Positions 1 to 64,000 of a DNA stretch of 64,000 bases are shown here, in pieces. The translations under genes were made by a program, and so were the position numbers. Origin of the DNA: Mycolicibacterium sarraceniae (lineage in GTDB: Bacteria; Actinomycetota; Actinomycetes; Mycobacteriales; Mycobacteriaceae); NCBI RefSeq assembly GCF_010731875.1, contig NZ_AP022595.1:310001-374000 (forward strand), written 5' to 3'. The stretch's first letter is position 1. Each line of letters opens with the position of its first letter. Under the pieces are notes generated by a model that saw only the letters and a list, made by a program, of their open reading frames with translations, was not told the DNA's origin and did not search any database.

Positions 1-255
1 GAAGGTCAGGACCAGGCCGCCCAAACGTTGTGCAGAGTGGGCTCGGCACATGGCATCGAGTGCTCGGTGCTCGGCCTGCCCGGGCACCACGATTGGCTGT
101 TCGCTGCCCAGGCGTTCAACGCTGCACTGCAGTGGCTCGCCGGCCAGCTGAGAACCCCTGCTGTGCCAGCCATCCCGATGCCGGGCGCGCCGCCAGCCCT
201 ACCAGCCCCGGTCACTGCGGTGTCATCGCTCGCCGACCCACCGGCGGCCAAGTAG
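1..255 (+). CDS. C-terminal end of an esterase / alpha-beta hydrolase (5' end outside window)
   Basis: An open frame runs from base 1 to a TAG at 253-255 (84 residues), so the gene starts upstream. The tail contains GHHDWLFAAQAFNAALQWLAGQL, matching the catalytic-His end (G-x-H-D-W) of mycobacterial esterases of the FbpA/esterase-D type (PF00756 fold), followed by a Pro/Ala-rich tail. The histidine of HHDW would be the third member of a Ser-Asp/Glu-His triad; the nucleophile lies outside. Substrate and location (often secreted or envelope) cannot be read from this piece. Family call is from motif recall, moderately sure. Confidence 0.55.
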   Translation, partial: EGQDQAAQTLCRVGSAHGIECSVLGLPGHHDWLFAAQAFNAALQWLAGQLRTPAVPAIPMPGAPPALPAPVTAVSSLADPPAAK

Positions 256-379
256 GCCGGCCGGAATCCACGGAGAGAAACGCTGCAGTCAGATCTCGCA
301 CTGATTACGCAATGACGCTCATCGCCAGCGCGTAAGCCTTCCGCGAAAGGCTGCACGCGGTTAGTTAGCCTCGTGTTCG

Positions 380-445
380 AAAGTCCGCCCGAGAGCTTAG
401 ACTTCCTCGTAGGGTGTGCCGGGAAGTCTGGTCGGCGGTGTCGTT
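380..445 (+). ncRNA. Candidate ion-responsive leader RNA (nhaA-I / Li+ riboswitch-like) before the antiporter
   Basis: A compact fold lies about 40 bases upstream of the antiporter start. The outer stem pairs CCGCC (385-389) with GGCGG (434-438). The inner stem pairs AGACTTCC (399-406) with GGAAGTCT (422-429), closing a loop with CTCGTAGG and GCCGGGAA. This CUCGUAGG...CCGGGAA arrangement upstream of a Na+/H+ antiporter is what I recall of the nhaA-I motif, described as a lithium riboswitch. The stems are seen directly; the family assignment is from memory and needs a covariance-model search. Confidence 0.45.
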
Positions 446-482
446 GCCAACCGGTGGAAAGGCTTGGCGTGCTGGATGATCG

Positions 483-1958
483 GTGGCCCCCGTAGTGAAC
501 GACACTGCCCATTACGCGCTGATCATTTTATTCTCCAGTGCCGTCGGATTGGTTGCGGTGCTGGCGAACCGACTCACCGAGCGGGTAAAGATCCCGGTGG
601 CCCTGCTGGTACTGGTCGGCGCAGCGGTGGCCGTGAACGCGCAACCCGCGCTGCACGCACCGTCGACACAGACGGTGCAGCGAGTGATCACTCTCGCACT
701 GGTGTTGGTGTTGTTCGACGGCGGCATGCACATCGGCGGGTCGCGCTTCCGCTCGGCGATCGTCCCGATCCTGTCGATCGGTGTCGTCGGGACCTTCTTC
801 ACCGCCGCCGGTGGTGCGCTAGTGCTGCACTACGTGTGCGGGATCAGCTGGTACCTCGCGGTGCTGGTGGCCACCGCTGTCGCCCCCACGGATCCGGCCG
901 TGGTGTTCTCCGTGCTGGGTAAGCGCCAAATCGCGGGGCGCAGTGGCACCATCCTGGAGGGCGAGTCCGGCGCCAACGATCCGGTCGGCATCTCCCTGAT
1001 GGTCAGCCTGCTCGCCGCCGGTGGCCTCAGCGTCGCCGGCTTCGCCAGCGTGGGAACCGAGTTCGCACAGCAGATGGTGATCGGCGCGAGCGTTGGTGTC
1101 ATCGGCGGGCGCGCACTGCTCATCTTTATCCGCCGCGTACCGCTGCCCAGCGAGGGCATCTACCCCCTGCGAACGTTGGCCTGCAGCCTCATGCTCTACG
1201 GCGTCGCCACGCTGGCCCACGGGTCCGGATTCCTCGCCGTGTTCGTCGCCGGCATTGTGATCGGCGACGCCCGCGCGCCCTACCAGTCGGAAGTCAAACG
1301 ATTCCATGCCGCCATGGCCGGGCTCGCCGAAATCGTGGCCTTCGCAGTTCTCGGCTTAACCGTCGACCTGCACGTGCTTGCGCATCCCGACGTGTGGATT
1401 CCCGGACTGGTGCTCGCCATCGCCCTTACGATTGCGATCCGGCCGTTGGGGGTGGGGGTCTGCCTGATTCCGGTGCGGCTGAAGAACAATGAACGCGCCT
1501 TCATTCTGCTGGCGGGCCTCAAGGGCGCGGTGCCCATCCTGCTCGGCGAGTTCCTACGAGCCGCTCATGTCCCTGACGCCGAACGCCTCTACGGCATCGT
1601 GGTGGTCGTCGTCGCCTTCTCGGTGCTGGTACAGGGCAGCTCGGTACCCAGCCTTGCAAGTCTGCTGCGCCTGCCCATGCGCACCGTCGACCCCGAGCCC
1701 TGGGCAGTCGCCGTGCGACTGCGCGACGAACCGCACGGGGTCCACCGGCTCACCGTCGCCCCCGGATCGACAGCCGAGGGATGGACCATCGAAAGCCTCG
1801 GCGACCATGCCGGCGACATCTGGGTGAGCATGGTGGTCCGCACCAGCGGCCTGGTGCCCGTGCGCGCGGACACCGAACTGCACGCCGGCGACGAGGTCGT
1901 CATACTCGCCGTTCCCGAACTCCGCGAAACACTCACGGCTCTCTTCGTCCGCTCGTAA
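483..1958 (+). CDS. Cation:proton antiporter (CPA1, NhaP/CvrA-like) with C-terminal TrkA-C-like domain
   Basis: A 491-residue polytopic membrane protein that exchanges Na+ or K+ for H+. About 12 hydrophobic segments fill residues 10-390. They include GGMHIGG and the ion-path stretch AVAPTDPAVVFSVLG, followed by EGESGANDPVG, the typical ND-motif of NhaP proteins. Residues about 400-491 form a soluble regulatory domain (VRADTELHAGDEVVILA) like TrkA-C/RCK-C domains. The GTG at 483 is used here; another in-frame GTG at 495 gives a shorter N-terminus before the first helix. A structured leader just upstream (385-438) suggests ion-responsive control. Ion specificity is not resolvable by eye. Confidence 0.85.
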   Translation: MAPVVNDTAHYALIILFSSAVGLVAVLANRLTERVKIPVALLVLVGAAVAVNAQPALHAPSTQTVQRVITLALVLVLFDGGMHIGGSRFRSAIVPILSIGVVGTFFTAAGGALVLHYVCGISWYLAVLVATAVAPTDPAVVFSVLGKRQIAGRSGTILEGESGANDPVGISLMVSLLAAGGLSVAGFASVGTEFAQQMVIGASVGVIGGRALLIFIRRVPLPSEGIYPLRTLACSLMLYGVATLAHGSGFLAVFVAGIVIGDARAPYQSEVKRFHAAMAGLAEIVAFAVLGLTVDLHVLAHPDVWIPGLVLAIALTIAIRPLGVGVCLIPVRLKNNERAFILLAGLKGAVPILLGEFLRAAHVPDAERLYGIVVVVVAFSVLVQGSSVPSLASLLRLPMRTVDPEPWAVAVRLRDEPHGVHRLTVAPGSTAEGWTIESLGDHAGDIWVSMVVRTSGLVPVRADTELHAGDEVVILAVPELRETLTALFVRS

Positions 1959-2205
1959 GCCCGATTCTTCCGCTCGCAGGCCGCCGCGGCCCCCCTGTGG
2001 TCGGTGCCGGATCGGTCGGCCCTCTGCACTGCACAACCGCCATCCCGACGCGCGTTCGCCGACTCTTCGGCCGCCCCGCCTCATACCACGAAATGTCATA
2101 GCTGGATGCACCTCATCCCGGTGAACCGTAAAGAACGGCAAGGATTCCGTATAGATCGCGTGTGGACAAACGGCGAAGCCGTCCGTTCGGCGTAGACCTC
2201 GACAC

Positions 2206-2932
2206 ATGAACGACGCCCGCGGCCAGTCCGGTAACGAGCCAGTGCCCGAGGAGCAGCCGAGGTCCAGTTCGCAGCGGACCGCTCAAGATATGCAAGATAC
2301 GCGCGTGACACCGGCTGCTGACAGGACGCTGCGACCTTCGAGCCGGCTAACCAGAACACCTGTGCGGTGGCGGACTTGGGTGCTGGACGGCGAGCGCTCA
2401 TGGGGCTCGATCGACGTCCAGCCAGGTGAATGTGGCACCCTGCGGCACAGATTGGTGGTTTTCCCGCCGAGCATCACGGGGACTGAACGTCGCCTGCTGC
2501 GGCTGTCGCGGGCCTGGCCAGTGTGGGGTGCAGCGCTGTGGCTGATGTCGGAGGTCTGTCTGAGCAGTGCGCTACGGCCTTGGGCGGCGTTCGGCATCTC
2601 GACAATGGTCTATCTCGGGATAGAGGCGGCGCTCATCAGGAGAGTCGGAGCGCTACGTCCGCAGGCGCGGACGCTTTCAGCTGAGCCTGATCGCCGTTTA
2701 CCGCCTAGATCGGCGCTCCGCGCCGATCTAGGCAGAGACCAAAATCCTAGTCACCGCGCTCGCAAATGCGGACTCGATGCGCGCTGAAGGACAAACGAAA
2801 CGACCGACCACGAAGCCGCCTGGTGGCAGCTCTATGACCGACTCGGCCCCGACCATTCCCAGGCCCTCGACGAACAGCCGTCGATCTTACGCATTCTGTT
2901 GTTGGCCAAATTCAATTTCTCGTGCCGCTGAC
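2206..2932 (+). pseudogene. Decayed DUF6611-like hypothetical gene
   Basis: The open frame 2206-2787 starts with a polar 45-residue head. It then has a recognisable core (WGSIDVQPG, HRLVVFPPSITGTERRLLRL, WPVWGAALWL, then a membrane segment) that I associate with the mycobacterial DUF6611 family. Beyond about 2680 the family-like sequence continues in frame 2 (AETKILVTALANADSMRAEGQ) and then returns to frame 1 after the TGA at 2785-2787 (DHEAAWWQLYDRLGPD at about 2808-2855). Two compensating frame changes and a TAG inside a hairpin (2703-2733) therefore break the gene. The function of the family is unknown. The IS1380 element lies immediately downstream. Confidence 0.6.
2703..2733. repeat. Perfect 14-bp inverted repeat inside the decayed DUF6611-like gene
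   Basis: GCCTAGATCGGCGC (2703-2716), spacer TCC, then its exact reverse complement (2720-2733). The hairpin sits where the reading frame of the surrounding gene is lost and places a TAG in the frame that continues downstream. There is no U-tract, so it is not a classical terminator. It could be a footprint of an excised or inserted palindrome. Confidence 0.85.
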
Positions 2933-3029
2933 CTTTCCCGAAAACGGTCGTGCTGACCGTCGAGCACCTGAATGGCTAAGCCTCGATCCACCGATTGACT
3001 TGATGAGGGTTCGGGTGTCGGTATTAGAA

Positions 3030-3097
3030 AAGTGCCCTTTGAACTGGGATGATTGAAGTTCTTACACAAACAATCGGACCAACTCGGAAGGGCACTT
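3030..3097 (+). promoter_or_regulatory. Inverted repeat burying the transposase ribosome-binding site (copy 1)
   Basis: AAGTGCCCTT at 3030-3039 is the exact reverse complement of AAGGGCACTT at 3088-3097. The downstream arm overlaps the Shine-Dalgarno GGAAGGG (3086-3092) just before the GTG start at 3101. A transcript entering from outside would fold and hide the RBS, while one initiated inside the element after 3039 would not. The repeat is seen directly; the regulatory role is inferred by analogy with other insertion sequences. Confidence 0.6.
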
Positions 3098-3100
3098 CGA

Positions 3101-4505
3101 GTGCAAGTTTCCCATAGGTTCGCCGCCGAGTCTGCGGTGTTCGATGAAGAGCATCTCGTGTCGTGCGCCGGGCTGGTGCCGGTGATGACGCTGGCCGCTC
3201 AAACCGGGCTGTCAGAGTTGTTGGAGCGCAAGATCGCGTTCATCGGCGAGTGGATCAAATCCGGTGCGGCCAATCCGTCACCGAAGCTGACCACGCTGAT
3301 CGCCGGGATGTGCGCTGGCGCGGACAGTATCGACGACCTCGATATTGTGCGTGCCGGTGGGATGAAGACCCTGTTCGGGGATGTGTATGCACCCTCGACG
3401 GTGGGAACCCTGTTGCGGGAGTTCACCTTCGGTCATGCACGGCAACTCGAATCGGTCCTGCGTGAACACCTGGGGGCTCTGTGTCAGCGGGTGCCACTGT
3501 TGCCTGGGGCCGATGAGCGGGCCTTCATCGACATCGACTCCCTGCTGCACCCGGTGTATGGACACGCCAAGCAGGGCGCCTCCTACGGGCACACCACGAT
3601 CGCCGGCACGCAGAATCCTGCGCAAAGGACTCTCGCCATTGATCACCACGATCAGCACCGACCACAGCGCCCCGGTGATCACCGGTGCCCGGCTGCGGGC
3701 CGGCAGAGCGAACTCCGGGCGGGGCGCGGCGTCCATGATCGCCCACGCCGTGGTGACCGCGCGTGCCGCCGGAGTCGGTGGTCAGATCCTGGTGCGCGCA
3801 GACTCGGCCTACGGCAACAGCACCGTGGTGGCGGCCCGCCAACGGGCCGGGGCCCGGTTCTCGCTGGTGCTGACCAAAACCCGGGCTGTGACGGCAGCCA
3901 TCGACACCATCGCCGATGATGCGTGGAGGCCGGTCAACTACCCCGGCGCGGTGCGTGACCCCGATACCGGGGACTGGATCTGCGATGCCGAGGTCGCTGA
4001 AACCACCTACACCGCTTTCGGTTCCACCGATCACCCGATGACTGCCCGGTTGATCGTGCGCCGCGTCAAAGACGCCCGCTACCGTGACGCCCTGTTCCCG
4101 GTGTGGCGCTATCACCCGTTCTTCACCGACACCGACGAACCCATCGACGCCGCCGATATCACCCACCGCCGCCACGCCATCATCGAAACCGTGTTCGCCG
4201 ACCTCATCGACGGCCCACTGGCCCACATCCCCTCCGGGCGCTTCGACGCCAACAGCGCCTGGATCCTGTGCGCCGCGATCGCCCACAACCTGCTGCGCGC
4301 CACCGGCGTCCTGGCCGGCGGCACCAACGCCGCCGCCCGCGGCACCACCCTGCGCCGCAAGATCATCAACATCGCGGCCCGACTGGCACGGCCGCAACGC
4401 CGACCCATCCTGCACCTACCAGCCCACTGGCCCTGGGTCGATCACTGGCTCACCCTGTGGCCCAACACCACCGGCCACAGCCCGCCAGCCACCACGACCT
4501 TTTGA
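3101..4505 (+). pseudogene. IS1380-family transposase, frameshifted
   Basis: A DDE transposase of about 468 residues, split over two frames. Frame 2 starts at the GTG at 3101 (VQVSHRFAAES) and runs through FIDIDSLLHPVYGHAKQGASYGHT. Frame 3 continues from about 3615 (ILRKGLSPLITTIS, VRADSAYGNS, HRRHAIIETVFADLIDG, NSAWILCAAIAHNLLR) to the stop at 4503-4505. Comparison with copy 2, which is open at this point, shows one extra A near 3613 (CAGAATCC instead of CAGATCC). IS1380 elements normally use one continuous frame, so this is probably a broken transposase, unless the extra base is an assembly error. Confidence 0.85.
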
Positions 4506-4639
4506 CCACCCGCCGAAAGGCCCGACCGAACAACACAGGAAAAGCTGGGCAGACCAGCAGATACCCCCTGCCGGCAACAGCAACCACGATCAAAACTCAA
4601 CCCCACCACCACTACCAACGAACATCGGTGGATCGAGGC

Positions 4640-5440
4640 TTAGACCTCAGGGGCGAACGTCGGCAGCGCCTTGCCGGACTTCCAGTACGTCAGCAACGAG
4701 GCCGCCAGATCGCGATAAGCCGTGCCGCCCTTGCTCTTTCGGCCAGCCAGCACCGACGATCCGGACGCACTGGCCTCGGCAAAGCGCACGGTCCGCGGGA
4801 TCGGCGGAGCCAGCACCGGCAGGTCGTAGCGGTCGGCGACGTCGAGCAGCACGTCGCGGCTGTGGGTGGTGCGCGAGTCGTAGAGCGTGGGCAGCGCGCC
4901 CAGCAACTTGAGGTTCGGGTTGGTGATCTGCTGCACGTCGTCGACCGTGCGCAGAAACTGGCCCACACCACGATGGGCCAGGGTCTCGCATTGCAGCGGC
5001 ACGATCACCTCGTCGGCCGCGGTCAGCCCGTTGAGGGTGAGCACGCCCAGCGAGGGCGGACAGTCGATGATCACCACGTCAAACTGGTCCAGCTTGGCCA
5101 GTGCGCGCTTCAGGGCGTACTCGCGCCCAGCTCGCATCAGCAGCATGGCCTCGGCACCGGCCAGATCGATATTGGCCGGCAACAGCGTCATGCCTTCGGC
5201 CGTGTCCACCAGGGCGGCGCTGGGCTCGACGTCGCCGAGCAGCACCTCGTGCACCGACACCGGCAGCTTGTCCGGGTCGGTACCCAGCGAGAACGTCAGA
5301 CAGCCCTGCGGGTCGAGGTCGATGAGCAAGACTCGCTTGCCCGCATCTACGAAAGCCGCACCCAGAGACGCGACCGTGGTCGTTTTGGCTACCCCACCCT
5401 TTTGGTTGGCAACCGCCAATACTCGGGTCACAGTGACCAT
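4640..5440 (-). CDS. ParA/Soj-family ATPase (Rv3213c-like)
   Basis: A 266-residue deviant Walker-type ATPase. Residues 6-20 carry the ParA P-loop NQKGGVAKTTT with the signature lysine, followed by LLIDLDPQG and IIDCPPSLGVLTLNGL. The segment VIVPLQCETLAHRGVGQFLRTV and the Arg-rich C-terminal half fit chromosome-partitioning Soj proteins. No parB lies beside it, so it is the orphan Soj paralogue found at this place in mycobacteria rather than the oriC ParA. Its stop codon is built from the border pentamer of IS1380 copy 1. It is divergent from the phosphatase gene, with 64 bp between. Confidence 0.88.
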   Translation of the reverse strand: MVTVTRVLAVANQKGGVAKTTTVASLGAAFVDAGKRVLLIDLDPQGCLTFSLGTDPDKLPVSVHEVLLGDVEPSAALVDTAEGMTLLPANIDLAGAEAMLLMRAGREYALKRALAKLDQFDVVIIDCPPSLGVLTLNGLTAADEVIVPLQCETLAHRGVGQFLRTVDDVQQITNPNLKLLGALPTLYDSRTTHSRDVLLDVADRYDLPVLAPPIPRTVRFAEASASGSSVLAGRKSKGGTAYRDLAASLLTYWKSGKALPTFAPEV

Positions 5441-5504
5441 CCTTGCAGGTTCTGAGCAGTTCCGTCCCGGCTGCCACGGCGCGCCTGGTCATCGGGCAGA
5501 ATCA

Positions 5505-6119
5505 GTGAGCGTGAGCGTCGGCACCCACCGGTTGGTCCTGTTTCGGCACGGCGAAACCGAATGGTCCAAGAGCGGACAACACACCAGCACCACCGACCTC
5601 GACCTCACCGAGTATGGGCGCGAGCAGGCCAAGCTGGCCGCCCAGACCCTCGATCACCTCGCGTTGGTCAACCCATTGGTGATCAGCAGCCCGCGTAAGC
5701 GTGCGCTGGCCACCGCCGAGCTCGCCGGCCTCACCGTCGACCAGGTGTCCCCCCTGCTCGCCGAGTGGAACTACGGCGACTACGAGGGCCGGACCACCCA
5801 CGACATCCGCACCAATACCCCGGGCTGGCTGCTGTGGACCTCCGGCTGCCCCGGCGGCGAAAGCGTCGACCAGGTCAGCATGCGCGCCGACCAGGCGGTG
5901 TCCTACGCGCTGGAGAACATGGTTGAGCGCGACGTGGTGTTCGTGGGCCACGGCCATTTCTCGCGCTCGGTGGTCACCCGCTGGGTGGAGCAGCCGTTGC
6001 GCGAAGGCGCCCGCTACGGATTCGGCCCGGCCTCGGTCGCGATCTGCGGTTTCGAATACGGCTTGCGGCAGCTCTCGGCGCTGGGGTTGACCAGCCATGT
6101 GCCGGTCACCGGGACGTGA
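5505..6119 (+). CDS. gpm2: Histidine phosphatase family protein (Gpm2, Rv3214-like)
   Basis: A 204-residue member of the phosphoglycerate-mutase-like superfamily. LFRHGETEWS near residue 10 holds the phospho-accepting His, SSPRKRALATAEL the second Arg, EWNYGDYEG the Glu, and VVFVGHGHFSR the second His. The M. tuberculosis homologue behaves as an acid phosphatase rather than a mutase. The start is GTG at 5505; a second in-frame GTG at 5511 is equally possible. The TGA overlaps the GTG of the next gene (6116), so it is translationally coupled to the isochorismate synthase. Confidence 0.85.
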   Translation: MSVSVGTHRLVLFRHGETEWSKSGQHTSTTDLDLTEYGREQAKLAAQTLDHLALVNPLVISSPRKRALATAELAGLTVDQVSPLLAEWNYGDYEGRTTHDIRTNTPGWLLWTSGCPGGESVDQVSMRADQAVSYALENMVERDVVFVGHGHFSRSVVTRWVEQPLREGARYGFGPASVAICGFEYGLRQLSALGLTSHVPVTGT

Positions 6120-7210
6120 TGGCGCAGCCTTCTTTTGTCCTGAGCGGGCCGGCCGGGACGGTCGTCGCCGAGGGGATCCGAACGGGGTACGACAACGTGG
6201 CCACGGCCGCGGCCGCCCTAGCCGAGGGGTCGGCCGACGTGGTGGTCGGCGCACTGCCGTTCGATATCAGGGGTAAGGCGGCGCTGCTGTCGCCGGCATC
6301 GGTGGCCTTCACCGATGCATTGCCAGCGTGGCCGGCGACGACGCTGCCCGCGGTTCGGATCGCCGCGACAGTGCCCTCCCCCGTGGAGCACCGCGCCCGC
6401 ATCCGCACCGCATTGGATCACCTCACCGAGCCCGAAAGTTCCTTGCAGAAGGTCGTTTTGGCCCGCGCACTGCGCCTTATCGCCGACGGCCCGCTCGACG
6501 AGCGAGCGATTCTGCACCGGCTGGCCGTCGACGCGGAGGCATGCGTGTACCTAGCCGATCTCTCCCCGGCCGGCGGCGACTACACCGGAACCGCGTTGGT
6601 GGGCGCCAGCCCCGAGTTGCTGGTGGCCCGCTCCGGGGAGCTGGTGACCTGCCAGCCGTTCGCCGGGTCGGCACCGCGCTCGGCCGACCCGCAGCTCGAC
6701 GCCGCCAACGGCGCCGCCCTGGCCGAGTCCGGCAAGAATCGGCACGAGCACCAGCTGGTCGTCGACACCATGCGTGCCGCGCTGGAGCCGCTGTGCACCG
6801 ACCTCGACGTGGCGGTCGAACCGCAGCTGAGCCACACGGCCGCCCTGTGGCATCTGTCCACCCCGATTCGCGGCCGCCTGCGCGATACCTCTTTCACCGC
6901 AATCGATTTGGCGCTGGCCCTGCATCCAACCCCGGCGGTGGGGGGGGTGCCGACGCAGGACGCGGTCGATCTGATCGCGGAACTGGAAGGCAACCGCGGC
7001 TTCTACGCCGGCGCGGTGGGCTGGTGCGATACCCGCGGCGACGGTCGCTGGGTGGTCGCGATCCGCGGCGCACAACTGTCCGCTGACCGGCGCGGGGTGC
7101 TCGCCCAGGCCGGCGGCGGTATCGTCGCCGAATCCGATCCCGATGACGAGGTCGCAGAAACCACAACAAAATTCAGGACAATCCTGTCGGCACTGGGAGT
7201 GCAGCAATGA
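6116..7210 (+). CDS. entC: Isochorismate synthase (EntC/MenF type, Rv3215-like)
   Basis: A 364-residue chorismate-binding enzyme converting chorismate to isochorismate, for menaquinone or siderophore/salicylate chemistry. Characteristic blocks are SLQKVVLARAL, GASPELLVARSGELVTCQPFAGSAPR, ESGKNRHEHQLVVDTMRAAL (the ESxKNxxEH signature), ALHPTPAVGG and the Mg2+-binding region AQAGGGIVAESDPDDEVAET. The start is GTG at 6116, with ATG at 6119 an alternative; both overlap the upstream stop. Its own TGA overlaps the ATG of the GNAT gene, giving a three-gene coupled operon. Confidence 0.87.
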   Translation: MMAQPSFVLSGPAGTVVAEGIRTGYDNVATAAAALAEGSADVVVGALPFDIRGKAALLSPASVAFTDALPAWPATTLPAVRIAATVPSPVEHRARIRTALDHLTEPESSLQKVVLARALRLIADGPLDERAILHRLAVDAEACVYLADLSPAGGDYTGTALVGASPELLVARSGELVTCQPFAGSAPRSADPQLDAANGAALAESGKNRHEHQLVVDTMRAALEPLCTDLDVAVEPQLSHTAALWHLSTPIRGRLRDTSFTAIDLALALHPTPAVGGVPTQDAVDLIAELEGNRGFYAGAVGWCDTRGDGRWVVAIRGAQLSADRRGVLAQAGGGIVAESDPDDEVAETTTKFRTILSALGVQQ

Positions 7211-7686
7211 CCGAGATCCGTCTGGCCCGCCCCGGGGACGAGGCCGATATCGTCACCATGATCCGCGAGCTCGCGGACTTCGAACACGCGTTAGACCAGT
7301 GCACGGTGACCGAAAGCCAGATCACGGCGGCACTTTTCACCGAAAACCCGGTGGGTTTCTGCTATGTCGCGGAGATCGACAGCGAAGCCGCCGCGGTAGC
7401 GCTGTGGTTTCGCACCTTCTCCACGTGGGACGGGGTGGCCGGAATCTACTTGGAGGACTTGTTCGTTCGCGACAAATTCCGCAGGCGCGGGCTGGCTCGG
7501 ACGCTGCTGGCGACCCTGGCTCGCGAATGCGTCGACAACGGCTACACCCGTCTGGCGTGGGAGGTGCTCGACTGGAACGTCGACGCCATCGCGCTGTATG
7601 ACGCCGTCGGTGGCAAGCAGATGTCGGAGTGGATCAACTACCGGGTCAGCGGCCCGGAGCTGGACTTGCTGGCCGCCGAGGCCTAA
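7207..7686 (+). CDS. GNAT family N-acetyltransferase (Rv3216-like)
   Basis: A 159-residue single-domain acetyltransferase using acetyl-CoA. The order VAEID, IYLEDLFVRDKFRRRGLARTLL (motif A with RxxGLA) and EVLDWNVDAIALYDAVGG is the pattern of the spermidine/thialysine (SSAT-like) branch, so a small amine may be the acceptor. It overlaps entC by ATGA. Its end overlaps the 3' end of the convergent membrane-protein gene by four bases. Confidence 0.8.
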   Translation: MTEIRLARPGDEADIVTMIRELADFEHALDQCTVTESQITAALFTENPVGFCYVAEIDSEAAAVALWFRTFSTWDGVAGIYLEDLFVRDKFRRRGLARTLLATLARECVDNGYTRLAWEVLDWNVDAIALYDAVGGKQMSEWINYRVSGPELDLLAAEA

Positions 7687-8072
7687 TCCTGCGCCCCCGA
7701 CGCCCAGCGCAGCGCCGGCGGGCTGAACAACAGCACCAGCACCGCGATGGCCACCCCGCCGAGCGCGACCGCATATACCGGCTGGTGTGCGGCAACGATG
7801 TACCAGGCGACCGGCACCAGCAGCAGGTTCGCGAAGATCGCGATACCCCTGCCCCACCGGCGCCCGGTGATCAGGCCCCAGCCTGCGGCCAACACCGCAG
7901 CGCCCATCACGGCGAACCAGCCGGCCGTGCCGTACCCGTTGACGATGTGTTGGTCGGCGCCGGAGAGCGCGCGCACCACCAGGACCACGGCCACGACGAG
8001 TGCCACGACACCCTCGGCGGCCGCCACGAAACCCGCGTAGCGGACCACAGGCGGGAGAGCAGGTTGGGTCAC
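7683..8072 (-). CDS. Four-helix integral membrane protein (Rv3217c-like)
   Basis: About 129 residues with four hydrophobic segments: the N-terminal VVALVVAVVLVV, then AGWFAVMGAAVLAAGWGLI, IAIFANLLLVPVAWYIVA and VYAVALGGVAIAVLVLLF. The GTG at 8072 is chosen because it overlaps the TGA of the upstream acyltransferase gene (GTGA), implying translational coupling; the longer frame back to 8150 has no support. No catalytic motif is visible. Conserved in mycobacteria, function unknown. Confidence 0.75.
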   Translation of the reverse strand: MTQPALPPVVRYAGFVAAAEGVVALVVAVVLVVRALSGADQHIVNGYGTAGWFAVMGAAVLAAGWGLITGRRWGRGIAIFANLLLVPVAWYIVAAHQPVYAVALGGVAIAVLVLLFSPPALRWASGAQD

Positions 8073-8999
8073 CCCCGTAAGGTAACCCGTCCCACTGTGC
8101 CGATTCCGCCCGCGGCCGATGCCGGCTCCGGGCGAGCGGCGCGAGACCAACCCAGCGGGTTGAGCCCGCGATAGGGATCGGTCTCCCGCAACACCAGCAG
8201 GTCGTCCAGAATCCGCTCGAGCTCGTCCTGGGTGCGCCGCTTCACGTCATCAGCCCAGCCTGCCGCGTCGATGCCGACCGGGGTGGTGGTGTCGATAGGC
8301 GTACCGAACCGCAGATACATCCGCTCCGGCCGAGGTATGAGCGTCGGGCCGATACCGCGCAACAACGGCATCGCCATATCGTCTCGGCCGCCGAACCGGC
8401 TGCTCAGGGCCTGGCTGAACCGGCCCCACGCACTATCGCGGGTGGTGAGGCTGCGGTAGACGTCATCACCGCCGACGAGCCCGACCGGCACGATCGGATA
8501 GCCCTTCTCGATGGCGATTCGGGCGAATCCCGACCGCCCCTGCCAACGCAGGGTGTATTCCTCGCCCTTGAATTTCGGGATCTCGCGACCGCCCCCCGGG
8601 GAACACCAGGATGGTCTGGTCGTGGTCCATGAGTTCACGTGCGGTGTCCGGGGCGCCGACGACACCGCCGTATGCCGCCAGGAGGTCGCCGGGCAGCCCG
8701 CGAATCTGACCGAACTGCCGGTCGGCCAGCGGCCGCACCCGCACCCCGATCTGGCGGCGCACCGCATAGGGGATCAGAAACGTCTCAGCGCCGCCCATCT
8801 GAGTGTGGTTGCCCACCAACAGAAATCGGCCGTCGATGGGCAAGTTGCTCAACCCGCCGAGATAGGGGCGCCACAGGTCGACCACCGGACGGATACCGTC
8901 GGCAACGGCTCCGAGCGCCCGCTCGAGCGCCCGTACCCGCGGTGGATGGTCCATGACGGCGACCTGCGCCCGTTCTGCTCGGCTGCCCATCGCGAACTC
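8069..8999 (-). pseudogene. Lysophospholipid/1-acylglycerol-3-phosphate acyltransferase-like gene with one frameshift
   Basis: The N-terminal half (MGSRAERAQVAV..., then FLLVGNHTQMGGAETFLIP, PDTARELMDHDQTILVFPGG) and the C-terminal half (GREIPKFKGEEYTLRWQGRSGFARIA, IVPVGLVGGDDVYRS, PERMYLRFGTPID) are in different frames. They join exactly at a G6 run near 8595-8602, where G5 would restore one frame of about 310 residues. NHTQMGGAE replaces the usual NHxxxxD block and FPGGGREIPKFKG is the EGTR-equivalent block, as in mycobacterial DGAT2/PlsC-like membrane acyltransferases. It is divergent from the TetR gene and shares a palindromic operator. The break could be a homopolymer error. Confidence 0.75.
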
Positions 9000-9012
9000 C
9001 TCGGTTTTCACA

Positions 9013-9028
9013 AACGAACTAGTTCGTT
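9013..9028. promoter_or_regulatory. Perfect 16-bp palindromic TetR operator
   Basis: AACGAACTAGTTCGTT is fully self-complementary and lies in the short gap between the divergent acyltransferase and TetR genes. A TATACT -10 box for the TetR gene follows at 9032-9037, so the operator covers the promoter spacer. Size and symmetry fit a TetR dimer, most simply the adjacent regulator. Confidence 0.8.
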
Positions 9029-9045
9029 CTTTATACTCTGACAGT

Positions 9046-9645
9046 GTGAGAAGCACCTCAGAGCTGCGCGACGAGATCCTGACCGCCGCGCGTACCGAGT
9101 TCGCGCGGTACGGATTCGCGGGTGGGCGCATCGACCGCATTGCCACGGCGGCCAGCGCGAGCAAGGAACGGCTCTACGCGCACTTCGGCGACAAGGAGGC
9201 ACTCTTCCGCGAGGTGCTCGCCACCGATGTCGCCCAGTTCTTCGGGGCGGTCCAGATGCGGCCCGACGCCGTCCCCGAGTTCGTCGGCGACGTCTTCGAC
9301 GTGAATGCGCGCCGGCCGGAGCACCATCGGATGGTCGCGTGGGCCCATCTCGAGGGGCTCACCCTCGAAGAGCCCACTGCCGACGGTCAGCCGCTGCCCG
9401 AACTGGCCATCGCCACGATCACACAGGCTCAGGTCGCGGGGTACGTCGATCCGTCCTGGGATCCCCACGACCTCCTGGTCACGCTGTTCGGAATCGCGCT
9501 GGCATGGGCCCACTTTCCTGATCCCGCGGCCGCGACCACCTCGCCGGCAATCCTGGCCTACCGTCGCGCCGCTGCGGTCGAGGCGGCAACGCGGGTCATC
9601 TCCCCCGCCGCGCACGTCAGCGCCGGAACACCACCCACCGCATAG
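9046..9645 (+). CDS. TetR family transcriptional regulator
   Basis: 199 residues. The N-terminal helix-turn-helix is clear: RDEILTAARTEFARYGFAGGRIDRIATAASASKERLYAHFGDKEALF. The C-terminal TetR_C-like region (DPSWDPHDLLVTLFGIALAWAHF) should bind an inducer. The GTG at 9046 gives the standard start; a TATACT box ending at 9037 places transcription initiation at about 9044-9046, so the mRNA may be leaderless, as is common in mycobacteria. It probably represses itself and the divergent acyltransferase operon through the 16-bp palindrome. The 3' end overlaps the convergent GtrA gene by 29 bp. Confidence 0.85.
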   Translation: MRSTSELRDEILTAARTEFARYGFAGGRIDRIATAASASKERLYAHFGDKEALFREVLATDVAQFFGAVQMRPDAVPEFVGDVFDVNARRPEHHRMVAWAHLEGLTLEEPTADGQPLPELAIATITQAQVAGYVDPSWDPHDLLVTLFGIALAWAHFPDPAAATTSPAILAYRRAAAVEAATRVISPAAHVSAGTPPTA

Positions 9646-10090
9646 CGCAGTACATGAAGATCCCCTCGCAGGCCCCTGCCGCCATCCGGGCCAGGTGATA
9701 CTCGATCCCGAGGGCGCGCAGCGCACTGGAGACCCCGAGGATGAAGGCCAGGTAGTTGATCACAACCACGACGACGTAGGCGGCCACCTGCGGCCCGACT
9801 GCGCCGTGCGACTGGAAGTTCACCACCCGGTTGAGCACGTAGCTCGCGGCGAAGGCGCATGCGTACGCCACCGTCACCGCGACCCCGAACGGCGCGTGCA
9901 GCACCCCGTGCAGCAGTGTGAGCACCACAAGGTCCAGCGCGAAGGTCCCGGAGTTGATCACCACGAAGCCCAGAAAGGTCGGCGCCACAACGGAGTTCAG
10001 GCCAAAGGGCAGACGCGCGACCACCGCCTCACCGGCCCGGCGGAACCAGCCCACAACGTTGTCCGATTCCGGCTCCGACCCCACAACCAC
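9617..10090 (-). CDS. GtrA family membrane protein
   Basis: About 157 residues with four transmembrane helices: FLGFVVINSGTFALDLVVLTLL, VAVTVAYACAFAASYVLNR, AAYVVVVVINYLAFILG and AGACEGIFMYCAMRWVVF. The ASYVLNRxxNFQS block is the GtrA signature. Family members help move or flip polyprenyl-linked sugars for surface glycans. The GTG at 10090 is a plausible start, with another at 10084; the longer open frame runs antisense into the next gene and is not used. Confidence 0.78.
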   Translation of the reverse strand: MVVGSEPESDNVVGWFRRAGEAVVARLPFGLNSVVAPTFLGFVVINSGTFALDLVVLTLLHGVLHAPFGVAVTVAYACAFAASYVLNRVVNFQSHGAVGPQVAAYVVVVVINYLAFILGVSSALRALGIEYHLARMAAGACEGIFMYCAMRWVVFRR

Positions 10091-10181
10091 GTCGCGAGCA
10101 TGACACCGGCAGCTGACCCCTGAACGATGGGCAGGCAAACACTTCGGATTCCGGTCCGGCACGCGATTAGGCTGATGGCTC

Positions 10182-11156
10182 GTGCGTGCCGTCCTGATCG
10201 TCAACCCGAACGCCACCTCCACCACCGCAGCCGGCCGCGATTTGCTCGCCCACGCGCTGGAGAGTCGCGTGGACCTCGCCGTCGTGCACACCGACCATCG
10301 CGGCCACGCCATCGAGATCGCCGGAGCCGCCCAGCATGACGGCACCGACGTGATCATCGTCCACGGCGGCGATGGCACGGTGAATGAGGTGGTCAACGGC
10401 CTGATGGGGCGGCCCGGCCAGACTCTGCCGGACGTCATGCCCGCGGTGGCTGTGGTGCCCGGCGGATCGGCGAACGTCTTCGCCCGGGCGCTGGGCATCA
10501 GCCCGGACCCGATCGAGGCCACCAATCAGCTGGTCGACCTGCTCACCGCGCGTCGCAACGGCGCCGCCTGGCGGCGGATCGGGCTGATGGACTGCGGTGA
10601 GCGCTGGGCGGTGTTTACCGCGGGGATGGGCGTGGACGGCGATGTTGTGGCAGCTGTGGAGGCGCAGCGGGCCAAGGGCCGCAAAGTGACTGCGGGCCGC
10701 TACATCCGGGTCGCGGTGCGGGAGATGCTGGCCAGCGCCCGCAAAGAACCACTGTTGACACTCGAGCTCCCGGGCCGACAGCCACTGCCGGGGGTTTATT
10801 TCGCGTTCATCTCCAACTCGACCCCCTGGACCTACGCCAACACCAGGCCGGTGTGGACCAACCCGGACACCACATTTGAGACCGGCCTCGGGATTTTCGC
10901 TGTGACCAGCATGAACGTTTGGAAGAACCTGATGCTGGTGCGACGCATGGTGTCCCAGAAACACAACATCAAGGCCAAGCACCTGGTCCGGGATGACGAT
11001 GTCGCCTGGGTTCGGATCAGAAGCGCCGAACCCGTCGCTAGCCAGATCGATGGAGATTTCCTCGGCGTGCGCGAGGAAATGACGTTTCGTGCGGTTCCGG
11101 GGGCGTTGAGCGTTGTCGCCCCGCCGATCACCCCACCCTCTGAGCAGCGGAAATAA
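10182..11156 (+). CDS. Diacylglycerol/lipid kinase family protein (Rv3218-like)
   Basis: 324 residues. The ATP-binding catalytic block is VIIVHGGDGTVNEVVNGLMG, with VVPGGSANVFARALGI following, both diagnostic of DAGK_cat/YegS-type lipid kinases. The C-terminal beta domain ends with IDGDFLGVREEMTFRAVPGALSVV. Likely role: phosphorylation of a diacylglycerol or related lipid at the membrane. It precedes whiB1 with a 246-bp gap. Confidence 0.82.
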   Translation: MRAVLIVNPNATSTTAAGRDLLAHALESRVDLAVVHTDHRGHAIEIAGAAQHDGTDVIIVHGGDGTVNEVVNGLMGRPGQTLPDVMPAVAVVPGGSANVFARALGISPDPIEATNQLVDLLTARRNGAAWRRIGLMDCGERWAVFTAGMGVDGDVVAAVEAQRAKGRKVTAGRYIRVAVREMLASARKEPLLTLELPGRQPLPGVYFAFISNSTPWTYANTRPVWTNPDTTFETGLGIFAVTSMNVWKNLMLVRRMVSQKHNIKAKHLVRDDDVAWVRIRSAEPVASQIDGDFLGVREEMTFRAVPGALSVVAPPITPPSEQRK

Positions 11157-11245
11157 CGTCACGCAGCCTGATTACGGGCGCAGGTGGGCTCAGTGTAGTA
11201 CAAACGGGTAGAGGGTTTCCTAACCCACCCCCAGCAAGACGTTGT

Positions 11246-11261
11246 AGTGAGATTGCCCACG
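11246..11261 (+). promoter_or_regulatory. CRP (Rv3676-type) binding site upstream of whiB1
   Basis: AGTGAGATTGCCCACG matches the half-sites GTGA-N6-CCAC of mycobacterial CRP sites. It is one base different from the whiB1 CRP site I recall from M. tuberculosis. It lies 141 bases before the whiB1 ATG, inside the 246-bp gap 11157-11402. That gap otherwise holds a long AT-richer leader and no other gene that I can see. Confidence 0.65.
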
Positions 11262-11402
11262 TGTTAACTGAGTCCTATTGACATCCGTCGAGGCTGTGAA
11301 ACGATCGGATGCAACAACGCAGAAACATTTGTGTGCACGCGTTAACAGCCGAAGAAAAAGCGAGCGCGGTTTCATCGCGCACTTACTAAGGAGTATTGAC
11401 AA

Positions 11403-11657
11403 ATGGATTGGCGCCACAAGGCGATCTGTCGTGACGAGGATCCGGAACTGTTCTTCCCGGTGGGAAACAGTGGTCCGGCCCTTGCCCAGATTGCCGACGC
11501 AAAGCTCGTCTGCAACCGGTGTCCGGTAACGACGGAGTGCCTGAGCTGGGCTTTGGACTCTGGCCAGGATGCAGGTGTTTGGGGCGGCATGAGCGAGGAC
11601 GAGCGTCGCGCGCTCAAGCGTCGCAATGCCCGCACCCGAGCACGCACCACCGTCTAA
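11403..11657 (+). CDS. whiB1: WhiB1 iron-sulfur transcriptional regulator
   Basis: 84 residues, with Cys9, Cys37, Cys40 and Cys46 for a [4Fe-4S] cluster, then GVWGG and a basic tail (RRALKRRNARTRARTTV) for DNA contact. WhiB1 is essential, nitric-oxide-sensitive and binds region 4 of SigA. A good Shine-Dalgarno AAGGAG (11388-11393) precedes the ATG by nine bases. Transcription is probably CRP-controlled (site at 11246) and stops at the hairpin at 11679-11718. Confidence 0.96.
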   Translation: MDWRHKAICRDEDPELFFPVGNSGPALAQIADAKLVCNRCPVTTECLSWALDSGQDAGVWGGMSEDERRALKRRNARTRARTTV

Positions 11658-11678
11658 GCCTCTTTTTCAGTTCGTAAG

Positions 11679-11718
11679 ATCGCGGTCCCGGCGAATGCCA
11701 GGGCCGCGATTTTTATTT
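11679..11718 (+). terminator. Intrinsic terminator after whiB1
   Basis: ATCGCGGtCCC (11679-11689) pairs with GGGCCGCGAT (11701-11710), with one bulged T, and is followed by TTTTATTT. A GC-rich stem plus a U-tract is uncommon in mycobacteria. It also separates whiB1 from the convergent pdtaS. Confidence 0.85.
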
Positions 11719-11754
11719 GGCAACCCCCGTCGACGTAGTGTTCGTCACTATTCG

Positions 11755-13251
11755 CTATTGCGGGACTCGCGTGCTTGTCCGTCGCCCAAGTGGCACACGT
11801 AAGACGACATCGGTCCCGCCGCCGGGAACGTCGTGCATTCCGAGTGATCCGTCGAGCTCGGCGGTGACCAACGTCCGTACGATCTGCAGGCCCAGCCGGT
11901 CAGATTTCTCCAGGCTGAAACCGTCGGGCAGCCCGCGACCGTCATCGTGCACCACGACATCCAGCCACCGCGCGGAACGCTCGGCCTTGATGGTCACGCA
12001 GCCCTGTTTGGCCGACGGCTCGAACGCGTGCTCGATGGCGTTCTGGACCAGCTCGGTCACCACCATCACCAACGCGGTGGCCCGGTCGGCGTCCAGGACG
12101 CCCAGCGCACCGACCCGTTTGATGCGGATGGGGGTGTCGACGCGGGCGACGTCATTCATGATCGGCAGGATCCGGTCGATCACCTCATCGAGGTTGACCT
12201 CCTCGTCCACCGACATCGACAGCGCCTCGTGCACCTGGGCGATGGAGGCCACCCGGCGTACCGACTCCATCAGCGCCTCGCGGGCCTCGCCGTTACTGGT
12301 GCGGCGGGACTGAAGGCGCAGCAGCGCGGCGACGGTCTGCAGGTTGTTTTTCACCCGGTGGTGGATCTCACGGATGGTGGCGTCCTTGGACAGCAGCGCC
12401 CTGTCCCGGCGCTTGACCTCGGTGACGTCCCGGATCAGCACCGCCGCCCCCGCAGCTGCGCCGTGGACCACCAGGGGCAGCGTGCGCATCAGTATCGCGG
12501 CACCCCCGGCGTCGACCTCCAGCCGCATGCTCGACCCGCCGGTCAGCGAGTCACGCACATGCTCGGCCAGCTCCAGTGCCTCGAACGGATCGGAGATCAG
12601 TGGCCGGGTGATCGCCACCAGATTGTGCCCTTCGAGTTCGGCCGACAGCCCCATCCGGTGGTAGGCCGACAACGCGTTTGGGCTGGCATAGGCGACGACG
12701 CCGCCGACGTCGAGGCGGACGAATCCGTCGCCGACCCGGGGGCTCGACCGGGACAACGCCAGATCACCGACATTGGGGAAGGTGCCCTCGGACAGCATGT
12801 GCAGCAGGTTGCCCGCACAGTCCAGGTAGGCCCGCTCCAGCGGAGAGGACGTGCGCCGCTCGGCCAGCGCGGTCTGGTGGGTCAGAACGGCCACCACATC
12901 GGTGCTGTAGCGGACCGGAACGGCCTCCACATCGCTGTCGGGCTCGCGTAGCTTGGCATCGCTGTCCCCACGGCCGATCGCCCCCGAGGTGAACGCCGCG
13001 GTCACCAGCGGCAGGTCGCCATGAGTGACGACGGTTCCGACGGCGTCCTTGAGCAGGACCGTCGGTGCGGTGTTGGGCCGGCACTGGGCCACGCAGACCA
13101 GCGCGCCGTCATCGCGGCGCACCCACATCAAGTAGTCAGCGAACGAGAGGTCCGCCAGCAGCTGCCATTCGCCGACCACCGCATGCAGGTGGTCCACGGC
13201 GCTGCCCGGCAGCACCGTGTGCTCGGCGAGCAGGTCACCGAGGGTGGACAC
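11755..13251 (-). CDS. pdtaS: Sensor histidine kinase PdtaS (Rv3220c-like)
   Basis: 498 residues, soluble. Residues 1-150 form a GAF-type input domain and about 160-275 a PAS domain (VVAYASPNALSAYHRMG). Residues 285-370 are the HisKA_2 dimerisation domain with the phospho-acceptor in REIHHRVKNNLQTVAALLRLQ (His297/298), followed by a HATPase_c domain (TELVQNAIEHAF, DDGRGLP, GLQIVRTLV). It phosphorylates the antiterminator-type regulator PdtaR, encoded elsewhere. The frame opens 17 bases past the biotinyl-protein gene, so the two are probably co-transcribed. Confidence 0.93.
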   Translation of the reverse strand: MSTLGDLLAEHTVLPGSAVDHLHAVVGEWQLLADLSFADYLMWVRRDDGALVCVAQCRPNTAPTVLLKDAVGTVVTHGDLPLVTAAFTSGAIGRGDSDAKLREPDSDVEAVPVRYSTDVVAVLTHQTALAERRTSSPLERAYLDCAGNLLHMLSEGTFPNVGDLALSRSSPRVGDGFVRLDVGGVVAYASPNALSAYHRMGLSAELEGHNLVAITRPLISDPFEALELAEHVRDSLTGGSSMRLEVDAGGAAILMRTLPLVVHGAAAGAAVLIRDVTEVKRRDRALLSKDATIREIHHRVKNNLQTVAALLRLQSRRTSNGEAREALMESVRRVASIAQVHEALSMSVDEEVNLDEVIDRILPIMNDVARVDTPIRIKRVGALGVLDADRATALVMVVTELVQNAIEHAFEPSAKQGCVTIKAERSARWLDVVVHDDGRGLPDGFSLEKSDRLGLQIVRTLVTAELDGSLGMHDVPGGGTDVVLRVPLGRRTSTRVPQ

Positions 13252-13255
13252 GAAG

Positions 13256-13471
13256 CTAGTCGATCACGGCAATGAGGTGACCGGCCTGGATGACGTCGCC
13301 CACCGACACGTTGACCTCGGCGATGGTGCCCGCGACTTCGGCCAGCACCGGGATCTCCATCTTCATCGACTCCAGAAGCACCAGGGTGTCGCCCGCGCCG
13401 ATCTGGTCTCCCTTGCTGACCACGACCTCCAGCACGCTGGCCACGATCTCCGCGCGAACATCCTCGGCCAT
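13256..13471 (-). CDS. Biotinylated protein TB7.3 (biotinoyl/lipoyl domain)
   Basis: 71 residues starting MAEDVRAEIVAS; a longer frame begins at 13483 but this ATG matches the M. tuberculosis protein. VLLESMKMEIPV contains the biotin-acceptor lysine in ESMKM, flanked by the symmetrical beta strands of a stand-alone biotin carboxyl carrier domain. Partners (carboxylase subunits) are not local. It lies just upstream of pdtaS in the same direction. Confidence 0.92.
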   Translation of the reverse strand: MAEDVRAEIVASVLEVVVSKGDQIGAGDTLVLLESMKMEIPVLAEVAGTIAEVNVSVGDVIQAGHLIAVID

Positions 13472-13600
13472 CTTCACCCTCACTCTTGGTACTGCTCAAA
13501 CTCCTGATGCGGCTCTATCGAACCACAACACCGGGTGGTCAGAGGTTGGATGGTGCCGTGAGACACTGTATGCAGCGTCAAGATCATACGGAGGTACAAC

Positions 13601-13675
13601 ATGGCTAAGCGTGGCCGCAAGAAGCGTGACCGCAAGCACAGCAAGGCGAACCACGGCAGGCGTCCCAACGCCTGA
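13601..13675 (+). CDS. Ribosomal protein bL37 (24 residues)
   Basis: MAKRGRKKRDRKHSKANHG followed by RRPNA: 24 residues, 11 of them Lys or Arg. This matches the tiny mycobacterial 50S protein bL37 (AURKAIP1/COX24-like) that binds 23S rRNA. A strong Shine-Dalgarno GGAGG (13590-13594) sits six bases before the ATG, and a perfect terminator hairpin follows at 13694-13725. It is too short for most gene finders. It stands alone between the divergently placed biotinyl protein and the convergent rshA. Confidence 0.93.
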   Translation: MAKRGRKKRDRKHSKANHGRRPNA

Positions 13676-13693
13676 CAGACCCAGCGCCTGATA

Positions 13694-13725
13694 AAAAGAG
13701 CCCGGCAAATCTGCCGGGCTCTTTT
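13694..13725. terminator. Bidirectional hairpin terminator between bL37 and rshA
   Basis: AAAAGAGCCCGGCA (13694-13707), a four-base loop, then the exact complement TGCCGGGCTCTTTT (13712-13725). The A and T runs give a U-tract on either strand, so it can end both the bL37 transcript and the convergent sigH-rshA transcript. Confidence 0.95.
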
Positions 13726-13736
13726 GTTTGTGCGCG

Positions 13737-14048
13737 CTATCCGCGCCGGATGATCGTGGTCTGACTGATCTGCAGCCGCACCCGCTCCAACAGATGTCTG
13801 GGCGCCGTCTCCCCGCTGCACCTGGAGGCGACCAGCTTCTTGATGCGTTCCTCCACCCCGTAGTGCTGCAAGCACGTCGGGCACTCTTCGAGATGATGGC
13901 GCAGGCGGTCTTTGGTCTCGGCCGTGCATTCACCGTCGAGCAGTGTCCAGACCTCGGCGATCACCGCAGCGCACTCGGGATGATCCGGGTCCACCGGTCC
14001 GACCGGCGGACGCCAATCCATATCGCCCGATACGTTCTCGTCGCTCAT
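13737..14048 (-). CDS. rshA: Anti-sigma factor RshA
   Basis: A 103-residue zinc-associated anti-sigma factor. The redox switch is HHLEECPTC (H-x3-C-x2-C, near residues 49-57), preceded by [12 protein letters not shown]. Oxidation releases SigH. The ATG overlaps the sigH stop (ATGA at 14045-14048), giving coupled and balanced synthesis. Confidence 0.93.
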
Positions 14049-14680
14049 GAGACGACCTCCTCCGGCGTGTCCTCCGTCTGGCCGCGGTTGAACCCACGCT
14101 CCTTGGCGACGTCGGCCAGCAGAGCGCGCAGTTGGCGCCTGCCTCGATGCAGCCGGGACATCACCGTCCCGATCGGGGTATCCATGATTTCGGCGATCTC
14201 CTTATAGGGAAAGCCCTCGACATCGGCGTAGTACACCGCCATCCGAAACTCCTCAGGCAAGGCCTGCAGGGCTTCTTTGATCTCGGTGTCGGGCAGCAGT
14301 TCGAGTGCTTCGACCTCGGCAGAGCGCAAACCCGTTGAGGTGTGCTCGGCGTTGGCCGCCAACTGCCAGTCGGTGATCTGCTCGGTCGGATACTCAGCCG
14401 GCTGGCGCTGTTTCTTGCGGTAACTGTTGATGTAGGTGTTCGTCAGAATCCGGTACAGCCACGCCTTGAGGTTGGTGCCCTCGCGGAACGACCGGAAGCC
14501 GGCATACGCCTTGACCATGGTTTCTTGCAGCAGGTCTTCGGCGTCGGCCGGATTGCGCGTCATACGGAGCGCACCGCCGTAGAGCTGGTCCAGCAGCGGG
14601 ATCGCGTCGCGCTCAAAACGCGCGGTCAACTCCGCGTCGGACTCCTCGCGGGCAGGAGCCTCGGTGTCGATATCGGTCAT
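14045..14680 (-). CDS. sigH: ECF RNA polymerase sigma factor SigH
   Basis: 211 residues from MTDIDTEAP. The region-2 sequence ([59 protein letters not shown]) and region 4 ([48 protein letters not shown]) are near-identical to M. tuberculosis SigH, which directs the thiol-oxidative and heat stress response. An upstream in-frame start at 14797 ([12 protein letters not shown]) would add 39 residues and cannot be excluded. It forms an operon with rshA. Confidence 0.93.
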
Positions 14681-14890
14681 CGTGGGTGACACAGTCCCTT
14701 CTGCCACGGCGCTCCAGACAAGCTCCGGCAGCGGTATCGGACGGACGAGAAATGCGGGTACCTGCTCTTTGGCCATCATGCACACTGCAGCTGACACCGG
14801 ACTTCTCTCCTTCCGATCCTAAGGCGGTGACCAACAGCTTTTCGAGGCTGTTGCCGATCGGGGGCTCTGACAGCCGCGATCACTGTCCAC

Positions 14891-14918
14891 AACAGGATTT
14901 CTCACCAGGCTATTTCCC
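14891..14918 (-). promoter_or_regulatory. Candidate SigH-type autoregulatory promoter
   Basis: On the minus strand GGGAAA (14918-14913) and GTT (14893-14891) are separated by 19 bases. This fits the GGAA-N17-19-GTT pattern of SigH promoters. It lies about 210 bases before the chosen sigH start (94 before the longer start) and 11 bases from the divergent ybaK start. Inferred from the known autoregulation of sigH. Confidence 0.45.
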
Positions 14919-14928
14919 ACGGTTAACT

Positions 14929-15423
14929 ATGCCGGTGAGTCGTGTAGCAACCCCGGCGATCGCAGCGCTGGTAGCAGCCGGTGCACCCCATGAGGTGCTG
15001 CGCTACGAGCACGACCCCCGGAACCAGTCATATGGCAATGAGGCGGTCGCCGCGCTGGCTGGTGATTCCCTGGTGCCCGAGCAGATCTTCAAAACCCTGA
15101 TCATCGCGGCGGGACCGACATTGGCGGTGGCCGTCATTCCGGTGCCGTGGAAGCTGTCGCTGAAGGCCGCGGCCGCGGCGCTGGGACTGGCCAGGGTGAC
15201 GATGGCCGACCAGGCCGCCGCCGAACGGGCCACCGGATACGTGCTGGGCGGCATCTCCCCGCTGGGCCAGCGCAAGCGGCTACCGACCGTGGTCGACAGG
15301 TCCGCGCTGAGCTTCGAGCGGGTGCTGTGCAGCGCCGGTAAGCGCGGCTGGGATGTGGCGCTGACCCCACAGGATCTGGTGCGGCTGACGCAGGCGGTGA
15401 CCGCCGATATCCGCGCGGCCTAG
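14929..15423 (+). CDS. ybaK: Cys-tRNA(Pro)/Pro-tRNA deacylase, YbaK family
   Basis: A 164-residue trans-editing protein that hydrolyses mischarged tRNA(Pro). The conserved lysine lies in EQIFKTLII, and the C-terminal GGISPLGQRKRLPTVVD block is the GxSPxG(Q/M)KK signature of the YbaK/EbsC fold. The ATG at 14929 is preceded by only 10 bases to the putative divergent SigH promoter. The gene end meets the DUF849 remnant tail-to-tail. Confidence 0.88.
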   Translation: MPVSRVATPAIAALVAAGAPHEVLRYEHDPRNQSYGNEAVAALAGDSLVPEQIFKTLIIAAGPTLAVAVIPVPWKLSLKAAAAALGLARVTMADQAAAERATGYVLGGISPLGQRKRLPTVVDRSALSFERVLCSAGKRGWDVALTPQDLVRLTQAVTADIRAA

Positions 15424-15757
15424 ACCCCCTGATCGCCTGAGGGGACACCCAGAAGCGACGCCGCCTGATCGGGTGTCGCGACCGCACGCCCGACCTGGTG
15501 GCAGAGGCTGACGGCTTCGGATACCAGCTCAACATTTGTCGGCGTTCGCTCACCGGCGTAGAACTCAAGCCCAACGTGAAGATTGCCGCTACGTTCGAGT
15601 GCGCGGATGGCGATGTCGCTGGCACAGAGGTCTCCCCCGACGTCGGAAACCGCCCACGGCACATCGCATCCGTCCAGCAGTTCCAGCTGGGCGTCGAAGA
15701 CGGGTCCGGTCGGAGGAAGGCCGAACGGCGCGCCAAGGTAACCGCGTTCGGTGGCGG
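15420..15757 (-). pseudogene. 3' remnant of a DUF849 / beta-keto acid cleavage enzyme gene
   Basis: The minus-strand frame ends with GAPFGLPPT, VFDAQLELLDGCDVPWAVSDVGGDL, LERSGNLHVGLEFYAGERTPTNVELVSEAV and GRPVATPxxA-like GRAVATPDQAASLLGVP. This is the C-terminal third of DUF849 (BKACE) TIM-barrel enzymes. The conserved N-terminal two thirds, with the zinc histidines, are absent because the SDR gene begins at 15850 on the other strand. The open frame extends to 16004, but that part is only antisense to the SDR. Confidence 0.65.
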
Positions 15758-15849
15758 GAGTAGAGCGTGTACGTCCGCCGACCATGCGGCCGCAATCGAA
15801 AACCCGCGATGCCGGTAGTTCGGAAGCGGCGGCGAATAGGGTGGCAGGC

Positions 15850-16707
15850 ATGGCAGGCACACCTTTCTCCGGCAAAACCATGTTCATCTCCGGCGCCAGC
15901 CGCGGCATCGGCCTGGCCATCGCCAAGCGCGTCGCGGCCGACGGCGCGAATATCGCGCTGATGGCCAAAACCACCGAGCCGCACCCCAAGCTGCCGGGCA
16001 CCATCTACACCGCTGCCACAGAGATCGAAGAGGCCGGCGGCCAGGCCCTGCCGATCGTCGGCGACGTCCGCGACGGTGACTCGGTGGCGGCGGCCGTCGC
16101 CCAGGCTGTCGAGCAGTTCGGCGGCATCGACATCTGCGTGAACAACGCCTCTGCGATCAACCTCGGCTCGATCGAGGAGGTGCCGCTGAAGCGCTTCGAC
16201 CTGATGAACGGCATCCAGGTTCGCGGCACCTACACCGTCTCGCAGGCCTGTATCCCGCATATGAAAGGGCGGGAGAACCCCCACATTCTCACGCTCTCAC
16301 CGCCGATCCGGCTGGCGCCCCAGTGGCTCAAGCCCACCCCATACATGATGGCCAAGTTTGGAATGACGCTGTGTGCGTTGGGTATCGCCGAAGAGATGCG
16401 CGACGCCGGGATCGCCTCCAACACACTGTGGCCGCGCACCATGGTCGCCACCGCCGCGGTGCAGAACCTGCTCGGCGGCGACGAGGCGATGGCCCGCTCC
16501 CGCAAGCCCGAGGTCTACGCCGACGCCGCCTACGCGGTGCTGAGCAGGCCGGCTCGCGACTACACCGGACAGACACTGCTGTGCGAAGACGTGCTGCTGG
16601 ATTTCGGCGTCACCGACCTGTCTGTCTACGACTGCATTCCGGGCTCCGAGCTGGGTGTGGACCTGTGGGTCGACACCCCCAACCCGCCGGGCTATCGCCA
16701 GGCCTAA
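15850..16707 (+). CDS. Short-chain dehydrogenase/reductase (Rv3224-like)
   Basis: 285 residues. The NAD(P) site is ISGASRGIGLAIAKR near residue 13, followed by NNASAINLG. The catalytic serine lies in LTLSPPI and the Tyr/Lys pair in PYMMAKFGM. The long tail (LLCEDVLLDFGVTDLSVYDCIPG...) is typical of the HSDL2/SDR subgroup conserved beside sigH in mycobacteria, where it is part of the stress regulon. Substrate unknown. The ATG at 15850 is used. Confidence 0.85.
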   Translation: MAGTPFSGKTMFISGASRGIGLAIAKRVAADGANIALMAKTTEPHPKLPGTIYTAATEIEEAGGQALPIVGDVRDGDSVAAAVAQAVEQFGGIDICVNNASAINLGSIEEVPLKRFDLMNGIQVRGTYTVSQACIPHMKGRENPHILTLSPPIRLAPQWLKPTPYMMAKFGMTLCALGIAEEMRDAGIASNTLWPRTMVATAAVQNLLGGDEAMARSRKPEVYADAAYAVLSRPARDYTGQTLLCEDVLLDFGVTDLSVYDCIPGSELGVDLWVDTPNPPGYRQA

Positions 16708-16790
16708 ACCTGCACGACGGTGTTGCGGCCGGTCGTCTTGGCCCGGACACCGGGGCGGGCCAGCAGCCAGGCCCCGGATTCCGCGGTGTC

Positions 16791-18326
16791 CTACTTCGGG
16801 CGCAGCCCGAAGCGCCGCAGACCGTTCCCCGCGAGGGCCCGCATCATCGCCAGCGCAAACCGGCCCTGCCGCCGCGATGACGAGTACCAGACCAACTCCG
16901 ACTTCTGCGTCGGGATCCGCGGGGCGGTGATCGCCTTTTGACGGCAGAACTTGATCAGCCCGCCGGGCCCACCGGCCCGGTAGCCGATACCGGACTCCTT
17001 CCAGCCGCCCATCGGAAGCGACGGGCAGAACACGTTGGTCAGCGCATCGTTGATGTTGACCGCGCCGCATTCCAGCCGCCGTGCCACCCGTTCACCGCGC
17101 TCGACGTCACCAGTCCACACCGTCGCCGAGAGGCCATACTTGGAGTCATTGGCCAGCCGGATGGCTTCTTCCTCATCAGCCACCTTGACCACGGGCAGCG
17201 TCGGGCCGAAGGTCTCCTCGGCGATACACGACATGGTCGGGGTGACATCGGCGAGCACGGTCGGCTGGAAGAAGGTGCCGACTCCGGTAGGCTTCCCGCC
17301 GGCAAGCACCCGCGCCCCCGCGGCCACGGCATCCTGCACGTGACGGTCCACGATGTCACGCTGAGCGGCGGTGGCCATCGCGCCCGTGTCGTATTTGTGA
17401 CCCGAATCCTCTTGCCCCTGAGCGATATTGCGAACATTCGCGGTGAGCTTGCCGATGAACTCGTCATAGACGGGTGCCTCGACGTACACCCGCTCCACCG
17501 AGATGCACACCTGCCCGGAGTTGAACATGCCGCCCCACGCGATGCCGTTGGCCGCACGGTCGATATCGGCGTCGGCCAGCACGATCGCTGGGTCCTTGCC
17601 GCCGAGTTCGAGGCTGTACGGGATCAACCGCTCCGCGCAGGCCACCGCGACCTTGCGGCCCGTCGCCGTCGACCCGGTGAAGTGCAGATAATCAGAGTTC
17701 TCGATCACAGCCGCGCCCGTCGCGCCGTATCCGGTGGCCAGCCCAAGTATCGGCGGAGCGCCGACCTCGCTCCACCCGCGAGCGAACTCGATCGCTGAAA
17801 GTGGCGTCACCTCAGAGGGTTTCAGCAACACAGCTGCTCCGGCCGCCAGCGCGGGCACCACGTCGAGCGCGAGCATGGCGAGCGGGAAATTCCACGGCTC
17901 GATGATGCCGACCAGTTGATACGGCCGGTACACCGTGGTGAGCTTCTTGACCTTGTAAATCACGGTGTGCGGCTTGGGGTGCGCGTCAGCCAGGAACGCT
18001 TCGGCGTTGCCCGCCCAGTACTTGATCGAGTCGGCGATCGCGACCGGTTCGAGGCTGGCGTCGTTGCGGGACTTGCCCGACTCCGACATCAACACCCCAG
18101 TGAGGTGGTCGGCGTTGTCGAGGATCCAGTCCTGCCACTTGTACATCCAGGCCTTGCGTCCGCGCGGGCCGATCGCCTCCCACTCGGTCTGGAACAGCCG
18201 CAGTTCGCTGGCCTTGGCGGCCACGGTATCCGCGCCGTCCACCGGCACAGTTCCAGCGACCCGGCCGTCGGCGGGGTTACGCACGGTGATGGTGGCCTGA
18301 TCGGCCTTGGGCTCGACCGCGGTCAT
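16791..18326 (-). CDS. Aldehyde dehydrogenase, succinate-semialdehyde dehydrogenase type (GabD2-like)
   Basis: 511 residues from MTAVEPKAD. It has the Rossmann segment IIEPWNFPLAMLALDVVPALAAG, KPSEVTP, FTGSTATGRKVA, the general-base Glu in SLELGGKDPAI, the nucleophile Cys in GGMFNSGQVCISVERV and EETFGPTLPVVKV. It oxidises an aldehyde with NAD(P)+; closest in pattern to mycobacterial GabD2. The ALDH of the amine island (35.5 kb) is deleted, so this intact enzyme might supply a semialdehyde dehydrogenase activity. The longer frame to 18395 is not needed. Confidence 0.85.
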   Translation of the reverse strand: MTAVEPKADQATITVRNPADGRVAGTVPVDGADTVAAKASELRLFQTEWEAIGPRGRKAWMYKWQDWILDNADHLTGVLMSESGKSRNDASLEPVAIADSIKYWAGNAEAFLADAHPKPHTVIYKVKKLTTVYRPYQLVGIIEPWNFPLAMLALDVVPALAAGAAVLLKPSEVTPLSAIEFARGWSEVGAPPILGLATGYGATGAAVIENSDYLHFTGSTATGRKVAVACAERLIPYSLELGGKDPAIVLADADIDRAANGIAWGGMFNSGQVCISVERVYVEAPVYDEFIGKLTANVRNIAQGQEDSGHKYDTGAMATAAQRDIVDRHVQDAVAAGARVLAGGKPTGVGTFFQPTVLADVTPTMSCIAEETFGPTLPVVKVADEEEAIRLANDSKYGLSATVWTGDVERGERVARRLECGAVNINDALTNVFCPSLPMGGWKESGIGYRAGGPGGLIKFCRQKAITAPRIPTQKSELVWYSSSRRQGRFALAMMRALAGNGLRRFGLRPK

Positions 18327-18381
18327 AGCGGTTCCTCTCGCTGGTCGGATCTCGCCTGTGAGCCTAACTTCAGCCGACGCG

Positions 18382-19155
18382 CTAGAACAGGCCAACCGGT
18401 TGGTTGCCTGGGCCGGCGGGCTCGAGCAGCTCTGGTCCGTTGTTACCGACGCTGTTGACCAGAGTCGAGACCTCCCGCAGGTCGATCCCGGTGATATCGG
18501 GCGGTGCGGCCAGCAGGTCGTTATCGGCAGGCCGATCCGGGTCCAGCCAGCGGTCCCAATCCCGCTCGTCGACGATCAGCGGCATCCGGTCATGAATCTC
18601 GGCGAGCTCCCCCACGGCGTCGGTGGTGATGATCGTGCACGTCAGCAGGGGAGCGCTGTCCTCCTGGCCCGCTGTCCATACCGACCACAACCCGGCCATG
18701 AACAGCGGCTCGTCATCGGCGCGGTGCAGATAGAACGGCGTCTTGCGGGCCTTCTTACCGGCCGGAGTGTCCGGGTTGGGTTTCCATTCGTAATAGCCGT
18801 CCATCGGCACCAGGCATCGCTTGCTTTTTGCCGATGCCCGAAAGGCCGGCGAGCTGGTGATCTTTTCGGCGCGCGCATTGATCAGCAGAGGACCCTTGGT
18901 CTCCGGGGCGCCGTCGGCCGTCGCCTTCACCCACGGTGGCACCAGACCCCAGCGCATTAGCCTGACCCGCCTGGTCGGGGTGTCCTCAGGCTCGGTGTGT
19001 CGACTCACGACGGTGGCGACACTGGCTGTCGGCGCGACGTTGTAGTTGGGTCCGCGGGCTTCAGAAGCCGAAGTAGACGCTGTAACTTCATCGATGGCCT
19101 GGAGCTTTTCGGCGAGCAGCGCCGGGTCGGTGGTCACCGCGAATCGTCCGCACAT
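18382..19155 (-). CDS. SOS response-associated peptidase, YedK/HMCES family (Rv3226c-like)
   Basis: 257 residues starting MCGRFAVT; Cys2 is the nucleophile that forms a covalent crosslink with abasic sites in single-stranded DNA. Other family blocks are [32 protein letters not shown] and [11 protein letters not shown], with a His in EIHDRMPLI. It shields abasic sites during repair. It is divergent from aroA, whose start is 46 bases away. Confidence 0.93.
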
Positions 19156-19200
19156 GACTCCATGGTGGCGCACGTGAACGACAAGGCAGGATGTATAGCC

Positions 19201-20487
19201 GTGAGCACCGAGTTGTGGACGGCACCTTCGACAGCGACCGCCGTCGACGCCACCGTGACGGTGCCCGGCTCGAAGTCCCAGACCAACCGCACCTTGATCC
19301 TCGCGGCGCTGGCCGCCGCTTCGGGGCAGGGCGACTCCACGATCAGTGGCGCACTGCGCAGCCGCGACACCAACCTGATGATCGGGGCCCTGCAGGCACT
19401 GGGCATCGAGGTCACCGGTGCGGACACCGACGTGGTGGTCGGCGGGACTCTCGCGCCCACGCCGCAGACTCGCATCGAATGCGGGCTGGCCGGCACGGTG
19501 CTGCGGTTCGTTCCACCCCTGGCGGCGCTGAGCACCGCGGTCGTCACCTTCGACGGTGACGAGCAAGCTCGAACCCGGCCGATCACTCCCCTGCTTGACG
19601 GGCTCCGCGGCCTCGGCGTCGACATCGACGGCACCGGGCTACCGTTCGACGTTCGTGCCGCCGGCGCGGTCGACGGCGGCACGGTACACATCGACGCCTC
19701 CAGCTCCTCGCAGTTCGTCTCGGGACTGCTGCTGTCCGGCGCCGCTTTCATCCAGGGCCTGACCGTCGTGCACACCGGCCCGTCGCTGCCGTCGGCCCCG
19801 CATATCGCGATGACGGTGGCGATGATGCGCGAGGCCGGCGTCGACGTTGACGACACCAAGCCCAACAGGTGGCGGGTGACCGCAGGCCCGATCATTGCCC
19901 GGCACTGGGACGTCGAGCCGGACCTGTCCAATTCGGTACCGTTCCTGGCCGCAGCGGTGGTGACCGGCGGAGCCGTGCGCATCACCGGCTGGCCGACGGC
20001 CAGCGTGCAACCCGCCAACGCCATTCTCGGCATCCTGCAATTGCTCGGATCGACTGTGCACCAGTCAGACTCGCACCTCGAGCTGCGGGGTCCGCAGTCT
20101 TACCGCGGCTTTGACGTGGACCTGCATGACGTGGGCGAGTTGGCCCCGGCGGTGGCGGCGCTGGCGGCACTGGCCGCCCCGGGCTCGGTGTCGCGGCTGA
20201 GCGGTATCGCGCATCTGCGCGGTCACGAGACCGACCGGCTGGCGGCTCTGAGCACCGAAATCAACGGGCTAGGCGGCAATTGCGCCGAAACCGACGACGG
20301 CCTGGTGATCACTGCCGTACCCCTGCAGGCCGGCACCTGGCATTCCTACGCCGACCACCGGATGGCGATGGCCGGGGCTATCGTCGGGCTGCGGGTACCC
20401 GGCCTGATGATCGAGGACATCGCGACCACCGCCAAGACGCTGCCGGACTTCGCGGCACTGTGGACCGAAATGGTGGGCCGCGGTTGA
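19201..20487 (+). CDS. aroA: 3-phosphoshikimate 1-carboxyvinyltransferase (EPSP synthase)
   Basis: A 428-residue shikimate-pathway enzyme joining PEP and shikimate-3-phosphate. The substrate blocks are [17 protein letters not shown] at residue 20, [17 protein letters not shown] (the LxGTxxRF motif) and [16 protein letters not shown]. The C-terminal block [21 protein letters not shown] is also present. The GTG at 19201 aligns with the M. tuberculosis start. Its TGA overlaps the TTG of rsgA. Confidence 0.95.
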
Positions 20488-21473
20488 GCCCTCGCGAGTA
20501 CGACGAGTCCGACGTCAAGATCAGGTCGGGCGGTGGATCGCGGCCGAGAACCAAGACCCGTCCCGAGCACGCGGACGCCGTGTCGGCGATGGTGGTCACC
20601 GTCGACCGCGGCAGGTGGGGCTGCGTACTGGAGGGCGACCCGGACCGGAATGTCACCGCGATGCGCGCTCGCGAACTGGGTCGCACCCCGATCGTCGTCG
20701 GCGACCACGTCGACGTCGTCGGTGACCTGTCCGGGCGGTCTGACACCCTGGCCCGGATCGTGCGCCGTAGTGATCGGCGAACGGTGTTGCGCCGCACCGC
20801 CGATGACACCGATCCCAGCGAGCGTGTGGTCGTCGCCAACGCCGACCAGTTACTCGTCGTGGTGGCGCTGGCCGACCCCCCGCCGCGTACGGGTCTGGTG
20901 GACCGCACGCTGATTGCGGCGTATGCCGGCGGGATCAGGCCTATCCTGTGCCTGACGAAAACCGACCTGGCGCCGCCCGCGCCGTTCGCCGAGCAGTTCT
21001 GCGACCTGGATCTCACCGTGCTGACCGCCGGACGCGGCGACTCGATCGACGAGGTGGAGCAGCTGCTGACCGGGCAGGTCACCGTGTTGCTCGGCCACTC
21101 GGGGGTCGGCAAGTCCACCTTAGTGAATCGCCTTGTGCCCCAGGCCCGCCGGGCGACGGGCGAAGTGTCGGGTGTCGGTAAAGGCAAGCACACCTCGACG
21201 CAGTCGGTGGCGCTTCCGTTGCCGGGCGGCGGTTGGGTGATCGACACCCCGGGCATCCGGTCATTCGGCCTGGCCCATATCGAGCCCAACGACGTGATGC
21301 GGGCGTTTTCGGATCTGGCTGACGTAATCGAAGAATGCCCCCGTGGCTGTGGCCACATGGGGCCACCCGCAGACCCGGAATGCGCGCTCGACGCGTTGAC
21401 CGGTGCGCCGGCGCGGCGCGTGGCCGCCGCCAGGCGGCTGCTGTCGGCGTTGTCAGAAACCGCCGCGTATTGA
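20484..21473 (+). CDS. rsgA: Ribosome small-subunit-dependent GTPase RsgA (Rv3228-like)
   Basis: A 329-residue circularly permuted GTPase with the motifs in order G4 (CLTKTD), G1 ([16 protein letters not shown]) and G3 ([11 protein letters not shown]). These follow an OB-like N-terminal domain and precede the zinc-binding [16 protein letters not shown]. It checks 30S maturation. The TTG at 20484 ([11 protein letters not shown]) reproduces the known N-terminus and overlaps the aroA stop, so the pair is coupled. An odd Arg/Lys-rich head ([14 protein letters not shown]) is typical of actinobacterial RsgA. Confidence 0.9.
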
Positions 21474-21513
21474 TGACTGTTTGCAACACCAAGGGAAAGG
21501 GCACGCCGAACAG

Positions 21514-22362
21514 ATGAGCACTATTCCGAGCTTGACATTGAACGATGGCACTTCGATCCCCCAGCTCGGGTTCGGTGTCTTCCAGATCGCACCAGATGAG
21601 ACCGCGGCAGCGGTGTGCACCGCCCTGGAGATCGGCTATCGCCACATCGACACCGCCGAGATGTACCAGAACGAAAAGGGCGTCGGGGAGGGCATCCGGG
21701 ATTCCGGCATCAACCGCGGCGAGGTGTACATCACCAGCAAGCTCAGCAACGGTTTCCACAAGCCCGACGATGCGCGACGCGCATTCGACGGGACTATAGC
21801 GGCGTTGGGCTTCGACTACGTCGACCTCTTCCTGATCCACTGGCCGCTGCCGGGGCTCTACGACGGCGACTTCATCTCCACCTGGAAGGTGTTGGAGGAG
21901 TTCAAGAATGACGGCCGCGCCCGCAGCATCGGGGTGTCCAACTTCCAGATCCACCACCTCGAGCAGCTCGCCCGCGACACTGAGATCGTGCCCGCCGTCA
22001 ATCAAATCGAAGTGCATCCGTACTTCGCCAACGACACGCTGCGCGGCTACGGCATCGACCACAGCATCCGCACCGAGGCGTGGTCACCGATTGCCCAGGG
22101 CGCGGTGCTCGGCGACCCGGTGATCGGTGCGATCGCCGAACGCCACGGCAAGAGCCCGGCTCAGGTGGTGCTGCGCTGGCACATCGAACGCGGCGATATC
22201 GTGTTCCCGAAATCCGTTACCCCGGAGCGGATCAAGGAGAACACTGAGATTTTCGACTTCGAGCTGGGCGATGAGGACATTGATGCCATCACCGCACTCG
22301 ACAAGGGCGAAGCCGGACGCCGGGGCCCCAACCCGGACGACTTCAACTGGATCCCCGATTAA
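21514..22362 (+). CDS. Aldo/keto reductase (AKR5-type)
   Basis: A 282-residue NADPH-dependent oxidoreductase. The tetrad is visible as Asp in GYRHIDTAEMY with Tyr, Lys in TSKLSN, and His in FLIHWPLP. GVSNF and the cofactor block (PKSVTPERIKENTEIFDFEL) complete the family. It is close to mycobacterial Rv2971-type 2,5-diketo-gluconate-reductase-like AKRs, which reduce methylglyoxal and dicarbonyls. It ends at a very long terminator hairpin shared with desA3. Confidence 0.9.
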   Translation: MSTIPSLTLNDGTSIPQLGFGVFQIAPDETAAAVCTALEIGYRHIDTAEMYQNEKGVGEGIRDSGINRGEVYITSKLSNGFHKPDDARRAFDGTIAALGFDYVDLFLIHWPLPGLYDGDFISTWKVLEEFKNDGRARSIGVSNFQIHHLEQLARDTEIVPAVNQIEVHPYFANDTLRGYGIDHSIRTEAWSPIAQGAVLGDPVIGAIAERHGKSPAQVVLRWHIERGDIVFPKSVTPERIKENTEIFDFELGDEDIDAITALDKGEAGRRGPNPDDFNWIPD

Positions 22363-22376
22363 GCCCCGCGGGTAAA

Positions 22377-22432
22377 CGAAATCGACGCTGGCGAGGGAGT
22401 TACTCGAACTTCCCTCGCCAGCGTCGATTTCG
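22377..22432. terminator. Long convergent hairpin terminator (22-bp perfect stem)
   Basis: The arms at 22377-22398 and 22411-22432 are exact reverse complements over 22 bp, with a 12-base loop. It sits exactly between the convergent aldo/keto reductase and desA3 genes. There is no long U-tract, but the stem is strong and equally usable from both directions. Confidence 0.9.
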
Positions 22433-22441
22433 CTGTAGGCC

Positions 22442-23668
22442 TTAGCCAGCCTTGGCTGCGCGCCGCTTGGCCCGCACGGCCGCGATAGCGGACTTCAGCC
22501 CGCGGCGGGGCTCGTCGCCCAGCTCGTCGAACATGCGCTCGCTGCGCGTCTCGGGCGCGTCGTCGGAGGTGTCGCGCAGGTACTTATCCGGCAGCGACAG
22601 CTTGGCGATCGTGCGCCAGGTCTTGGCGTACTGCACCAGGAACGGCCCGCTGGTATAAGGCAGGTCGTACTTATCGCAGACCTGGCGCACCCGCACCGAG
22701 ATCTCGTGGTACCGGTTGCTGGGCAGGTCGGGGAACAAGTGGTGCTCGATCTGGTACGACAGGTTGCCGGTCATGAAGTCCATGGCCCGGCTGCCGTCGA
22801 TATTGGCGCTGCCCAGCATTTGGCGCAGGTACCACTTGCCCTTGCTCTCGCCCACCATGTCGGTCTTGGTGAATTTCTCTGCGCCATCAGGGAAGTGCCC
22901 GCAGAAGATCACCGCGTTGGCCCACACATTGCGGATTACGTTGGCAATCGCGTTGGCAGTGGCCGTAGAACGATAGCTGGCACCCGGAGACAACGACGTG
23001 ACCGCCGGAAAGACGACGTAGTCCTTGAGCAGCTGGCGGCTAGCCTTCTCGCCGAACTCTCGCACCCGGATCAGGGTGGCTTTACGGTCGTCGCGACCTT
23101 TGGATATCTTGCCCAGCTCCAAGTGCTGCAATCCGACGCCCCACTCGAAGCCGATGGCCAGCAGGGTGTTGAAGAGTAGGTTGCCGTACAGGTTGAACGG
23201 CTTCCACTTCGTATCGCGGGTGACGCGGATGACGCCGTAGCCCACATCGTCGTCCATGCCCAAGATGTTGGTGTACTTGTGGTGCATGAAATTGTGGGTG
23301 AACCGCCAGTGCTTCGACGCCCCGCTCATGTCCCACTCCCACGATGAGGAGTGAATCTCGGGATCGTTCATCCAATCCCACTGGCCATGCATGACGTTGT
23401 GGCCGATCTCCATATTTTCGATGATCTTGGCCACGCCCAGAGTCACAGTGCCGGCCCACCACGCGGATCGCTTGGAGCTCGCGGTGAGCATCAGCCGCCC
23501 GGCGATCTCCAGCCCGCGTTGAGCGGCGATCGTGCGGCGGATGTAGCGCGCATCCCGCGCGCCCAGGGAATCCTCAATGTCCTGGCGGATGGAGTCGAGC
23601 TCGACCGCCAGGCTGTCGATATCAGCTTCGGTCAGATGCGTAAAGGCATCAACTTCGGTTACAGCCAT
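22442..23668 (-). CDS. desA3: Membrane stearoyl-CoA delta-9 desaturase DesA3
   Basis: A 408-residue integral-membrane di-iron desaturase making oleoyl-CoA from stearoyl-CoA. The histidine boxes are EIGHNVMHGQWDW, HWRFTHNFMHHKYTN and SYQIEHHLFPDLPSNRY. It works with the ferredoxin reductase encoded at 23740-24888. The M. tuberculosis enzyme ends in an LAA degron; this one ends RRAAKAG, so that proteolytic control seems absent. Two TACG-N4-CGTA dyads lie 25-60 bases upstream. Confidence 0.93.
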   Translation of the reverse strand: MAVTEVDAFTHLTEADIDSLAVELDSIRQDIEDSLGARDARYIRRTIAAQRGLEIAGRLMLTASSKRSAWWAGTVTLGVAKIIENMEIGHNVMHGQWDWMNDPEIHSSSWEWDMSGASKHWRFTHNFMHHKYTNILGMDDDVGYGVIRVTRDTKWKPFNLYGNLLFNTLLAIGFEWGVGLQHLELGKISKGRDDRKATLIRVREFGEKASRQLLKDYVVFPAVTSLSPGASYRSTATANAIANVIRNVWANAVIFCGHFPDGAEKFTKTDMVGESKGKWYLRQMLGSANIDGSRAMDFMTGNLSYQIEHHLFPDLPSNRYHEISVRVRQVCDKYDLPYTSGPFLVQYAKTWRTIAKLSLPDKYLRDTSDDAPETRSERMFDELGDEPRRGLKSAIAAVRAKRRAAKAG

Positions 23669-23693
23669 TGGTCATGCCTCCCTTCTAGTAACC

Positions 23694-23726
23694 TACGCTA
23701 CCGTAACCTACGTTTCCGTAGGTTAC
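23694..23726. promoter_or_regulatory. Tandem TACG-N4-CGTA operators upstream of desA3
   Basis: TACGCTACCGTA (23694-23705) and TACGTTTCCGTA (23709-23720) repeat with a 15-bp period. The second lies in a larger dyad, GTAACCTACG-TTTC-CGTAGGTTAC (23703-23726). The same arrangement stands before the reductase gene. The symmetry suggests cooperative binding of a TetR-like lipid-sensing repressor not encoded locally. Confidence 0.75.
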
Positions 23727-23739
23727 TAGCTAGTAAACC

Positions 23740-24888
23740 TCAGACGTCGATCACACAGTCGCCCGAAGCAGCCGAAACACAGGTTTGAATTCGAGTACCC
23801 GGCTCGTGCTCGACGCCGGTGCGCAGATCACGGACATGCCCTTCGACCAGGGGCACCACGCAGGACTGACAGATGCCCATGCGGCAGCCGAAGGGCATCC
23901 GCAACCCGGCCGACTCGCCGGCCTCCATCAACGATGTCGCAGCGTCCGCCGCCACCGTCTTGCCACTGCGGCCGAACGTCACGGCGCCACCCTGCCCGTG
24001 CGCGGCCGCCCGGGACGCCGCGAACCGCTCGAGGTGCAGCTGGTCGCCGATCCCGGCCGCCTGCCATACCTTCTCGGCCTCGGTGAGCATTCCTTCGGGA
24101 CCACACGCCCAGGTCTGGCGCTGCCGCCAGTCCGGGGCTACGCCGTCGAGCTGACGCAGATCCAGGCGCCCCTGGGTCCGGGTGGTGCGCACAGTCAGCC
24201 GGTAGGTGTCGTGGTCGCGGGCCAGCTCGGCCAGCTCGGCGGCGAACATCACGTCGGATTCAGTTGGGGCGGAATGAATGTGGACGATATCGCCGATCTG
24301 GCCACGACGCGTCAGGGTCCGCAGCATCGACATCACCGGGGTGATGCCGGAGCCGCCGGTGAGGAACAGCACCGAGGCGGGCGCAGGATCGGGCAACACG
24401 AAGTTGCCCTGCGGCGCGGCCAGCCGGACGATCGTGCCGGGTGTCACTCCCCCGACCAGGTGGGTGGACAGGAAACCCTCGGGCATGGCCTTGACGGTGA
24501 TCGTGATCGTCCGCGAACGACCGGTGCCGTCGGAGTGCGGGCTGGACGTCAGGGAGTACGACCGCCACCGCCAGCGGCCGTCGACCAGCAGGCCGATGCC
24601 GATGTACTGGCCGGGCTGATAATCGAAGGTGAAACCCCAGCCGGGTTTGATCACCAGTGTCGCCGAGTCCTCGGTTTCCCGGCGGACCTCGAGCACCCGG
24701 CCGCGCATCTCGCGCGCCGACCACAACGGGTTGGCCAGCTGCAGGTAATCGTCGGGCAGCAGCGGTGTGGTGATGCGCCCGAAGAGGGCCCGCACCGCGT
24801 CGATCGCGGGGTTTCGCCCCTCGCCGACCACCGTGGGCCGAATCGTGTCCACCACGTTCGCACTGATCTTGACCTGGTTTTTCACCAT
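23740..24888 (-). CDS. FAD/2Fe-2S ferredoxin reductase, DesA3 electron donor (Rv3230c-like)
   Basis: About 382 residues from MVKNQVKIS; a GTG at 24891 is an alternative, but AGGAG spacing favours the ATG. The FAD-binding block is [12 protein letters not shown] with [10 protein letters not shown]. The NAD(P)H block is [18 protein letters not shown] and WACGPEGML. The C-terminal plant-type 2Fe-2S cluster is [14 protein letters not shown]...CVSAASGDC. In M. tuberculosis this protein reduces DesA3. It has its own operator pair upstream, so it and desA3 can be co-regulated although each has a promoter. Confidence 0.9.
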
Positions 24889-24914
24889 CACGCATCTCCT
24901 ACTGGCCGTTAACC

Positions 24915-24941
24915 TACGGTACCGTAACTTACGGTCCCGTA
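24915..24941. promoter_or_regulatory. Tandem TACGG-N2-CCGTA operators upstream of the DesA3 reductase
   Basis: TACGGTACCGTA (24915-24926, a perfect palindrome) and TACGGTCCCGTA (24930-24941), again with a 15-bp period, lie 27-53 bases before the reductase start. They match the two sites before desA3 in sequence and spacing. Confidence 0.78.
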
Positions 24942-24950
24942 TCTAGGCGT

Positions 24951-25454
24951 TCAGAGCAAATCGAGCAGAAACGGCAGCTCCTGGGTGGCGTACCAGGCCA
25001 GGGCGTGGTCCTGGGCGTCGCCCACGATGAACTCGGCGTCGTCGTCGCCCAGATCGGCGTCGTCGACGACGGCGATCGCGGCCTTCACGGCGGGTTCGGC
25101 GTCGGGATTGTCCACGTAGGCAGCGACTACCTGATCCAGGTTCACCCGGCCGCTCACCCGCACCACCGCGTCGTCCAGATCCGGTCGCACCGTGGCATCG
25201 GCGTCCGCGATGACGACCGCCCGGCGCAGCGGCAACCCACCATCGGCGTGGCCCGCCTCAGCAGCCAGCAGACGCAGCGACGCCAGCGCCGCCTCGCCAA
25301 TCGCGACCTCGGCCAGCTCCTCGTCGTCGCCCTCGGCGTAGGACTCCCGCAGGGTCGGCGTGACGGCGAACGCCGTCCCGCTCAGCGGCTGGAGCGATCC
25401 GTCAGCAACCAGCTGCTGCAGCATGGCCAAGGTGGCCGGGACATAGACCCGCAT
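24951..25454 (-). CDS. Conserved actinobacterial protein, DUF6912-like (Rv3231c-like)
   Basis: 167 residues beginning MRVYVPATLAMLQQLVADGSL and ending AWYATQELPFLLDLL, a pattern conserved at this site in mycobacteria. Acidic, soluble, alpha/beta, with no catalytic motif visible. Its ATG overlaps the stop of the polyphosphate kinase gene (25454), so the two are coupled. Function unknown; family name recalled, not searched. Confidence 0.75.
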   Translation of the reverse strand: MRVYVPATLAMLQQLVADGSLQPLSGTAFAVTPTLRESYAEGDDEELAEVAIGEAALASLRLLAAEAGHADGGLPLRRAVVIADADATVRPDLDDAVVRVSGRVNLDQVVAAYVDNPDAEPAVKAAIAVVDDADLGDDDAEFIVGDAQDHALAWYATQELPFLLDLL

Positions 25455-26290
25455 CAGTCTCCGAACAACGTGGAGACGTGGTCATCGACATAGGTCGACA
25501 CCTCCCGCGATGGGCGCCGATAGTTGCCTATCAGCGGTCGTTTGGGCAGTTCGACCGGCGGCTGCGGAACTTCCTCGTAATTGATGCCGGCCAGCAGGTG
25601 GGCCATCATGTTGAGCCGGGCATGCTTCTTGTCGTCGGACTCCACGACAATCCAGGGGCTGGTCGGGAGGTCGGTGTGCACCATCATCTCGTCTTTGGCC
25701 CGGGAGTAGTCCTCCCAGCGGTACACCGACTCCAGATCCATCGGGCTCAGCTTCCAGCGCCGCAGCGGATCGTTGCGGCGAGATTTGAACCGGCGCAACT
25801 GCTCGTCGTCGGAGACCGAGAACCAGTACTTGCGCACGATGATCCCGTCGTCGATCAGCATCTGCTCGAAGATCGGGCACTGCCGCAGAAACAGGGCGTG
25901 CTCCTTGGGCGTGCAGAACCCCATCACCCGCTCGACACCGGCGCGGTTGTACCAGGACCGGTCGAACAGGACGATCTCACCGCGAGCCGGCAGGTGCTCG
26001 ATATAGCGCTGGAAGTACCACTGGCCGCGCTCACGTTCGGTGGGCGCGGGCAACGCGGCGATGCGGACCGCGCGCGGGCTCAGATATTCGGTGACACGTT
26101 TGATGGTGCCGCCCTTGCCAGCCGCGTCCCGCCCTTCGAACAGGACGACGATCCGCGTACCGGTGGCTTTGACCCACTCCTGCATCTTCACCAATTCGGT
26201 TTGCAGCCGGAACAATTCGGCTTTGTACACGTCTTTGGGGATCTTGCGCTTCTTGACCGAAGCGTCACCATCGGAGTCGCTCGTGCTCAT
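25454..26290 (-). CDS. ppk2: Polyphosphate kinase 2 (Rv3232c-like)
   Basis: 278 residues. Walker A is VLFEGRDAAGKGGTIKR, the lid module includes YFQRYIEHLPARGEIVLFDRSWYNRAGVERVMG (Walker B plus Arg), and the core ends FKSRRNDPLRRWKLSPMDLES. PPK2 uses polyphosphate to make GTP/ATP from diphosphates. The N-terminal KKRKIPKDVYKAELFRLQTELVKMQEW helix is standard. It is co-directional with the DUF6912 gene and lies just after the WS/DGAT gene. Confidence 0.94.
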   Translation of the reverse strand: MSTSDSDGDASVKKRKIPKDVYKAELFRLQTELVKMQEWVKATGTRIVVLFEGRDAAGKGGTIKRVTEYLSPRAVRIAALPAPTERERGQWYFQRYIEHLPARGEIVLFDRSWYNRAGVERVMGFCTPKEHALFLRQCPIFEQMLIDDGIIVRKYWFSVSDDEQLRRFKSRRNDPLRRWKLSPMDLESVYRWEDYSRAKDEMMVHTDLPTSPWIVVESDDKKHARLNMMAHLLAGINYEEVPQPPVELPKRPLIGNYRRPSREVSTYVDDHVSTLFGD

Positions 26291-26305
26291 CGCCGAATCC
26301 TACGT

Positions 26306-27712
26306 CTACTGAGCGGCTTCGAGCAGTTCGTCGAGCGATTCGGCCAGCAGCGTGGGCAATACATCGACATCACTCATGGCGTCGCGGTCGGCGTTGATGC
26401 CGAAATACAACATGCCGCAATACGACGTCACACCGATGGCCAACACCTGATTGTGCAATAGCGGTGGTACCGCGAACGTCTCCAACAGCTTGGCCCCGGC
26501 CACGTACATCTGTGACTGCGGACCGGGCACATTGGTGATCAGCAGGTTGAACTGGCGGGCGGAGAACTGGGTGGCAACCCGGGTACCCATCGCGTGCAGT
26601 GTCGGAGGCGCGAACCCGGACAGTGTGACGATGGTGCGGGCATCAACCAGACTGGCCGCCGCCGAATGCGATTCGGTGGTGTGCGCGATCTGGGACAGCC
26701 GTACCACGGCGTTGCCCTCACCCACCGGCAGGTCGACGAGAAACGGTGCCACCTCACTGATGGCCTGGCCGGGAGACGAGTCCAGGACAGCCTCGGGATA
26801 CACCGACGTGGGCGCCATCGCCCGCACCGTCGAGCTGTTGGTGACCGGCTCACCGCGCGAGAGCAGCCAGTTACGCAGGGCGCCGGCGATAACCGCCAGC
26901 ACCACGTCGTTGACATCGCAGTCATAGCGCGACCGCACCAGCCGGTAATCGGCCAGCGAGCCGACGGCGACGGTGAACCGGCGGTTGCGAGAGACCTTCG
27001 TGTTCAGCGGACTGTTCGGTGCGGTACCGCGAGCGACGGTGCGCGCGACGTCGGTCAGCCGCCGCGCCATCTCGACCAGCTCGCCGCTGTTGGTGGCGAG
27101 CTCCTCGATGGCCGAGCGGACCGCCCGCAGCTGCACTCGCGGCCGCGCCAGCCACTCCCCGACCGCGCCGATCAGGAGCTGATTGTTGGTGGGCTCGCGG
27201 CCCGGGATCCAGATGTCCTCACCGAACGTCGGTGGCTTCTGGGTGCGGTCGGCGACGACGTGGCCGACTTCCAGTGCCGTCATCCCGTTGACCAGGGCCT
27301 GATGGGACTTGGTGTAGATCGCCTGCCGGTTCTTGGCCAGGCCCTCGATGAGGTACATCTCCCACAGCGGGCGGGACCGGTCCAGCGGGCGCGAACCCAA
27401 CCGGGCGATGAGTTCGTGTAGCTGCGCATCGCTGCCCGGGGACGGCAGCGCGGAGCGCCGCACGTGGTAGGTGATGTCGAAGTCGGGATCGTCCACCCAC
27501 ACCGGACGAGCCAGGCCAAGGGTCACCTCGCGGATTTTCTGCCGGTAGCGCGGGATCTGCGGCAGGCGACGTTCGACGGTCTCCAGCAGGCTTTCGTAAC
27601 TGAGGCCGGATCGAGGCTTGCGCAGGATCGACAGCGAGCCCACGTACATCGGGGTCGCGGTGTTCTCCAGGTGATAAAACGACGCATCCGATGCTGACAA
27701 CCGAGCCACCAT
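26306..27712 (-). CDS. WS/DGAT wax ester synthase / diacylglycerol acyltransferase family (Tgs3-like)
   Basis: 468 residues from MVARLSASDASFYHLENTATPMYVG, the usual N-terminus of mycobacterial Tgs proteins that make triacylglycerol or wax esters at the membrane. C-terminal blocks NLLITNVPGPQSQMYVAG and GVTSYCGMLYFGINAD are intact. The active-site motif HHxxxDG is, however, SHQALVNG here (His137-Gln138...Asn142-Gly143): the second His, taken as the general base, is Gln, and Asp is Asn. Activity is therefore uncertain. Start chosen at the ATG at 27712; the frame back to 27802 lacks family sequence. Confidence 0.82.
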   Translation of the reverse strand: MVARLSASDASFYHLENTATPMYVGSLSILRKPRSGLSYESLLETVERRLPQIPRYRQKIREVTLGLARPVWVDDPDFDITYHVRRSALPSPGSDAQLHELIARLGSRPLDRSRPLWEMYLIEGLAKNRQAIYTKSHQALVNGMTALEVGHVVADRTQKPPTFGEDIWIPGREPTNNQLLIGAVGEWLARPRVQLRAVRSAIEELATNSGELVEMARRLTDVARTVARGTAPNSPLNTKVSRNRRFTVAVGSLADYRLVRSRYDCDVNDVVLAVIAGALRNWLLSRGEPVTNSSTVRAMAPTSVYPEAVLDSSPGQAISEVAPFLVDLPVGEGNAVVRLSQIAHTTESHSAAASLVDARTIVTLSGFAPPTLHAMGTRVATQFSARQFNLLITNVPGPQSQMYVAGAKLLETFAVPPLLHNQVLAIGVTSYCGMLYFGINADRDAMSDVDVLPTLLAESLDELLEAAQ

Positions 27713-27890
27713 CGTCGCGCAATTCCCCTCACCGAAGTAATCCCCGACTCCGTCTCGACACGGTAGCCGCCAACCCCCCACCCCCGCATCGCGGGTGCAC
27801 ACACCGACGCGACGAGTGTGCCACTATGGTGCCAACGGCTCGCCCCTCTCCGGCGGCCGGTCCCTATCGACCGATCACCGGAGAGTGTCC

Positions 27891-28349
27891 ATGTCCTGCG
27901 TCGTTCCCGTCGTCGACTATGAGCCAACCGTCCTGCGCGCCGCACCCGAGCGGGTGCGTCTGCTGCGCCCACGCGGTGGCAGCGTGCCGCCCCCGCCACC
28001 GCCACCGGTCGAGTCCGGTCCGGTTCGGGCCGCGGCCGGGTTCGCCGATGCGGCGCTGAGGCGAGTCCTCGAAGTGCTCGATCGCAGGCGCTCACTGGCG
28101 CAGCTGCGCCCGCTACTGGCCGCCGGGCTGGTGGACTCACTGCTGCCCGCCGTAGCCCACCACGAAGGTCATGGCACCGCGCGACTACGCCGGTTGCGGG
28201 TTCAGCCGGTGGGGACCGACGGATCGGTCGCCGAGGTGGCAGCCATCTACAGCCGAGACGACCGCACCCACGCCATCGCCTGCCGGGTCGAGCAGGTGGC
28301 CACCCCAACCGGCTTGCGCTGGCAGGTGGTGGCGCTACACCTCGGCTGA
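27891..28349 (+). CDS. Rv3235-family protein (DUF6459-like)
   Basis: 152 residues from MSCVVPVVDYEPT. A Pro-rich segment (SVPPPPPPPVESGP) separates a short head from a C-terminal alpha/beta domain (LRRVLEVLDRRRSLAQLRPLLA, TARLRRLRVQPVG, TRTHAIACRVEQV-like). This C-terminal domain is found in actinobacterial proteins encoded next to secA. Function unknown. It converges on secA1, with a five-base gap between stops. Confidence 0.75.
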   Translation: MSCVVPVVDYEPTVLRAAPERVRLLRPRGGSVPPPPPPPVESGPVRAAAGFADAALRRVLEVLDRRRSLAQLRPLLAAGLVDSLLPAVAHHEGHGTARLRRLRVQPVGTDGSVAEVAAIYSRDDRTHAIACRVEQVATPTGLRWQVVALHLG

Positions 28350-28354
28350 GGGGG

Positions 28355-31138
<2,784 letters not shown>

Positions 31139-31211
31139 ATTTTCCCCTAGCTTGGAGGCTTAAGCGTTCTCCATCCTAGGTGACGCTCTTGGCGAGTCCG
31201 GGCCGCGGCGA

Positions 31212-31883
31212 TCAGCCCAGCCGGATCAGCCCGTAGTCATAGGCATGCCGGCGGTAGACGACGGACGGCCGATCGGTCTCCTTGTCCTGGAACAAGAAGA
31301 AGTCGTGACCGACCAGCTCCATCTCGTAGAGGGCGTCGTCCACGGTCATCGGCTTGGCGGGGTGCTCCTTGGTGCGCACGATGCGGCCGGGCTCGTGGTC
31401 GTCGAGCGGCGCCTCCTGGACGGCGGACTTGTCTTGTGTGAAGGCCGCCGTCGCGTCGATGAGGGGTGTCAACGCGGTCGCCTCGTGCAGCGAGACCGGC
31501 GTCTTGTCGCCGTAGTGAACCTTGCGCCGGTCCTTGGTGCGCCGCAGCCGATTCTCGAGTTTGCGGACGGCGGCCTCGAACGCACCGTAGAAGCTCTCTG
31601 CGCAGGCCTCACCACGAACGACCGGACCGCGACCTCGCGCGGTGATCTCGACGTGCTGGCAGTTCTTGCGTTGGCGACGGTTGCGTTCGTGCTCGAGCTC
31701 GACGTCGAAGCGGTAGATCGAGCGGTCGAACCGTTCGAGGCGAGCGAGTTTCTCCGCTACATAGACGCGGTAGTGATCGGGGATCTCGACGTTGCGGCCG
31801 CACACCTGCACTTCGGCTTCGGCTTCGGCAAGGTCGTCTTCGTCAGTCAGCAATTGACCGGTGTTCACGGATTCGATTGACAT
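31212..31883 (-). CDS. hpf: Long-form ribosome hibernation promoting factor (Rv3241c-like)
   Basis: 223 residues from MSIESVNTGQL; an upstream start at 31919 adds 12 basic residues. Residues about 20-125 form the S30AE domain that occupies the decoding centre (VQVCGRNVEIPDHYRVYVAEKLARLERF). The C-terminal dimerisation domain ends EMELVGHDFFLFQDKETDRPSVVYRRHAYDYGLIRL, the signature of long HPF that forms 100S dimers in Gram-positives. The 298-bp gap to comF (31884-32181) holds no gene that I can support and presumably contains its promoter. Confidence 0.9.
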   Translation of the reverse strand: MSIESVNTGQLLTDEDDLAEAEAEVQVCGRNVEIPDHYRVYVAEKLARLERFDRSIYRFDVELEHERNRRQRKNCQHVEITARGRGPVVRGEACAESFYGAFEAAVRKLENRLRRTKDRRKVHYGDKTPVSLHEATALTPLIDATAAFTQDKSAVQEAPLDDHEPGRIVRTKEHPAKPMTVDDALYEMELVGHDFFLFQDKETDRPSVVYRRHAYDYGLIRLG

Positions 31884-32181
31884 GCTTGACAACTCGTTTC
31901 TCTTACGGGTTGCACGCACTCAGGCGTGCCGGCCTGTCTTCGATAACTGCGCCGACAGGTTAAGCACGAGCCTCACTCGCCGGCGCCAGGGGTCGAGAAA
32001 CCTCACCTCCTACCGTTTTCGGCGAAGTGGCGGGCCTGATTTTGTGTAGGCCAGCCCCGCGATGTGTTCACGGTGTGTTGGCTCCGAAGGTAGTCGTTGT
32101 TCACGGGGTGGTGCCACCTTTTCGACGCCCCCGTTTCCAAGTCTTTCGACCTCTGTCACAACGGCGATCTACCTGGCCTGG

Positions 32182-32817
32182 TCAGGCCTGCGCGAGGGTC
32201 AGCACGGCCGTTACATTCGCGCCGGCTTTTTGCAACATCCGCACCGCTTCGCGAGCGGTGGCGCCGGTGGTGACGATGTCGTCGACGAGCAGGACGTCGC
32301 CTCCGACCGGCTTGGTGATCTTGATGCGGCCGTTGAGGTTGCGTTCGCGGTCGGCACTCGTGAGGCCAACGGAGTCGCGGACCATAGCGCGGGTTGTGAG
32401 GGCTTTGACGACAGCGATCTCCGGGTGGTTCCGGGTGGCTCGTTGCGCGATGCGGGTGACGGGATCACCGCCGCGCCGGCGGGCGGCCAATGCGCGCGTC
32501 GGGGCCGGGACGATGGTGAACGGGGTGTCGAGGATGCCCCAGCTCAGGAGCTGGTGGATGCCGAGGGCCAGGGCGTGGGCCAGCGGGCCGGCAAGGTCTC
32601 GGCGGCCGTGCTCTTTGAACGCGACGATGGCTTGGCGGCGCGAGCCGGCGTAGCGGCCCAAGGCGAAGACGGGCACGCCCGGGTCGACGCGTGGGGTGAC
32701 GAGGTGGGGTTCGTCGGTGTGCACCTTCAGGCTTGCGGCGCAGGTGTCGCACCAGGGGGTCGACGGTGCGCCGCAACCTCCGCATTCCAACGGGAGGACG
32801 AGGTCGCCAATGAGCAT
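32182..32817 (-). CDS. ComF family phosphoribosyltransferase-like protein (Rv3242c-like)
   Basis: 211 residues from MLIGDLVLPLECGGCGAPSTPWCDTC, giving an N-terminal zinc-ribbon pair (CGGC...WCDTC). The PRTase loop VLLVDDIVTTGATAREAV is intact, and FKEHGRRDLAGPLA and PAPTRALAARRRGGDP complete the ComF pattern. The role in mycobacteria is unproven (DNA uptake or nucleotide metabolism). It marks the left border of the accessory island; in M. tuberculosis the lpqB region follows almost directly. Confidence 0.85.
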   Translation of the reverse strand: MLIGDLVLPLECGGCGAPSTPWCDTCAASLKVHTDEPHLVTPRVDPGVPVFALGRYAGSRRQAIVAFKEHGRRDLAGPLAHALALGIHQLLSWGILDTPFTIVPAPTRALAARRRGGDPVTRIAQRATRNHPEIAVVKALTTRAMVRDSVGLTSADRERNLNGRIKITKPVGGDVLLVDDIVTTGATAREAVRMLQKAGANVTAVLTLAQA

Positions 32818-32973
32818 GGAGACAGTCTGAACGCAGGGGGTGACACGCCTGCTCGCATAGCCCCCGGCGGAATCCTCACGAACGTTCCGATGTACGGAGT
32901 GGACAGTCTTCCCTCCTAAATTAGACACTTCGGCCACAGGTAGGTGCGCCGGTCAGTCCCTAGCCTTGATGGC

Positions 32974-34326
32974 ATGACATTCCCGCTGATCGCCGGAACC
33001 GAACTGGCGCAAGTGCGACGCCTGGTCACCGAGATTCCGGGGCCACGCTCCCGCGAGCTGGCAGCCCGCCGCGCCGCTGCGCTGCCACACGGGCTGGTCA
33101 GCGGCACCGGTGTGTATGCCGCGGCAGCCGGCGGTGGCGTCCTAGTCGACGTCGACGACAACGCCTTCATCGACCTGGGCAGCGGCATCGCCGTCACCAC
33201 CGTCGGCAACTCCGCACCTGCGGTGGTGAGGCGGGCCACCGAGCAACTCGCGCAGTTCACCCACACATGCTTCCTGGCCACGCCCTACGAGGGCTACATC
33301 GCAGTCGCCGAACGCCTCAACGCCCTCACCCCCGGCACCCACGACAAGCGCACCGCACTGTTCAACACCGGTGCCGAAGCCGTCGAGAATGCCGTGAAGT
33401 ACGCCCGCGTCGCGACTGGGCGCCCGGCCGTCGTGGTGTTCGACCACGCATTCCACGGCCGCTCCCTGCTGGCGATGACGATGACCGCCAAGAACCAGCC
33501 CTATAAGCACCAATTCGGCCCGTTCGCCCCAGAGGTGTACCGGACACCGATGGCCTACCCCTACCGCTGGCCGTCTGGACCCGACAACTGCGCCGCAGAA
33601 GCATTCGGCGCGTTGACACAGTTGGTCGACAGCCAACTCGGTGCCGACGCGGTGGCCTGTGTGGTGGTCGAACCCATCCAGGGCGAAGGCGGATTCATCG
33701 TTCCCGCACCGGGATTTCTGACGATGGTGGCCGACTTCTGCCGCGAGCGTGGCATCCTGCTCGTCGCCGACGAGGTGCAGACCGGCATCGCGCGCACCGG
33801 CGCCTGGTTCGCCTGCGAGCACGAGGAGTTGGTACCCGACCTCATCACCACCGCGAAGGGGCTGGCCGGCGGCCTGCCGCTGGCTGCGGTCACCGGGCGC
33901 GCCGATGTCATGGACGCCGCACACGCCGGCGGTATCGGGGGCACCTATGCCGGCAACCCGGTGGCCTGCGCCGCCGCCCTCGGCGCGTTCGACGAAATCG
34001 AAACCAATGGACTGCTCGCCCGTGCCCGCGACATCGGCGAGCTGATGGTGCGCGAACTGCAGTCCATCGCCGCCAGCTCGGGTGTGATCGGTGAGATCCG
34101 CGGCCGCGGCGCCATGATCGCCGCCGAACTGGTCATCCCCGGCACCACCGAACCCAACCGCGACGCCGTCGCCGCGGTGTCCCGGCACTGCCACGACAAC
34201 GGTGTATTAACTTTAACCGCAGGCACTTTCGGCAACGTTCTGCGCTTCCTTCCGCCCCTGACCATCCCCGACGAGCTGCTGCTCGATGCCTTCGGCGTGT
34301 TGCGCGCCGGCTTTGCCACCCTCTGA
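32974..34326 (+). CDS. Class III omega-aminotransferase (4-aminobutyrate / 5-aminovalerate type)
   Basis: 450 residues, PLP-dependent. The cofactor is anchored by Lys295 in LITTAKGLAGGLPLAAVTGRA and Asp266 in LLVADEVQTGIARTG. NTGAEAVENAVKYAR and EPIQGEGGFI are GabT signatures. The likely reaction is 5-aminovalerate or GABA plus 2-oxoglutarate to the semialdehyde plus glutamate. It opens a four-gene run with glutaryl-CoA dehydrogenase, an ALDH relic and a CoA-transferase, which favours 5-aminovalerate. Gap to the next gene is 13 bp, so operonic. Start ATG 32974. Confidence 0.88.
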   Translation: MTFPLIAGTELAQVRRLVTEIPGPRSRELAARRAAALPHGLVSGTGVYAAAAGGGVLVDVDDNAFIDLGSGIAVTTVGNSAPAVVRRATEQLAQFTHTCFLATPYEGYIAVAERLNALTPGTHDKRTALFNTGAEAVENAVKYARVATGRPAVVVFDHAFHGRSLLAMTMTAKNQPYKHQFGPFAPEVYRTPMAYPYRWPSGPDNCAAEAFGALTQLVDSQLGADAVACVVVEPIQGEGGFIVPAPGFLTMVADFCRERGILLVADEVQTGIARTGAWFACEHEELVPDLITTAKGLAGGLPLAAVTGRADVMDAAHAGGIGGTYAGNPVACAAALGAFDEIETNGLLARARDIGELMVRELQSIAASSGVIGEIRGRGAMIAAELVIPGTTEPNRDAVAAVSRHCHDNGVLTLTAGTFGNVLRFLPPLTIPDELLLDAFGVLRAGFATL

Positions 34327-34339
34327 AAGGCACCCCGAT

Positions 34340-35509
34340 ATGACCGCACCGCTGGAGCTGTTTTCGACCGATCGTCTGCTTGACGCCGACGAGCGGGATA
34401 TCGCGGCAACCGTGCGCAAGTTCGTCGATACCCGGCTCCGCCCGAATGTCGGGGACTGGTTCGAATCTGCCACGCTGCCCAAGGAACTCGGTAAAGAGTT
34501 CGGTGCGCTGGGCTTGCTGGGTATGCACCTGCAGGGGTACGGGTGCGCGGGCACCAACGCGGTCAGTTATGGGCTGGCCTGTATGGAACTCGAGGCCGGT
34601 GACAGCGGTTTCCGCAGCTTCGTGTCGGTGCAGGGCTCGCTGTCGATGTTCTCCATCTACCGCTACGGCTCCGAGGAGCAGAAGAACGAGTGGCTGCCCC
34701 GGCTGGCCACCGGCGACGCGATCGGGTGCTTCGGGCTGACCGAGCCCGACTTCGGCTCGAATCCGGCCGGGATGCGAACCCGGGCCCGGCGCGACGGTAG
34801 TGACTGGGTCCTCGATGGTGCCAAGATGTGGATCACCAACGGCAACCTCGCCGATGTGGCCACGGTGTGGGCCAGAACCGGGGACGGCGACGGCGACATC
34901 AGCGGCTTCCTGGTCCCCACCGACACCCCGGGATTCACCGCCAACGTCATCCACAAGAAGCTGTCGCTACGGGCCTCGGTCACCTCCGAGCTGGTGCTCG
35001 ACAACGTCCGGCTGCCCGCCTCGGCACAGCTACCGCACGCCACCAGCCTCGGCGCACCGCTGTCCTGCCTCAACGAGGCGCGCTTCGGCATCGCGTTCGG
35101 CGCACTGGGCGCCGCCCGCGACAGCCTGGAGACCGCGATCGCCTACACCAGGGAACGCGAGGTCTTCGACCGGCCACTGTCGAGTTTCCAGCTGACCCAG
35201 GAAAAGCTGGCCAATATGACCCTGGAGCTGGGCAAGGGCATGCTGCTGGCCGTGCACCTCGGCCGGATGAAGGACGCCGAAGGCACCCGCCCCGAGCAGA
35301 TCAGCCTGGGCAAGCTCAACAACGTCCGCGAGGCGCTGGCCATCGCCCGCGAGTGCCGAACCCTGTTGGGCGGCAGCGGGATCACCCTGGAATACTCGCC
35401 GCTGCGGCACGCAAACAATCTCGAATCGGTGCTCACCTACGAAGGCACCTCCGAAATGCACCTACTCTCAATCGGGCGCGCCCTGACCGGACAGGCAGCG
35501 TTCCGCTGA
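34340..35509 (+). CDS. Glutaryl-CoA dehydrogenase-type acyl-CoA dehydrogenase
   Basis: A 389-residue flavoprotein. The GCDH-specific arginine lies in SGFRSFVSVQGSLSM (Arg92), equivalent to the residue that binds the glutaryl carboxylate. The catalytic base is Glu368 in TYEGTSEMHLL. ACAD blocks CFGLTEPDFGSNP and KMWITNG are present. It should oxidise and decarboxylate glutaryl-CoA to crotonyl-CoA, the exit of a cadaverine/piperidine/5-aminovalerate route. It follows the aminotransferase by 13 bp and is one base from the ALDH relic. Confidence 0.87.
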   Translation: MTAPLELFSTDRLLDADERDIAATVRKFVDTRLRPNVGDWFESATLPKELGKEFGALGLLGMHLQGYGCAGTNAVSYGLACMELEAGDSGFRSFVSVQGSLSMFSIYRYGSEEQKNEWLPRLATGDAIGCFGLTEPDFGSNPAGMRTRARRDGSDWVLDGAKMWITNGNLADVATVWARTGDGDGDISGFLVPTDTPGFTANVIHKKLSLRASVTSELVLDNVRLPASAQLPHATSLGAPLSCLNEARFGIAFGALGAARDSLETAIAYTREREVFDRPLSSFQLTQEKLANMTLELGKGMLLAVHLGRMKDAEGTRPEQISLGKLNNVREALAIARECRTLLGGSGITLEYSPLRHANNLESVLTYEGTSEMHLLSIGRALTGQAAFR

Positions 35510-35510
35510 G

Positions 35511-36258
35511 ATGACCAGCCCGAACGAACTCCGGCACTTGATCGCCGGACAGTGGCTCGTCGGCGCCGGCGACATGGTGACCAGCGTCAACCCCGCGCGG
35601 CCCCATGTGGTGGTCGCCGAGGGACACAGCGCGACGGTTGCCGATGTCTGCCACGCGGTCGCCGCGGCGGGCGAGGCGTCGGCGAGCTGGGCCCGAAAAC
35701 CGATACATCAGCGCGGTGCGGTGCTGCTGGCGGCCGCCGACGTGGTCGAGCGCAACGCAGCTGGGTGCGGTCATCACCGGCGCTGCACAACGCAACATTT
35801 ACCGCGGTCTCGGCACCGCAATGAACCACGGCGTCGAGGTGCTGACCGGCGGCCAGCCCTACTTCAAAGGCTTACTGGCCCAGGGATTCTTCGTCGCTCC
35901 CACGATCATGGAATTGACCGGCCCTGCCGACATCTGGTCCGAGGAGCTATTCGGCCCCGTGCTCGCCGTCAAACGCGCGACCGACGCCGACCAGGCATTC
36001 ACACTGGCCAACGACAGCGAATTCGGCTTGTCCACTGCGGTGTTCACCCAGGACCTGACCCACACACTCGCCGCCATCGAGCACATCGACGTCGGTGTGC
36101 TGCACATAAACTCCGAATCAGCCGGCGCCGACCCGCACGTACCGTTCGGCGGTGCGAAAAAAAGCGGACTGGGCCCCAAAGAACAAGGCGGCGCGGCCCG
36201 CGAGTTCTTCACCCACACCACCACGGTGTACCTACGCGGCGGGCAGGCCGGAGTATGA
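35511..36258 (+). pseudogene. Aldehyde dehydrogenase with its catalytic middle deleted
   Basis: The first about 83 residues (IAGQWLVGAGDMVTSVNPARP, ASASWARKPIHQRGAVLLAAADVVERNA) are an ALDH N-terminus. From about 35757 a different frame continues with the C-terminal third (LGAVITGAAQRNIYRGL, FFVAPTIMEL, WSEELFGPVLAVKRATDADQAFTLANDSEFGLSTAVF, PFGGAKKSGLGPKEQG). Roughly 230 residues, including the Rossmann fold, the general-base Glu and the Cys nucleophile, are missing at the junction. It was probably the glutarate-semialdehyde dehydrogenase of the pathway; a product from the remaining DNA cannot be active. Confidence 0.9.
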
Positions 36259-36300
36259 CGGCCCCGAAGGGTCGACGAAGAGTCTTGAGGCGGTGAACAC

Positions 36301-37401
36301 ATGGCAGCAGCCCTAGAAGGTCTGGTCGTGGTCGACTTCAGCCGGGTACTCGCCGGTCCGTACGCGACGATGATGCTCGGCGACTTCGGCGCCGAGGTGA
36401 TCAAGATCGAGCGCCCCGACGTCGGCGACGACACCCGGCAGTGGGGTCCGCCGTACGACTCCGACGGTGTCGCAACGTATTTCAACTCCGTTAATCGCAA
36501 CAAGCGGTCTGTCGCACTGGACCTGAGTGACTCCGATGGGCAGCGTGTCGCCCGCGAACTCGTGGCCGGCGCCGACATCGTGGTGGAGAACTTCCGGCCT
36601 GGCACGATGGAGAAACTGCACCTGGGTTACGACGACCTGCGCACCGTGCGACCCGACCTGATCTACTGTTCGATCACCGGTTTCGGCCGCGATGGCGGTG
36701 CCGCACTGCCGGGCTACGACCTGCTGGTGCAGGCGGTCGGCGGTCTGATGAGCGTCACCGGCACCGAGCCCGGTGATCCCACCAAAGCCGGTGTGGCATT
36801 GGTCGATGTGCTGGCCGGACTGCACGCCCTGGCGGGCATCCTGGCCGCGCTGGCCTACCGCGACCGCACCGGGCTGGGCCAACGCGTCGACACCAATTTG
36901 ATGGCGGTGCTGTTATCGTCGCTGGTGAACCAGGCCTCCGGCTATCTCGGCGCCGGCGTGGTGCCGTCGATCATGGGTAACCGCCATCCCAGCATCGCGC
37001 CGTACCAGGTGTTCGACACCGCCGACCGGCCGATCACCGTGGCCGTCGGAAACGATAAGCAATACCGGGCATTTTGCACCGTACTCGGACTTGCCGACCT
37101 GGCGGACGACCCGCGTTTCATCACCAACCCGCAACGGGTCGCGAACCGGGACGCATTGTGCGCCCTGATCGAACCCGCGCTCAAGGCCGCCGGCGCCGAC
37201 CATTGGTACCGGCGGTTGACCGCTGCCGGGGTGCCCGCGGGACCGATCAACGACGTCGCCGAGGCGTTCGCGTTCGCCGACCGGCTCGGTATCACCACCA
37301 CCGTTGCGGTTCCGGGCAGCGCCACCGCCCAGGTAGCCAACCCGGTGACGATGTCGGTTACTCCCGCCAGTTACCGCTGCGCCCCGCCCGCATTGGGCTG
37401 A
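36301..37401 (+). CDS. CaiB/BaiF (class III) CoA-transferase, possibly glutarate-specific
   Basis: 366 residues. The N-terminal LVVVDFSRVLAGPYATMMLGDFGAEVIKIERP and the catalytic Asp140 in PGYDLLVQAVGGLMSVTG are diagnostic. Next to glutaryl-CoA dehydrogenase, the most sensible reaction is CoA transfer from succinyl-CoA to glutarate. The C-terminus stops at VTPASYRCAPPALG, about 25-35 residues before the usual end of the family (which continues into a GxHTxEVL-like tail). It overlaps the 3' end of pucR by 31 bp, so it may be trimmed. Confidence 0.82.
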   Translation: MAAALEGLVVVDFSRVLAGPYATMMLGDFGAEVIKIERPDVGDDTRQWGPPYDSDGVATYFNSVNRNKRSVALDLSDSDGQRVARELVAGADIVVENFRPGTMEKLHLGYDDLRTVRPDLIYCSITGFGRDGGAALPGYDLLVQAVGGLMSVTGTEPGDPTKAGVALVDVLAGLHALAGILAALAYRDRTGLGQRVDTNLMAVLLSSLVNQASGYLGAGVVPSIMGNRHPSIAPYQVFDTADRPITVAVGNDKQYRAFCTVLGLADLADDPRFITNPQRVANRDALCALIEPALKAAGADHWYRRLTAAGVPAGPINDVAEAFAFADRLGITTTVAVPGSATAQVANPVTMSVTPASYRCAPPALG

Positions 37402-38903
37402 TCCTCGATCAACTGGCGGGCCTGCAGGGCGAGCCACAACTGGGCACGGCTGTCAGCCGATTCCAGGTCGTCGGACAGTAGGGCGCAGATACGCCGCATC
37501 CGGTTGCGCAGGGTATGGCGATGCACGCCCAGCTCGGCGGCGGCACCCGCCATCTGGCCGTGATGCTGCAGGAAAGCCGTCAATGTGGCGAGATTCTCGT
37601 CCGCCTCGCCGGCGTCGGTGAGCGGCCGCAGCAGACCGGCGAGCACGCGGAGTTCATCGGGGCTGCGACCAGCGAGTAGCACCCCGTATGCGCCCAGATC
37701 GTCATATTTGCCGATCGCCGAACCTGATCTGCATCGCGCGGCGGTTCGCGCCTGCTGCATACCAAGACCGAGGCCGGCGAAGCGGACGGTGGAACTGACG
37801 CCGCCTCCAGAGCCCGGCGGGAACCCTCCGGCGAGTGCCTCGGCCACTGCCTGAACCCGCCGCCTGCTCGCCGCGGTGGGCAGGATCGCCACGATCTCGT
37901 CGTCCAGCAGGGTCATCAGGTAGGGACCACCGTGATCGAGCACCGCGCCGAGGTTCCGTTCGGCATCCAGTACCGGCCCCAGTCCGTTGAGCACCAGCAC
38001 CACCACATCGGCACCGGGCTCAAAGCCGAAGTAGCGCAACACCCCGCTGTCGACATTGCCAGAGCCGGAGATCAGCTCGCGCGTCACGGCGGTGCGCAGC
38101 CGCTGCTCGGCCTCAGCGACCCGGGCAGGCTTCTCGGCCGCGATCGAGATCAACGAAACCGCATGGGCCACGAGCAGCCGCTCGGAATTGGTCAGCGGCT
38201 CCGCTGTGCGCACGCCGAGGTGGCCTCGCACGGTCCGAGCGGCCCGCAGGCCGGTGACCGATACGTAGGCCTGGCCGTCGAACGTGACGTACCCGCCGGT
38301 GCGCCGCAACGCAGCCGGTTGCGAATCCGATAGTGCAGCAACTAATTCCAGGTGTCCGGAGCCGGCCGCAGCCAAGGCCTTGCCGGCGGCATCGGTGACC
38401 ACCACCGCGGCCGGCAGACAGTCGGCCAGTGCGGAGACGGCGCCGGGGATGCCACCGCGCAATGTCGCGCGGGCGAGCACCCGCTGTTGATCGACCACGC
38501 GTTGCACCGACCGCAGTTCGTCGGCGCGCAGCGAATCGATCACCACCCGGGTGATCGCGATGAACGGCGTCGCCGGCGGGACCACCAGCACTGGCAGACC
38601 CAGTTCATCGCCGGCCGCCAGCACGGCGGCAGGCACATCGGAGATCGTCGTACCGGTGTCGACCGCCAGCGCGGCGATCCCCACCGCGACCAGCCGTCGG
38701 ACGTACGCGGTCTGCGCAGCTGCGTCGGCACCAATGTTGATACCGGTCGTCATCACCAGCTCCCCACCCGACAAATACGGCGTGGGGTCAGCCAATTCGA
38801 TGGCGTGCGCCCAGGTGATCTCGCGGTCGGCCGCCCCGGCCCCAGCGGCCAGCCTCAGACCCAGCGCCTCGACGTGCGCCAGGTCCCGCGCAGTGATCGC
38901 CAT
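37371..38903 (-). CDS. PucR family transcriptional regulator (CdaR-type)
   Basis: 510 residues from MAITARDLAHVEALGLRLAAG. Residues 1-130 form the PucR N-terminal sensory domain (GGELVMTTGINIG). About 280-420 is a GGDEF-like CdaR middle domain. The C-terminal helix-turn-helix is TLTAFLQHHGQMAGAAAELGVHRHTLRNRMRRICALL. Such proteins activate purine, amine or amino-acid catabolism. IS1380 copy 2 ends only 55 bp upstream of the start, so its native promoter may be replaced or separated from the amine operon. Confidence 0.88.
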   Translation of the reverse strand: MAITARDLAHVEALGLRLAAGAGAADREITWAHAIELADPTPYLSGGELVMTTGINIGADAAAQTAYVRRLVAVGIAALAVDTGTTISDVPAAVLAAGDELGLPVLVVPPATPFIAITRVVIDSLRADELRSVQRVVDQQRVLARATLRGGIPGAVSALADCLPAAVVVTDAAGKALAAAGSGHLELVAALSDSQPAALRRTGGYVTFDGQAYVSVTGLRAARTVRGHLGVRTAEPLTNSERLLVAHAVSLISIAAEKPARVAEAEQRLRTAVTRELISGSGNVDSGVLRYFGFEPGADVVVLVLNGLGPVLDAERNLGAVLDHGGPYLMTLLDDEIVAILPTAASRRRVQAVAEALAGGFPPGSGGGVSSTVRFAGLGLGMQQARTAARCRSGSAIGKYDDLGAYGVLLAGRSPDELRVLAGLLRPLTDAGEADENLATLTAFLQHHGQMAGAAAELGVHRHTLRNRMRRICALLSDDLESADSRAQLWLALQARQLIEDQPNAGGAQR

Positions 38904-39091
38904 GCCGACAATCTTTTGGCGCGGGCGCGTCCTTGCGGCCTCGACACGCCGCGCTAAGCCTGAATCCACCGACGGGTGGTGGTGAGTAGGGTTGATCTTC
39001 GTTGGCGTCGGTCTTCCGGGTGTGGGCGTGAGGTAGTTGCTGGTCTGTCCAGCTTTTCCTGTGTGTTCCGGTCGGGCCTTTCGGCGGTTGG

Positions 39092-40495
39092 TCAGGTTGT
39101 CGCAGGTAGTGGTGGGCTGTGTCCGATGGTGTTGTGCCACAGTGCAAGCCAGGACCTGGACCACGGCCAGTGGGAGGGTAGGTGCAGGATCGGGCGGCGC
39201 TGGGGACGGGCCAGTCGGGCGGGAACATTGACGATGGTGCGTCGCAGTGTCGATCCGCGTGCTCGGGTGTGCCGCTCTCCGGCTAGGACACCGGCCGCGC
39301 GCAGCAGGTTGTGGGCAATCGCCGAGCACAAGATCCAGGCCGAGTTCGCGCCGAACCGGCCCGAGGGCAGATGCGCCAGCGGTCCGTCGATGAGATCGGC
39401 GAATACGGTCTCGATGATCGCGTGCTGGCGGTGGGTGATGTCGGCCTGATCGACGGGCAGGTCGGTGTTGGTGAGAAACGGGTGATACCGCCACACCGGG
39501 AACAGCGTGTCACGGAAACGGGCGTCCTTGACGCGGCGGACCACCAATCGGGCCGTGATGCGATCGGGGTGGAGGCGAATGCGGTGTAGTCGATTTCGGC
39601 GACCTCGGCATCAGAGATCCAGGTACCGGTGTCGGGGTCTTGGACGGCGCCGGGATAACGCACTGGCGTCCACGCCGTCTCGTCGATCCCGGCGAGCGCG
39701 CGTTCGATGGCGGGATTGCGGGTCATCACCATCGAGAACCGCGCACCATGGCGCACGCAGGCGGTAATCACCGCGCGCGAGCCGTAGGCCGAATCCCCGC
39801 GCACCAGAATCTGCCCGCTGGCTCCCCGCGGCGCGGGCGGTGCCGATCGCCTGGGCGACCATCCGCCCGGCCCCCTTACTGGAGTTGGCCCGCCCGGCGC
39901 GTAGCCGCATCCCGGCGATCACCGGCGCAGCACCCGCGGTGCTGATCGTGGTGGCCAGCGGGGACAGTCCCTTGCGCAGGATCTGCTTGCCGGCGATCTT
40001 GGTGTGCCCGTAGGAGGCGCCTTGTTTGGCGTGCCCGTAGACCGGGCGTAGCAGCGAGTCGATGTCGATGAACACCCGCTCATCGGCGCCGGGTAGCAAC
40101 TCGACCCGCTGACACAATGCCACCAGGTGCTCGCGTAGCACCGATTCCAACTGGCGGGCGTGCCCGAAGGTGAACTCCCGCAACAACGTTCCGACCGTCG
40201 ACGGTGCGTACACCCCGCCGAAGAGGGTCTTCATACCGCCCGACCGGACCACGTCGAGGTCGTCGATGCAGTCCGCGCCCGCGCACATGCCCGCCACCAC
40301 GGTGGCCAGTTTCGGGGCGGGGTTCGCCGACCCGGACTTGATCCGCGGCGTCGTGATGCGGACCTTCTCATCAAACAACCTGCCCAGCCCGGTCTGTTCG
40401 GCCAACGTCATGACCGGCACAAGTCCGGCGCACGACACGAGATTGTCATCGTCGAACACCGCTGACTCCGCGGCGAACCTATGCGAAACTTGCAC
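39092..40495 (-). pseudogene. IS1380-family transposase with two frameshifts
   Basis: Starts at GTG 40495 (VQVSHRFAAESAVFDDDNLVSC). The first frame runs to about 39825, where G4 replaces G3 (GCGGGGAGCC). The second frame (RGDSAYGSRAVITACVRHGARFSMVMTRNPA) ends near 39558, where C4 replaces C5. The third frame (VVRRVKDARFRDTLFPVWRYHPF, HRQHAIIETVFADLIDG, NSAWILCSAIAHNLLR) reaches the stop at 39092. It is homologous to copy 1 along its whole length, but diverged. Both breaks are one-base homopolymer changes. Confidence 0.87.
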
Positions 40496-40498
40496 TGG

Positions 40499-40566
40499 AA
40501 GTGCCTTTCCGAACTGGACCCGATTGCTGCCTGAGAACACCAATCATCCCAGTTCAGAGGGCACTT
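40499..40566 (-). promoter_or_regulatory. Inverted repeats over the transposase leader and RBS (copy 2)
   Basis: On the transposase strand AAGTGCC (40566-40560) pairs with GGCACTT (40505-40499), and GAACTGG (40555-40549) pairs with CCAGTTC (40517-40511). The second arm covers the GGAAAGG ribosome-binding site before GTG 40495. Copy 1 has a similar fold at the same position, with different base pairs. Confidence 0.6.
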
Positions 40567-40615
40567 TCTTCACTCCGACACTCGGCTAACGCCACCGCCC
40601 GTCGGTGGATTCAGG

Positions 40616-41428
40616 CTAAGGCGTGCCAACACGCGCGGTGCCAGCCCGGGTTTGGCGCACTGCCGCCGCGGCCCGGACGAACGCACCGAATAACGCCTGC
40701 CGGTCGGTCGCCGGGCCGTCCTCGTCCTCGGGATGCCACTGCACCCCGACGTACCAACGATTGGGGTCCTCGGTTGCCTCCACGATGCCGTCCAGTGCCC
40801 GCGCCGCGACGACCAACCCCTCCCCCACGGTGTCGACGGCCTGATGATGTCCGGACCGGGCGATGACCCGATCGGTGCCCAGGATTTCCGCCAGCCGGGT
40901 GCCGGCCACGATATCGATCGGCTCGTTGACGAATTCGGGCTCACCGGGTGCACCGTGGTGCAGCGCGTAATCCTCGATATCGCCGATCAGGGTGCCGCCA
41001 CGGGCCACGTTGAGCAGCTGGGAACCCCGGCAGATCCCGAGCACCGGCCGGCCGGCGTTCTGCGCGGCGGCGATTGCGGCCAGTGCGTCGCGATCGGCGC
41101 GCACGTCCACACCGTAGGCCTTGGGATTCGGAGCGCTCACGCCGTAGCAGGAGCCGTCCACGTCGCCGCCGCCGAGCAGCAGCAGTCCATCGAACTCCGC
41201 TGCACTGCTGGGCTTTTCGATCGGAACAGACCCGTCCCACAGTTCGTACTCGGCATCCAGTTCGACCAGGGTCGTCAGTGCGACGCGGGTGAACCTGGTG
41301 ATCAGCTCGACGTCGGCCGCAGTGATGTCGGGGTAATTCAGGGGGGCCAACACACAGATACGCGCCTGCGGGCGGGCCGGCGGCGGCCGGTGCGGGATGA
41401 CGTCGGCGCGGGTGACACGGTCGGTCAC
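40616..41428 (-). CDS. Class I glutamine amidotransferase, gamma-glutamyl-GABA hydrolase (PuuD-like), paralogue 1
   Basis: 270 residues. The nucleophile is Cys133 in PVLGICRGSQLLNVARGG, and the catalytic His lies in YVGVQWHPEDEDG (peptidase C26 fold). It would remove the gamma-glutamyl group from a gamma-glutamylated amino acid or amine. It is the last gene of the P450 operon; its ATG overlaps the stop of paralogue 2. Its TAG stop is created by the duplicated CTAAG of IS1380 copy 2, so the original C-terminus may have been a little different. Confidence 0.85.
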   Translation of the reverse strand: MTDRVTRADVIPHRPPPARPQARICVLAPLNYPDITAADVELITRFTRVALTTLVELDAEYELWDGSVPIEKPSSAAEFDGLLLLGGGDVDGSCYGVSAPNPKAYGVDVRADRDALAAIAAAQNAGRPVLGICRGSQLLNVARGGTLIGDIEDYALHHGAPGEPEFVNEPIDIVAGTRLAEILGTDRVIARSGHHQAVDTVGEGLVVAARALDGIVEATEDPNRWYVGVQWHPEDEDGPATDRQALFGAFVRAAAAVRQTRAGTARVGTP

Positions 41429-42138
41429 GAAGAGTCCTTTCGTTTGCCGGCCCGGTCAATCAGGTCGGCGAATAATGCGGTGTCGGTAGCGCAGCCGCCG
41501 TGCCGGTCTTCGGGATGCCACTGCACCGCGATGATGTCGGCGCGGCAGTGCTCAACAGCTTCAACCACGCCGTCGCCGGCCATCGCCGTCACCACGAGAT
41601 CGGCGCCCAGCCGGTCAATCGCTTGGTGATGATAGGACGACACATCGATGTGATCGGATCCCACGATGAGGTGCAGCCGCGACTCGCGTAGTACGCGAAC
41701 ATCGTGAATCGCGTTGTGGTGTGGCGTCGTCGTCTCTGATATGTGCTGGCACAGGGTGCCGCCGGCGGCGACATTGAGGATTTGCATACCCCGACAGATC
41801 GCCAGCATCGGCAACCCCAGGTCGATGACGGCCCGGCTGACGGCTAGGTCATAGTCGTCCTGGAACAGCACGGTGTCCTGGGTCCGGGGGTCGGCCTGCG
41901 CACCGTAGCGGATCGGGTCGACGTCTGCGCCGCCGGGCATCAGCACACCGTCGAAGCGGTCCAGCCGGTCCGGAAGTTCCATCGCCGGGTCGCCGGCAGG
42001 TCCATGCAGCACCACCGGCTCGCCGCCCGCCGCCCACACCGCCTCACACAGCGCTTCGGCGGCCAGGGTGGCCGAGAAGCGCAGGATCGCAACCTGTTCG
42101 GCGCGACGCCCAACCACCGCCACCAGCGGCCGAGTCAC
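41425..42138 (-). CDS. Class I glutamine amidotransferase, PuuD-like, paralogue 2
   Basis: 237 residues from VTRPLVAVVGRR. The nucleophile is Cys115 in MLAICRGMQILNVAAGGTL, and the His is in IIAVQWHPEDRHG. The GTG at 42138 overlaps the TGA of the upstream binding-protein gene (GTGA), and its own stop overlaps the next ATG. Two such hydrolases in one operon suggests two gamma-glutamyl substrates or a heteromeric enzyme. The glnA4-Rv2859c pair in M. tuberculosis has one hydrolase of this type beside a glutamine-synthetase-like gene. Confidence 0.84.
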   Translation of the reverse strand: MTRPLVAVVGRRAEQVAILRFSATLAAEALCEAVWAAGGEPVVLHGPAGDPAMELPDRLDRFDGVLMPGGADVDPIRYGAQADPRTQDTVLFQDDYDLAVSRAVIDLGLPMLAICRGMQILNVAAGGTLCQHISETTTPHHNAIHDVRVLRESRLHLIVGSDHIDVSSYHHQAIDRLGADLVVTAMAGDGVVEAVEHCRADIIAVQWHPEDRHGGCATDTALFADLIDRAGKRKDSS

Positions 42139-42839
42139 GTCCCGAAGGGATAGTCCAAGGTGGGCAACCACTGCTCCCACACCTTGCGCAACCGCCCGGA
42201 CTCGACAAGCCGGGCAAGCGCGTCGTTGAGCTCGGCCAGCGTGTCGGGACGGTCCTTGGCCACCGCGATGCCCCACTGGTTGGCGGTCTGAACGGTGAAT
42301 GCCAGCTCGTAGTCCGGATGAGTGGCACCCAACGGCACGAACACCACGTCGTCGTCGACGACGGCGTCGACTTCACCGGCCGATAGTGCGGCCAGCATGT
42401 CGGCGTAGACGTCATCGGAACCGGCCCCGAATGCGACTGGCACTGCGCCGGTGAAGGTTTCGACCAGCGTCATGTTGGTGCTGTTCTCGATGGCCGCTAC
42501 CTTGCGGCCGACGAGACCCTCCGGCCCGTTGATGCCCGAGCTGCGGCGTACCAGCACGCCCTCATGAAAGACGGCATAGGGCCGGGTGAAGTCGACTTGC
42601 GCCTGACGTTCTGCGGTGATGCCCTGTCCGCACAGCACCGCGTCGGCGTCGCCGCGCTGTACCGCCGGGATCATGTCCACCCAGGGAACCCGAATCCACT
42701 CGACCGGACGGCCGAGTTCGTCCCCCAGCGCTTCGGCCACTCCGGGTTCATAGCCGGTGCGCCCGTTCTGCGGAGTCCACAGCGAAAACAGCGGCGGCGC
42801 ATCGGCATCCAGGCAGGCCAGTCTCAACGGTGTGCTCAT
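42135..42839 (-). CDS. Family-3 substrate-binding-protein-like domain without signal peptide
   Basis: 234 residues with the fold of amino-acid/amine ABC binding proteins: GYEPGVAEALGDELGRPVEWIRVPWVDMIPAVQRGDADAVLCGQGITAERQAQVDFTRPYAVFHEGVLVRR, then GRKVAAIENSTNMTLVETF, AGEVDAVVDDDVVFV and NQWGIAVAKD. The N-terminus MSTPLRLACLDADAPPLF is not a signal peptide or lipobox, and no ABC permease or ATPase lies nearby. It starts inside the stop of the ligase gene (42836-42839). The protein is probably cytosolic and may sense or carry an intermediate. No known function fits. Confidence 0.75.
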   Translation of the reverse strand: MSTPLRLACLDADAPPLFSLWTPQNGRTGYEPGVAEALGDELGRPVEWIRVPWVDMIPAVQRGDADAVLCGQGITAERQAQVDFTRPYAVFHEGVLVRRSSGINGPEGLVGRKVAAIENSTNMTLVETFTGAVPVAFGAGSDDVYADMLAALSAGEVDAVVDDDVVFVPLGATHPDYELAFTVQTANQWGIAVAKDRPDTLAELNDALARLVESGRLRKVWEQWLPTLDYPFGT

Positions 42840-44221
42840 GGCAGGTCATCCCAGTACATATCGCGCTCCCAATCGGTCACATATCCACAGAACCGGGCCC
42901 ACTCGTCGGCGTGAAAATCGACGAGAAGCCCGGACAGCTCAGGCCCGAGAGCCTCGGCGAGCACGCCATCGGAGCGAAACGCGCTGATGGCCTCGCCAAG
43001 GGTCAGTGGCAGGGCACCGAAGCGGTCGTCGACCGGCGCATCGTAGGACGAACCCTGGGTGGGTGCGCCGGGATCGGTGAAGTTCTTCAGCCCGTCCTCA
43101 CAGGCCGCCAGGATCACCGCGTGCGATAGGTACGGGTTGACGGCGGCATCGGGCAACTTGTATTCGAGCCGACCGACAGTCGACAGTCGGACGGTGCAGG
43201 TCTTGTTGTCCAGACCCCAGTTGATCCGCGAGGGCGCGAACTGTCCGGCGTCCCAATATCGCTTGTAAGAGTTCACGGTGGAACCGTTGATCAGCATGGC
43301 ACCCGCCGAATGCGCCAGCAGACCCCCCAGGGCGTGCTTGCCGATCTCGGACAGATGCAGTTCGGTAACCCCCGGATCAGCCAGCACGTTCACGCCGTCG
43401 CGCCACAGGCTGAAGTTGTGGTGACAGCCGTTGCCCATCATCCCGGTCGCCGGCTTGGGTATAAAGCTGGCTTCAATGCCCAGTTCGCGGGCCACCTGCT
43501 TGCAGATCTGTCGGTAGGTGACCAGCCGGTCGGCGGTGAGGTCGGCGCGGTCGTACATGAAGTTCAGCTCGACCTGGTACTCGTCCTCGTAGTCGCCTTC
43601 GACCATGTCCAGGCCCAGCTCCTGGGCGTAAGCGATCACCTTCTTGACGATCGGACGGTTCCGCTCGAGGTGCTCGATGTTGTAGGCCGGGCTGGAGCCG
43701 GGCCGAAAGTGCGCTTCCAAACCCTCGCCACGCCATGTCATTTCGGGTTCGCAGCCGGTACGTAGCTCCAGCCCGGTACGATCGGTGAATCCGATGTGCA
43801 TTCGCCGCAGCAATCCGCGGGTGTCACAGGCGAATTCGGCACCGGCCCGCTCGGCCAGATGGTCGGGTTCGTAGAGCCGGCAGAACACCCGGGCGAAGTT
43901 GGTGTCCCACGGCAACACCGCGAACGTCTCGAGGTCGGGCATCGCCGTGTATTCGGGGGCGTTGACGCCGCCGGCCAGCAGTACGCCGTCGCGGGTGCCT
44001 TGCAGATTGGCCGCCGCCGTCTGGTGCTGTTGCACCCCTTTGACCGCTAGCCGCTCGAAATGCCTTGCTGGGACTACTTTTCCGACAACGCGACCGGTGA
44101 TGGTGACGGCCTGGAAGTAGACCAGTTCGACATTGCGATCGGCAATGGTGGCCAGTACCTCGGCCAGTTCCGGGCCGTTGGCGTTGGCTTGCCGGTGTGC
44201 GTCCAGCGGTGTGGTGCTCAT
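42836..44221 (-). CDS. Glutamine synthetase-like gamma-glutamylamide ligase
   Basis: 461 residues of the GS fold. Metal and substrate blocks are recognisable: ELRTGCEPEMTW, DYEDEYQVELNFMY, MMGNGCHHNFSLW, INGSTVNSYKR and GRLEYKLPDAAVNPYL. Relative to true GlnA, the ATP-side HxH is HHN and the RIExR block is RLEYK. There is no adenylylation loop. This suggests ligation of glutamate to an organic amine rather than ammonia assimilation. It lies nine bases after the P450 stop and is coupled to the binding-protein gene. Confidence 0.85.
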   Translation of the reverse strand: MSTTPLDAHRQANANGPELAEVLATIADRNVELVYFQAVTITGRVVGKVVPARHFERLAVKGVQQHQTAAANLQGTRDGVLLAGGVNAPEYTAMPDLETFAVLPWDTNFARVFCRLYEPDHLAERAGAEFACDTRGLLRRMHIGFTDRTGLELRTGCEPEMTWRGEGLEAHFRPGSSPAYNIEHLERNRPIVKKVIAYAQELGLDMVEGDYEDEYQVELNFMYDRADLTADRLVTYRQICKQVARELGIEASFIPKPATGMMGNGCHHNFSLWRDGVNVLADPGVTELHLSEIGKHALGGLLAHSAGAMLINGSTVNSYKRYWDAGQFAPSRINWGLDNKTCTVRLSTVGRLEYKLPDAAVNPYLSHAVILAACEDGLKNFTDPGAPTQGSSYDAPVDDRFGALPLTLGEAISAFRSDGVLAEALGPELSGLLVDFHADEWARFCGYVTDWERDMYWDDLP

Positions 44222-44230
44222 GGATGGTCC

Positions 44231-45448
44231 TTAAGACTCAGGGGTGGGGGTAAAGCCGATCGGCAGCCGATTGGGGCCGGTGTTCCCCGAGTCCGGCAGC
44301 CAGCTCGCGCCGGGCAGTTCTCGGGGGTCGACCATCCGGCGGGCCAACAAGGGCAGGGCTTCGCTCATATCGGCTCGCGCGACAAAGTGGCCGAGGCAGT
44401 AATGCACACCGGCGCCAAACCCAAAGTGCGGCTTGCGTTCTGCAGTGATATCGAAATCTGGCGTAAAGACCCGCGGGTCGGTACCGCCCGACTCACCGTA
44501 GAGGTGCACGGTGGTTCCGGCCCGAAGCTGCACGCCCTCGTATTCGAAGTCCTCGATCACTTCACGCGTCACCCAGCGCGTCGTCGGGTTGAGTCGCATG
44601 ACCTCCTCGACAGCCTTGCCCCCGAGGTCCGGCCGCCGCGCGAGCAGTCGCCACTGATCGGGGTGGGCCAGGAAAGTCTGCATAGCCAGGCCCAGCTGAT
44701 TGCGGGTGGTGTCAAAGCCGCCGAAGATCAGCAGCACCAGTCCGTCGCGCAGCTCCTCGTCACTCAATCGGCCGTCGTCGGGTTCTGAAGCGTTGACCAG
44801 GGCCGTGACGAAATCGTCGCGGGGGTTGATCCGGCGATCCGCCACCAGCGCATCGCAGTAGTCATACAACCGCTGCAGTGCGGCCTCGATGGCGGGCAGA
44901 TCTTGTTTGAGCGTCACCCCCATTGCCAGGCCGAGTGTCGTGGACGCGGTGGCGATGACCTGCCATTCCTCTTCGGGGAAACCGAGCATGATGGCGATGA
45001 CTCGGGCCGAGTAGGGCTCGGCGAACTCGCTGACGAATTCACAACGGTCCGGTTCGGCAAAGTTGTCGATGAGTTCTGCTGCCAAAGTCTGGAACCGGGG
45101 CACCAGCTCGGCGATGAGCTTCTGGGAGAAGGCCGGGGTCATCAATCGGCGCAGCCGGCGATGCTCCTCGCCCTCCTTGTTGAGGATCCAACTGGCCCAC
45201 CACCGCGCGAACGGTCCTTCGGTAACGCCGTTGTGGGCCGGCCACGCGATGCTGCCCTGCCGCAGCAGGCGGCTCTTGAGCAGCTTGTTCATCTGTTCGT
45301 AACGCAGCACCGCGATCCCGTACGGCGTTGTCGCGTACCAGCTACGTTCCCGGGCGGCGTGCACCTCCGGCGAGGTGATCGAAAACGCCGGATCGGCGAC
45401 GTCGAAAAAAGGCACCTGGTCGGCGGCCGTCGCGGAGACGGAAGACAT
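44231..45448 (-). CDS. Cytochrome P450, probable amine monooxygenase
   Basis: 405 residues from MSSVSATAADQ, chosen over the start at 45469 because GGAGG stands eight bases upstream. The I-helix is LVLLIFGGFDTTRNQ, ExxR is EEVMRLNP (Glu282-Arg285), and heme-binding FGFGAGVHYCLGHFVARADM carries Cys351. It is soluble. No ferredoxin or ferredoxin reductase is adjacent, so electrons must come from elsewhere. Mycobacterial P450s beside GS-like genes hydroxylate cyclic amines (piperidine, pyrrolidine, morpholine) next to nitrogen; that is the working hypothesis. First gene of the operon. Confidence 0.88.
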   Translation of the reverse strand: MSSVSATAADQVPFFDVADPAFSITSPEVHAARERSWYATTPYGIAVLRYEQMNKLLKSRLLRQGSIAWPAHNGVTEGPFARWWASWILNKEGEEHRRLRRLMTPAFSQKLIAELVPRFQTLAAELIDNFAEPDRCEFVSEFAEPYSARVIAIMLGFPEEEWQVIATASTTLGLAMGVTLKQDLPAIEAALQRLYDYCDALVADRRINPRDDFVTALVNASEPDDGRLSDEELRDGLVLLIFGGFDTTRNQLGLAMQTFLAHPDQWRLLARRPDLGGKAVEEVMRLNPTTRWVTREVIEDFEYEGVQLRAGTTVHLYGESGGTDPRVFTPDFDITAERKPHFGFGAGVHYCLGHFVARADMSEALPLLARRMVDPRELPGASWLPDSGNTGPNRLPIGFTPTPES

Positions 45449-45484
45449 GGGCGCTACCTCCAGAGCCACAGGAACAGTCTGTAA

Positions 45485-45513
45485 ATACTCTAAAACTAGA
45501 TTGTTACTGTCAA
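45485..45513 (-). promoter_or_regulatory. SigA-type promoter of the P450 operon with an internal dyad
   Basis: On the minus strand TTGACA (45513-45508), 17 bases, GAGTAT (45490-45485). Between the boxes lies TCTA-GTTT-TAGA (45500-45489), a 4-4-4 dyad that a GntR or PucR dimer could occupy. About 35 bp of leader separates the boxes from the P450 start. Confidence 0.5.
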
Positions 45514-45568
45514 GCGATTCGCGTTAACTCGCCGTAACGACGGCTTCAGCCCGGATAGCTACGGACGC

Positions 45569-46273
45569 TCAACCCGCGGCCGGATCGGCGAGCGCCAGCA
45601 CCCAACCGATACCGAGCGGCAACTCGGCGACCTCACGAAAATCCCCAGCCTGCGGCATCGTGGGCAGCCGCGACCCCACGATCCAGCGCGGTGTGTTCGC
45701 GGCTACGACTCGCCGCTCGGTGTTGATGATGACGGCATCGGCCGTTGCGCCGTGCAGCACCTCCAGCAGCCGCCGCTCAATCTCCCCGACCACCAGATCG
45801 GCCCCGGCGACGCCGAGGAAAACGCCGTCGGCGACCACCGGGACCGCCGCGGTGACGGTGTACATATCCGACCCGCTGTAGTCGACGTAGGGGCCGTACG
45901 CCACCCGCGCTTGCCCACGCTGCGGTAGCTGGAACCAGTCCATCTGGAGGTAGTCGTAGACGTCAACACTGGTCGGGTCGAAGTTCAGCCTCAGGCGCGC
46001 CACCCGGGTATTTTGCCGCTGCCACCAGACCAGGTAGCGCTCCAAGCCGTCGACGATCAAGGGCGCGGCGATGAATCCCATGCCCCAGGCCAGCGGCTCG
46101 TCGGCAACCAGATCGGCCAGCAACCGTTGCAGACCGCTGAGATTCGCCTCGCTGAGCGGGGCGCGGACCGGGCGGCTGCGAAGTACCTCGCCGGCGATGC
46201 GATCCAGCAGCACGTACGCCGGCTCCAAGCGTTCCGAGGCCTGCTGCGCCAGCCGATCCGCCTCGGTCGTCAC
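45569..46273 (-). CDS. Soluble Cache/PDC sensor-domain protein
   Basis: 234 residues. The core is a periplasmic-type double-Cache fold: ERYLVWWQRQ, VYDYLQMDWFQLPQRGQARVAYGPYVDYSGSDMYTVTAAVPVVADGVFLGVAGADLVVGEIERRLLEVL, and AVIINTERRVVAAN. Such domains bind amino acids and amines, usually outside the cell between two membrane helices. Here there is no membrane segment and no output domain. It overlaps the GntR gene by ATGA, so it is likely a cytosolic ligand-binding partner of that regulator. Confidence 0.75.
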   Translation of the reverse strand: MTTEADRLAQQASERLEPAYVLLDRIAGEVLRSRPVRAPLSEANLSGLQRLLADLVADEPLAWGMGFIAAPLIVDGLERYLVWWQRQNTRVARLRLNFDPTSVDVYDYLQMDWFQLPQRGQARVAYGPYVDYSGSDMYTVTAAVPVVADGVFLGVAGADLVVGEIERRLLEVLHGATADAVIINTERRVVAANTPRWIVGSRLPTMPQAGDFREVAELPLGIGWVLALADPAAG

Positions 46274-47010
46274 GACGCACCTCGCCCGACAGTCAGGTTC
46301 ACGTTGACCTGCGTCAACCGCGCCAGCTGACCCATGATGTGGGCCTCGGCCAGCCTGCGCGCCTCGGCCGCGTTCTCGGCAGCCACTGCCGCCGAAATCG
46401 CATGCAGTTCCTCGACGTAGGGGTCCACCTGCACGACGGGCTCGACCGGTAGCCAGATCAGCCCGGCAACGTCGGCCTGCAGGTTGGCCTCGCGGCGGGC
46501 CAGCCGAGCCGACTGCGAAGCGATCGCGACCTGGATGTGAAACCGGCTGTCGGCGCGGATCCGGTCCCCCAGCGTCACCGCCGATCCGAGCTGGTCAGTG
46601 AGGGCGAACAGGCGTCGCACGGCGTAAGGTGCCGCCCGTTCGGCGGCGAGCCGGGCGGCCTGACCGGCGATGGCGGTGTGCTCGTCGAACAGATCGCGCA
46701 CATCCGAAATACTCATGGCGGCCAGCCGGGCGGTCAGCTGCTCGACCGGTGGCCCGGCGGGCCGGCACACGAAGGACCCGCCGCTGCGGCCCCGCCGCGT
46801 CTCGACCAGGCCCTGATCGCGGAGTGTGGCCAGCGCTTCGCGGACGGTCATCGGCGCCACGCCGAACTGGCCTGCCAGATCGACTTCCACTGGCAGCCGT
46901 TCAGCGTCGTCGAGCAATCCGAGGTGGATCGCTTCGGTAATGCGCTGCACGATCTCGTCGGCACGCCCGATCGGCGCCTCCCCAGCGACCAGCGGCGACA
47001 ACGACGACAC
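46270..47010 (-). CDS. GntR/FadR-family transcriptional regulator
   Basis: 246 residues. The winged helix-turn-helix is DEIVQRITEAIHLGLLDDAERLPVEVDLAGQFGVAPMTVREALATLRDQGLVETRRGRSGGSFV. An FCD-type all-alpha ligand domain follows, with His in RFHIQVAIAS and EELHAISAAV. The GTG at 47010 has GGAGG nine bases upstream; longer frames reach 47127 without support. It is divergent from the permease across 141 bp and coupled to the Cache gene. The probable local repressor of amine catabolism, comparable to PipR of the piperidine locus. Confidence 0.87.
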   Translation of the reverse strand: MSSLSPLVAGEAPIGRADEIVQRITEAIHLGLLDDAERLPVEVDLAGQFGVAPMTVREALATLRDQGLVETRRGRSGGSFVCRPAGPPVEQLTARLAAMSISDVRDLFDEHTAIAGQAARLAAERAAPYAVRRLFALTDQLGSAVTLGDRIRADSRFHIQVAIASQSARLARREANLQADVAGLIWLPVEPVVQVDPYVEELHAISAAVAAENAAEARRLAEAHIMGQLARLTQVNVNLTVGRGAS

Positions 47011-47151
47011 CGTCGCCCACCTCCTGCCCCTGCTCGGTGCAGGAAATTTACCGGATTCTGGATCAATTCTGCCGTTCACGTTGCCGGATAAACAATAGAA
47101 CTGTAGTTTTTGCTCACCGAAATTCATGCCCCGACGGCAGAAAGCAGCTCC

Positions 47152-48654
47152 ATGGCCTCACCATCGAATCCCTCGTCGGCCAGCGAGGGCTACTACGACT
47201 TCCACGACGAGGACGACGCGGCGCATCTGCATGCGCTCGGCTATAAGTCCGAGTTCAAACGGGACATGAGCCCGTGGGCCAACTTCTCGCTGGGCTTCAC
47301 CTACCTGTCCCCCGTTGTCGGGGTGTACACGCTGTTCGCCTTTGCCCTGGCCACCGGCGGGCCGCCGATGATTTGGAGCTTCCTTATCGTGGGCCTGGGC
47401 CAGCTGCTGGTGGCCCTGGTGTTCAGCGAAATCGTCGCGCAATTCCCGGTGGCCGGCGGCGTGTACCCGTGGGCTCGACGGCTGTGGGGACGCAGGTACG
47501 CCTGGATGACCGGCTGGATCTACATGGTCGCGCTATTGGTGACCATCTCGTCGGTGGTGTACGGAGCCGGACCCTACATCGCCGCGGCATTCGGCATCGA
47601 AGCGACCGTCGACAACACCATCGCCTTCGCATTGGCGCTGCTGGCGCTGGCCACCACTATCAACTTCATGGGTACGAAAGTCCTTGCGCGCGCAGCCATC
47701 ATCGGATTCAGCGCCGAGCTGATCGGCGCTCTGGTGGTGGGTGTCTGGCTGCTGGTCTCACACCGAGAGCACAGCCTCTCGGTGATCTTTGATCGGATGG
47801 GCGCCGGCGGGGACGGCAATTACCTGTGGGCCTTCGCCGCTGCCGCGCTGATCGGCATCTACCAGTACTACGGTTTCGAGGCCTGCGGCGATGTCGCCGA
47901 GGAGGTTCCCAACCCTGGCCGCCTGATTCCCAAGGCGATGCGCCGCACCATCTACGTCGGTGGTGCGGCCGCGACGTTCGTCTGCCTGGCACTGGTGCTG
48001 GCCGTCACCGATATCCCAGCCGTCATCGCCGGCACCGAGACCGACCCGGTCAGCACCCTGCTCAACGACGCCTTCGGCAGCGTGGGCGCCCGCATCGTGC
48101 TGTTCATCGTGCTCATCTCGTTCCTGTCCTGCGCGATGAGCTTGCAGGCGGCCGCGAGCCGGCTGGCGTACTCGTACGGCCGCGACGGCATGATCATGGG
48201 AAGCACGTTGCTCAAGAAGTTCTCGCCCACCCGGCACGTCCCGCCCTATGCGCTGCTGTTGGCCGCGCTGGCGCCCGCGGTGATCGTGATTGGTTCGAAG
48301 TTCTCCACCGACGCCATCACCAAGATCATCAGCTTCGCAGCCTTCGGCATCTACCTGGCTTTCCAGATGGTGGTGTTCGCTGCGCTTCGCGCCCGACTCA
48401 AGGGCTGGGTGCCCAGCGGCAAGTACCGGCTGGGACGGTGGGCCGTGGCCGTCAACGTCGCTGCACTGATCTACGGCGTCGTCGCGATGATCAACATGGC
48501 CTGGCCCCGGACACCCGGTGCCCCGTGGTACGACAACTGGATAGTCGCGCTCTCCGCAGTGATCGTGGTGGGAATCGGCTTGGTATACATGGTCATTCAC
48601 CCGCTCCACGACCGCAGCAGCGCACCCTACGACGATGCCATCCCCAAGCGCTGA
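47152..48654 (+). CDS. APC superfamily amino acid/amine permease
   Basis: 500 residues with 12 membrane segments (FSLGFTYLSPVVGVYTLFAFAL, FPVAGGVYPWARRLWGRRYAWMTGWIY, GFEACGDVAEEVPNPGRLIPKAMRRTIYVGG). The cytosolic ACGDVAEEVPNPGRxIPKA loop is the APC signature, seen in GABA/choline/ethanolamine permeases. A 45-residue polar N-terminus precedes the first helix. The ATG at 47152 is preferred to TTG 47110. Likely importer of the island's amine substrate, controlled from the shared GntR intergenic region. Confidence 0.86.
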   Translation: MASPSNPSSASEGYYDFHDEDDAAHLHALGYKSEFKRDMSPWANFSLGFTYLSPVVGVYTLFAFALATGGPPMIWSFLIVGLGQLLVALVFSEIVAQFPVAGGVYPWARRLWGRRYAWMTGWIYMVALLVTISSVVYGAGPYIAAAFGIEATVDNTIAFALALLALATTINFMGTKVLARAAIIGFSAELIGALVVGVWLLVSHREHSLSVIFDRMGAGGDGNYLWAFAAAALIGIYQYYGFEACGDVAEEVPNPGRLIPKAMRRTIYVGGAAATFVCLALVLAVTDIPAVIAGTETDPVSTLLNDAFGSVGARIVLFIVLISFLSCAMSLQAAASRLAYSYGRDGMIMGSTLLKKFSPTRHVPPYALLLAALAPAVIVIGSKFSTDAITKIISFAAFGIYLAFQMVVFAALRARLKGWVPSGKYRLGRWAVAVNVAALIYGVVAMINMAWPRTPGAPWYDNWIVALSAVIVVGIGLVYMVIHPLHDRSSAPYDDAIPKR

Positions 48655-48740
48655 GCCGGCATTGGCCACAACAGCGTGGCCCGTCGGCTATCCCAGCGTC
48701 GGCGTGACGATGCGCGGCTCACCGCGACAATGGTCTGAGG

Positions 48741-49362
48741 GTGGCCGCTGTGGCTGACTATCCGGAGTACTCTCCACCGGGCACGGCTGCGACGACTGGA
48801 TACGTCGAGGCGAACGGGCTGACGTTCGCCTATATCGAGGGGGCTCAGGGCCCCTCGTGCTGATGCTCCATGCACCCGACCGGGGTGTCTGCTTTGGATG
48901 CCGATCAGGAGACGCTGGCCCGCGATCCGCTCGCCCTGATCTCCGCTTTGGGGCGCAGGACAGTTCTCGGCATACAAGCTGCCAGGTGCTGCGAAACGCT
49001 TCGCCCGCAACAATTTCGAAGCGTTGCCCGCGATCTATCGACGTTGGTCACCGACGTGGAGACCTCCGCCAGAGGAGTTCGATGCTGTGCGGGAGTGCTT
49101 CGCAAGCCCGGGGAGTCTCGACGCGGAGTTCGGCTATTACCGCAAGCTGTGGCCGTTGCCGTCTACGTCGTTGAGGGCGCGGATCACGGTGCCGATGGTC
49201 GTCTTCGCCGGGCTCGACGATCCCGTCGTCGAGGTGTCGGACTACCTGCGCGCCGCACGGATGTTCCTGGGCTCGTATGTCATTGAGGAAATTCCTGGTG
49301 GGCACTTCATGCATCGGGAGCGTCTGGGGGTGTTCGCGGAGTGGGTTTTGCGGCATCTTTGA
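48741..49362 (+). pseudogene. Alpha/beta hydrolase (epoxide-hydrolase-like), broken and deleted
   Basis: Begins ADYPEYSPPGTAATTGYVEANGLTFAYIEGAQGP and should continue LVLMLHG; the frame is lost at about 48855. Next comes a shortened middle (DADQETLARDPLALISALG) with the nucleophile region missing. The last frame, from about 48955, reads AGQFSAYKLPGAAKRFARNNFEALPAIYRRW, then ITVPMVVFAGLDDPVVEV (acid residue) and IPGGHFMHRE (His). At least one internal deletion and two frame changes. It is the first piece of a decayed block at the right edge of the island. Confidence 0.8.
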
Positions 49363-49402
49363 GCGGTCCGTTCGTGTCGGACCTTCCTGCCATGATGTTG
49401 TT

Positions 49403-50434
49403 ATGTCCTCGACCGCCGAGCTGATGCCAATTGAGCTTCTGGAGCGGGTGTTTGAGGAGTTGGCGGAGCTGGCCGGTCAGCGCAATGCGATTGATGGGCG
49501 GATCGTGGACCTTATCGCTGAGCTGGACCACGGCAATCTGTGTGGCATGACCGGGGCGCGGTCGGTGGCCGCGGTGGTGGCCTGGAAATTGGGCACCACA
49601 TCGGCCAACGGCAAGACGATTGCGGCGGTGGCGCATCGTATCTCGGAGTTTCCCCGCTGCGTGGCAGCCCTGCGGGAGGGCCGGCTGTCGGTCGACCAGG
49701 CCGGGGTCATCGCCGCCCGCGCCGCCGAGGGATCCGATGAGCACTACGCGCAGCTGGCCTCGGTGGGCTCGGTCAGCCAGCTGCGCACCGCGGTCAAGTT
49801 GGAGCCACGCCCACCCAAGCCTGGTCCGCAGCCCGACCCGCCACGCTCGATCCATAAAACGTCGGGCGAGGAGTCGACCAGCTGGAAGATCACCCTGCCC
49901 CAGGACGAAGCTGCGACCTTCGATGCGGCCCTGCAATCGCACCGCGACGCACTGATCGCCGAGTACCAGAACGACCACGGCAGCGGTTCGGCAGAGAATG
50001 CGCCACCGTGCCCAAACACCGTGGATGCGTTCATGAGCCTGGTCGAAGCCGGCTGGGACACCGACGTCGCGCGCCGCGCGCACGGGCAACGCACCACCGT
50101 CGTCGTGCACGTCGATGTTGAACAGCGCGTTGCGGCGCTGCATTTGGGCCCGCTGCTCACCGACGGCGATCGCCAGTATCTGACCTGTGACGCCACCTGC
50201 GAGGTCTGGTTCGAACACGACGGCCAGCCCATCGGCGCCGGGCGCACCACCCGCACCATCAACCGCCGCCTGCGCCGGGCGCTCGAACACCGCGACACCG
50301 CCTGCGCCATACCGGGCTGCACCGCCACCCGGGGACTGCACGCCCACCACATCCAGCACTGGGAAAACGGCGGCCCCGCCGACCACCTCACCGTCATCGA
50401 CCGCGACGGACAACAACTCACCGATATCGGTTAG
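49403..50434 (+). CDS. 13E12-repeat / DUF222 protein with truncated HNH domain
   Basis: 343 residues from MSSTAELMPIELLERVFEELAELAGQRNAIDGRIVDLIAE. The DUF222 core includes GMTGARSVAAVVAWKLGTTSANGKTIAAVAHRISEFPRCVAALREGRLSVDQAGVIAA. The C-terminal HNH nuclease begins (HRDTACAIPGCTATRGLHAHHIQHWENGGP) but stops at HLTVIDRDGQQLTDIG. It therefore lacks the Asn and the last His with its CxxHH-like pair. These are repeated mobile-like genes in mycobacteria; this copy is probably inactive as a nuclease. Confidence 0.78.
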   Translation: MSSTAELMPIELLERVFEELAELAGQRNAIDGRIVDLIAELDHGNLCGMTGARSVAAVVAWKLGTTSANGKTIAAVAHRISEFPRCVAALREGRLSVDQAGVIAARAAEGSDEHYAQLASVGSVSQLRTAVKLEPRPPKPGPQPDPPRSIHKTSGEESTSWKITLPQDEAATFDAALQSHRDALIAEYQNDHGSGSAENAPPCPNTVDAFMSLVEAGWDTDVARRAHGQRTTVVVHVDVEQRVAALHLGPLLTDGDRQYLTCDATCEVWFEHDGQPIGAGRTTRTINRRLRRALEHRDTACAIPGCTATRGLHAHHIQHWENGGPADHLTVIDRDGQQLTDIG

Positions 50435-50494
50435 GTCAAGGAACTTTGTTCGTGGTGCCCGCGATCTGACCGATGACAGACCTCGATGTGGTCG

Positions 50495-50944
50495 TCAGGC
50501 GTTGAGTTCGGCCAAGGTCACCAGAAGATACGGGCCCGATGGATTGATGACTAGCCCCCCGTAGCCGTCCGCGCGAACCCTTCCGACAACTTCGCGAGTG
50601 GTTGCCTTCAAGACCGCATCCGCTGGGTTGTAGGCCACGACCTCCGGAGCGCTAGTGAATGCGAGCAATCCGGGGGAGCCATCCGGCATCACCGTCGCGC
50701 GGAATCCGGCCTTGCCCGGAATCGAAGTCTCGTCGACCACAAGCAGCATCGGACCATCCTGTTTGAGTAGGGCGAGGACTGCATGTCGGTCGATACGGCC
50801 GACTGCAAGGTCGGCGATGGCCCCTTTGCGGCCTTCGTTGTGCGGAGCACGCAGTGCGAAGTCAATTTCCGCTGCAGACAGCGCACAGGTCGGGCCTTCC
50901 GGGTCAATGTAGAGCCAGGCGTCTTGCTGATTCCTGGCGAAGTC
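50495..50944 (-). pseudogene. SseB-like domain protein, N-terminally truncated
   Basis: The frame reads ALDFARNQQDAWLYIDPEGPTCALSAAEIDFALRAPHNEGRKGAIADLAVGRIDRHAVLALLKQDG, then MLLVVDETSIPGKAGFRATVMPDGSPGLLAFTSAPEV, ending VTLAELNA. This matches the SseB family in general shape. A TGA at the left junction and the absence of any in-frame ATG or GTG before 50749 mean the start has been lost, apparently by fusion to the VOC gene tail. Expression, if any, would begin at the ATG at 50749 (84 residues). Confidence 0.6.
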
Positions 50945-51423
50945 GAGCGCACCAGTTCACCCATCCCGATCGTCGCCGCAGTGAGCTTCATCAACTCGAT
51001 GATGGTCGCCGCACTACCGACCGGCGGTTCGAAATAGGCGTAGCGCGCGGTGCCCGGATCGCCACCCGACCACACCACCGGCCAACCCGCGGCCTGCCCG
51101 GCCGCCAGCGCGGTGTCATAGTCCTGCGCCCAATACGCCTACTGGTGAAAGCCGTCGCCCCCGGCCGAGGTGAACTCCGCAGAGATCGACTCGGCGTCAT
51201 TGTCCTGGTGAATGATCTCGATCTGCAGATCGCCACTGTTGGCCAACGCCAGCGACAGCTTGACCGTGCACTCCTGGCCGCGATAGTTCCCGGTCTGCTC
51301 GATGCCGCGCATCACGTAGAACGGGCCGACGCCCAACGCCAGAAACTCAGCGAGCGCTTTGTCGAAATCCCGCACGATATAACCGATTTGGCGAATCACA
51401 CCGGGCAGCACGAGTCCAGACAC
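50930..51423 (-). pseudogene. VOC/glyoxalase-family protein with an in-frame TAG
   Basis: From GTG 51423: VSGLVLPGVIRQIGYIVRDFDKALAEFLALGVGPFYVMRGIEQ, then QIEIIHQDND, GGDGFHQ, a TAG (51141-51139), and the same frame continues AYWAQDYDTALAAGQAAGWPVVWSGGDPGTARYAYFEPPVGSAATIIELMKLTAATIGMGELVR. One base change (TTG to TAG, for FHQLAYW) explains the stop. The C-terminus then runs into the SseB-like piece. It starts 11 bases after lpqB, in the same direction, so it is transcribed with mtrAB-lpqB. Confidence 0.8.
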
Positions 51424-51434
51424 CAAATTTCCTC

Positions 51435-53201
51435 TCAGCCCGGGAGCACCGGCACCGCGCCGGGCGTCAGGAAAGGCCGCACATCCGACCAGGATTGACT
51501 GTTTTCGGCACCGGTGCCCGACAGCTGCAGCACCCCCCGCACGTCCGACACGTAGACGGCGGCCGGGTTGGCCGCGACCGCCGACACCGGCATCACGATG
51601 TTGGCACTCGGGCCATCGGAATTCACACCGTCGAGGTTCACATAGGACACCGGATGCGCGGCATCGGTGCGGGTGACGACGATATCGTCGCCGGTGCGCC
51701 ACGACAGCGACACCACTGACGAGCCAAGGCCGAAACCGAGCCTGCGTGGATACGTCAGCGAGAACTCCCCAGCCGGCGTCTGTTCCACTCCGGCCAGGAT
51801 CACCTGCCCGTTGACCACCATCGCGGCCCTCGTGCTGTCACGGGAAAGCTGCAATTCGGTGACCGCACCGGGGAAGCGGGACGTCACTGCCGCGGAATCC
51901 ACCGGAATTCGCGCCGGCTGCCCGGAAGCCGCTTCCTGAATGACCCGCACCACGCTGTTGCCGTCAACCACGACCCACACCGCGTCGTCCAACGCCCACG
52001 ACGGCCGGGTCAACGACCGCGCATCGGTGGCCTTCGCCGCCGCGCCACCGTTCGGGCCGATCCACAGCGACGACGCCATGTCCGGCGCACCGGGTCGCAC
52101 GACCGTCACTGATGCGATGTCCTGACCGGTGCGCGACAGTGCCGCCGACACCTGGCCGGGCATCTGGCCGAACATCCCGGGCACCGGGGTGGCCTGCTGG
52201 CCGTCCAGCGACACCATCGCCCCATTGATCAGCGCGTGCACACCCGCCGAGGCACCGTCGACCGCACCCGGATCGGTGGCCGCGACATCCGTGGTGTTCC
52301 AGCCGTCCTTGAACCTGTCATCCAGAGCCGCGCCGTCGGCATTGATCACGTACGGGCCTTTGATATCGGCCCGGGCCAACGTCCAAATAATCTGCGCGGC
52401 AAGCAGTTGCCGACTGTGCGGATCCGTGGTCGTCAGGTTCTCCAGATCGATGCGCGCGCCTCCATAGCCGCGCCCAATACCGGTCTTGCCGCCGTCGGCA
52501 CGGGTGACCGGGCCGATCAGCTTCAGCGGTCCGAGCAGATTGCGCACCGTTCGCGCCATCTCCGAGCGCGGGCCGGCGATCAGTTTGGTGACCAGTTCGG
52601 TCGCCAGCTGATCGGCGTCGGAGACCGCAACGTAGCGCGGATCGGGAACGACGGTCTTGCCGGTCGGGTCGACGAAGTACAACGTGTTGCGCTTATAGGT
52701 CGCCTGGAATTGCTGCCAGTCCAGGAACACCCCGTTGGGCAGCTTGTTGATTCGCCAGCCGTCCGGAGTCTGCACCATGTCGAGCGGACCCGGATCGGGC
52801 AACTGGCCACCGGCGGTCTCGAAAACACCCACATCCGACAGCGACCCGAGCATATCGGCCTTCATGGTGACCGAAACCCGGTCAGGAGTGCGGGTTTCGA
52901 TGAATACGACATTGTCGATCAGCAGTGCGCTGCCCTGGTCGTCCCACGCATTCGACGCCGACGCGGTGAGGAACTGCCGGGCCGCCAGATGCCGGTTGGC
53001 GGGATCGGCAGTGGCCTTGAGGAATTCACGCAGGAGCTGGTCGGGATCCATACCAGGAGTCGGCTTGGGCAGACTCTTTGGCTGGGGGCGCTCGACGGTA
53101 CCGATCGCCTGCGGCGCCGAGGAATTCGGCACTCCGGCACACCCGCCTGTCAACATCGCGACCAGTCCGGCCATCACGAGAGCCAGCAGCCGGCGTGTCA
53201 C
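51435..53201 (-). CDS. lpqB: Lipoprotein LpqB (MtrB-associated)
   Basis: A 588-residue lipoprotein. The signal peptide ends in the lipobox-like LTGGC with Cys21; Thr at -3 is slightly unusual. A GerMN-type domain ([29 protein letters not shown]) precedes a C-terminal beta-propeller-like region ([34 protein letters not shown]). LpqB interacts with the MtrB sensor and tunes cell-wall and division signalling. The GTG overlaps the mtrB stop (GTGA), so the operon is mtrA-mtrB-lpqB. Confidence 0.94.
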
Positions 53202-54871
53202 ACGCTCTCCCCCGCCGGCTCCCGATGACGCACCTGGCGTTGACCCATGCGGTTGTCATTGCGTTCTGCAGCAACCGGTTTCAGCGGCAGCGGGCTGGTG
53301 GTCACCTTGTGGCCACGTGTCAGCGGCAGCGTCAGCCGGAAGCACGCGCCCTTACCAGGTTCGCCCCACGCCTCCAGCCGGCCCTGGTGCAGCCTGGCGT
53401 CCTCAATGCTGATCGCCAGGCCCAGGCCGGTCCCTCCGGAGCGGCGCACCCGTGACGGATCCGAACGCCAGAACCGACTGAACACCAGTTTCTCCTCGCC
53501 GGGCCGCAATCCGACCCCGTAATCGCGGACCGTTACCGCTACGGTGTCCTCGTCGGCCGCCATCCGGATGTGCACCGGCTTGTGTTCGGCGTGGTCGATC
53601 GCATTGGCGATCAGATTGCGCAGGATGCGCTCGACGCGGCGGGCATCAACTTCTGCGATCACCTCGTAATCGGGCAGATTCACCATCAGTTCGATACCGG
53701 CCTCATCGGCCAGGTGGCCGACATTGCCCAGCGCGCTGTTGACCGTCGAACGCAGATCGACCGCCTCCACCGACAATTCGGCGACGCCCGCATCGTGGCG
53801 GGAGATCTCCAGCAGGTCGTTGAGCAAGGTCTCGAACCGGTCCAACTCGTTAACCATCAGCTCGGTGGAACGGCGCAGCGCCGGGTCCAGCTGTTCGGAA
53901 TGGTCGTGAATCAGGTCTGCCGCCATCCGCACCGTGGTCAGCGGGGTGCGCAGCTCGTGGCTGACGTCAGAGGTGAACCGGCGTTGCAGGTTGCCGAACT
54001 CCTCGAGGTTGGTGATCTGGCGCTGCAGGCTTTCGGCCATATCGTTGAATGACACCGCCAGCCGGGCCATATCGTCCTCACCGCGCACCGGCATCCGCTC
54101 GGACAGGTGCCCCTCGGCGAAGCGTTCGGCGATCCGCGATGCCGAGCGCACCGGCAGCACCACCTGCCGCGACACCAGTAGCGCGATGCCGGCGAGCAAC
54201 ACCAGCAGCACGAGCCCGCCGGTGGCCATCGTGCCGCGCACCAGCGTGATCGTGTTCTCCTCGCTGTTCAGCGGGAAGATCAGGTACAGCTCGAGATTCG
54301 GCACATGTGACAGCGTCGGTGTGCCGATCAACAAGGCCGGACCGGTGAAGCTCTCGGTGCGCACCGTCGAGTACTGGTAGCTCACCTGGCCGGCTTTGAC
54401 GAAGTCGCGCAACGACTTCGGAATCTGATCGACCGGCCCGGCCGCGGTGGCAGCCCGCGGGCCGTCTCCGGGAACCACCAGCACCGCGTCGAACGTGCCG
54501 GCCAGCGCCGCGCCCGAAGACTGACCGGTCTTGGAAATCAACGTATTACGTGCCAGCTGCAGGCTGCTGTCCAGCGAGCGTGCCTCTTCACCGCTGACCG
54601 TGCCACTGACGGTATTGCGCGCCCGGTCCAACTCTTCGGTCGCCGCATGAACTTTCACGTCGAGCACCCGGTTGGTGATCTGGCTGGTGAGTATAAACCC
54701 CAGCGCCACGATGACCGCCGCCGACAAGCCCAGTGTCAGAACCACCACGCGCAACTGCAGCGAACGCCGCCAGATCAACCCCAGCGCTCGGCTCAGCGCA
54801 CTCATACCCCGCACCAGGGGGCCGGATCGTCCCCACGGGCCGCGGATGCGCTGCTTCGAGCCGAACATCAC
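53198..54871 (-). CDS. mtrB: Sensor histidine kinase MtrB
   Basis: 557 residues. Two membrane helices ([21 protein letters not shown] at about 43-63 and [16 protein letters not shown] at about 218-233) flank an extracellular domain. A HAMP domain, HisKA with His305 in [20 protein letters not shown], and HATPase blocks ([25 protein letters not shown]) follow. It phosphorylates MtrA. The GTG at 54871 directly precedes an ATG at 54868 that may be the true start. Confidence 0.96.
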
Positions 54872-54896
54872 CTACAGCGCTCCTCCGGCTGGCGGA

Positions 54897-55583
54897 TCAC
54901 GGGGGTCCGGCCTTGTATCCCACTCCTCGAACGGTCAGCACCACTTGCGGGTTCTCGGGATCCTTCTCGACCTTTGCCCGCAAGCGCTGGACATGCACGT
55001 TCACCAAACGGGTATCCGCGGGGTGTCGATAACCCCACACCTGTTCCAGCAGTACATCTCGAGTAAACACCTGCCGCGGTTTGCGTGCCAGCGCCACCAG
55101 CAGGTCGAACTCCAGCGGTGTCAGCGAAATCTGCTCGCCTTCGCGAGTGACCTTGTGCGCCGGCACATCGATATCGATATCGGCGATCGACAGCATTTCG
55201 GCCGGCTCATCCTCGTTGCGCCGCAGCCGGGCACGGACGCGCGCCACCAGTTCCTTGGGCTTGAACGGCTTCATCACGTAGTCATCGGCACCGGACTCCA
55301 GCCCCAGCACCACGTCCACGGTGTCGGTCTTGGCCGTCAGCATGACGATCGGCACACCGGAGTCAGCCCGCAGCACGCGGCACACGTCAATACCGTTCAT
55401 GCCGGGCAACATGAGGTCCAGCAACACCAGATCGGGACGCAGTTCACGCACAGCGGTCAGCGCCTGCGAGCCGTCGCCGATGACCGCGGTATCGAAACCC
55501 TCGCCACGCAACACAATGGTGAGCATCTCGGCCAGCGATGGGTCGTCGTCGACTACGAGAATCCTTTGCCTCATGGAGTCCAT
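54897..55583 (-). CDS. mtrA: Response regulator MtrA
   Basis: A 228-residue OmpR-type regulator from MDSMRQRILVVDDDPSLAEML; the longer start at 55604 is not needed. The phospho-acceptor is Asp56 in VLLDLMLPGMNG, with Lys in DDYVMKPFKPKEL. The winged helix is SLTPLEFDLLVALARKPRQVFTRDVLLEQVWGYRHPADTRLVNVHVQRLRAKVEKDP. Essential for coordinating replication and division genes. The sequence is almost unchanged from M. tuberculosis. Confidence 0.97.
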   Translation of the reverse strand: MDSMRQRILVVDDDPSLAEMLTIVLRGEGFDTAVIGDGSQALTAVRELRPDLVLLDLMLPGMNGIDVCRVLRADSGVPIVMLTAKTDTVDVVLGLESGADDYVMKPFKPKELVARVRARLRRNEDEPAEMLSIADIDIDVPAHKVTREGEQISLTPLEFDLLVALARKPRQVFTRDVLLEQVWGYRHPADTRLVNVHVQRLRAKVEKDPENPQVVLTVRGVGYKAGPP

Positions 55584-55655
55584 GGTGTCACCGAATTGGG
55601 ACAAACCCCGGCTATCACACGGGCGAGTTGCGACATTTCCGCTGCGTGGGGTGCC

Positions 55656-56285
55656 CTAACGGATCAACGCGGCCGCCAACGCCGCCGGATCGACATCCGG
55701 GGCGACGATCGACCACGGTCCGCCCCAGTTGGCAGCGCCCAGTTCGGCATAGACCGCACCGGTCCGCCGCTGCAGTCCGTCGTCGCGCTCGTAGGCGTCA
55801 CGGGCGCGGTCGGCCTCCTGTTCGGCCCGCTGCTTGGCGCGCTGGGCGGCCAGTTCCACCGACGCGTCGAGCAGGATCTGCCGATCGGGCTTGGGCAAGC
55901 CGAACCGGCCGTATTCGAGTTCACCGACCCACGACACCGCCTCCCCGGCGGCGTCCTGGTGCAGCCGGGCCGCGCTGTAGGCGGCGTTGGAGGCGACGTA
56001 GCGATCCAGGATGACGACGTCGTGCTCGACGGTCAGCGCGGCGATCTGGTCGCTGGCCCCGGCCCGGTCGAGCGCGAACAGCGTCGCCATCGCGTACACC
56101 GAGGAGGCCAAGTCGCCGTGCTGACCGTCCAGCGCCTCACTGGCGAGGTCGGCGTGGATCGATTGGCCGTAACGCGGAAAGGCCAGTGTGGTGACGGATT
56201 TACCGTCGGACTCGAACGCGCGCTGCAAACCGTCGGTCAGCGTGCGCTTGCCGGCCCCGTCCAATCCCTCGATCACGATGAGCAC
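55656..56285 (-). CDS. tmk: Thymidylate kinase
   Basis: 209 residues from a GTG. P-loop IEGLDGAGKRTL, the Asp-Arg block VVILDRYVASNAAYSA and the lid region complete the fold; FPRYGQSIHADLASEAL is the substrate Arg region. The Arg-poor P-loop and Asn-Ala-Ala-Tyr match mycobacterial TMK, which phosphorylates dTMP to dTDP. It lies between sahH and mtrA in the same direction. Confidence 0.95.
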   Translation of the reverse strand: MLIVIEGLDGAGKRTLTDGLQRAFESDGKSVTTLAFPRYGQSIHADLASEALDGQHGDLASSVYAMATLFALDRAGASDQIAALTVEHDVVILDRYVASNAAYSAARLHQDAAGEAVSWVGELEYGRFGLPKPDRQILLDASVELAAQRAKQRAEQEADRARDAYERDDGLQRRTGAVYAELGAANWGGPWSIVAPDVDPAALAAALIR

Positions 56286-56304
56286 GGGGGCAGCCTAGCC
56301 GCGA

Positions 56305-57765
56305 TTAGTAGCGGTAGTGCTCCGGCTTGTACGGGCCGTCGACGTCTACGCCGATGTACTCGGCCTGCTCCTTGGTGAGCTTGGTCAGCGTGCCGCCGAG
56401 CGCCTCGACGTGAATCTTGGCGACCTTCTCATCGAGGTGCTTGGCGAGGCGGTAGACCTCGTTGTCGTACTCGTCGTTCTTGGTCCACAGTTCGATCTGG
56501 GCGATCACCTGGTTGGAGAAGCTGTTGCTCATCACGAATGACGGGTGACCCGTTGCGTTGCCCAGGTTCAGCAGGCGGCCCTCGGAGAGCACGATGATCG
56601 ACTTGCCGGAGTCACCGAAGGTCCACTCATCGACCTGCGGCTTGATGTTGATCCTGGTGGCGCCCGACCGCTCCAGGCGCGCCATCTCGATCTCGTCGTC
56701 GAAGTGTCCGATGTTGCCCAGGATCGCCTGGTGCTTCATCGCCTTCATGTGCTCGAGGGTGATGATGCCCTGGTTGCCGGTCGCGGTGATGACGATGTCG
56801 GCCCAGCCGATCGCCTCTTCGACGCTCTTGACCTCGAAACCATCCATCAGCGCCTGGAGCGCGTTGATCGGGTCGATCTCGGTGACCGCGACGCGGGCGC
56901 CCTGCGCCTTGAGCGCCTCGGCGCAGCCCTTGCCGACGTCGCCGTAGCCACACACCAGCGCAGCCTTACCGCCGATCAGCACGTCGGTGCCGCGGTTGAT
57001 GCCGTCGATCAGCGAGTGCCGGGTGCCGTACTTGTTGTCGAACTTGCTCTTGGTCACCGAGTCGTTGACGTTGATAGCCGGGAACGCGAGTTCACCGGCG
57101 GCGGCGAACTGGTAGAGCCGCAGCACACCGGTCGTGGTCTCTTCCGTGACGCCCTGAACCGACTCGGCAATCTTGGTCCACTTGTCCTTGTCGGTCTCGA
57201 AGCGCTTGCGCACCAGCGCCAGGAAGACCTTCCACTCATCGGAGTCGTCGTCCTCGGTGGGGGGAACAACGCCGGCCTTCTCGTACTGCGCGCCGCGCAG
57301 CACCAGCATGGTGGCGTCGCCGCCGTCGTCGAGGATCATGTTCGCCGGTTCGCCGGGCCAGGTCAGCATCTGCTCGGCCGCCCACCAGTACTCCTCGAGT
57401 GTCTCGCCCTTCCAGGCGAAGATCGGGACGCCCTGAGGCTCCTCGACGGTTCCGTGCGGGCCGACGACGGTCGCGGCGGCCGCATGGTCCTGGGTGGAGA
57501 AGATGTTGCACGACGCCCACCGGACTTCAGCACCGAGAGCAACCAGCGTCTCGATGAGCACCGCGGTCTGCACCGTCATGTGCAGCGAGCCGGAGATCCG
57601 CGCGCCCTTGAGCGGCAGCACATCGGCGTACTCGCGGCGCAGCGCCATCAGTCCGGGCATTTCGTGCTCGGCCAGCCGGATCTCCTTGCGGCCGAACTCG
57701 GCCAGATTCAGATCGGCGACCTTGTAGTCGATGCCATTGCGGACATCGACGGTCAATTCAGACAT
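56305..57765 (-). CDS. sahH: Adenosylhomocysteinase
   Basis: 486 residues, starting [29 protein letters not shown]. Substrate and catalytic blocks are [31 protein letters not shown] and the NAD+ site [29 protein letters not shown]. The C-terminal YKPEHYRY is invariant. It cleaves S-adenosylhomocysteine to adenosine and homocysteine. A mycobacterial insertion ([15 protein letters not shown]) is present. The 106 bp up to the alkX gene should carry its promoter; I see no riboswitch there that I can support. Confidence 0.97.
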
Positions 57766-57871
57766 GTAGAGCCCCTTTTCCTTCGTCATTGCCTTCTCTA
57801 CGCGCAGACGCGCGTGGGCGACACCCTCAGCCTGCGGGCTCGCGGGACAGGCGCTTGAAGCACTCTGACAG

Positions 57872-58504
57872 CTAAGGAATATCGATAACACCGTAGCGTT
57901 CGGCGAAGGGCGTCATCAATCGGGCCAGGTCTAGGGCCACATCGTGGTCGGCCTCGGGGGGCATGGAGACGTAACTCAACGCCAGCCGGACGATCGCCCG
58001 GGCCAGCACCCCCGCGTCCTCTTCGCTGGCGCTGACCCAGCTGTTCATGAAGGCCTCGGTGAGCCGCGTCGACGCGCGGGTGATGATCGGCGCGCTGTCG
58101 GTGGTGATCATCTGCAGCAAGTCGGGCTTGGCGACGCCGGTCAGCAACGAGATGACCAGCGGGTCGGCGGCCGTTTCGGTGAAGAACACCCGAAATCCCT
58201 CGGTGAACGCCGCCGGGACGTCACCGACGTTGGAGGAGATCGCGTCTCCGATGGCGTCTACCAGGCGATCGGCCAGCCGCAGCGCATATCCCTGTGCCAG
58301 CCCCTGCCGCGAGCCGAACTCGTTGTAGATGGTCTGGCGGCTGATTCCGGCGGTGCGCGCGACATCGGTCAGCGTGATCGCCGACCAGTCCTTGGTCAGC
58401 AGTTCTTCGCGCATCGCGTCGAGGACCGTTTCCGGCAACAGCGCACGAGAAGCTTCGGGAAAGGGAACCCGAGACCTCTTCACAAGCGGGAGAGTCCTGG
58501 TCAC
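57872..58504 (-). CDS. alkX: TetR regulator of the alkane hydroxylase operon (AlkX, Rv3249c-like)
   Basis: 210 residues from [23 protein letters not shown]. The helix-turn-helix is [40 protein letters not shown]. The C-terminal domain ([27 protein letters not shown]) binds the effector. The GTG overlaps the rubB stop (GTGA), so it is the last gene of alkB-rubA-rubB-alkX and should repress that operon through palindromes upstream of alkB. Confidence 0.9.
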
Positions 58505-58683
58505 GGCCTCGCAACCTCCACCATCTCGAAGTCTGATTTTGCCGCGCCGCAATCTGGGCAGCTCCAGTCCTTCGGGATCTCGTCCCACCGGGTGCCCGGC
58601 GCGATGCCGTCCTCCGGCCAGCCCTTGGCCTCGTCGTACTCGAATCCGCACTGCACACAGACGAACAGTTTGTAGTCACTCAT
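58501..58683 (-). CDS. rubB: Rubredoxin RubB
   Basis: 60 residues. The two iron-binding pairs are [13 protein letters not shown] (C-x2-C) and [11 protein letters not shown] (C-x2-C). It passes single electrons to the alkane hydroxylase. The ATG overlaps the rubA stop. Confidence 0.95.
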
Positions 58684-58853
58684 GTTGAAATCTCCATCGC
58701 GTCAAAGTCCACTTTTTCGCGCACCCCACAGTCAGGGCAGCACCAGCCGTCGGGAACATCAGCCCAGGCGGTGCCGGGCGGGAAACCCTCCCGCGCAGCA
58801 CCTTTCGCCTCGTCGTACACGTAGTCACAGACCGGGCACTGGTAGGCACTCAT
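58680..58853 (-). CDS. rubA: Rubredoxin RubA
   Basis: 57 residues, beginning [23 protein letters not shown], with the second cysteine pair in [19 protein letters not shown]. The iron pairs are CPVC and CPDC. Its ATG overlaps the alkB stop (ATGA) and its TGA overlaps rubB. Tandem alkG-type rubredoxins after alkB are typical of actinobacteria. Confidence 0.95.
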
Positions 58854-60088
58854 GCTGCAGCACCGTAGCGGGCCAGGATCTTCGCGCGTCGGCGCGGATC
58901 GATGTTCACCCGGGTGATGTCACCGTCGTAGTGCTCGAGGACCCGGTGGTCCATCATCCGCCGCCACAGCCACGGCACGTAGGTCACGCCGATCAACGTT
59001 GCGTAGCCACTGGGCAATTCGGGCGCTTCGGACATGCTGCGCAATGTCTGGTAGCGCCGAGTGGGGTTGGCGTGGTGGTCACTGTGCCGCTGCAGGTGGT
59101 ACAGGAACAGGTTGGTCACCAGGTGATCGGAGTTCCAGCTGTGCTGCGGCGAGCACCGCTCGTAGCGGCCGTTCTCGTTCTTCTGGCGCAGCAGACCGTA
59201 GTGCTCGACGTAGTTCACCGACTCCAGCATCGAGAACCCGAACACCGCCTGGATGATGACGAACGGAATCAGCGCCGGGCCGAACACCGCGATCAGCACT
59301 CCCCACAGGACCACCGACATCAACCAGGCGTTGAGCACGTCGTTGCCGAGCCAAGTCCGCGGATCCCACGGGCTCCTACCGAGCCGGCGAATGCGCGCGG
59401 CTTCGAGTGTGACCGCCGAGCGCGCGCTACCGAACACGCTGCGCGGCAAGAACTCCCAGAAGGTCTCACCGAATCGCGACGACGCTGGATCCTCCGGGGT
59501 GGCGACGCGAACGTGGTGCCCGCGGTTGTGCTCGATGTAGAAGTGGCCGTAGAAGGTCTGGGCCAGACTGATCTTCGACAACCAGCGCTCCAGCGACTCC
59601 TTCTTGTGCCCCATCTCGTGGGCGGTGTTGATGCCGGTGCCACCGAGCACGCCCACCGACAGCGCCACCCCGATCTTGGCGAACCAGCCCAGGCTGCCCT
59701 CATAGCCGAGCCAGCTCAGATTCGACGCGGTGAACATGTAAGCGCCGACGATGATGCTGACGAACTGGAACGGGATGAACGCATAGGTGCAGTACCGGTA
59801 GTACTTGTCGTTCTCCAGGTACGCCGTCAGTTCGTCGGGAGGGTTCTGCCCGTCACGGCCGAACTTCAGGTCCAGCGACGGCAGCAGCACATAAATCAGG
59901 GCCGGCCCGACCCAGAAGAACGCCTGCGACACCGCAGTCCACCCGAGCTGGTTCAGACCCCAGATGACCGGCAGCAGCGCGAACGGCACGGTCGGTGCGA
60001 TCAGGCCCATCAGCCACAGGTAGCGCTTCTTGTCACGCCAGTGCGCCGACGATGCGCCCGCGGCGGGAGCGTCCAGCTGAGATGTCAC
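58850..60088 (-). CDS. alkB: Alkane 1-monooxygenase AlkB
   Basis: A 412-residue di-iron membrane hydroxylase. The histidine boxes are NTAHEMGHKK, FYIEHNRGHHVRVATPEDPASSR, and LQRHSDHHANPTRRYQTLR, with the extra NYVEHYGLLR box. Six membrane helices are visible. The GTG at 60088 is chosen because GGAGGT lies seven bases upstream; the frame to 60103 begins inside that RBS. It oxidises medium/long alkanes or fatty-acyl omega positions with RubA/RubB. Confidence 0.95.
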   Translation of the reverse strand: MTSQLDAPAAGASSAHWRDKKRYLWLMGLIAPTVPFALLPVIWGLNQLGWTAVSQAFFWVGPALIYVLLPSLDLKFGRDGQNPPDELTAYLENDKYYRYCTYAFIPFQFVSIIVGAYMFTASNLSWLGYEGSLGWFAKIGVALSVGVLGGTGINTAHEMGHKKESLERWLSKISLAQTFYGHFYIEHNRGHHVRVATPEDPASSRFGETFWEFLPRSVFGSARSAVTLEAARIRRLGRSPWDPRTWLGNDVLNAWLMSVVLWGVLIAVFGPALIPFVIIQAVFGFSMLESVNYVEHYGLLRQKNENGRYERCSPQHSWNSDHLVTNLFLYHLQRHSDHHANPTRRYQTLRSMSEAPELPSGYATLIGVTYVPWLWRRMMDHRVLEHYDGDITRVNIDPRRRAKILARYGAAA

Positions 60089-60121
60089 GACAGTTACCTC
60101 CAAGTCCGTTGATGACTTGAC

Positions 60122-60169
60122 TATAGAGGCGACTTTGTCGGCCGTCTATACAAACAATAATGATTTGTA
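60122..60169 (-). promoter_or_regulatory. alkB promoter region with palindromic operator
   Basis: On the minus strand a TAGACG/TATAGT pair with 17-bp spacing reads toward alkB (boxes at about 60149-60144 and 60126-60121). Just upstream, TACAAA (60149-60154) and TTTGTA (60164-60169) form a dyad. A second dyad, ATAGA...TCTAT with CGAC-TTT-GTCG inside (60123-60149), lies between and over the boxes. These are good candidates for AlkX binding. Confidence 0.55.
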
Positions 60170-60172
60170 AAA

Positions 60173-61651
60173 TCAGGCGTGCGCGGCCTCCCGCTGCGCG
60201 AGCACCGAGTGCCGACGGCTGTAGAGCAGGTAGAACGCCACCCCGATCACCATCCAAACACCGAACCTGATCCAGGTCAGGCCGGCGAGATTGAGCATCA
60301 GCCAGCCGCAGGCGGCGATCGACAGGATGGGCAGCCATGGGACCAGGGGCGCCCGGAAACCCCGTTCGAGGTCGGGGCGCGTGCGACGCAGCACGATCAC
60401 ACCGGCCGAGACCAGGATGAACGCGAACAGGGTGCCGACGTTCACCATCTCCTCGAGCTTGGCGATCGGGAAAACGGTGGCCGCGATCGCAGTGAGCACC
60501 GCGACCAGCACGGTGATCCGCACCGGGGTGCCACGATTTCCCGTTTTGGCGAGGCCGCGCGGCAGCAGACCGTCGCGGGCCATGGCGAACAGCACTCGAG
60601 ACAGCCCCAGAATCAGCACCATGACCACGGTGGTCAGGCCGGCCAGCGCCCCGACCGAGATCACCTTCGCCGCCCAATCCACCCCATTGAGCGCGAACGC
60701 GGTGGCCAGGTTGGCATGCCCGCCCTCGGCCTTGTCGCGCAGTTCGGCGTAGTTGACCATGCCCGACAACACGATCGAGACCGACACATAGAGCACCGTG
60801 ACGATGGCCAGCGACGCAAGGATTCCCCTGGCCACGTCGCGCTGCGGGTTCTTGGTCTCCTCGGCCGTGGTGGCCACCACATCGAAGCCGATGAACGCGA
60901 AGAACACGATCGAGGCGCCGGCCAGCACGCCATACCAGCCGTAATGACTGCTCTCGGCGCCGGTCAGCAGCGAGAACACGGACTGGTTCACACCCGTGCC
61001 CGCGCCGCTTTTGCCGGTTTCCGACGGCGGGATGAACGGGGAGAAGTTGGCCGCCTTAACGTAGAAGGCGCCGACGACGACGACGAGAGCGACCACTGCC
61101 ACCTTCATGGCCGTGATCACCGCGGAGAAATTCGACGACAGCTTCGTGCCCAGCACGAGCAGGGTGGCGACCACCGCGATGATGATCAGTGCGCCCCAGT
61201 CGAAGTCGAGCGGGCCGATGGCAACGACGCCGCCAGAGAAGCCGAAAACGGTGCCCAGGTAACTCGACCACCCCTTGGCCACCACGGCGGCGCCCACCGC
61301 GAACTCGAGGATCAGATCCCAACCGATGATCCACGCGACGAACTCACCGAACGTCGCATAGGAGAACGTGTAGGCACTACCCGCGACCGGCAGCGTCGAG
61401 GCGAACTCGGCGTAGCACAGCGCGGCCAGGCCGCAGGTCACCGCCGCGAAGAGGAACGACACCGAGATCGCCGGGCCGGTGATATTGCCGAAGGTGGACG
61501 CGGTGACGGTGAAGATACCGGCGCCGACGACCACCGAGACTCCGAAAACGGTCAGATCCCACCAGGTCAGATTCTTGCGGAGCCGGCTGCCCGGCTGATC
61601 GGTATCCAGGATCGATTGCTCCACGGACTTGGTCCGCCACTTCGAGGTCAT
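60173..61651 (-). CDS. APC family amino acid permease (Rv3253c-like, cationic amino acid type)
   Basis: 492 residues from MTSKWRTKSVEQSIL; an ATG two codons upstream at 61657 is an alternative. Twelve helices. The YfeO/CAT-like signatures are WWDLTVFGVSVVVGAGIFTVTAS, YAEFASTLPVAGSAYTFSY and FFAFIGFDVVATTAEETKNPQRDVARGI. It probably imports Arg, Lys or related amino acids. It lies upstream of alkB in the same direction, but with a separate promoter between them. Confidence 0.87.
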   Translation of the reverse strand: MTSKWRTKSVEQSILDTDQPGSRLRKNLTWWDLTVFGVSVVVGAGIFTVTASTFGNITGPAISVSFLFAAVTCGLAALCYAEFASTLPVAGSAYTFSYATFGEFVAWIIGWDLILEFAVGAAVVAKGWSSYLGTVFGFSGGVVAIGPLDFDWGALIIIAVVATLLVLGTKLSSNFSAVITAMKVAVVALVVVVGAFYVKAANFSPFIPPSETGKSGAGTGVNQSVFSLLTGAESSHYGWYGVLAGASIVFFAFIGFDVVATTAEETKNPQRDVARGILASLAIVTVLYVSVSIVLSGMVNYAELRDKAEGGHANLATAFALNGVDWAAKVISVGALAGLTTVVMVLILGLSRVLFAMARDGLLPRGLAKTGNRGTPVRITVLVAVLTAIAATVFPIAKLEEMVNVGTLFAFILVSAGVIVLRRTRPDLERGFRAPLVPWLPILSIAACGWLMLNLAGLTWIRFGVWMVIGVAFYLLYSRRHSVLAQREAAHA

Positions 61652-61725
61652 CAGCATGTTTGTCGTTGTACCCCGGTTAGCCCACGACTGAGCGGGTACG
61701 CGCAATCTCGAGGGCCAACCGCCGA

Positions 61726-62320
61726 ACCAGCATGCGGTCGTCATCGGTGCCAGCATCGCCGGTTCGTGTGCCGCGCGGGTGCTATCCGATCACTACGACC
61801 AGGGGACGGTCTGTGACCGCGACGCGTTACCGGCGACTCCGGACCACCGCAGCGCAGCCCCCAGGACCGCCACGTGCACATCCCGATGGCGCGAGGTGCT
61901 GATCTCGCCGTGGACGCCACTGGCCGCGGCACCCGGCTACCCGCGTGGCGGGATCAGTGGATTCGCCCGACCCGACGGACTGATCGCCGAGAAGGTGATG
62001 ATGGCCGGGTGTCGCGGACCCAGCCCGCAGGACTGGGCATGCTGTTCCACGAGGACCGCCCCTGGGAGTTGACGACGTTCACCGTCGGACACACCACGAC
62101 CCCACAGACGTTCGACGATATGTGCGCCGTCGCCGACGCGGTCCTGCCCGCCTCGGTGGCCACCGCGATTCGTCACGGCGAGCCCTTGGGCGGCATCGTG
62201 CCACTGGGCGATGCGGTGGCACGTCTCAATCCGACGTACGGCCAGGGCATGACTGTGGCCGTTCTGCCGGCCGGTCATCTGCGCCGGTTGCTGAAATCCG
62301 GGGCTATCGCGCCAGCGCGC
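61726..62320 (+). pseudogene. Relic of an FAD-dependent monooxygenase (Rv3254-like)
   Basis: Family pieces appear in changing frames: AVVIGASIAGSCAARVLSDHYDQ (FAD-binding GxGxxG-like), RDALPATPDHRSAAP, HVHI then MARGA, DLAVDATGRGTRLPAWRDQW, FARPDGLIAEKVMMAG, SRTQPAGLGMLFHEDRPWELTTFTVG, DDMCAVADAVLPASVATAIRHGEPLG, then GIVPLGDAVARLNPTYGQGM. The usual protein is about 460 residues, so more than half has been deleted. The tail overlaps the convergent CDF gene slightly. Confidence 0.85.
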
Positions 62321-63224
62321 GATCCAGATCCGGCTCGAGATAGATGACCCGGGCGGCGGGTACTACGGCGCGCACGGCAGCCTCGGCGTTGTCGATCGTG
62401 GCGGCCACGGTGGCCAGGTCGGTGTGGGCGCCCAGAGCGATCTTGGCGCCGACGAGCATCTCCTCCGGCCCGAGGTACTGCGTGCGCAAGTGAATGACCC
62501 GGTCGACGTTGACGGTCTGCTCCAGTGCGGTTCGAATCGCCTGGCATTCGTCGGCCGTGGCTCCCTCACCGATCAGCAGGCTGTGCATCTCGACCATCAG
62601 GATCACCGCGATCACACCCAGCAGCACACCGATACATGCGGTGCCAATACCGTCCCAGACCGGATTGCCGGTCAGGATCGTCAGGCCGATGCCGGTGAGC
62701 GCCAGCGCCAGGCCGATCAGCGCGCCGGTGTCTTCGAGCAGCACCACCGGCAGCTCGGGGCTGCGTGAGCGGCGGATGAATTGCCACCACGAACTGTTGC
62801 CCTTCAGCGGGCGCGATTCCACCATCGCGGTGCGAAAGCTGTAGGACTCCAACCCGATTGCCACCACCAGGATCACGATCGCCACGATCGGCGAGGTGAG
62901 CGACTCCGGGTGGGTGATCTTGTGATAACCCTCGTAGAGGGCGAAGATCGCGCCAAGGCTGAACAGCACGAGGGCGACGACGAACGAGTAGAAGTACCGG
63001 CTCCGGCCATACCCGAACTGGTGCAGGCTGTCGGGCTCCTTGCGGGCCTCGCGTTGGCCGAACAGCAGCAGACCCTGGTTCGACGTGTCGGCCACCGAGT
63101 GCACCGCCTCGGCCAACATCGATGAGCTGCCAGTGATGACGTACCCGACGAACTTCGCGGCTGCGATGCCCGCGTTCGCGGCCAGCGCCGCCAGGATCGC
63201 CTTGGTACTGCCCTCGGTCGACAT
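62304..63224 (-). CDS. Cation diffusion facilitator (CDF) metal transporter
   Basis: 306 residues with six membrane helices. Metal-binding HSVADTSNQ (H-x3-D) lies in helix II, with the D-x3 block VVLLEDTGALIGLALAL in helix V. The C-terminal cytosolic dimerisation domain ends VIYLEPDLDRALAR. It exports Zn2+, Fe2+, Mn2+ or Co2+ by proton exchange. The SSSMLAEAVHS start is standard. It is inserted between the Rv3254 relic and manA, a place where M. tuberculosis has no such gene as far as I recall. Confidence 0.87.
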   Translation of the reverse strand: MSTEGSTKAILAALAANAGIAAAKFVGYVITGSSSMLAEAVHSVADTSNQGLLLFGQREARKEPDSLHQFGYGRSRYFYSFVVALVLFSLGAIFALYEGYHKITHPESLTSPIVAIVILVVAIGLESYSFRTAMVESRPLKGNSSWWQFIRRSRSPELPVVLLEDTGALIGLALALTGIGLTILTGNPVWDGIGTACIGVLLGVIAVILMVEMHSLLIGEGATADECQAIRTALEQTVNVDRVIHLRTQYLGPEEMLVGAKIALGAHTDLATVAATIDNAEAAVRAVVPAARVIYLEPDLDRALAR

Positions 63225-63239
63225 CGGTTGTCCTCCTGC

Positions 63240-64000
63240 CTAGAGGCCAACCGTAGCCCGGAACAGCTTGGCGGGCTCAGCCGCCTCCAGCCGAATCGGG
63301 CCGTCGTCAGCGGCGACCCAGGCCGCCGACCCGCGCTCCAACACCACGACATCGGACTTGGCACGCACCACCACCGAGCCCTCGGTGCAGACCAGGATCT
63401 GCGGACCGTCATGCCGCGACGGCGCATCGATCTCGTGGCCCAGGTTGTTTCCGTCGAGCACCAGCACACAGGTGGCGAATTCGACCGCCGGGGTGTCATA
63501 GACCAGTTCGATGCCCTCGCGGTGGGTGGGCGTTCGCAGCGTCGCCTCGTCGGCGGGGGTGAAGTCCAGCACCCTCAGCAACTCGGGGACGTCCACGTGC
63601 TTGGGGGTCAGACCACCGCGAAGTACGTTGTCGGAGTTGGCCATAATCTCCATACCCACACCATGGATGTAGCTGTGCAGGTTGCCGGCCGGCATGAAGA
63701 TCGCCTCGCCCGGGGCCAGCGTGATCCGGTTGAGCAGCATGGCGGCCAGCACGCCGGCGTCACCGGGATACCGCTCCCCCAGCTCCAGCAGCGTCCTGGC
63801 TTCGGCAGCGAATTCCGTTTCACCGGAACGGGCGTAAGCCACCGCGCCGTCGAGCACCGCCGGGATCAGCACGTCCAGGTCGGGTTGGGGTGCGGTGATC
63901 CAGGTGGTGAACAGCGCGCGCAGGCCGTCTGCGTCGGGCTGGCCGGACAGCAGACCGATGAACGGATCGAGATCCGAGACCGCCAGCGCGCGCATCAACG
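63240..64000 (-). CDS. manA: Mannose-6-phosphate isomerase, class I (5' end outside window)
   Basis: The C-terminal about 253 residues of a type-I phosphomannose isomerase interconverting fructose-6-P and mannose-6-P for GDP-mannose and lipomannan. The zinc/substrate region is ITLAPGEAIFMPAGNLHSYIHGVGMEIMANSDNVLRGGLTPKHVDVPELL (PAGxxHxY and EIMANSDNVLRGGLTPKHVD signatures). Upstream zinc ligands lie beyond base 64000. Confidence 0.95.
   Translation of the reverse strand, partial: LMRALAVSDLDPFIGLLSGQPDADGLRALFTTWITAPQPDLDVLIPAVLDGAVAYARSGETEFAAEARTLLELGERYPGDAGVLAAMLLNRITLAPGEAIFMPAGNLHSYIHGVGMEIMANSDNVLRGGLTPKHVDVPELLRVLDFTPADEATLRTPTHREGIELVYDTPAVEFATCVLVLDGNNLGHEIDAPSRHDGPQILVCTEGSVVVRAKSDVVVLERGSAAWVAADDGPIRLEAAEPAKLFRATVGL

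Follow-up and report, generated by a model that had tools for sequence, protein, structure and literature searches.

Linked amine and glutarate modules in Mycolicibacterium sarraceniae suggest a route for cyclic-amine catabolism

Results

A two-module island between comF and lpqB

We analyzed a 64,000-nucleotide stretch of the Mycolicibacterium sarraceniae genome (the window) and found an amine island at 32944-48654, bounded by a comF-like gene (32182-32937) and a gene for an LpqB-domain protein (51435-53201). The island consists of two joined modules: a conserved amine module (GntR-Cache-P450-GS-SBP-hydrolase(s) plus an APC permease) and a glutarate unit (PucR-caiB-ALDH-gcdH) that is also found alone. 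With moderate confidence, we interpret it as a mycobacterial pip/mor-type island for the catabolism of cyclic or secondary amines, with an attached glutarate unit, following the route proposed below. All genes named in a preliminary description of this DNA are present. The single merged island that it proposed holds insofar as the genes are joined, but they fall into two modules, and one of these is also found by itself.

A DUF222 gene (49277-50434) sits between the APC permease and lpqB. Foreign origin by composition was set aside, as the GC content of the island pieces (0.657-0.693) and of the flanks (0.647-0.667) is uninformative on this point. A promoter scan of 40500-47300 returned 0 sites versus 0.8 expected. 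We noticed a TTGACA-like site upstream of the P450 gene by eye and do not claim it as a promoter.

Genes of the amine module

The cytochrome P450 gene (44231-45469, minus strand) adjoins a GS-like ligase gene (42836-44221, minus strand, Gln-synt_C) across an interval of 9 bp. The encoded P450 shares 82% identity with a P450 of M. smegmatis and 80% with Q5EGS5. We infer that these mycobacterial P450s belong to the PipA/MorA (piperidine/morpholine) family. This supports the earlier proposal that a pip/mor-type P450 is paired here with a GS-like gene, membership of that family being presumed.

In true glutamine synthetases, an Asp and a Glu are the ammonium-site residues. Both are lost in the window ligase and in 16 relatives, with the genome's own GlnA as the reference; one row that represented a wrong open frame was left out. 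Because both residues are missing, the GS-like gene probably encodes an amine ligase, predicted to be a gamma-glutamyl-amine synthetase. An ammonia-using enzyme was set aside on the same grounds, and the residue pattern agrees with the preliminary description in this respect. Two PuuD-like (Peptidase_C26) hydrolases are encoded by hydB (40616-41428) and hydA (41425-42138), both on the minus strand, and their Cys, His, and Glu are invariant in the family alignment. The open frame of hydA extends from 42276, and the GTG at 42138 is its likely start. We provisionally set aside the classical Puu route for cadaverine, as no FAD amine oxidase was found among the island proteins scanned.

A stand-alone Cache-domain protein (45569-46273, minus strand), predicted to be an intracellular amine sensor, and a GntR/FCD regulator (46270-47127, minus strand, with the true start probably inside this frame) are encoded by frames that overlap by 4 bp; the Cache gene and that of the transcription factor make up a two-gene unit. 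The aromatic pair W113-F/Y114 and the final D159 of the Cache protein are conserved in 67 rows (motif positions mapped by eye), and its top PDB match is 3lib (E 6e-5). The APC-family permease gene (AA_permease, 47110-48654, plus strand) is divergent.

A cytosolic binding-protein fold coupled to the ligase

The gene for an SBP-fold protein (SBP_bac_3, amino-acid-binding type; 42135-42839, minus strand) is coupled to the GS gene, as its ATG overlaps the stop of the latter. The fold type and the amino-acid head-group residues fit the amino-acid-binding class, and the head-group Arg and Asp are invariant in 79 of 79 aligned rows (from the best 80 of 102 ligase-bearing loci). As described earlier, the window protein lacks a signal sequence; no export signal was found in it or in 13 relatives (some rows begin slightly late). 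With neither a signal sequence nor any ABC-transporter genes within the island, a transporter SBP was set aside. A cyclohexadienyl-dehydratase-like enzyme was also set aside, as the presence of the ancestral binding protein AncCDT-1 among the matches was not decisive.

We know of no role for a cytosolic SBP fold behind a ligase. Tentatively, the cluster may run a gamma-glutamyl shuttle for ring-opened cyclic amines, in which the GS-coupled protein would grip the glutamyl head group of a reactive amino-aldehyde conjugate and pass it on or transform it. An intracellular amine receptor, derived in turn from an extracellular sensor, would control this shuttle. If so, a transporter-type receptor would have been recruited into a soluble metabolic step.

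The glutarate unit and a second locus

The aminotransferase gene gabT (class III, 4-aminobutyrate/5-aminovalerate; 32944-34326, plus strand, PF00202) scores above the NCBIfam GABA-transaminase cut-offs NF004714 and TIGR00700. It is followed by gcdH (34340-35509, plus strand), which encodes an acyl-CoA dehydrogenase assigned as glutaryl-CoA dehydrogenase. Counting on the alignment confirmed the Arg92 and Glu368 reported for it, and its top PDB matches are named glutaryl-CoA dehydrogenase (best E 7e-233); it falls below the cut-off of the NCBIfam equivalog NF045552. For the family III CoA-transferase gene caiB (36301-37401, plus strand), the best NCBIfam model was succinate-glutarate CoA-transferase NF052585 (366 bits versus a cut-off of 750). 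The glutarate tail and the PuuD-like hydrolases proposed earlier are both supported. The PucR-type regulator (37371-38903, minus strand, start set at the first ATG outside an IS element) is present as described; it goes with the glutarate genes and not with the amine module, and the IS element separates it from hydB.

Between gcdH and caiB lies a relic of an aldehyde dehydrogenase gene, ALDH-A (35511-36252, plus strand). An intact copy, 99% identical to the relic, is located at C1:1,903,981-1,905,438. Compared with it, the relic carries a frameshift and an internal deletion of 716 bp, at whose join 9 bp overlap. This 1.90 Mb locus also holds a near-identical second gcdH (C1:1.905-1.907 Mb) and an ALDH-B. 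Both ALDHs fall below the NCBIfam cut-offs for the proposed activities.

Conservation of the amine module

We counted module genes in the best 80 of 102 ligase-bearing loci, assigning each gene once (hydA/hydB); because several contigs end early, the counts are lower bounds. Within these 80 loci, a P450 was found in 75 (in 73 upstream of the GS gene on the same strand, at most 3.1 kb away) and the SBP fold in 79, directly behind the GS gene in 78. At least one PuuD-like hydrolase was present in 70 loci and two in 58 (hydA in 67, hydB in 59), and GntR, Cache, and APC genes were present in 66, 66, and 63, respectively. The neighbors are therefore co-conserved in relatives, which bears out the co-occurrence in other actinobacteria raised in the preliminary description. 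Of the outcomes that it named as refuting, the two that sequence can address, an ammonia-using ligase and neighbors conserved nowhere, did not come true.

No hydrolase match was found in 10 of the 80 loci, four of them from Pseudomonas (some contigs are short). The Pseudomonas loci indicate that the proposed deglutamylation step is not universal. The glutarate genes were rarer in the same best 80: gcdH in 21, caiB in 15, gabT in 20, and any ALDH in 49, with no ALDH match in 31 (some contigs again being short). No gcdH at 60% identity or above occurred in 59 of the 80 within the stretch examined, suggesting that the module often works without the glutarate tail.

A proposed route and the order of its steps

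The gene content suggests a route whose substrate, step order, and activities are all predicted. The APC permease would import the amine, most likely piperidine, which the Cache protein and GntR would sense intracellularly. The P450 would hydroxylate the carbon adjoining the nitrogen, and the ring would open to 5-aminopentanal. The GS-like ligase would then cap the freed amine with glutamate and block re-cyclization, as in the Puu pathway, and the SBP-fold protein may bind this gamma-glutamyl intermediate via its amino-acid head group. After an ALDH oxidizes the capped aldehyde, a PuuD-like hydrolase would free 5-aminovalerate, which GabT and ALDH-A would convert to glutarate, and CaiB and GcdH would take glutarate to crotonyl-CoA. 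Carbon derived from pyrrolidine would exit after GabT.

Glutamylation could instead come first: the ligase would join glutamate to a primary amine, either an alkylamine or cadaverine, the P450 would oxidize the resulting gamma-glutamyl amide, and the hydrolases would release the product. Published systems for isopropylamine follow this order, as do those for aniline and 1-naphthylamine, which use a dioxygenase (for the latter two, in the available text of PMC11335346). For Arthrobacter aurescens TC1, the available text of PMC6776027 lists matching components (permease, ligase, P450, ferredoxin, reductase, and amidotransferase). However, MorA of Mycobacterium sp. HE5, with its ferredoxin and reductase, oxidized free morpholine according to the available text of PMC9477822, and the presumed members of that family are close relatives of the window P450. 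In addition, Arthrobacter plasmid records gave no match to the window ligase or P450 at E 1e-60, in a collection that may omit pTC1 and pTC2. We regard glutamylation first as rather unlikely and a linear substrate as less likely than a cyclic one, and favor a P450 that acts first, on the cyclic amine.

The window copy is eroded

The preliminary description called the island complete-looking, which did not hold up. ALDH-A is broken, no ferredoxin or reductase gene was found beside the P450 or elsewhere in the island, and the permease lacks the adjacent ALDH-B present in some relatives. An IS element with a split DDE_Tnp_1_4 transposase (about 38959-40615, minus strand) lies between hydB and PucR. 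It is flanked by CTAAG at both ends, the genome carries five further near-full copies at 99% identity, and the single Rfam match, Ms_IGR-7, is at its end.

These features, along with the ferredoxin found in 45 and the reductase found in 32 of the best 80 of 102 related loci, would fit a decaying remnant that is non-functional in this strain. Yet the island genes other than ALDH-A are open frames that retain family-conserved residues, the 1.90 Mb locus keeps intact ALDH-A, gcdH, and ALDH-B, and C1:412265 encodes a ferredoxin that shares 53% identity with that of a relative. Neither ferredoxin nor reductase was found in 25 of the same 80 loci either. Decay to the point of non-function is in our judgment quite improbable. 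A working pathway in this genome would draw its ALDH steps from the 1.90 Mb locus and its electrons from a ferredoxin in trans.

Linkage of the two modules

The glutarate unit occurs in 26 of 33 ligase-bearing Mycobacterium genomes versus 22 of 264 others, a comparison uncorrected for ancestry; caiB was missing from 7 of the 33. Both modules lie within 14 kb of each other in 21 of the 33, in two arrangements (distance classes), and the unit also sits beside the module, with a different gene order, in Nocardioides, Microtetraspora, and two Streptomyces. At the glutarate unit, gabT was found in 12 of 12 mycobacterial loci with the window's arrangement versus 3 of 15 module-free loci (15 of 22 examined). 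Full forms of the joined cluster are present in other mycobacteria, so the cluster is not unique. A chance meeting of the amine module with an unrelated glutarate/lysine-type unit is very improbable: each does occur without the other, as in the 15 module-free loci, but the linkage in two mycobacterial distance classes and in four non-mycobacterial loci, as well as the addition of gabT mainly where module and unit are linked, argue against it, even if shared ancestry lessens the weight of the linkage counts.

Discussion

The core of the island is of a known kind. New here is the joining of the pathway. In addition, an intracellular amine sensor published as an orphan gains a possible catabolic setting, and a cytosolic fold of the amino-acid-binding-protein type proves to be conserved. 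To our knowledge, there is no explanation for the GS-like gene beside pip/mor-type P450s. The gene set suggests that its role is to cap the ring-opened amino-aldehyde, and this predicts intermediates. The cyclic secondary amines are of wider interest as pollutants from industry. We found no account of the joined route in the available text of openly licensed literature, although one may exist.

The window resembles the pip/mor loci (PipA, MorA) in its inferred-family P450, adjoining GS-like gene, and GntR-type regulator; PipR is of the GntR family. Those loci have a ferredoxin and a reductase beside the P450, both of which the window lacks. Conversely, the hydrolases, SBP fold, Cache protein, and glutarate unit in or joined to the window cluster are absent from the available text of the published descriptions. 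Isopropylamine (Ipu) clusters share a permease, a gamma-glutamylamide synthetase, a P450, and an amidotransferase with the window, but they act on a linear primary amine, glutamylate before oxidation, and use other downstream enzymes; the available parts list includes neither an SBP-fold nor a Cache protein.

Puu-type gamma-glutamyl routes (putrescine, polyamines; the GlnA3 kind) likewise combine a GS-like ligase with a PuuD-like hydrolase. They use an amine oxidase where the window has a P450, and the window adds a glutarate tail. Finally, the stand-alone Cache protein and its transcription factor resemble the pairs of an intracellular dCache_1AM protein and a transcription factor reported from Actinobacteria, with Mycobacterium among the genera (PMC10104139). 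The available text of that report gives no catabolic context or ligand for these pairs, whereas the pair in the window heads an amine catabolic module, which would provide the published sensor with such a context and a ligand class.

Conservation of the amine module

A comF-like and an LpqB-domain gene flank the island (window 32944-48654), in which gabT, gcdH, an ALDH relic and caiB lie on the plus strand. PucR, an IS, hydB and hydA (PuuD-like hydrolases), an SBP-fold protein, a GS-like ligase, the P450, a Cache protein and a GntR/FCD regulator occupy the minus strand, with a divergent APC permease. A 4-bp overlap joins the GS gene to the SBP gene, and 9 bp separate the P450 end from GS.

We searched a genome collection with the ligase as query, obtained 102 relatives and used the best 80 for locus counts, with each gene counted once per locus; these counts are lower bounds. 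The hosts of these 80 include mycobacteria, Nocardioides, Streptomyces, Actinomadura, Leucobacter, Paenarthrobacter, Pseudomonas and others, and the identity of their ligases to the window ligase goes down to 51%. A Mycolicibacterium helvum ligase is 98% identical to it, and the host is accordingly taken as a mycobacterium close to that species. The P450 was present in 75/80 loci (same strand, upstream of GS and within 3.1 kb in 73), the SBP in 79 (immediately behind GS in 78), one or more PuuD-like hydrolases in 70 (two in 58), GntR and Cache in 66 each, APC in 63 and any ALDH in 49. P450, SBP, hydA, GntR, Cache and APC were all found in 55. What the preliminary description picked out is a real and conserved system. 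A hydrolase match was absent from 10 of the 80 loci, including all four Pseudomonas loci, and one ligase (L086) had no other module genes.

The island had also been called complete-looking, which the window copy is not: its ALDH lacks 716 bp, and no ferredoxin or reductase was found in cis. Among the best 80 loci, 45 have a small ferredoxin (mostly immediately behind the P450), 32 a reductase and 11 another reductase; 25 lack all three. The nearest ferredoxin in the window's genome (a single 4.83 Mb contig) is at C1:412265 and is 53% identical.

Aligned at the ammonium-site columns, GlnA of this genome (L128) reads FDGSS and GYEAP, whereas the window ligase reads HQTAA and GQFAP. The Asp and Glu in these GlnA columns, which we take to serve ammonium, are kept in 0/16 aligned relatives. 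The best solved relative is glutamate-methylamine ligase, likewise without that Glu. Another GS-like gene of the genome, also without the flap Glu, adjoins a PuuD-like hydrolase gene (both at C1:3,150,876-3,152,529; L130, L133).

Linkage to the glutarate unit

The sequence of GcdH, which has Arg92 and Glu368, marks it as a glutaryl-CoA dehydrogenase; the family nearest to CaiB is succinate-glutarate CoA-transferase, at a score under its cut-off. We screened 297 Mycobacterium genomes and found the ligase (E 1e-180 or better) in 33 and caiB (at least 69% identity) in 48. caiB occurred in 26/33 ligase-bearing genomes versus 22/264 others (Fisher p 4e-18, not corrected for ancestry). Ligase and caiB were at most 14 kb apart in 21 of these 33 genomes (~5 kb in 13, 10-13 kb in seven, 6.5 kb in the window). 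As a module-free comparison, caiB stretches were taken from 15 of the 22 ligase-free genomes. PucR, caiB, ALDH and gcdH occurred together in 10/15 and PucR in 12/15; gabT was present in 3/15 versus 12/12 mycobacterial loci of the window's arrangement. The amine module was found in none of these 15 stretches, the stray matches being one APC-like gene (29%) and one ALDH-B (a second aldehyde dehydrogenase). Among the best 80 of 102 loci, four from outside the mycobacteria also have the module next to glutarate genes: in Nocardioides daeguensis, Microtetraspora glauca and two Streptomyces, caiB (53-55%) comes first and gcdH (64-66%) follows. PucR is thus part of the glutarate unit, which seems to have become linked with the amine module more than once.

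Counting against a tight bond, no gcdH at 60% identity or above was found in the examined stretch of 59 of the best 80 loci. Two module copies in one strain of Mycolicibacterium chlorophenolicum also count against it: L022 has the P450 and lacks the glutarate unit in the examined stretch, and L038 has the unit and lacks P450, Cache and GntR. A single cluster joining both parts had been put forward as one that would be new; it is not unique to this genome, with linkage in 21/33 genomes and full forms in two sampled genomes. These two, whose P450 is 96% identical to the Mycolicibacterium smegmatis P450 P0138, hold the whole set inside 17 kb (gabT, gcdH, ALDH, caiB, PucR, hydB, hydA, SBP, GS, ferredoxin, P450, Cache, GntR, APC and ALDH-B). 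This is the full form, and the window is an eroded version.

Erosion and genomic position

The gcdH-ALDH stretch (window 34349-36252) is 99.0-99.7% identical to C1:1,903,981-1,906,600, where ALDH is intact and ALDH-B lies ahead of gcdH. Because the tract spans almost exactly the gcdH and ALDH coding regions of the two operons, it suggests gene conversion or recent duplication between them, after which the window ALDH would have suffered its 716-bp loss. Genome G180 holds an operon of the C1:1.90 Mb type (ALDH-B-gcdH-ALDH-caiB-PucR). Five further near-full copies of the IS were found at 99% identity; this one inserted at the hydB/PucR junction, and the hydB frame remains open despite it. The Rfam sRNA family Ms_IGR-7 (RF02469) matches the IS end (window 40496-40614, plus strand, 86.8 bits); this family may therefore take in IS-borne sequence.

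We compared lpqB loci from 18 relatives (short stretches) and seven longer stretches. comF was close to lpqB in 7/18 short stretches; in the longer ones, the distance was 0.04-1.8 kb in four and 5 kb in one, and comF was not seen in two. No island genes were found at lpqB in the seven longer stretches, and a screen of 102 module and glutarate loci gave no comF or lpqB homologs. Therefore, among sampled loci, the position between comF and lpqB is particular to the window lineage. A DUF222-domain gene (window 49277-50434) separates the permease from lpqB; a 65% homolog occurs in locus L127, close to another glutarate unit.

Proposed route

Mycobacteria convert piperidine to 5-aminovalerate and pyrrolidine to 4-aminobutyrate. 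From the predicted activities, the most likely route would start with amine import via APC. The P450 would then hydroxylate the position next to N, opening the ring, and the ligase would add a glutamyl cap. After ALDH oxidation, hydA and hydB would release the product, which gabT, ALDH-A (the aldehyde dehydrogenase of the glutarate unit), CaiB and GcdH would take to crotonyl-CoA. By analogy, glutamylation could possibly come ahead of oxidation, the order described for the isopropylamine (PMC6776027), aniline and 1-naphthylamine (PMC11335346) systems. We favor P450 oxidation first. Three points are worth testing: the joined pathway, the context for the amine sensor, and the binding-protein fold in the cytosol.

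Comparison with known amine systems

P0138 shares 82% identity with the window P450, and Q5EGS5 (P0197) shares 80%; we infer these two to be PipA and MorA, respectively, the P450s of the mycobacterial piperidine and morpholine loci. Piperidine is described as inducing PipA, and morpholine as oxidized by MorA with ferredoxin and reductase (PMC9477822). The same source puts Gulosibacter P450s at ~52-53% identity to M. smegmatis PipA and Mycobacterium sp. HE5 MorA, and reports over-expression of glutamine synthetase genes with the next locus tags (PMC9477822). The Leucobacter P450s of our comparison, 49-52% identical to the window P450, fit these values. P450s of Ruegeria and Paracoccus plasmids (L150, L151) are 54-55% identical to it and adjoin two tandem GS-like genes and amidotransferases. 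Gordonia plasmid pGKT2 (L149, 7488-14499) carries a GntR-Cache-P450-GS stretch, with a GS match covering 85% of the query. Next to this stretch lie another P450 and an FAD oxidoreductase; the GS gene is not listed there. The core of the island is a known kind of system.
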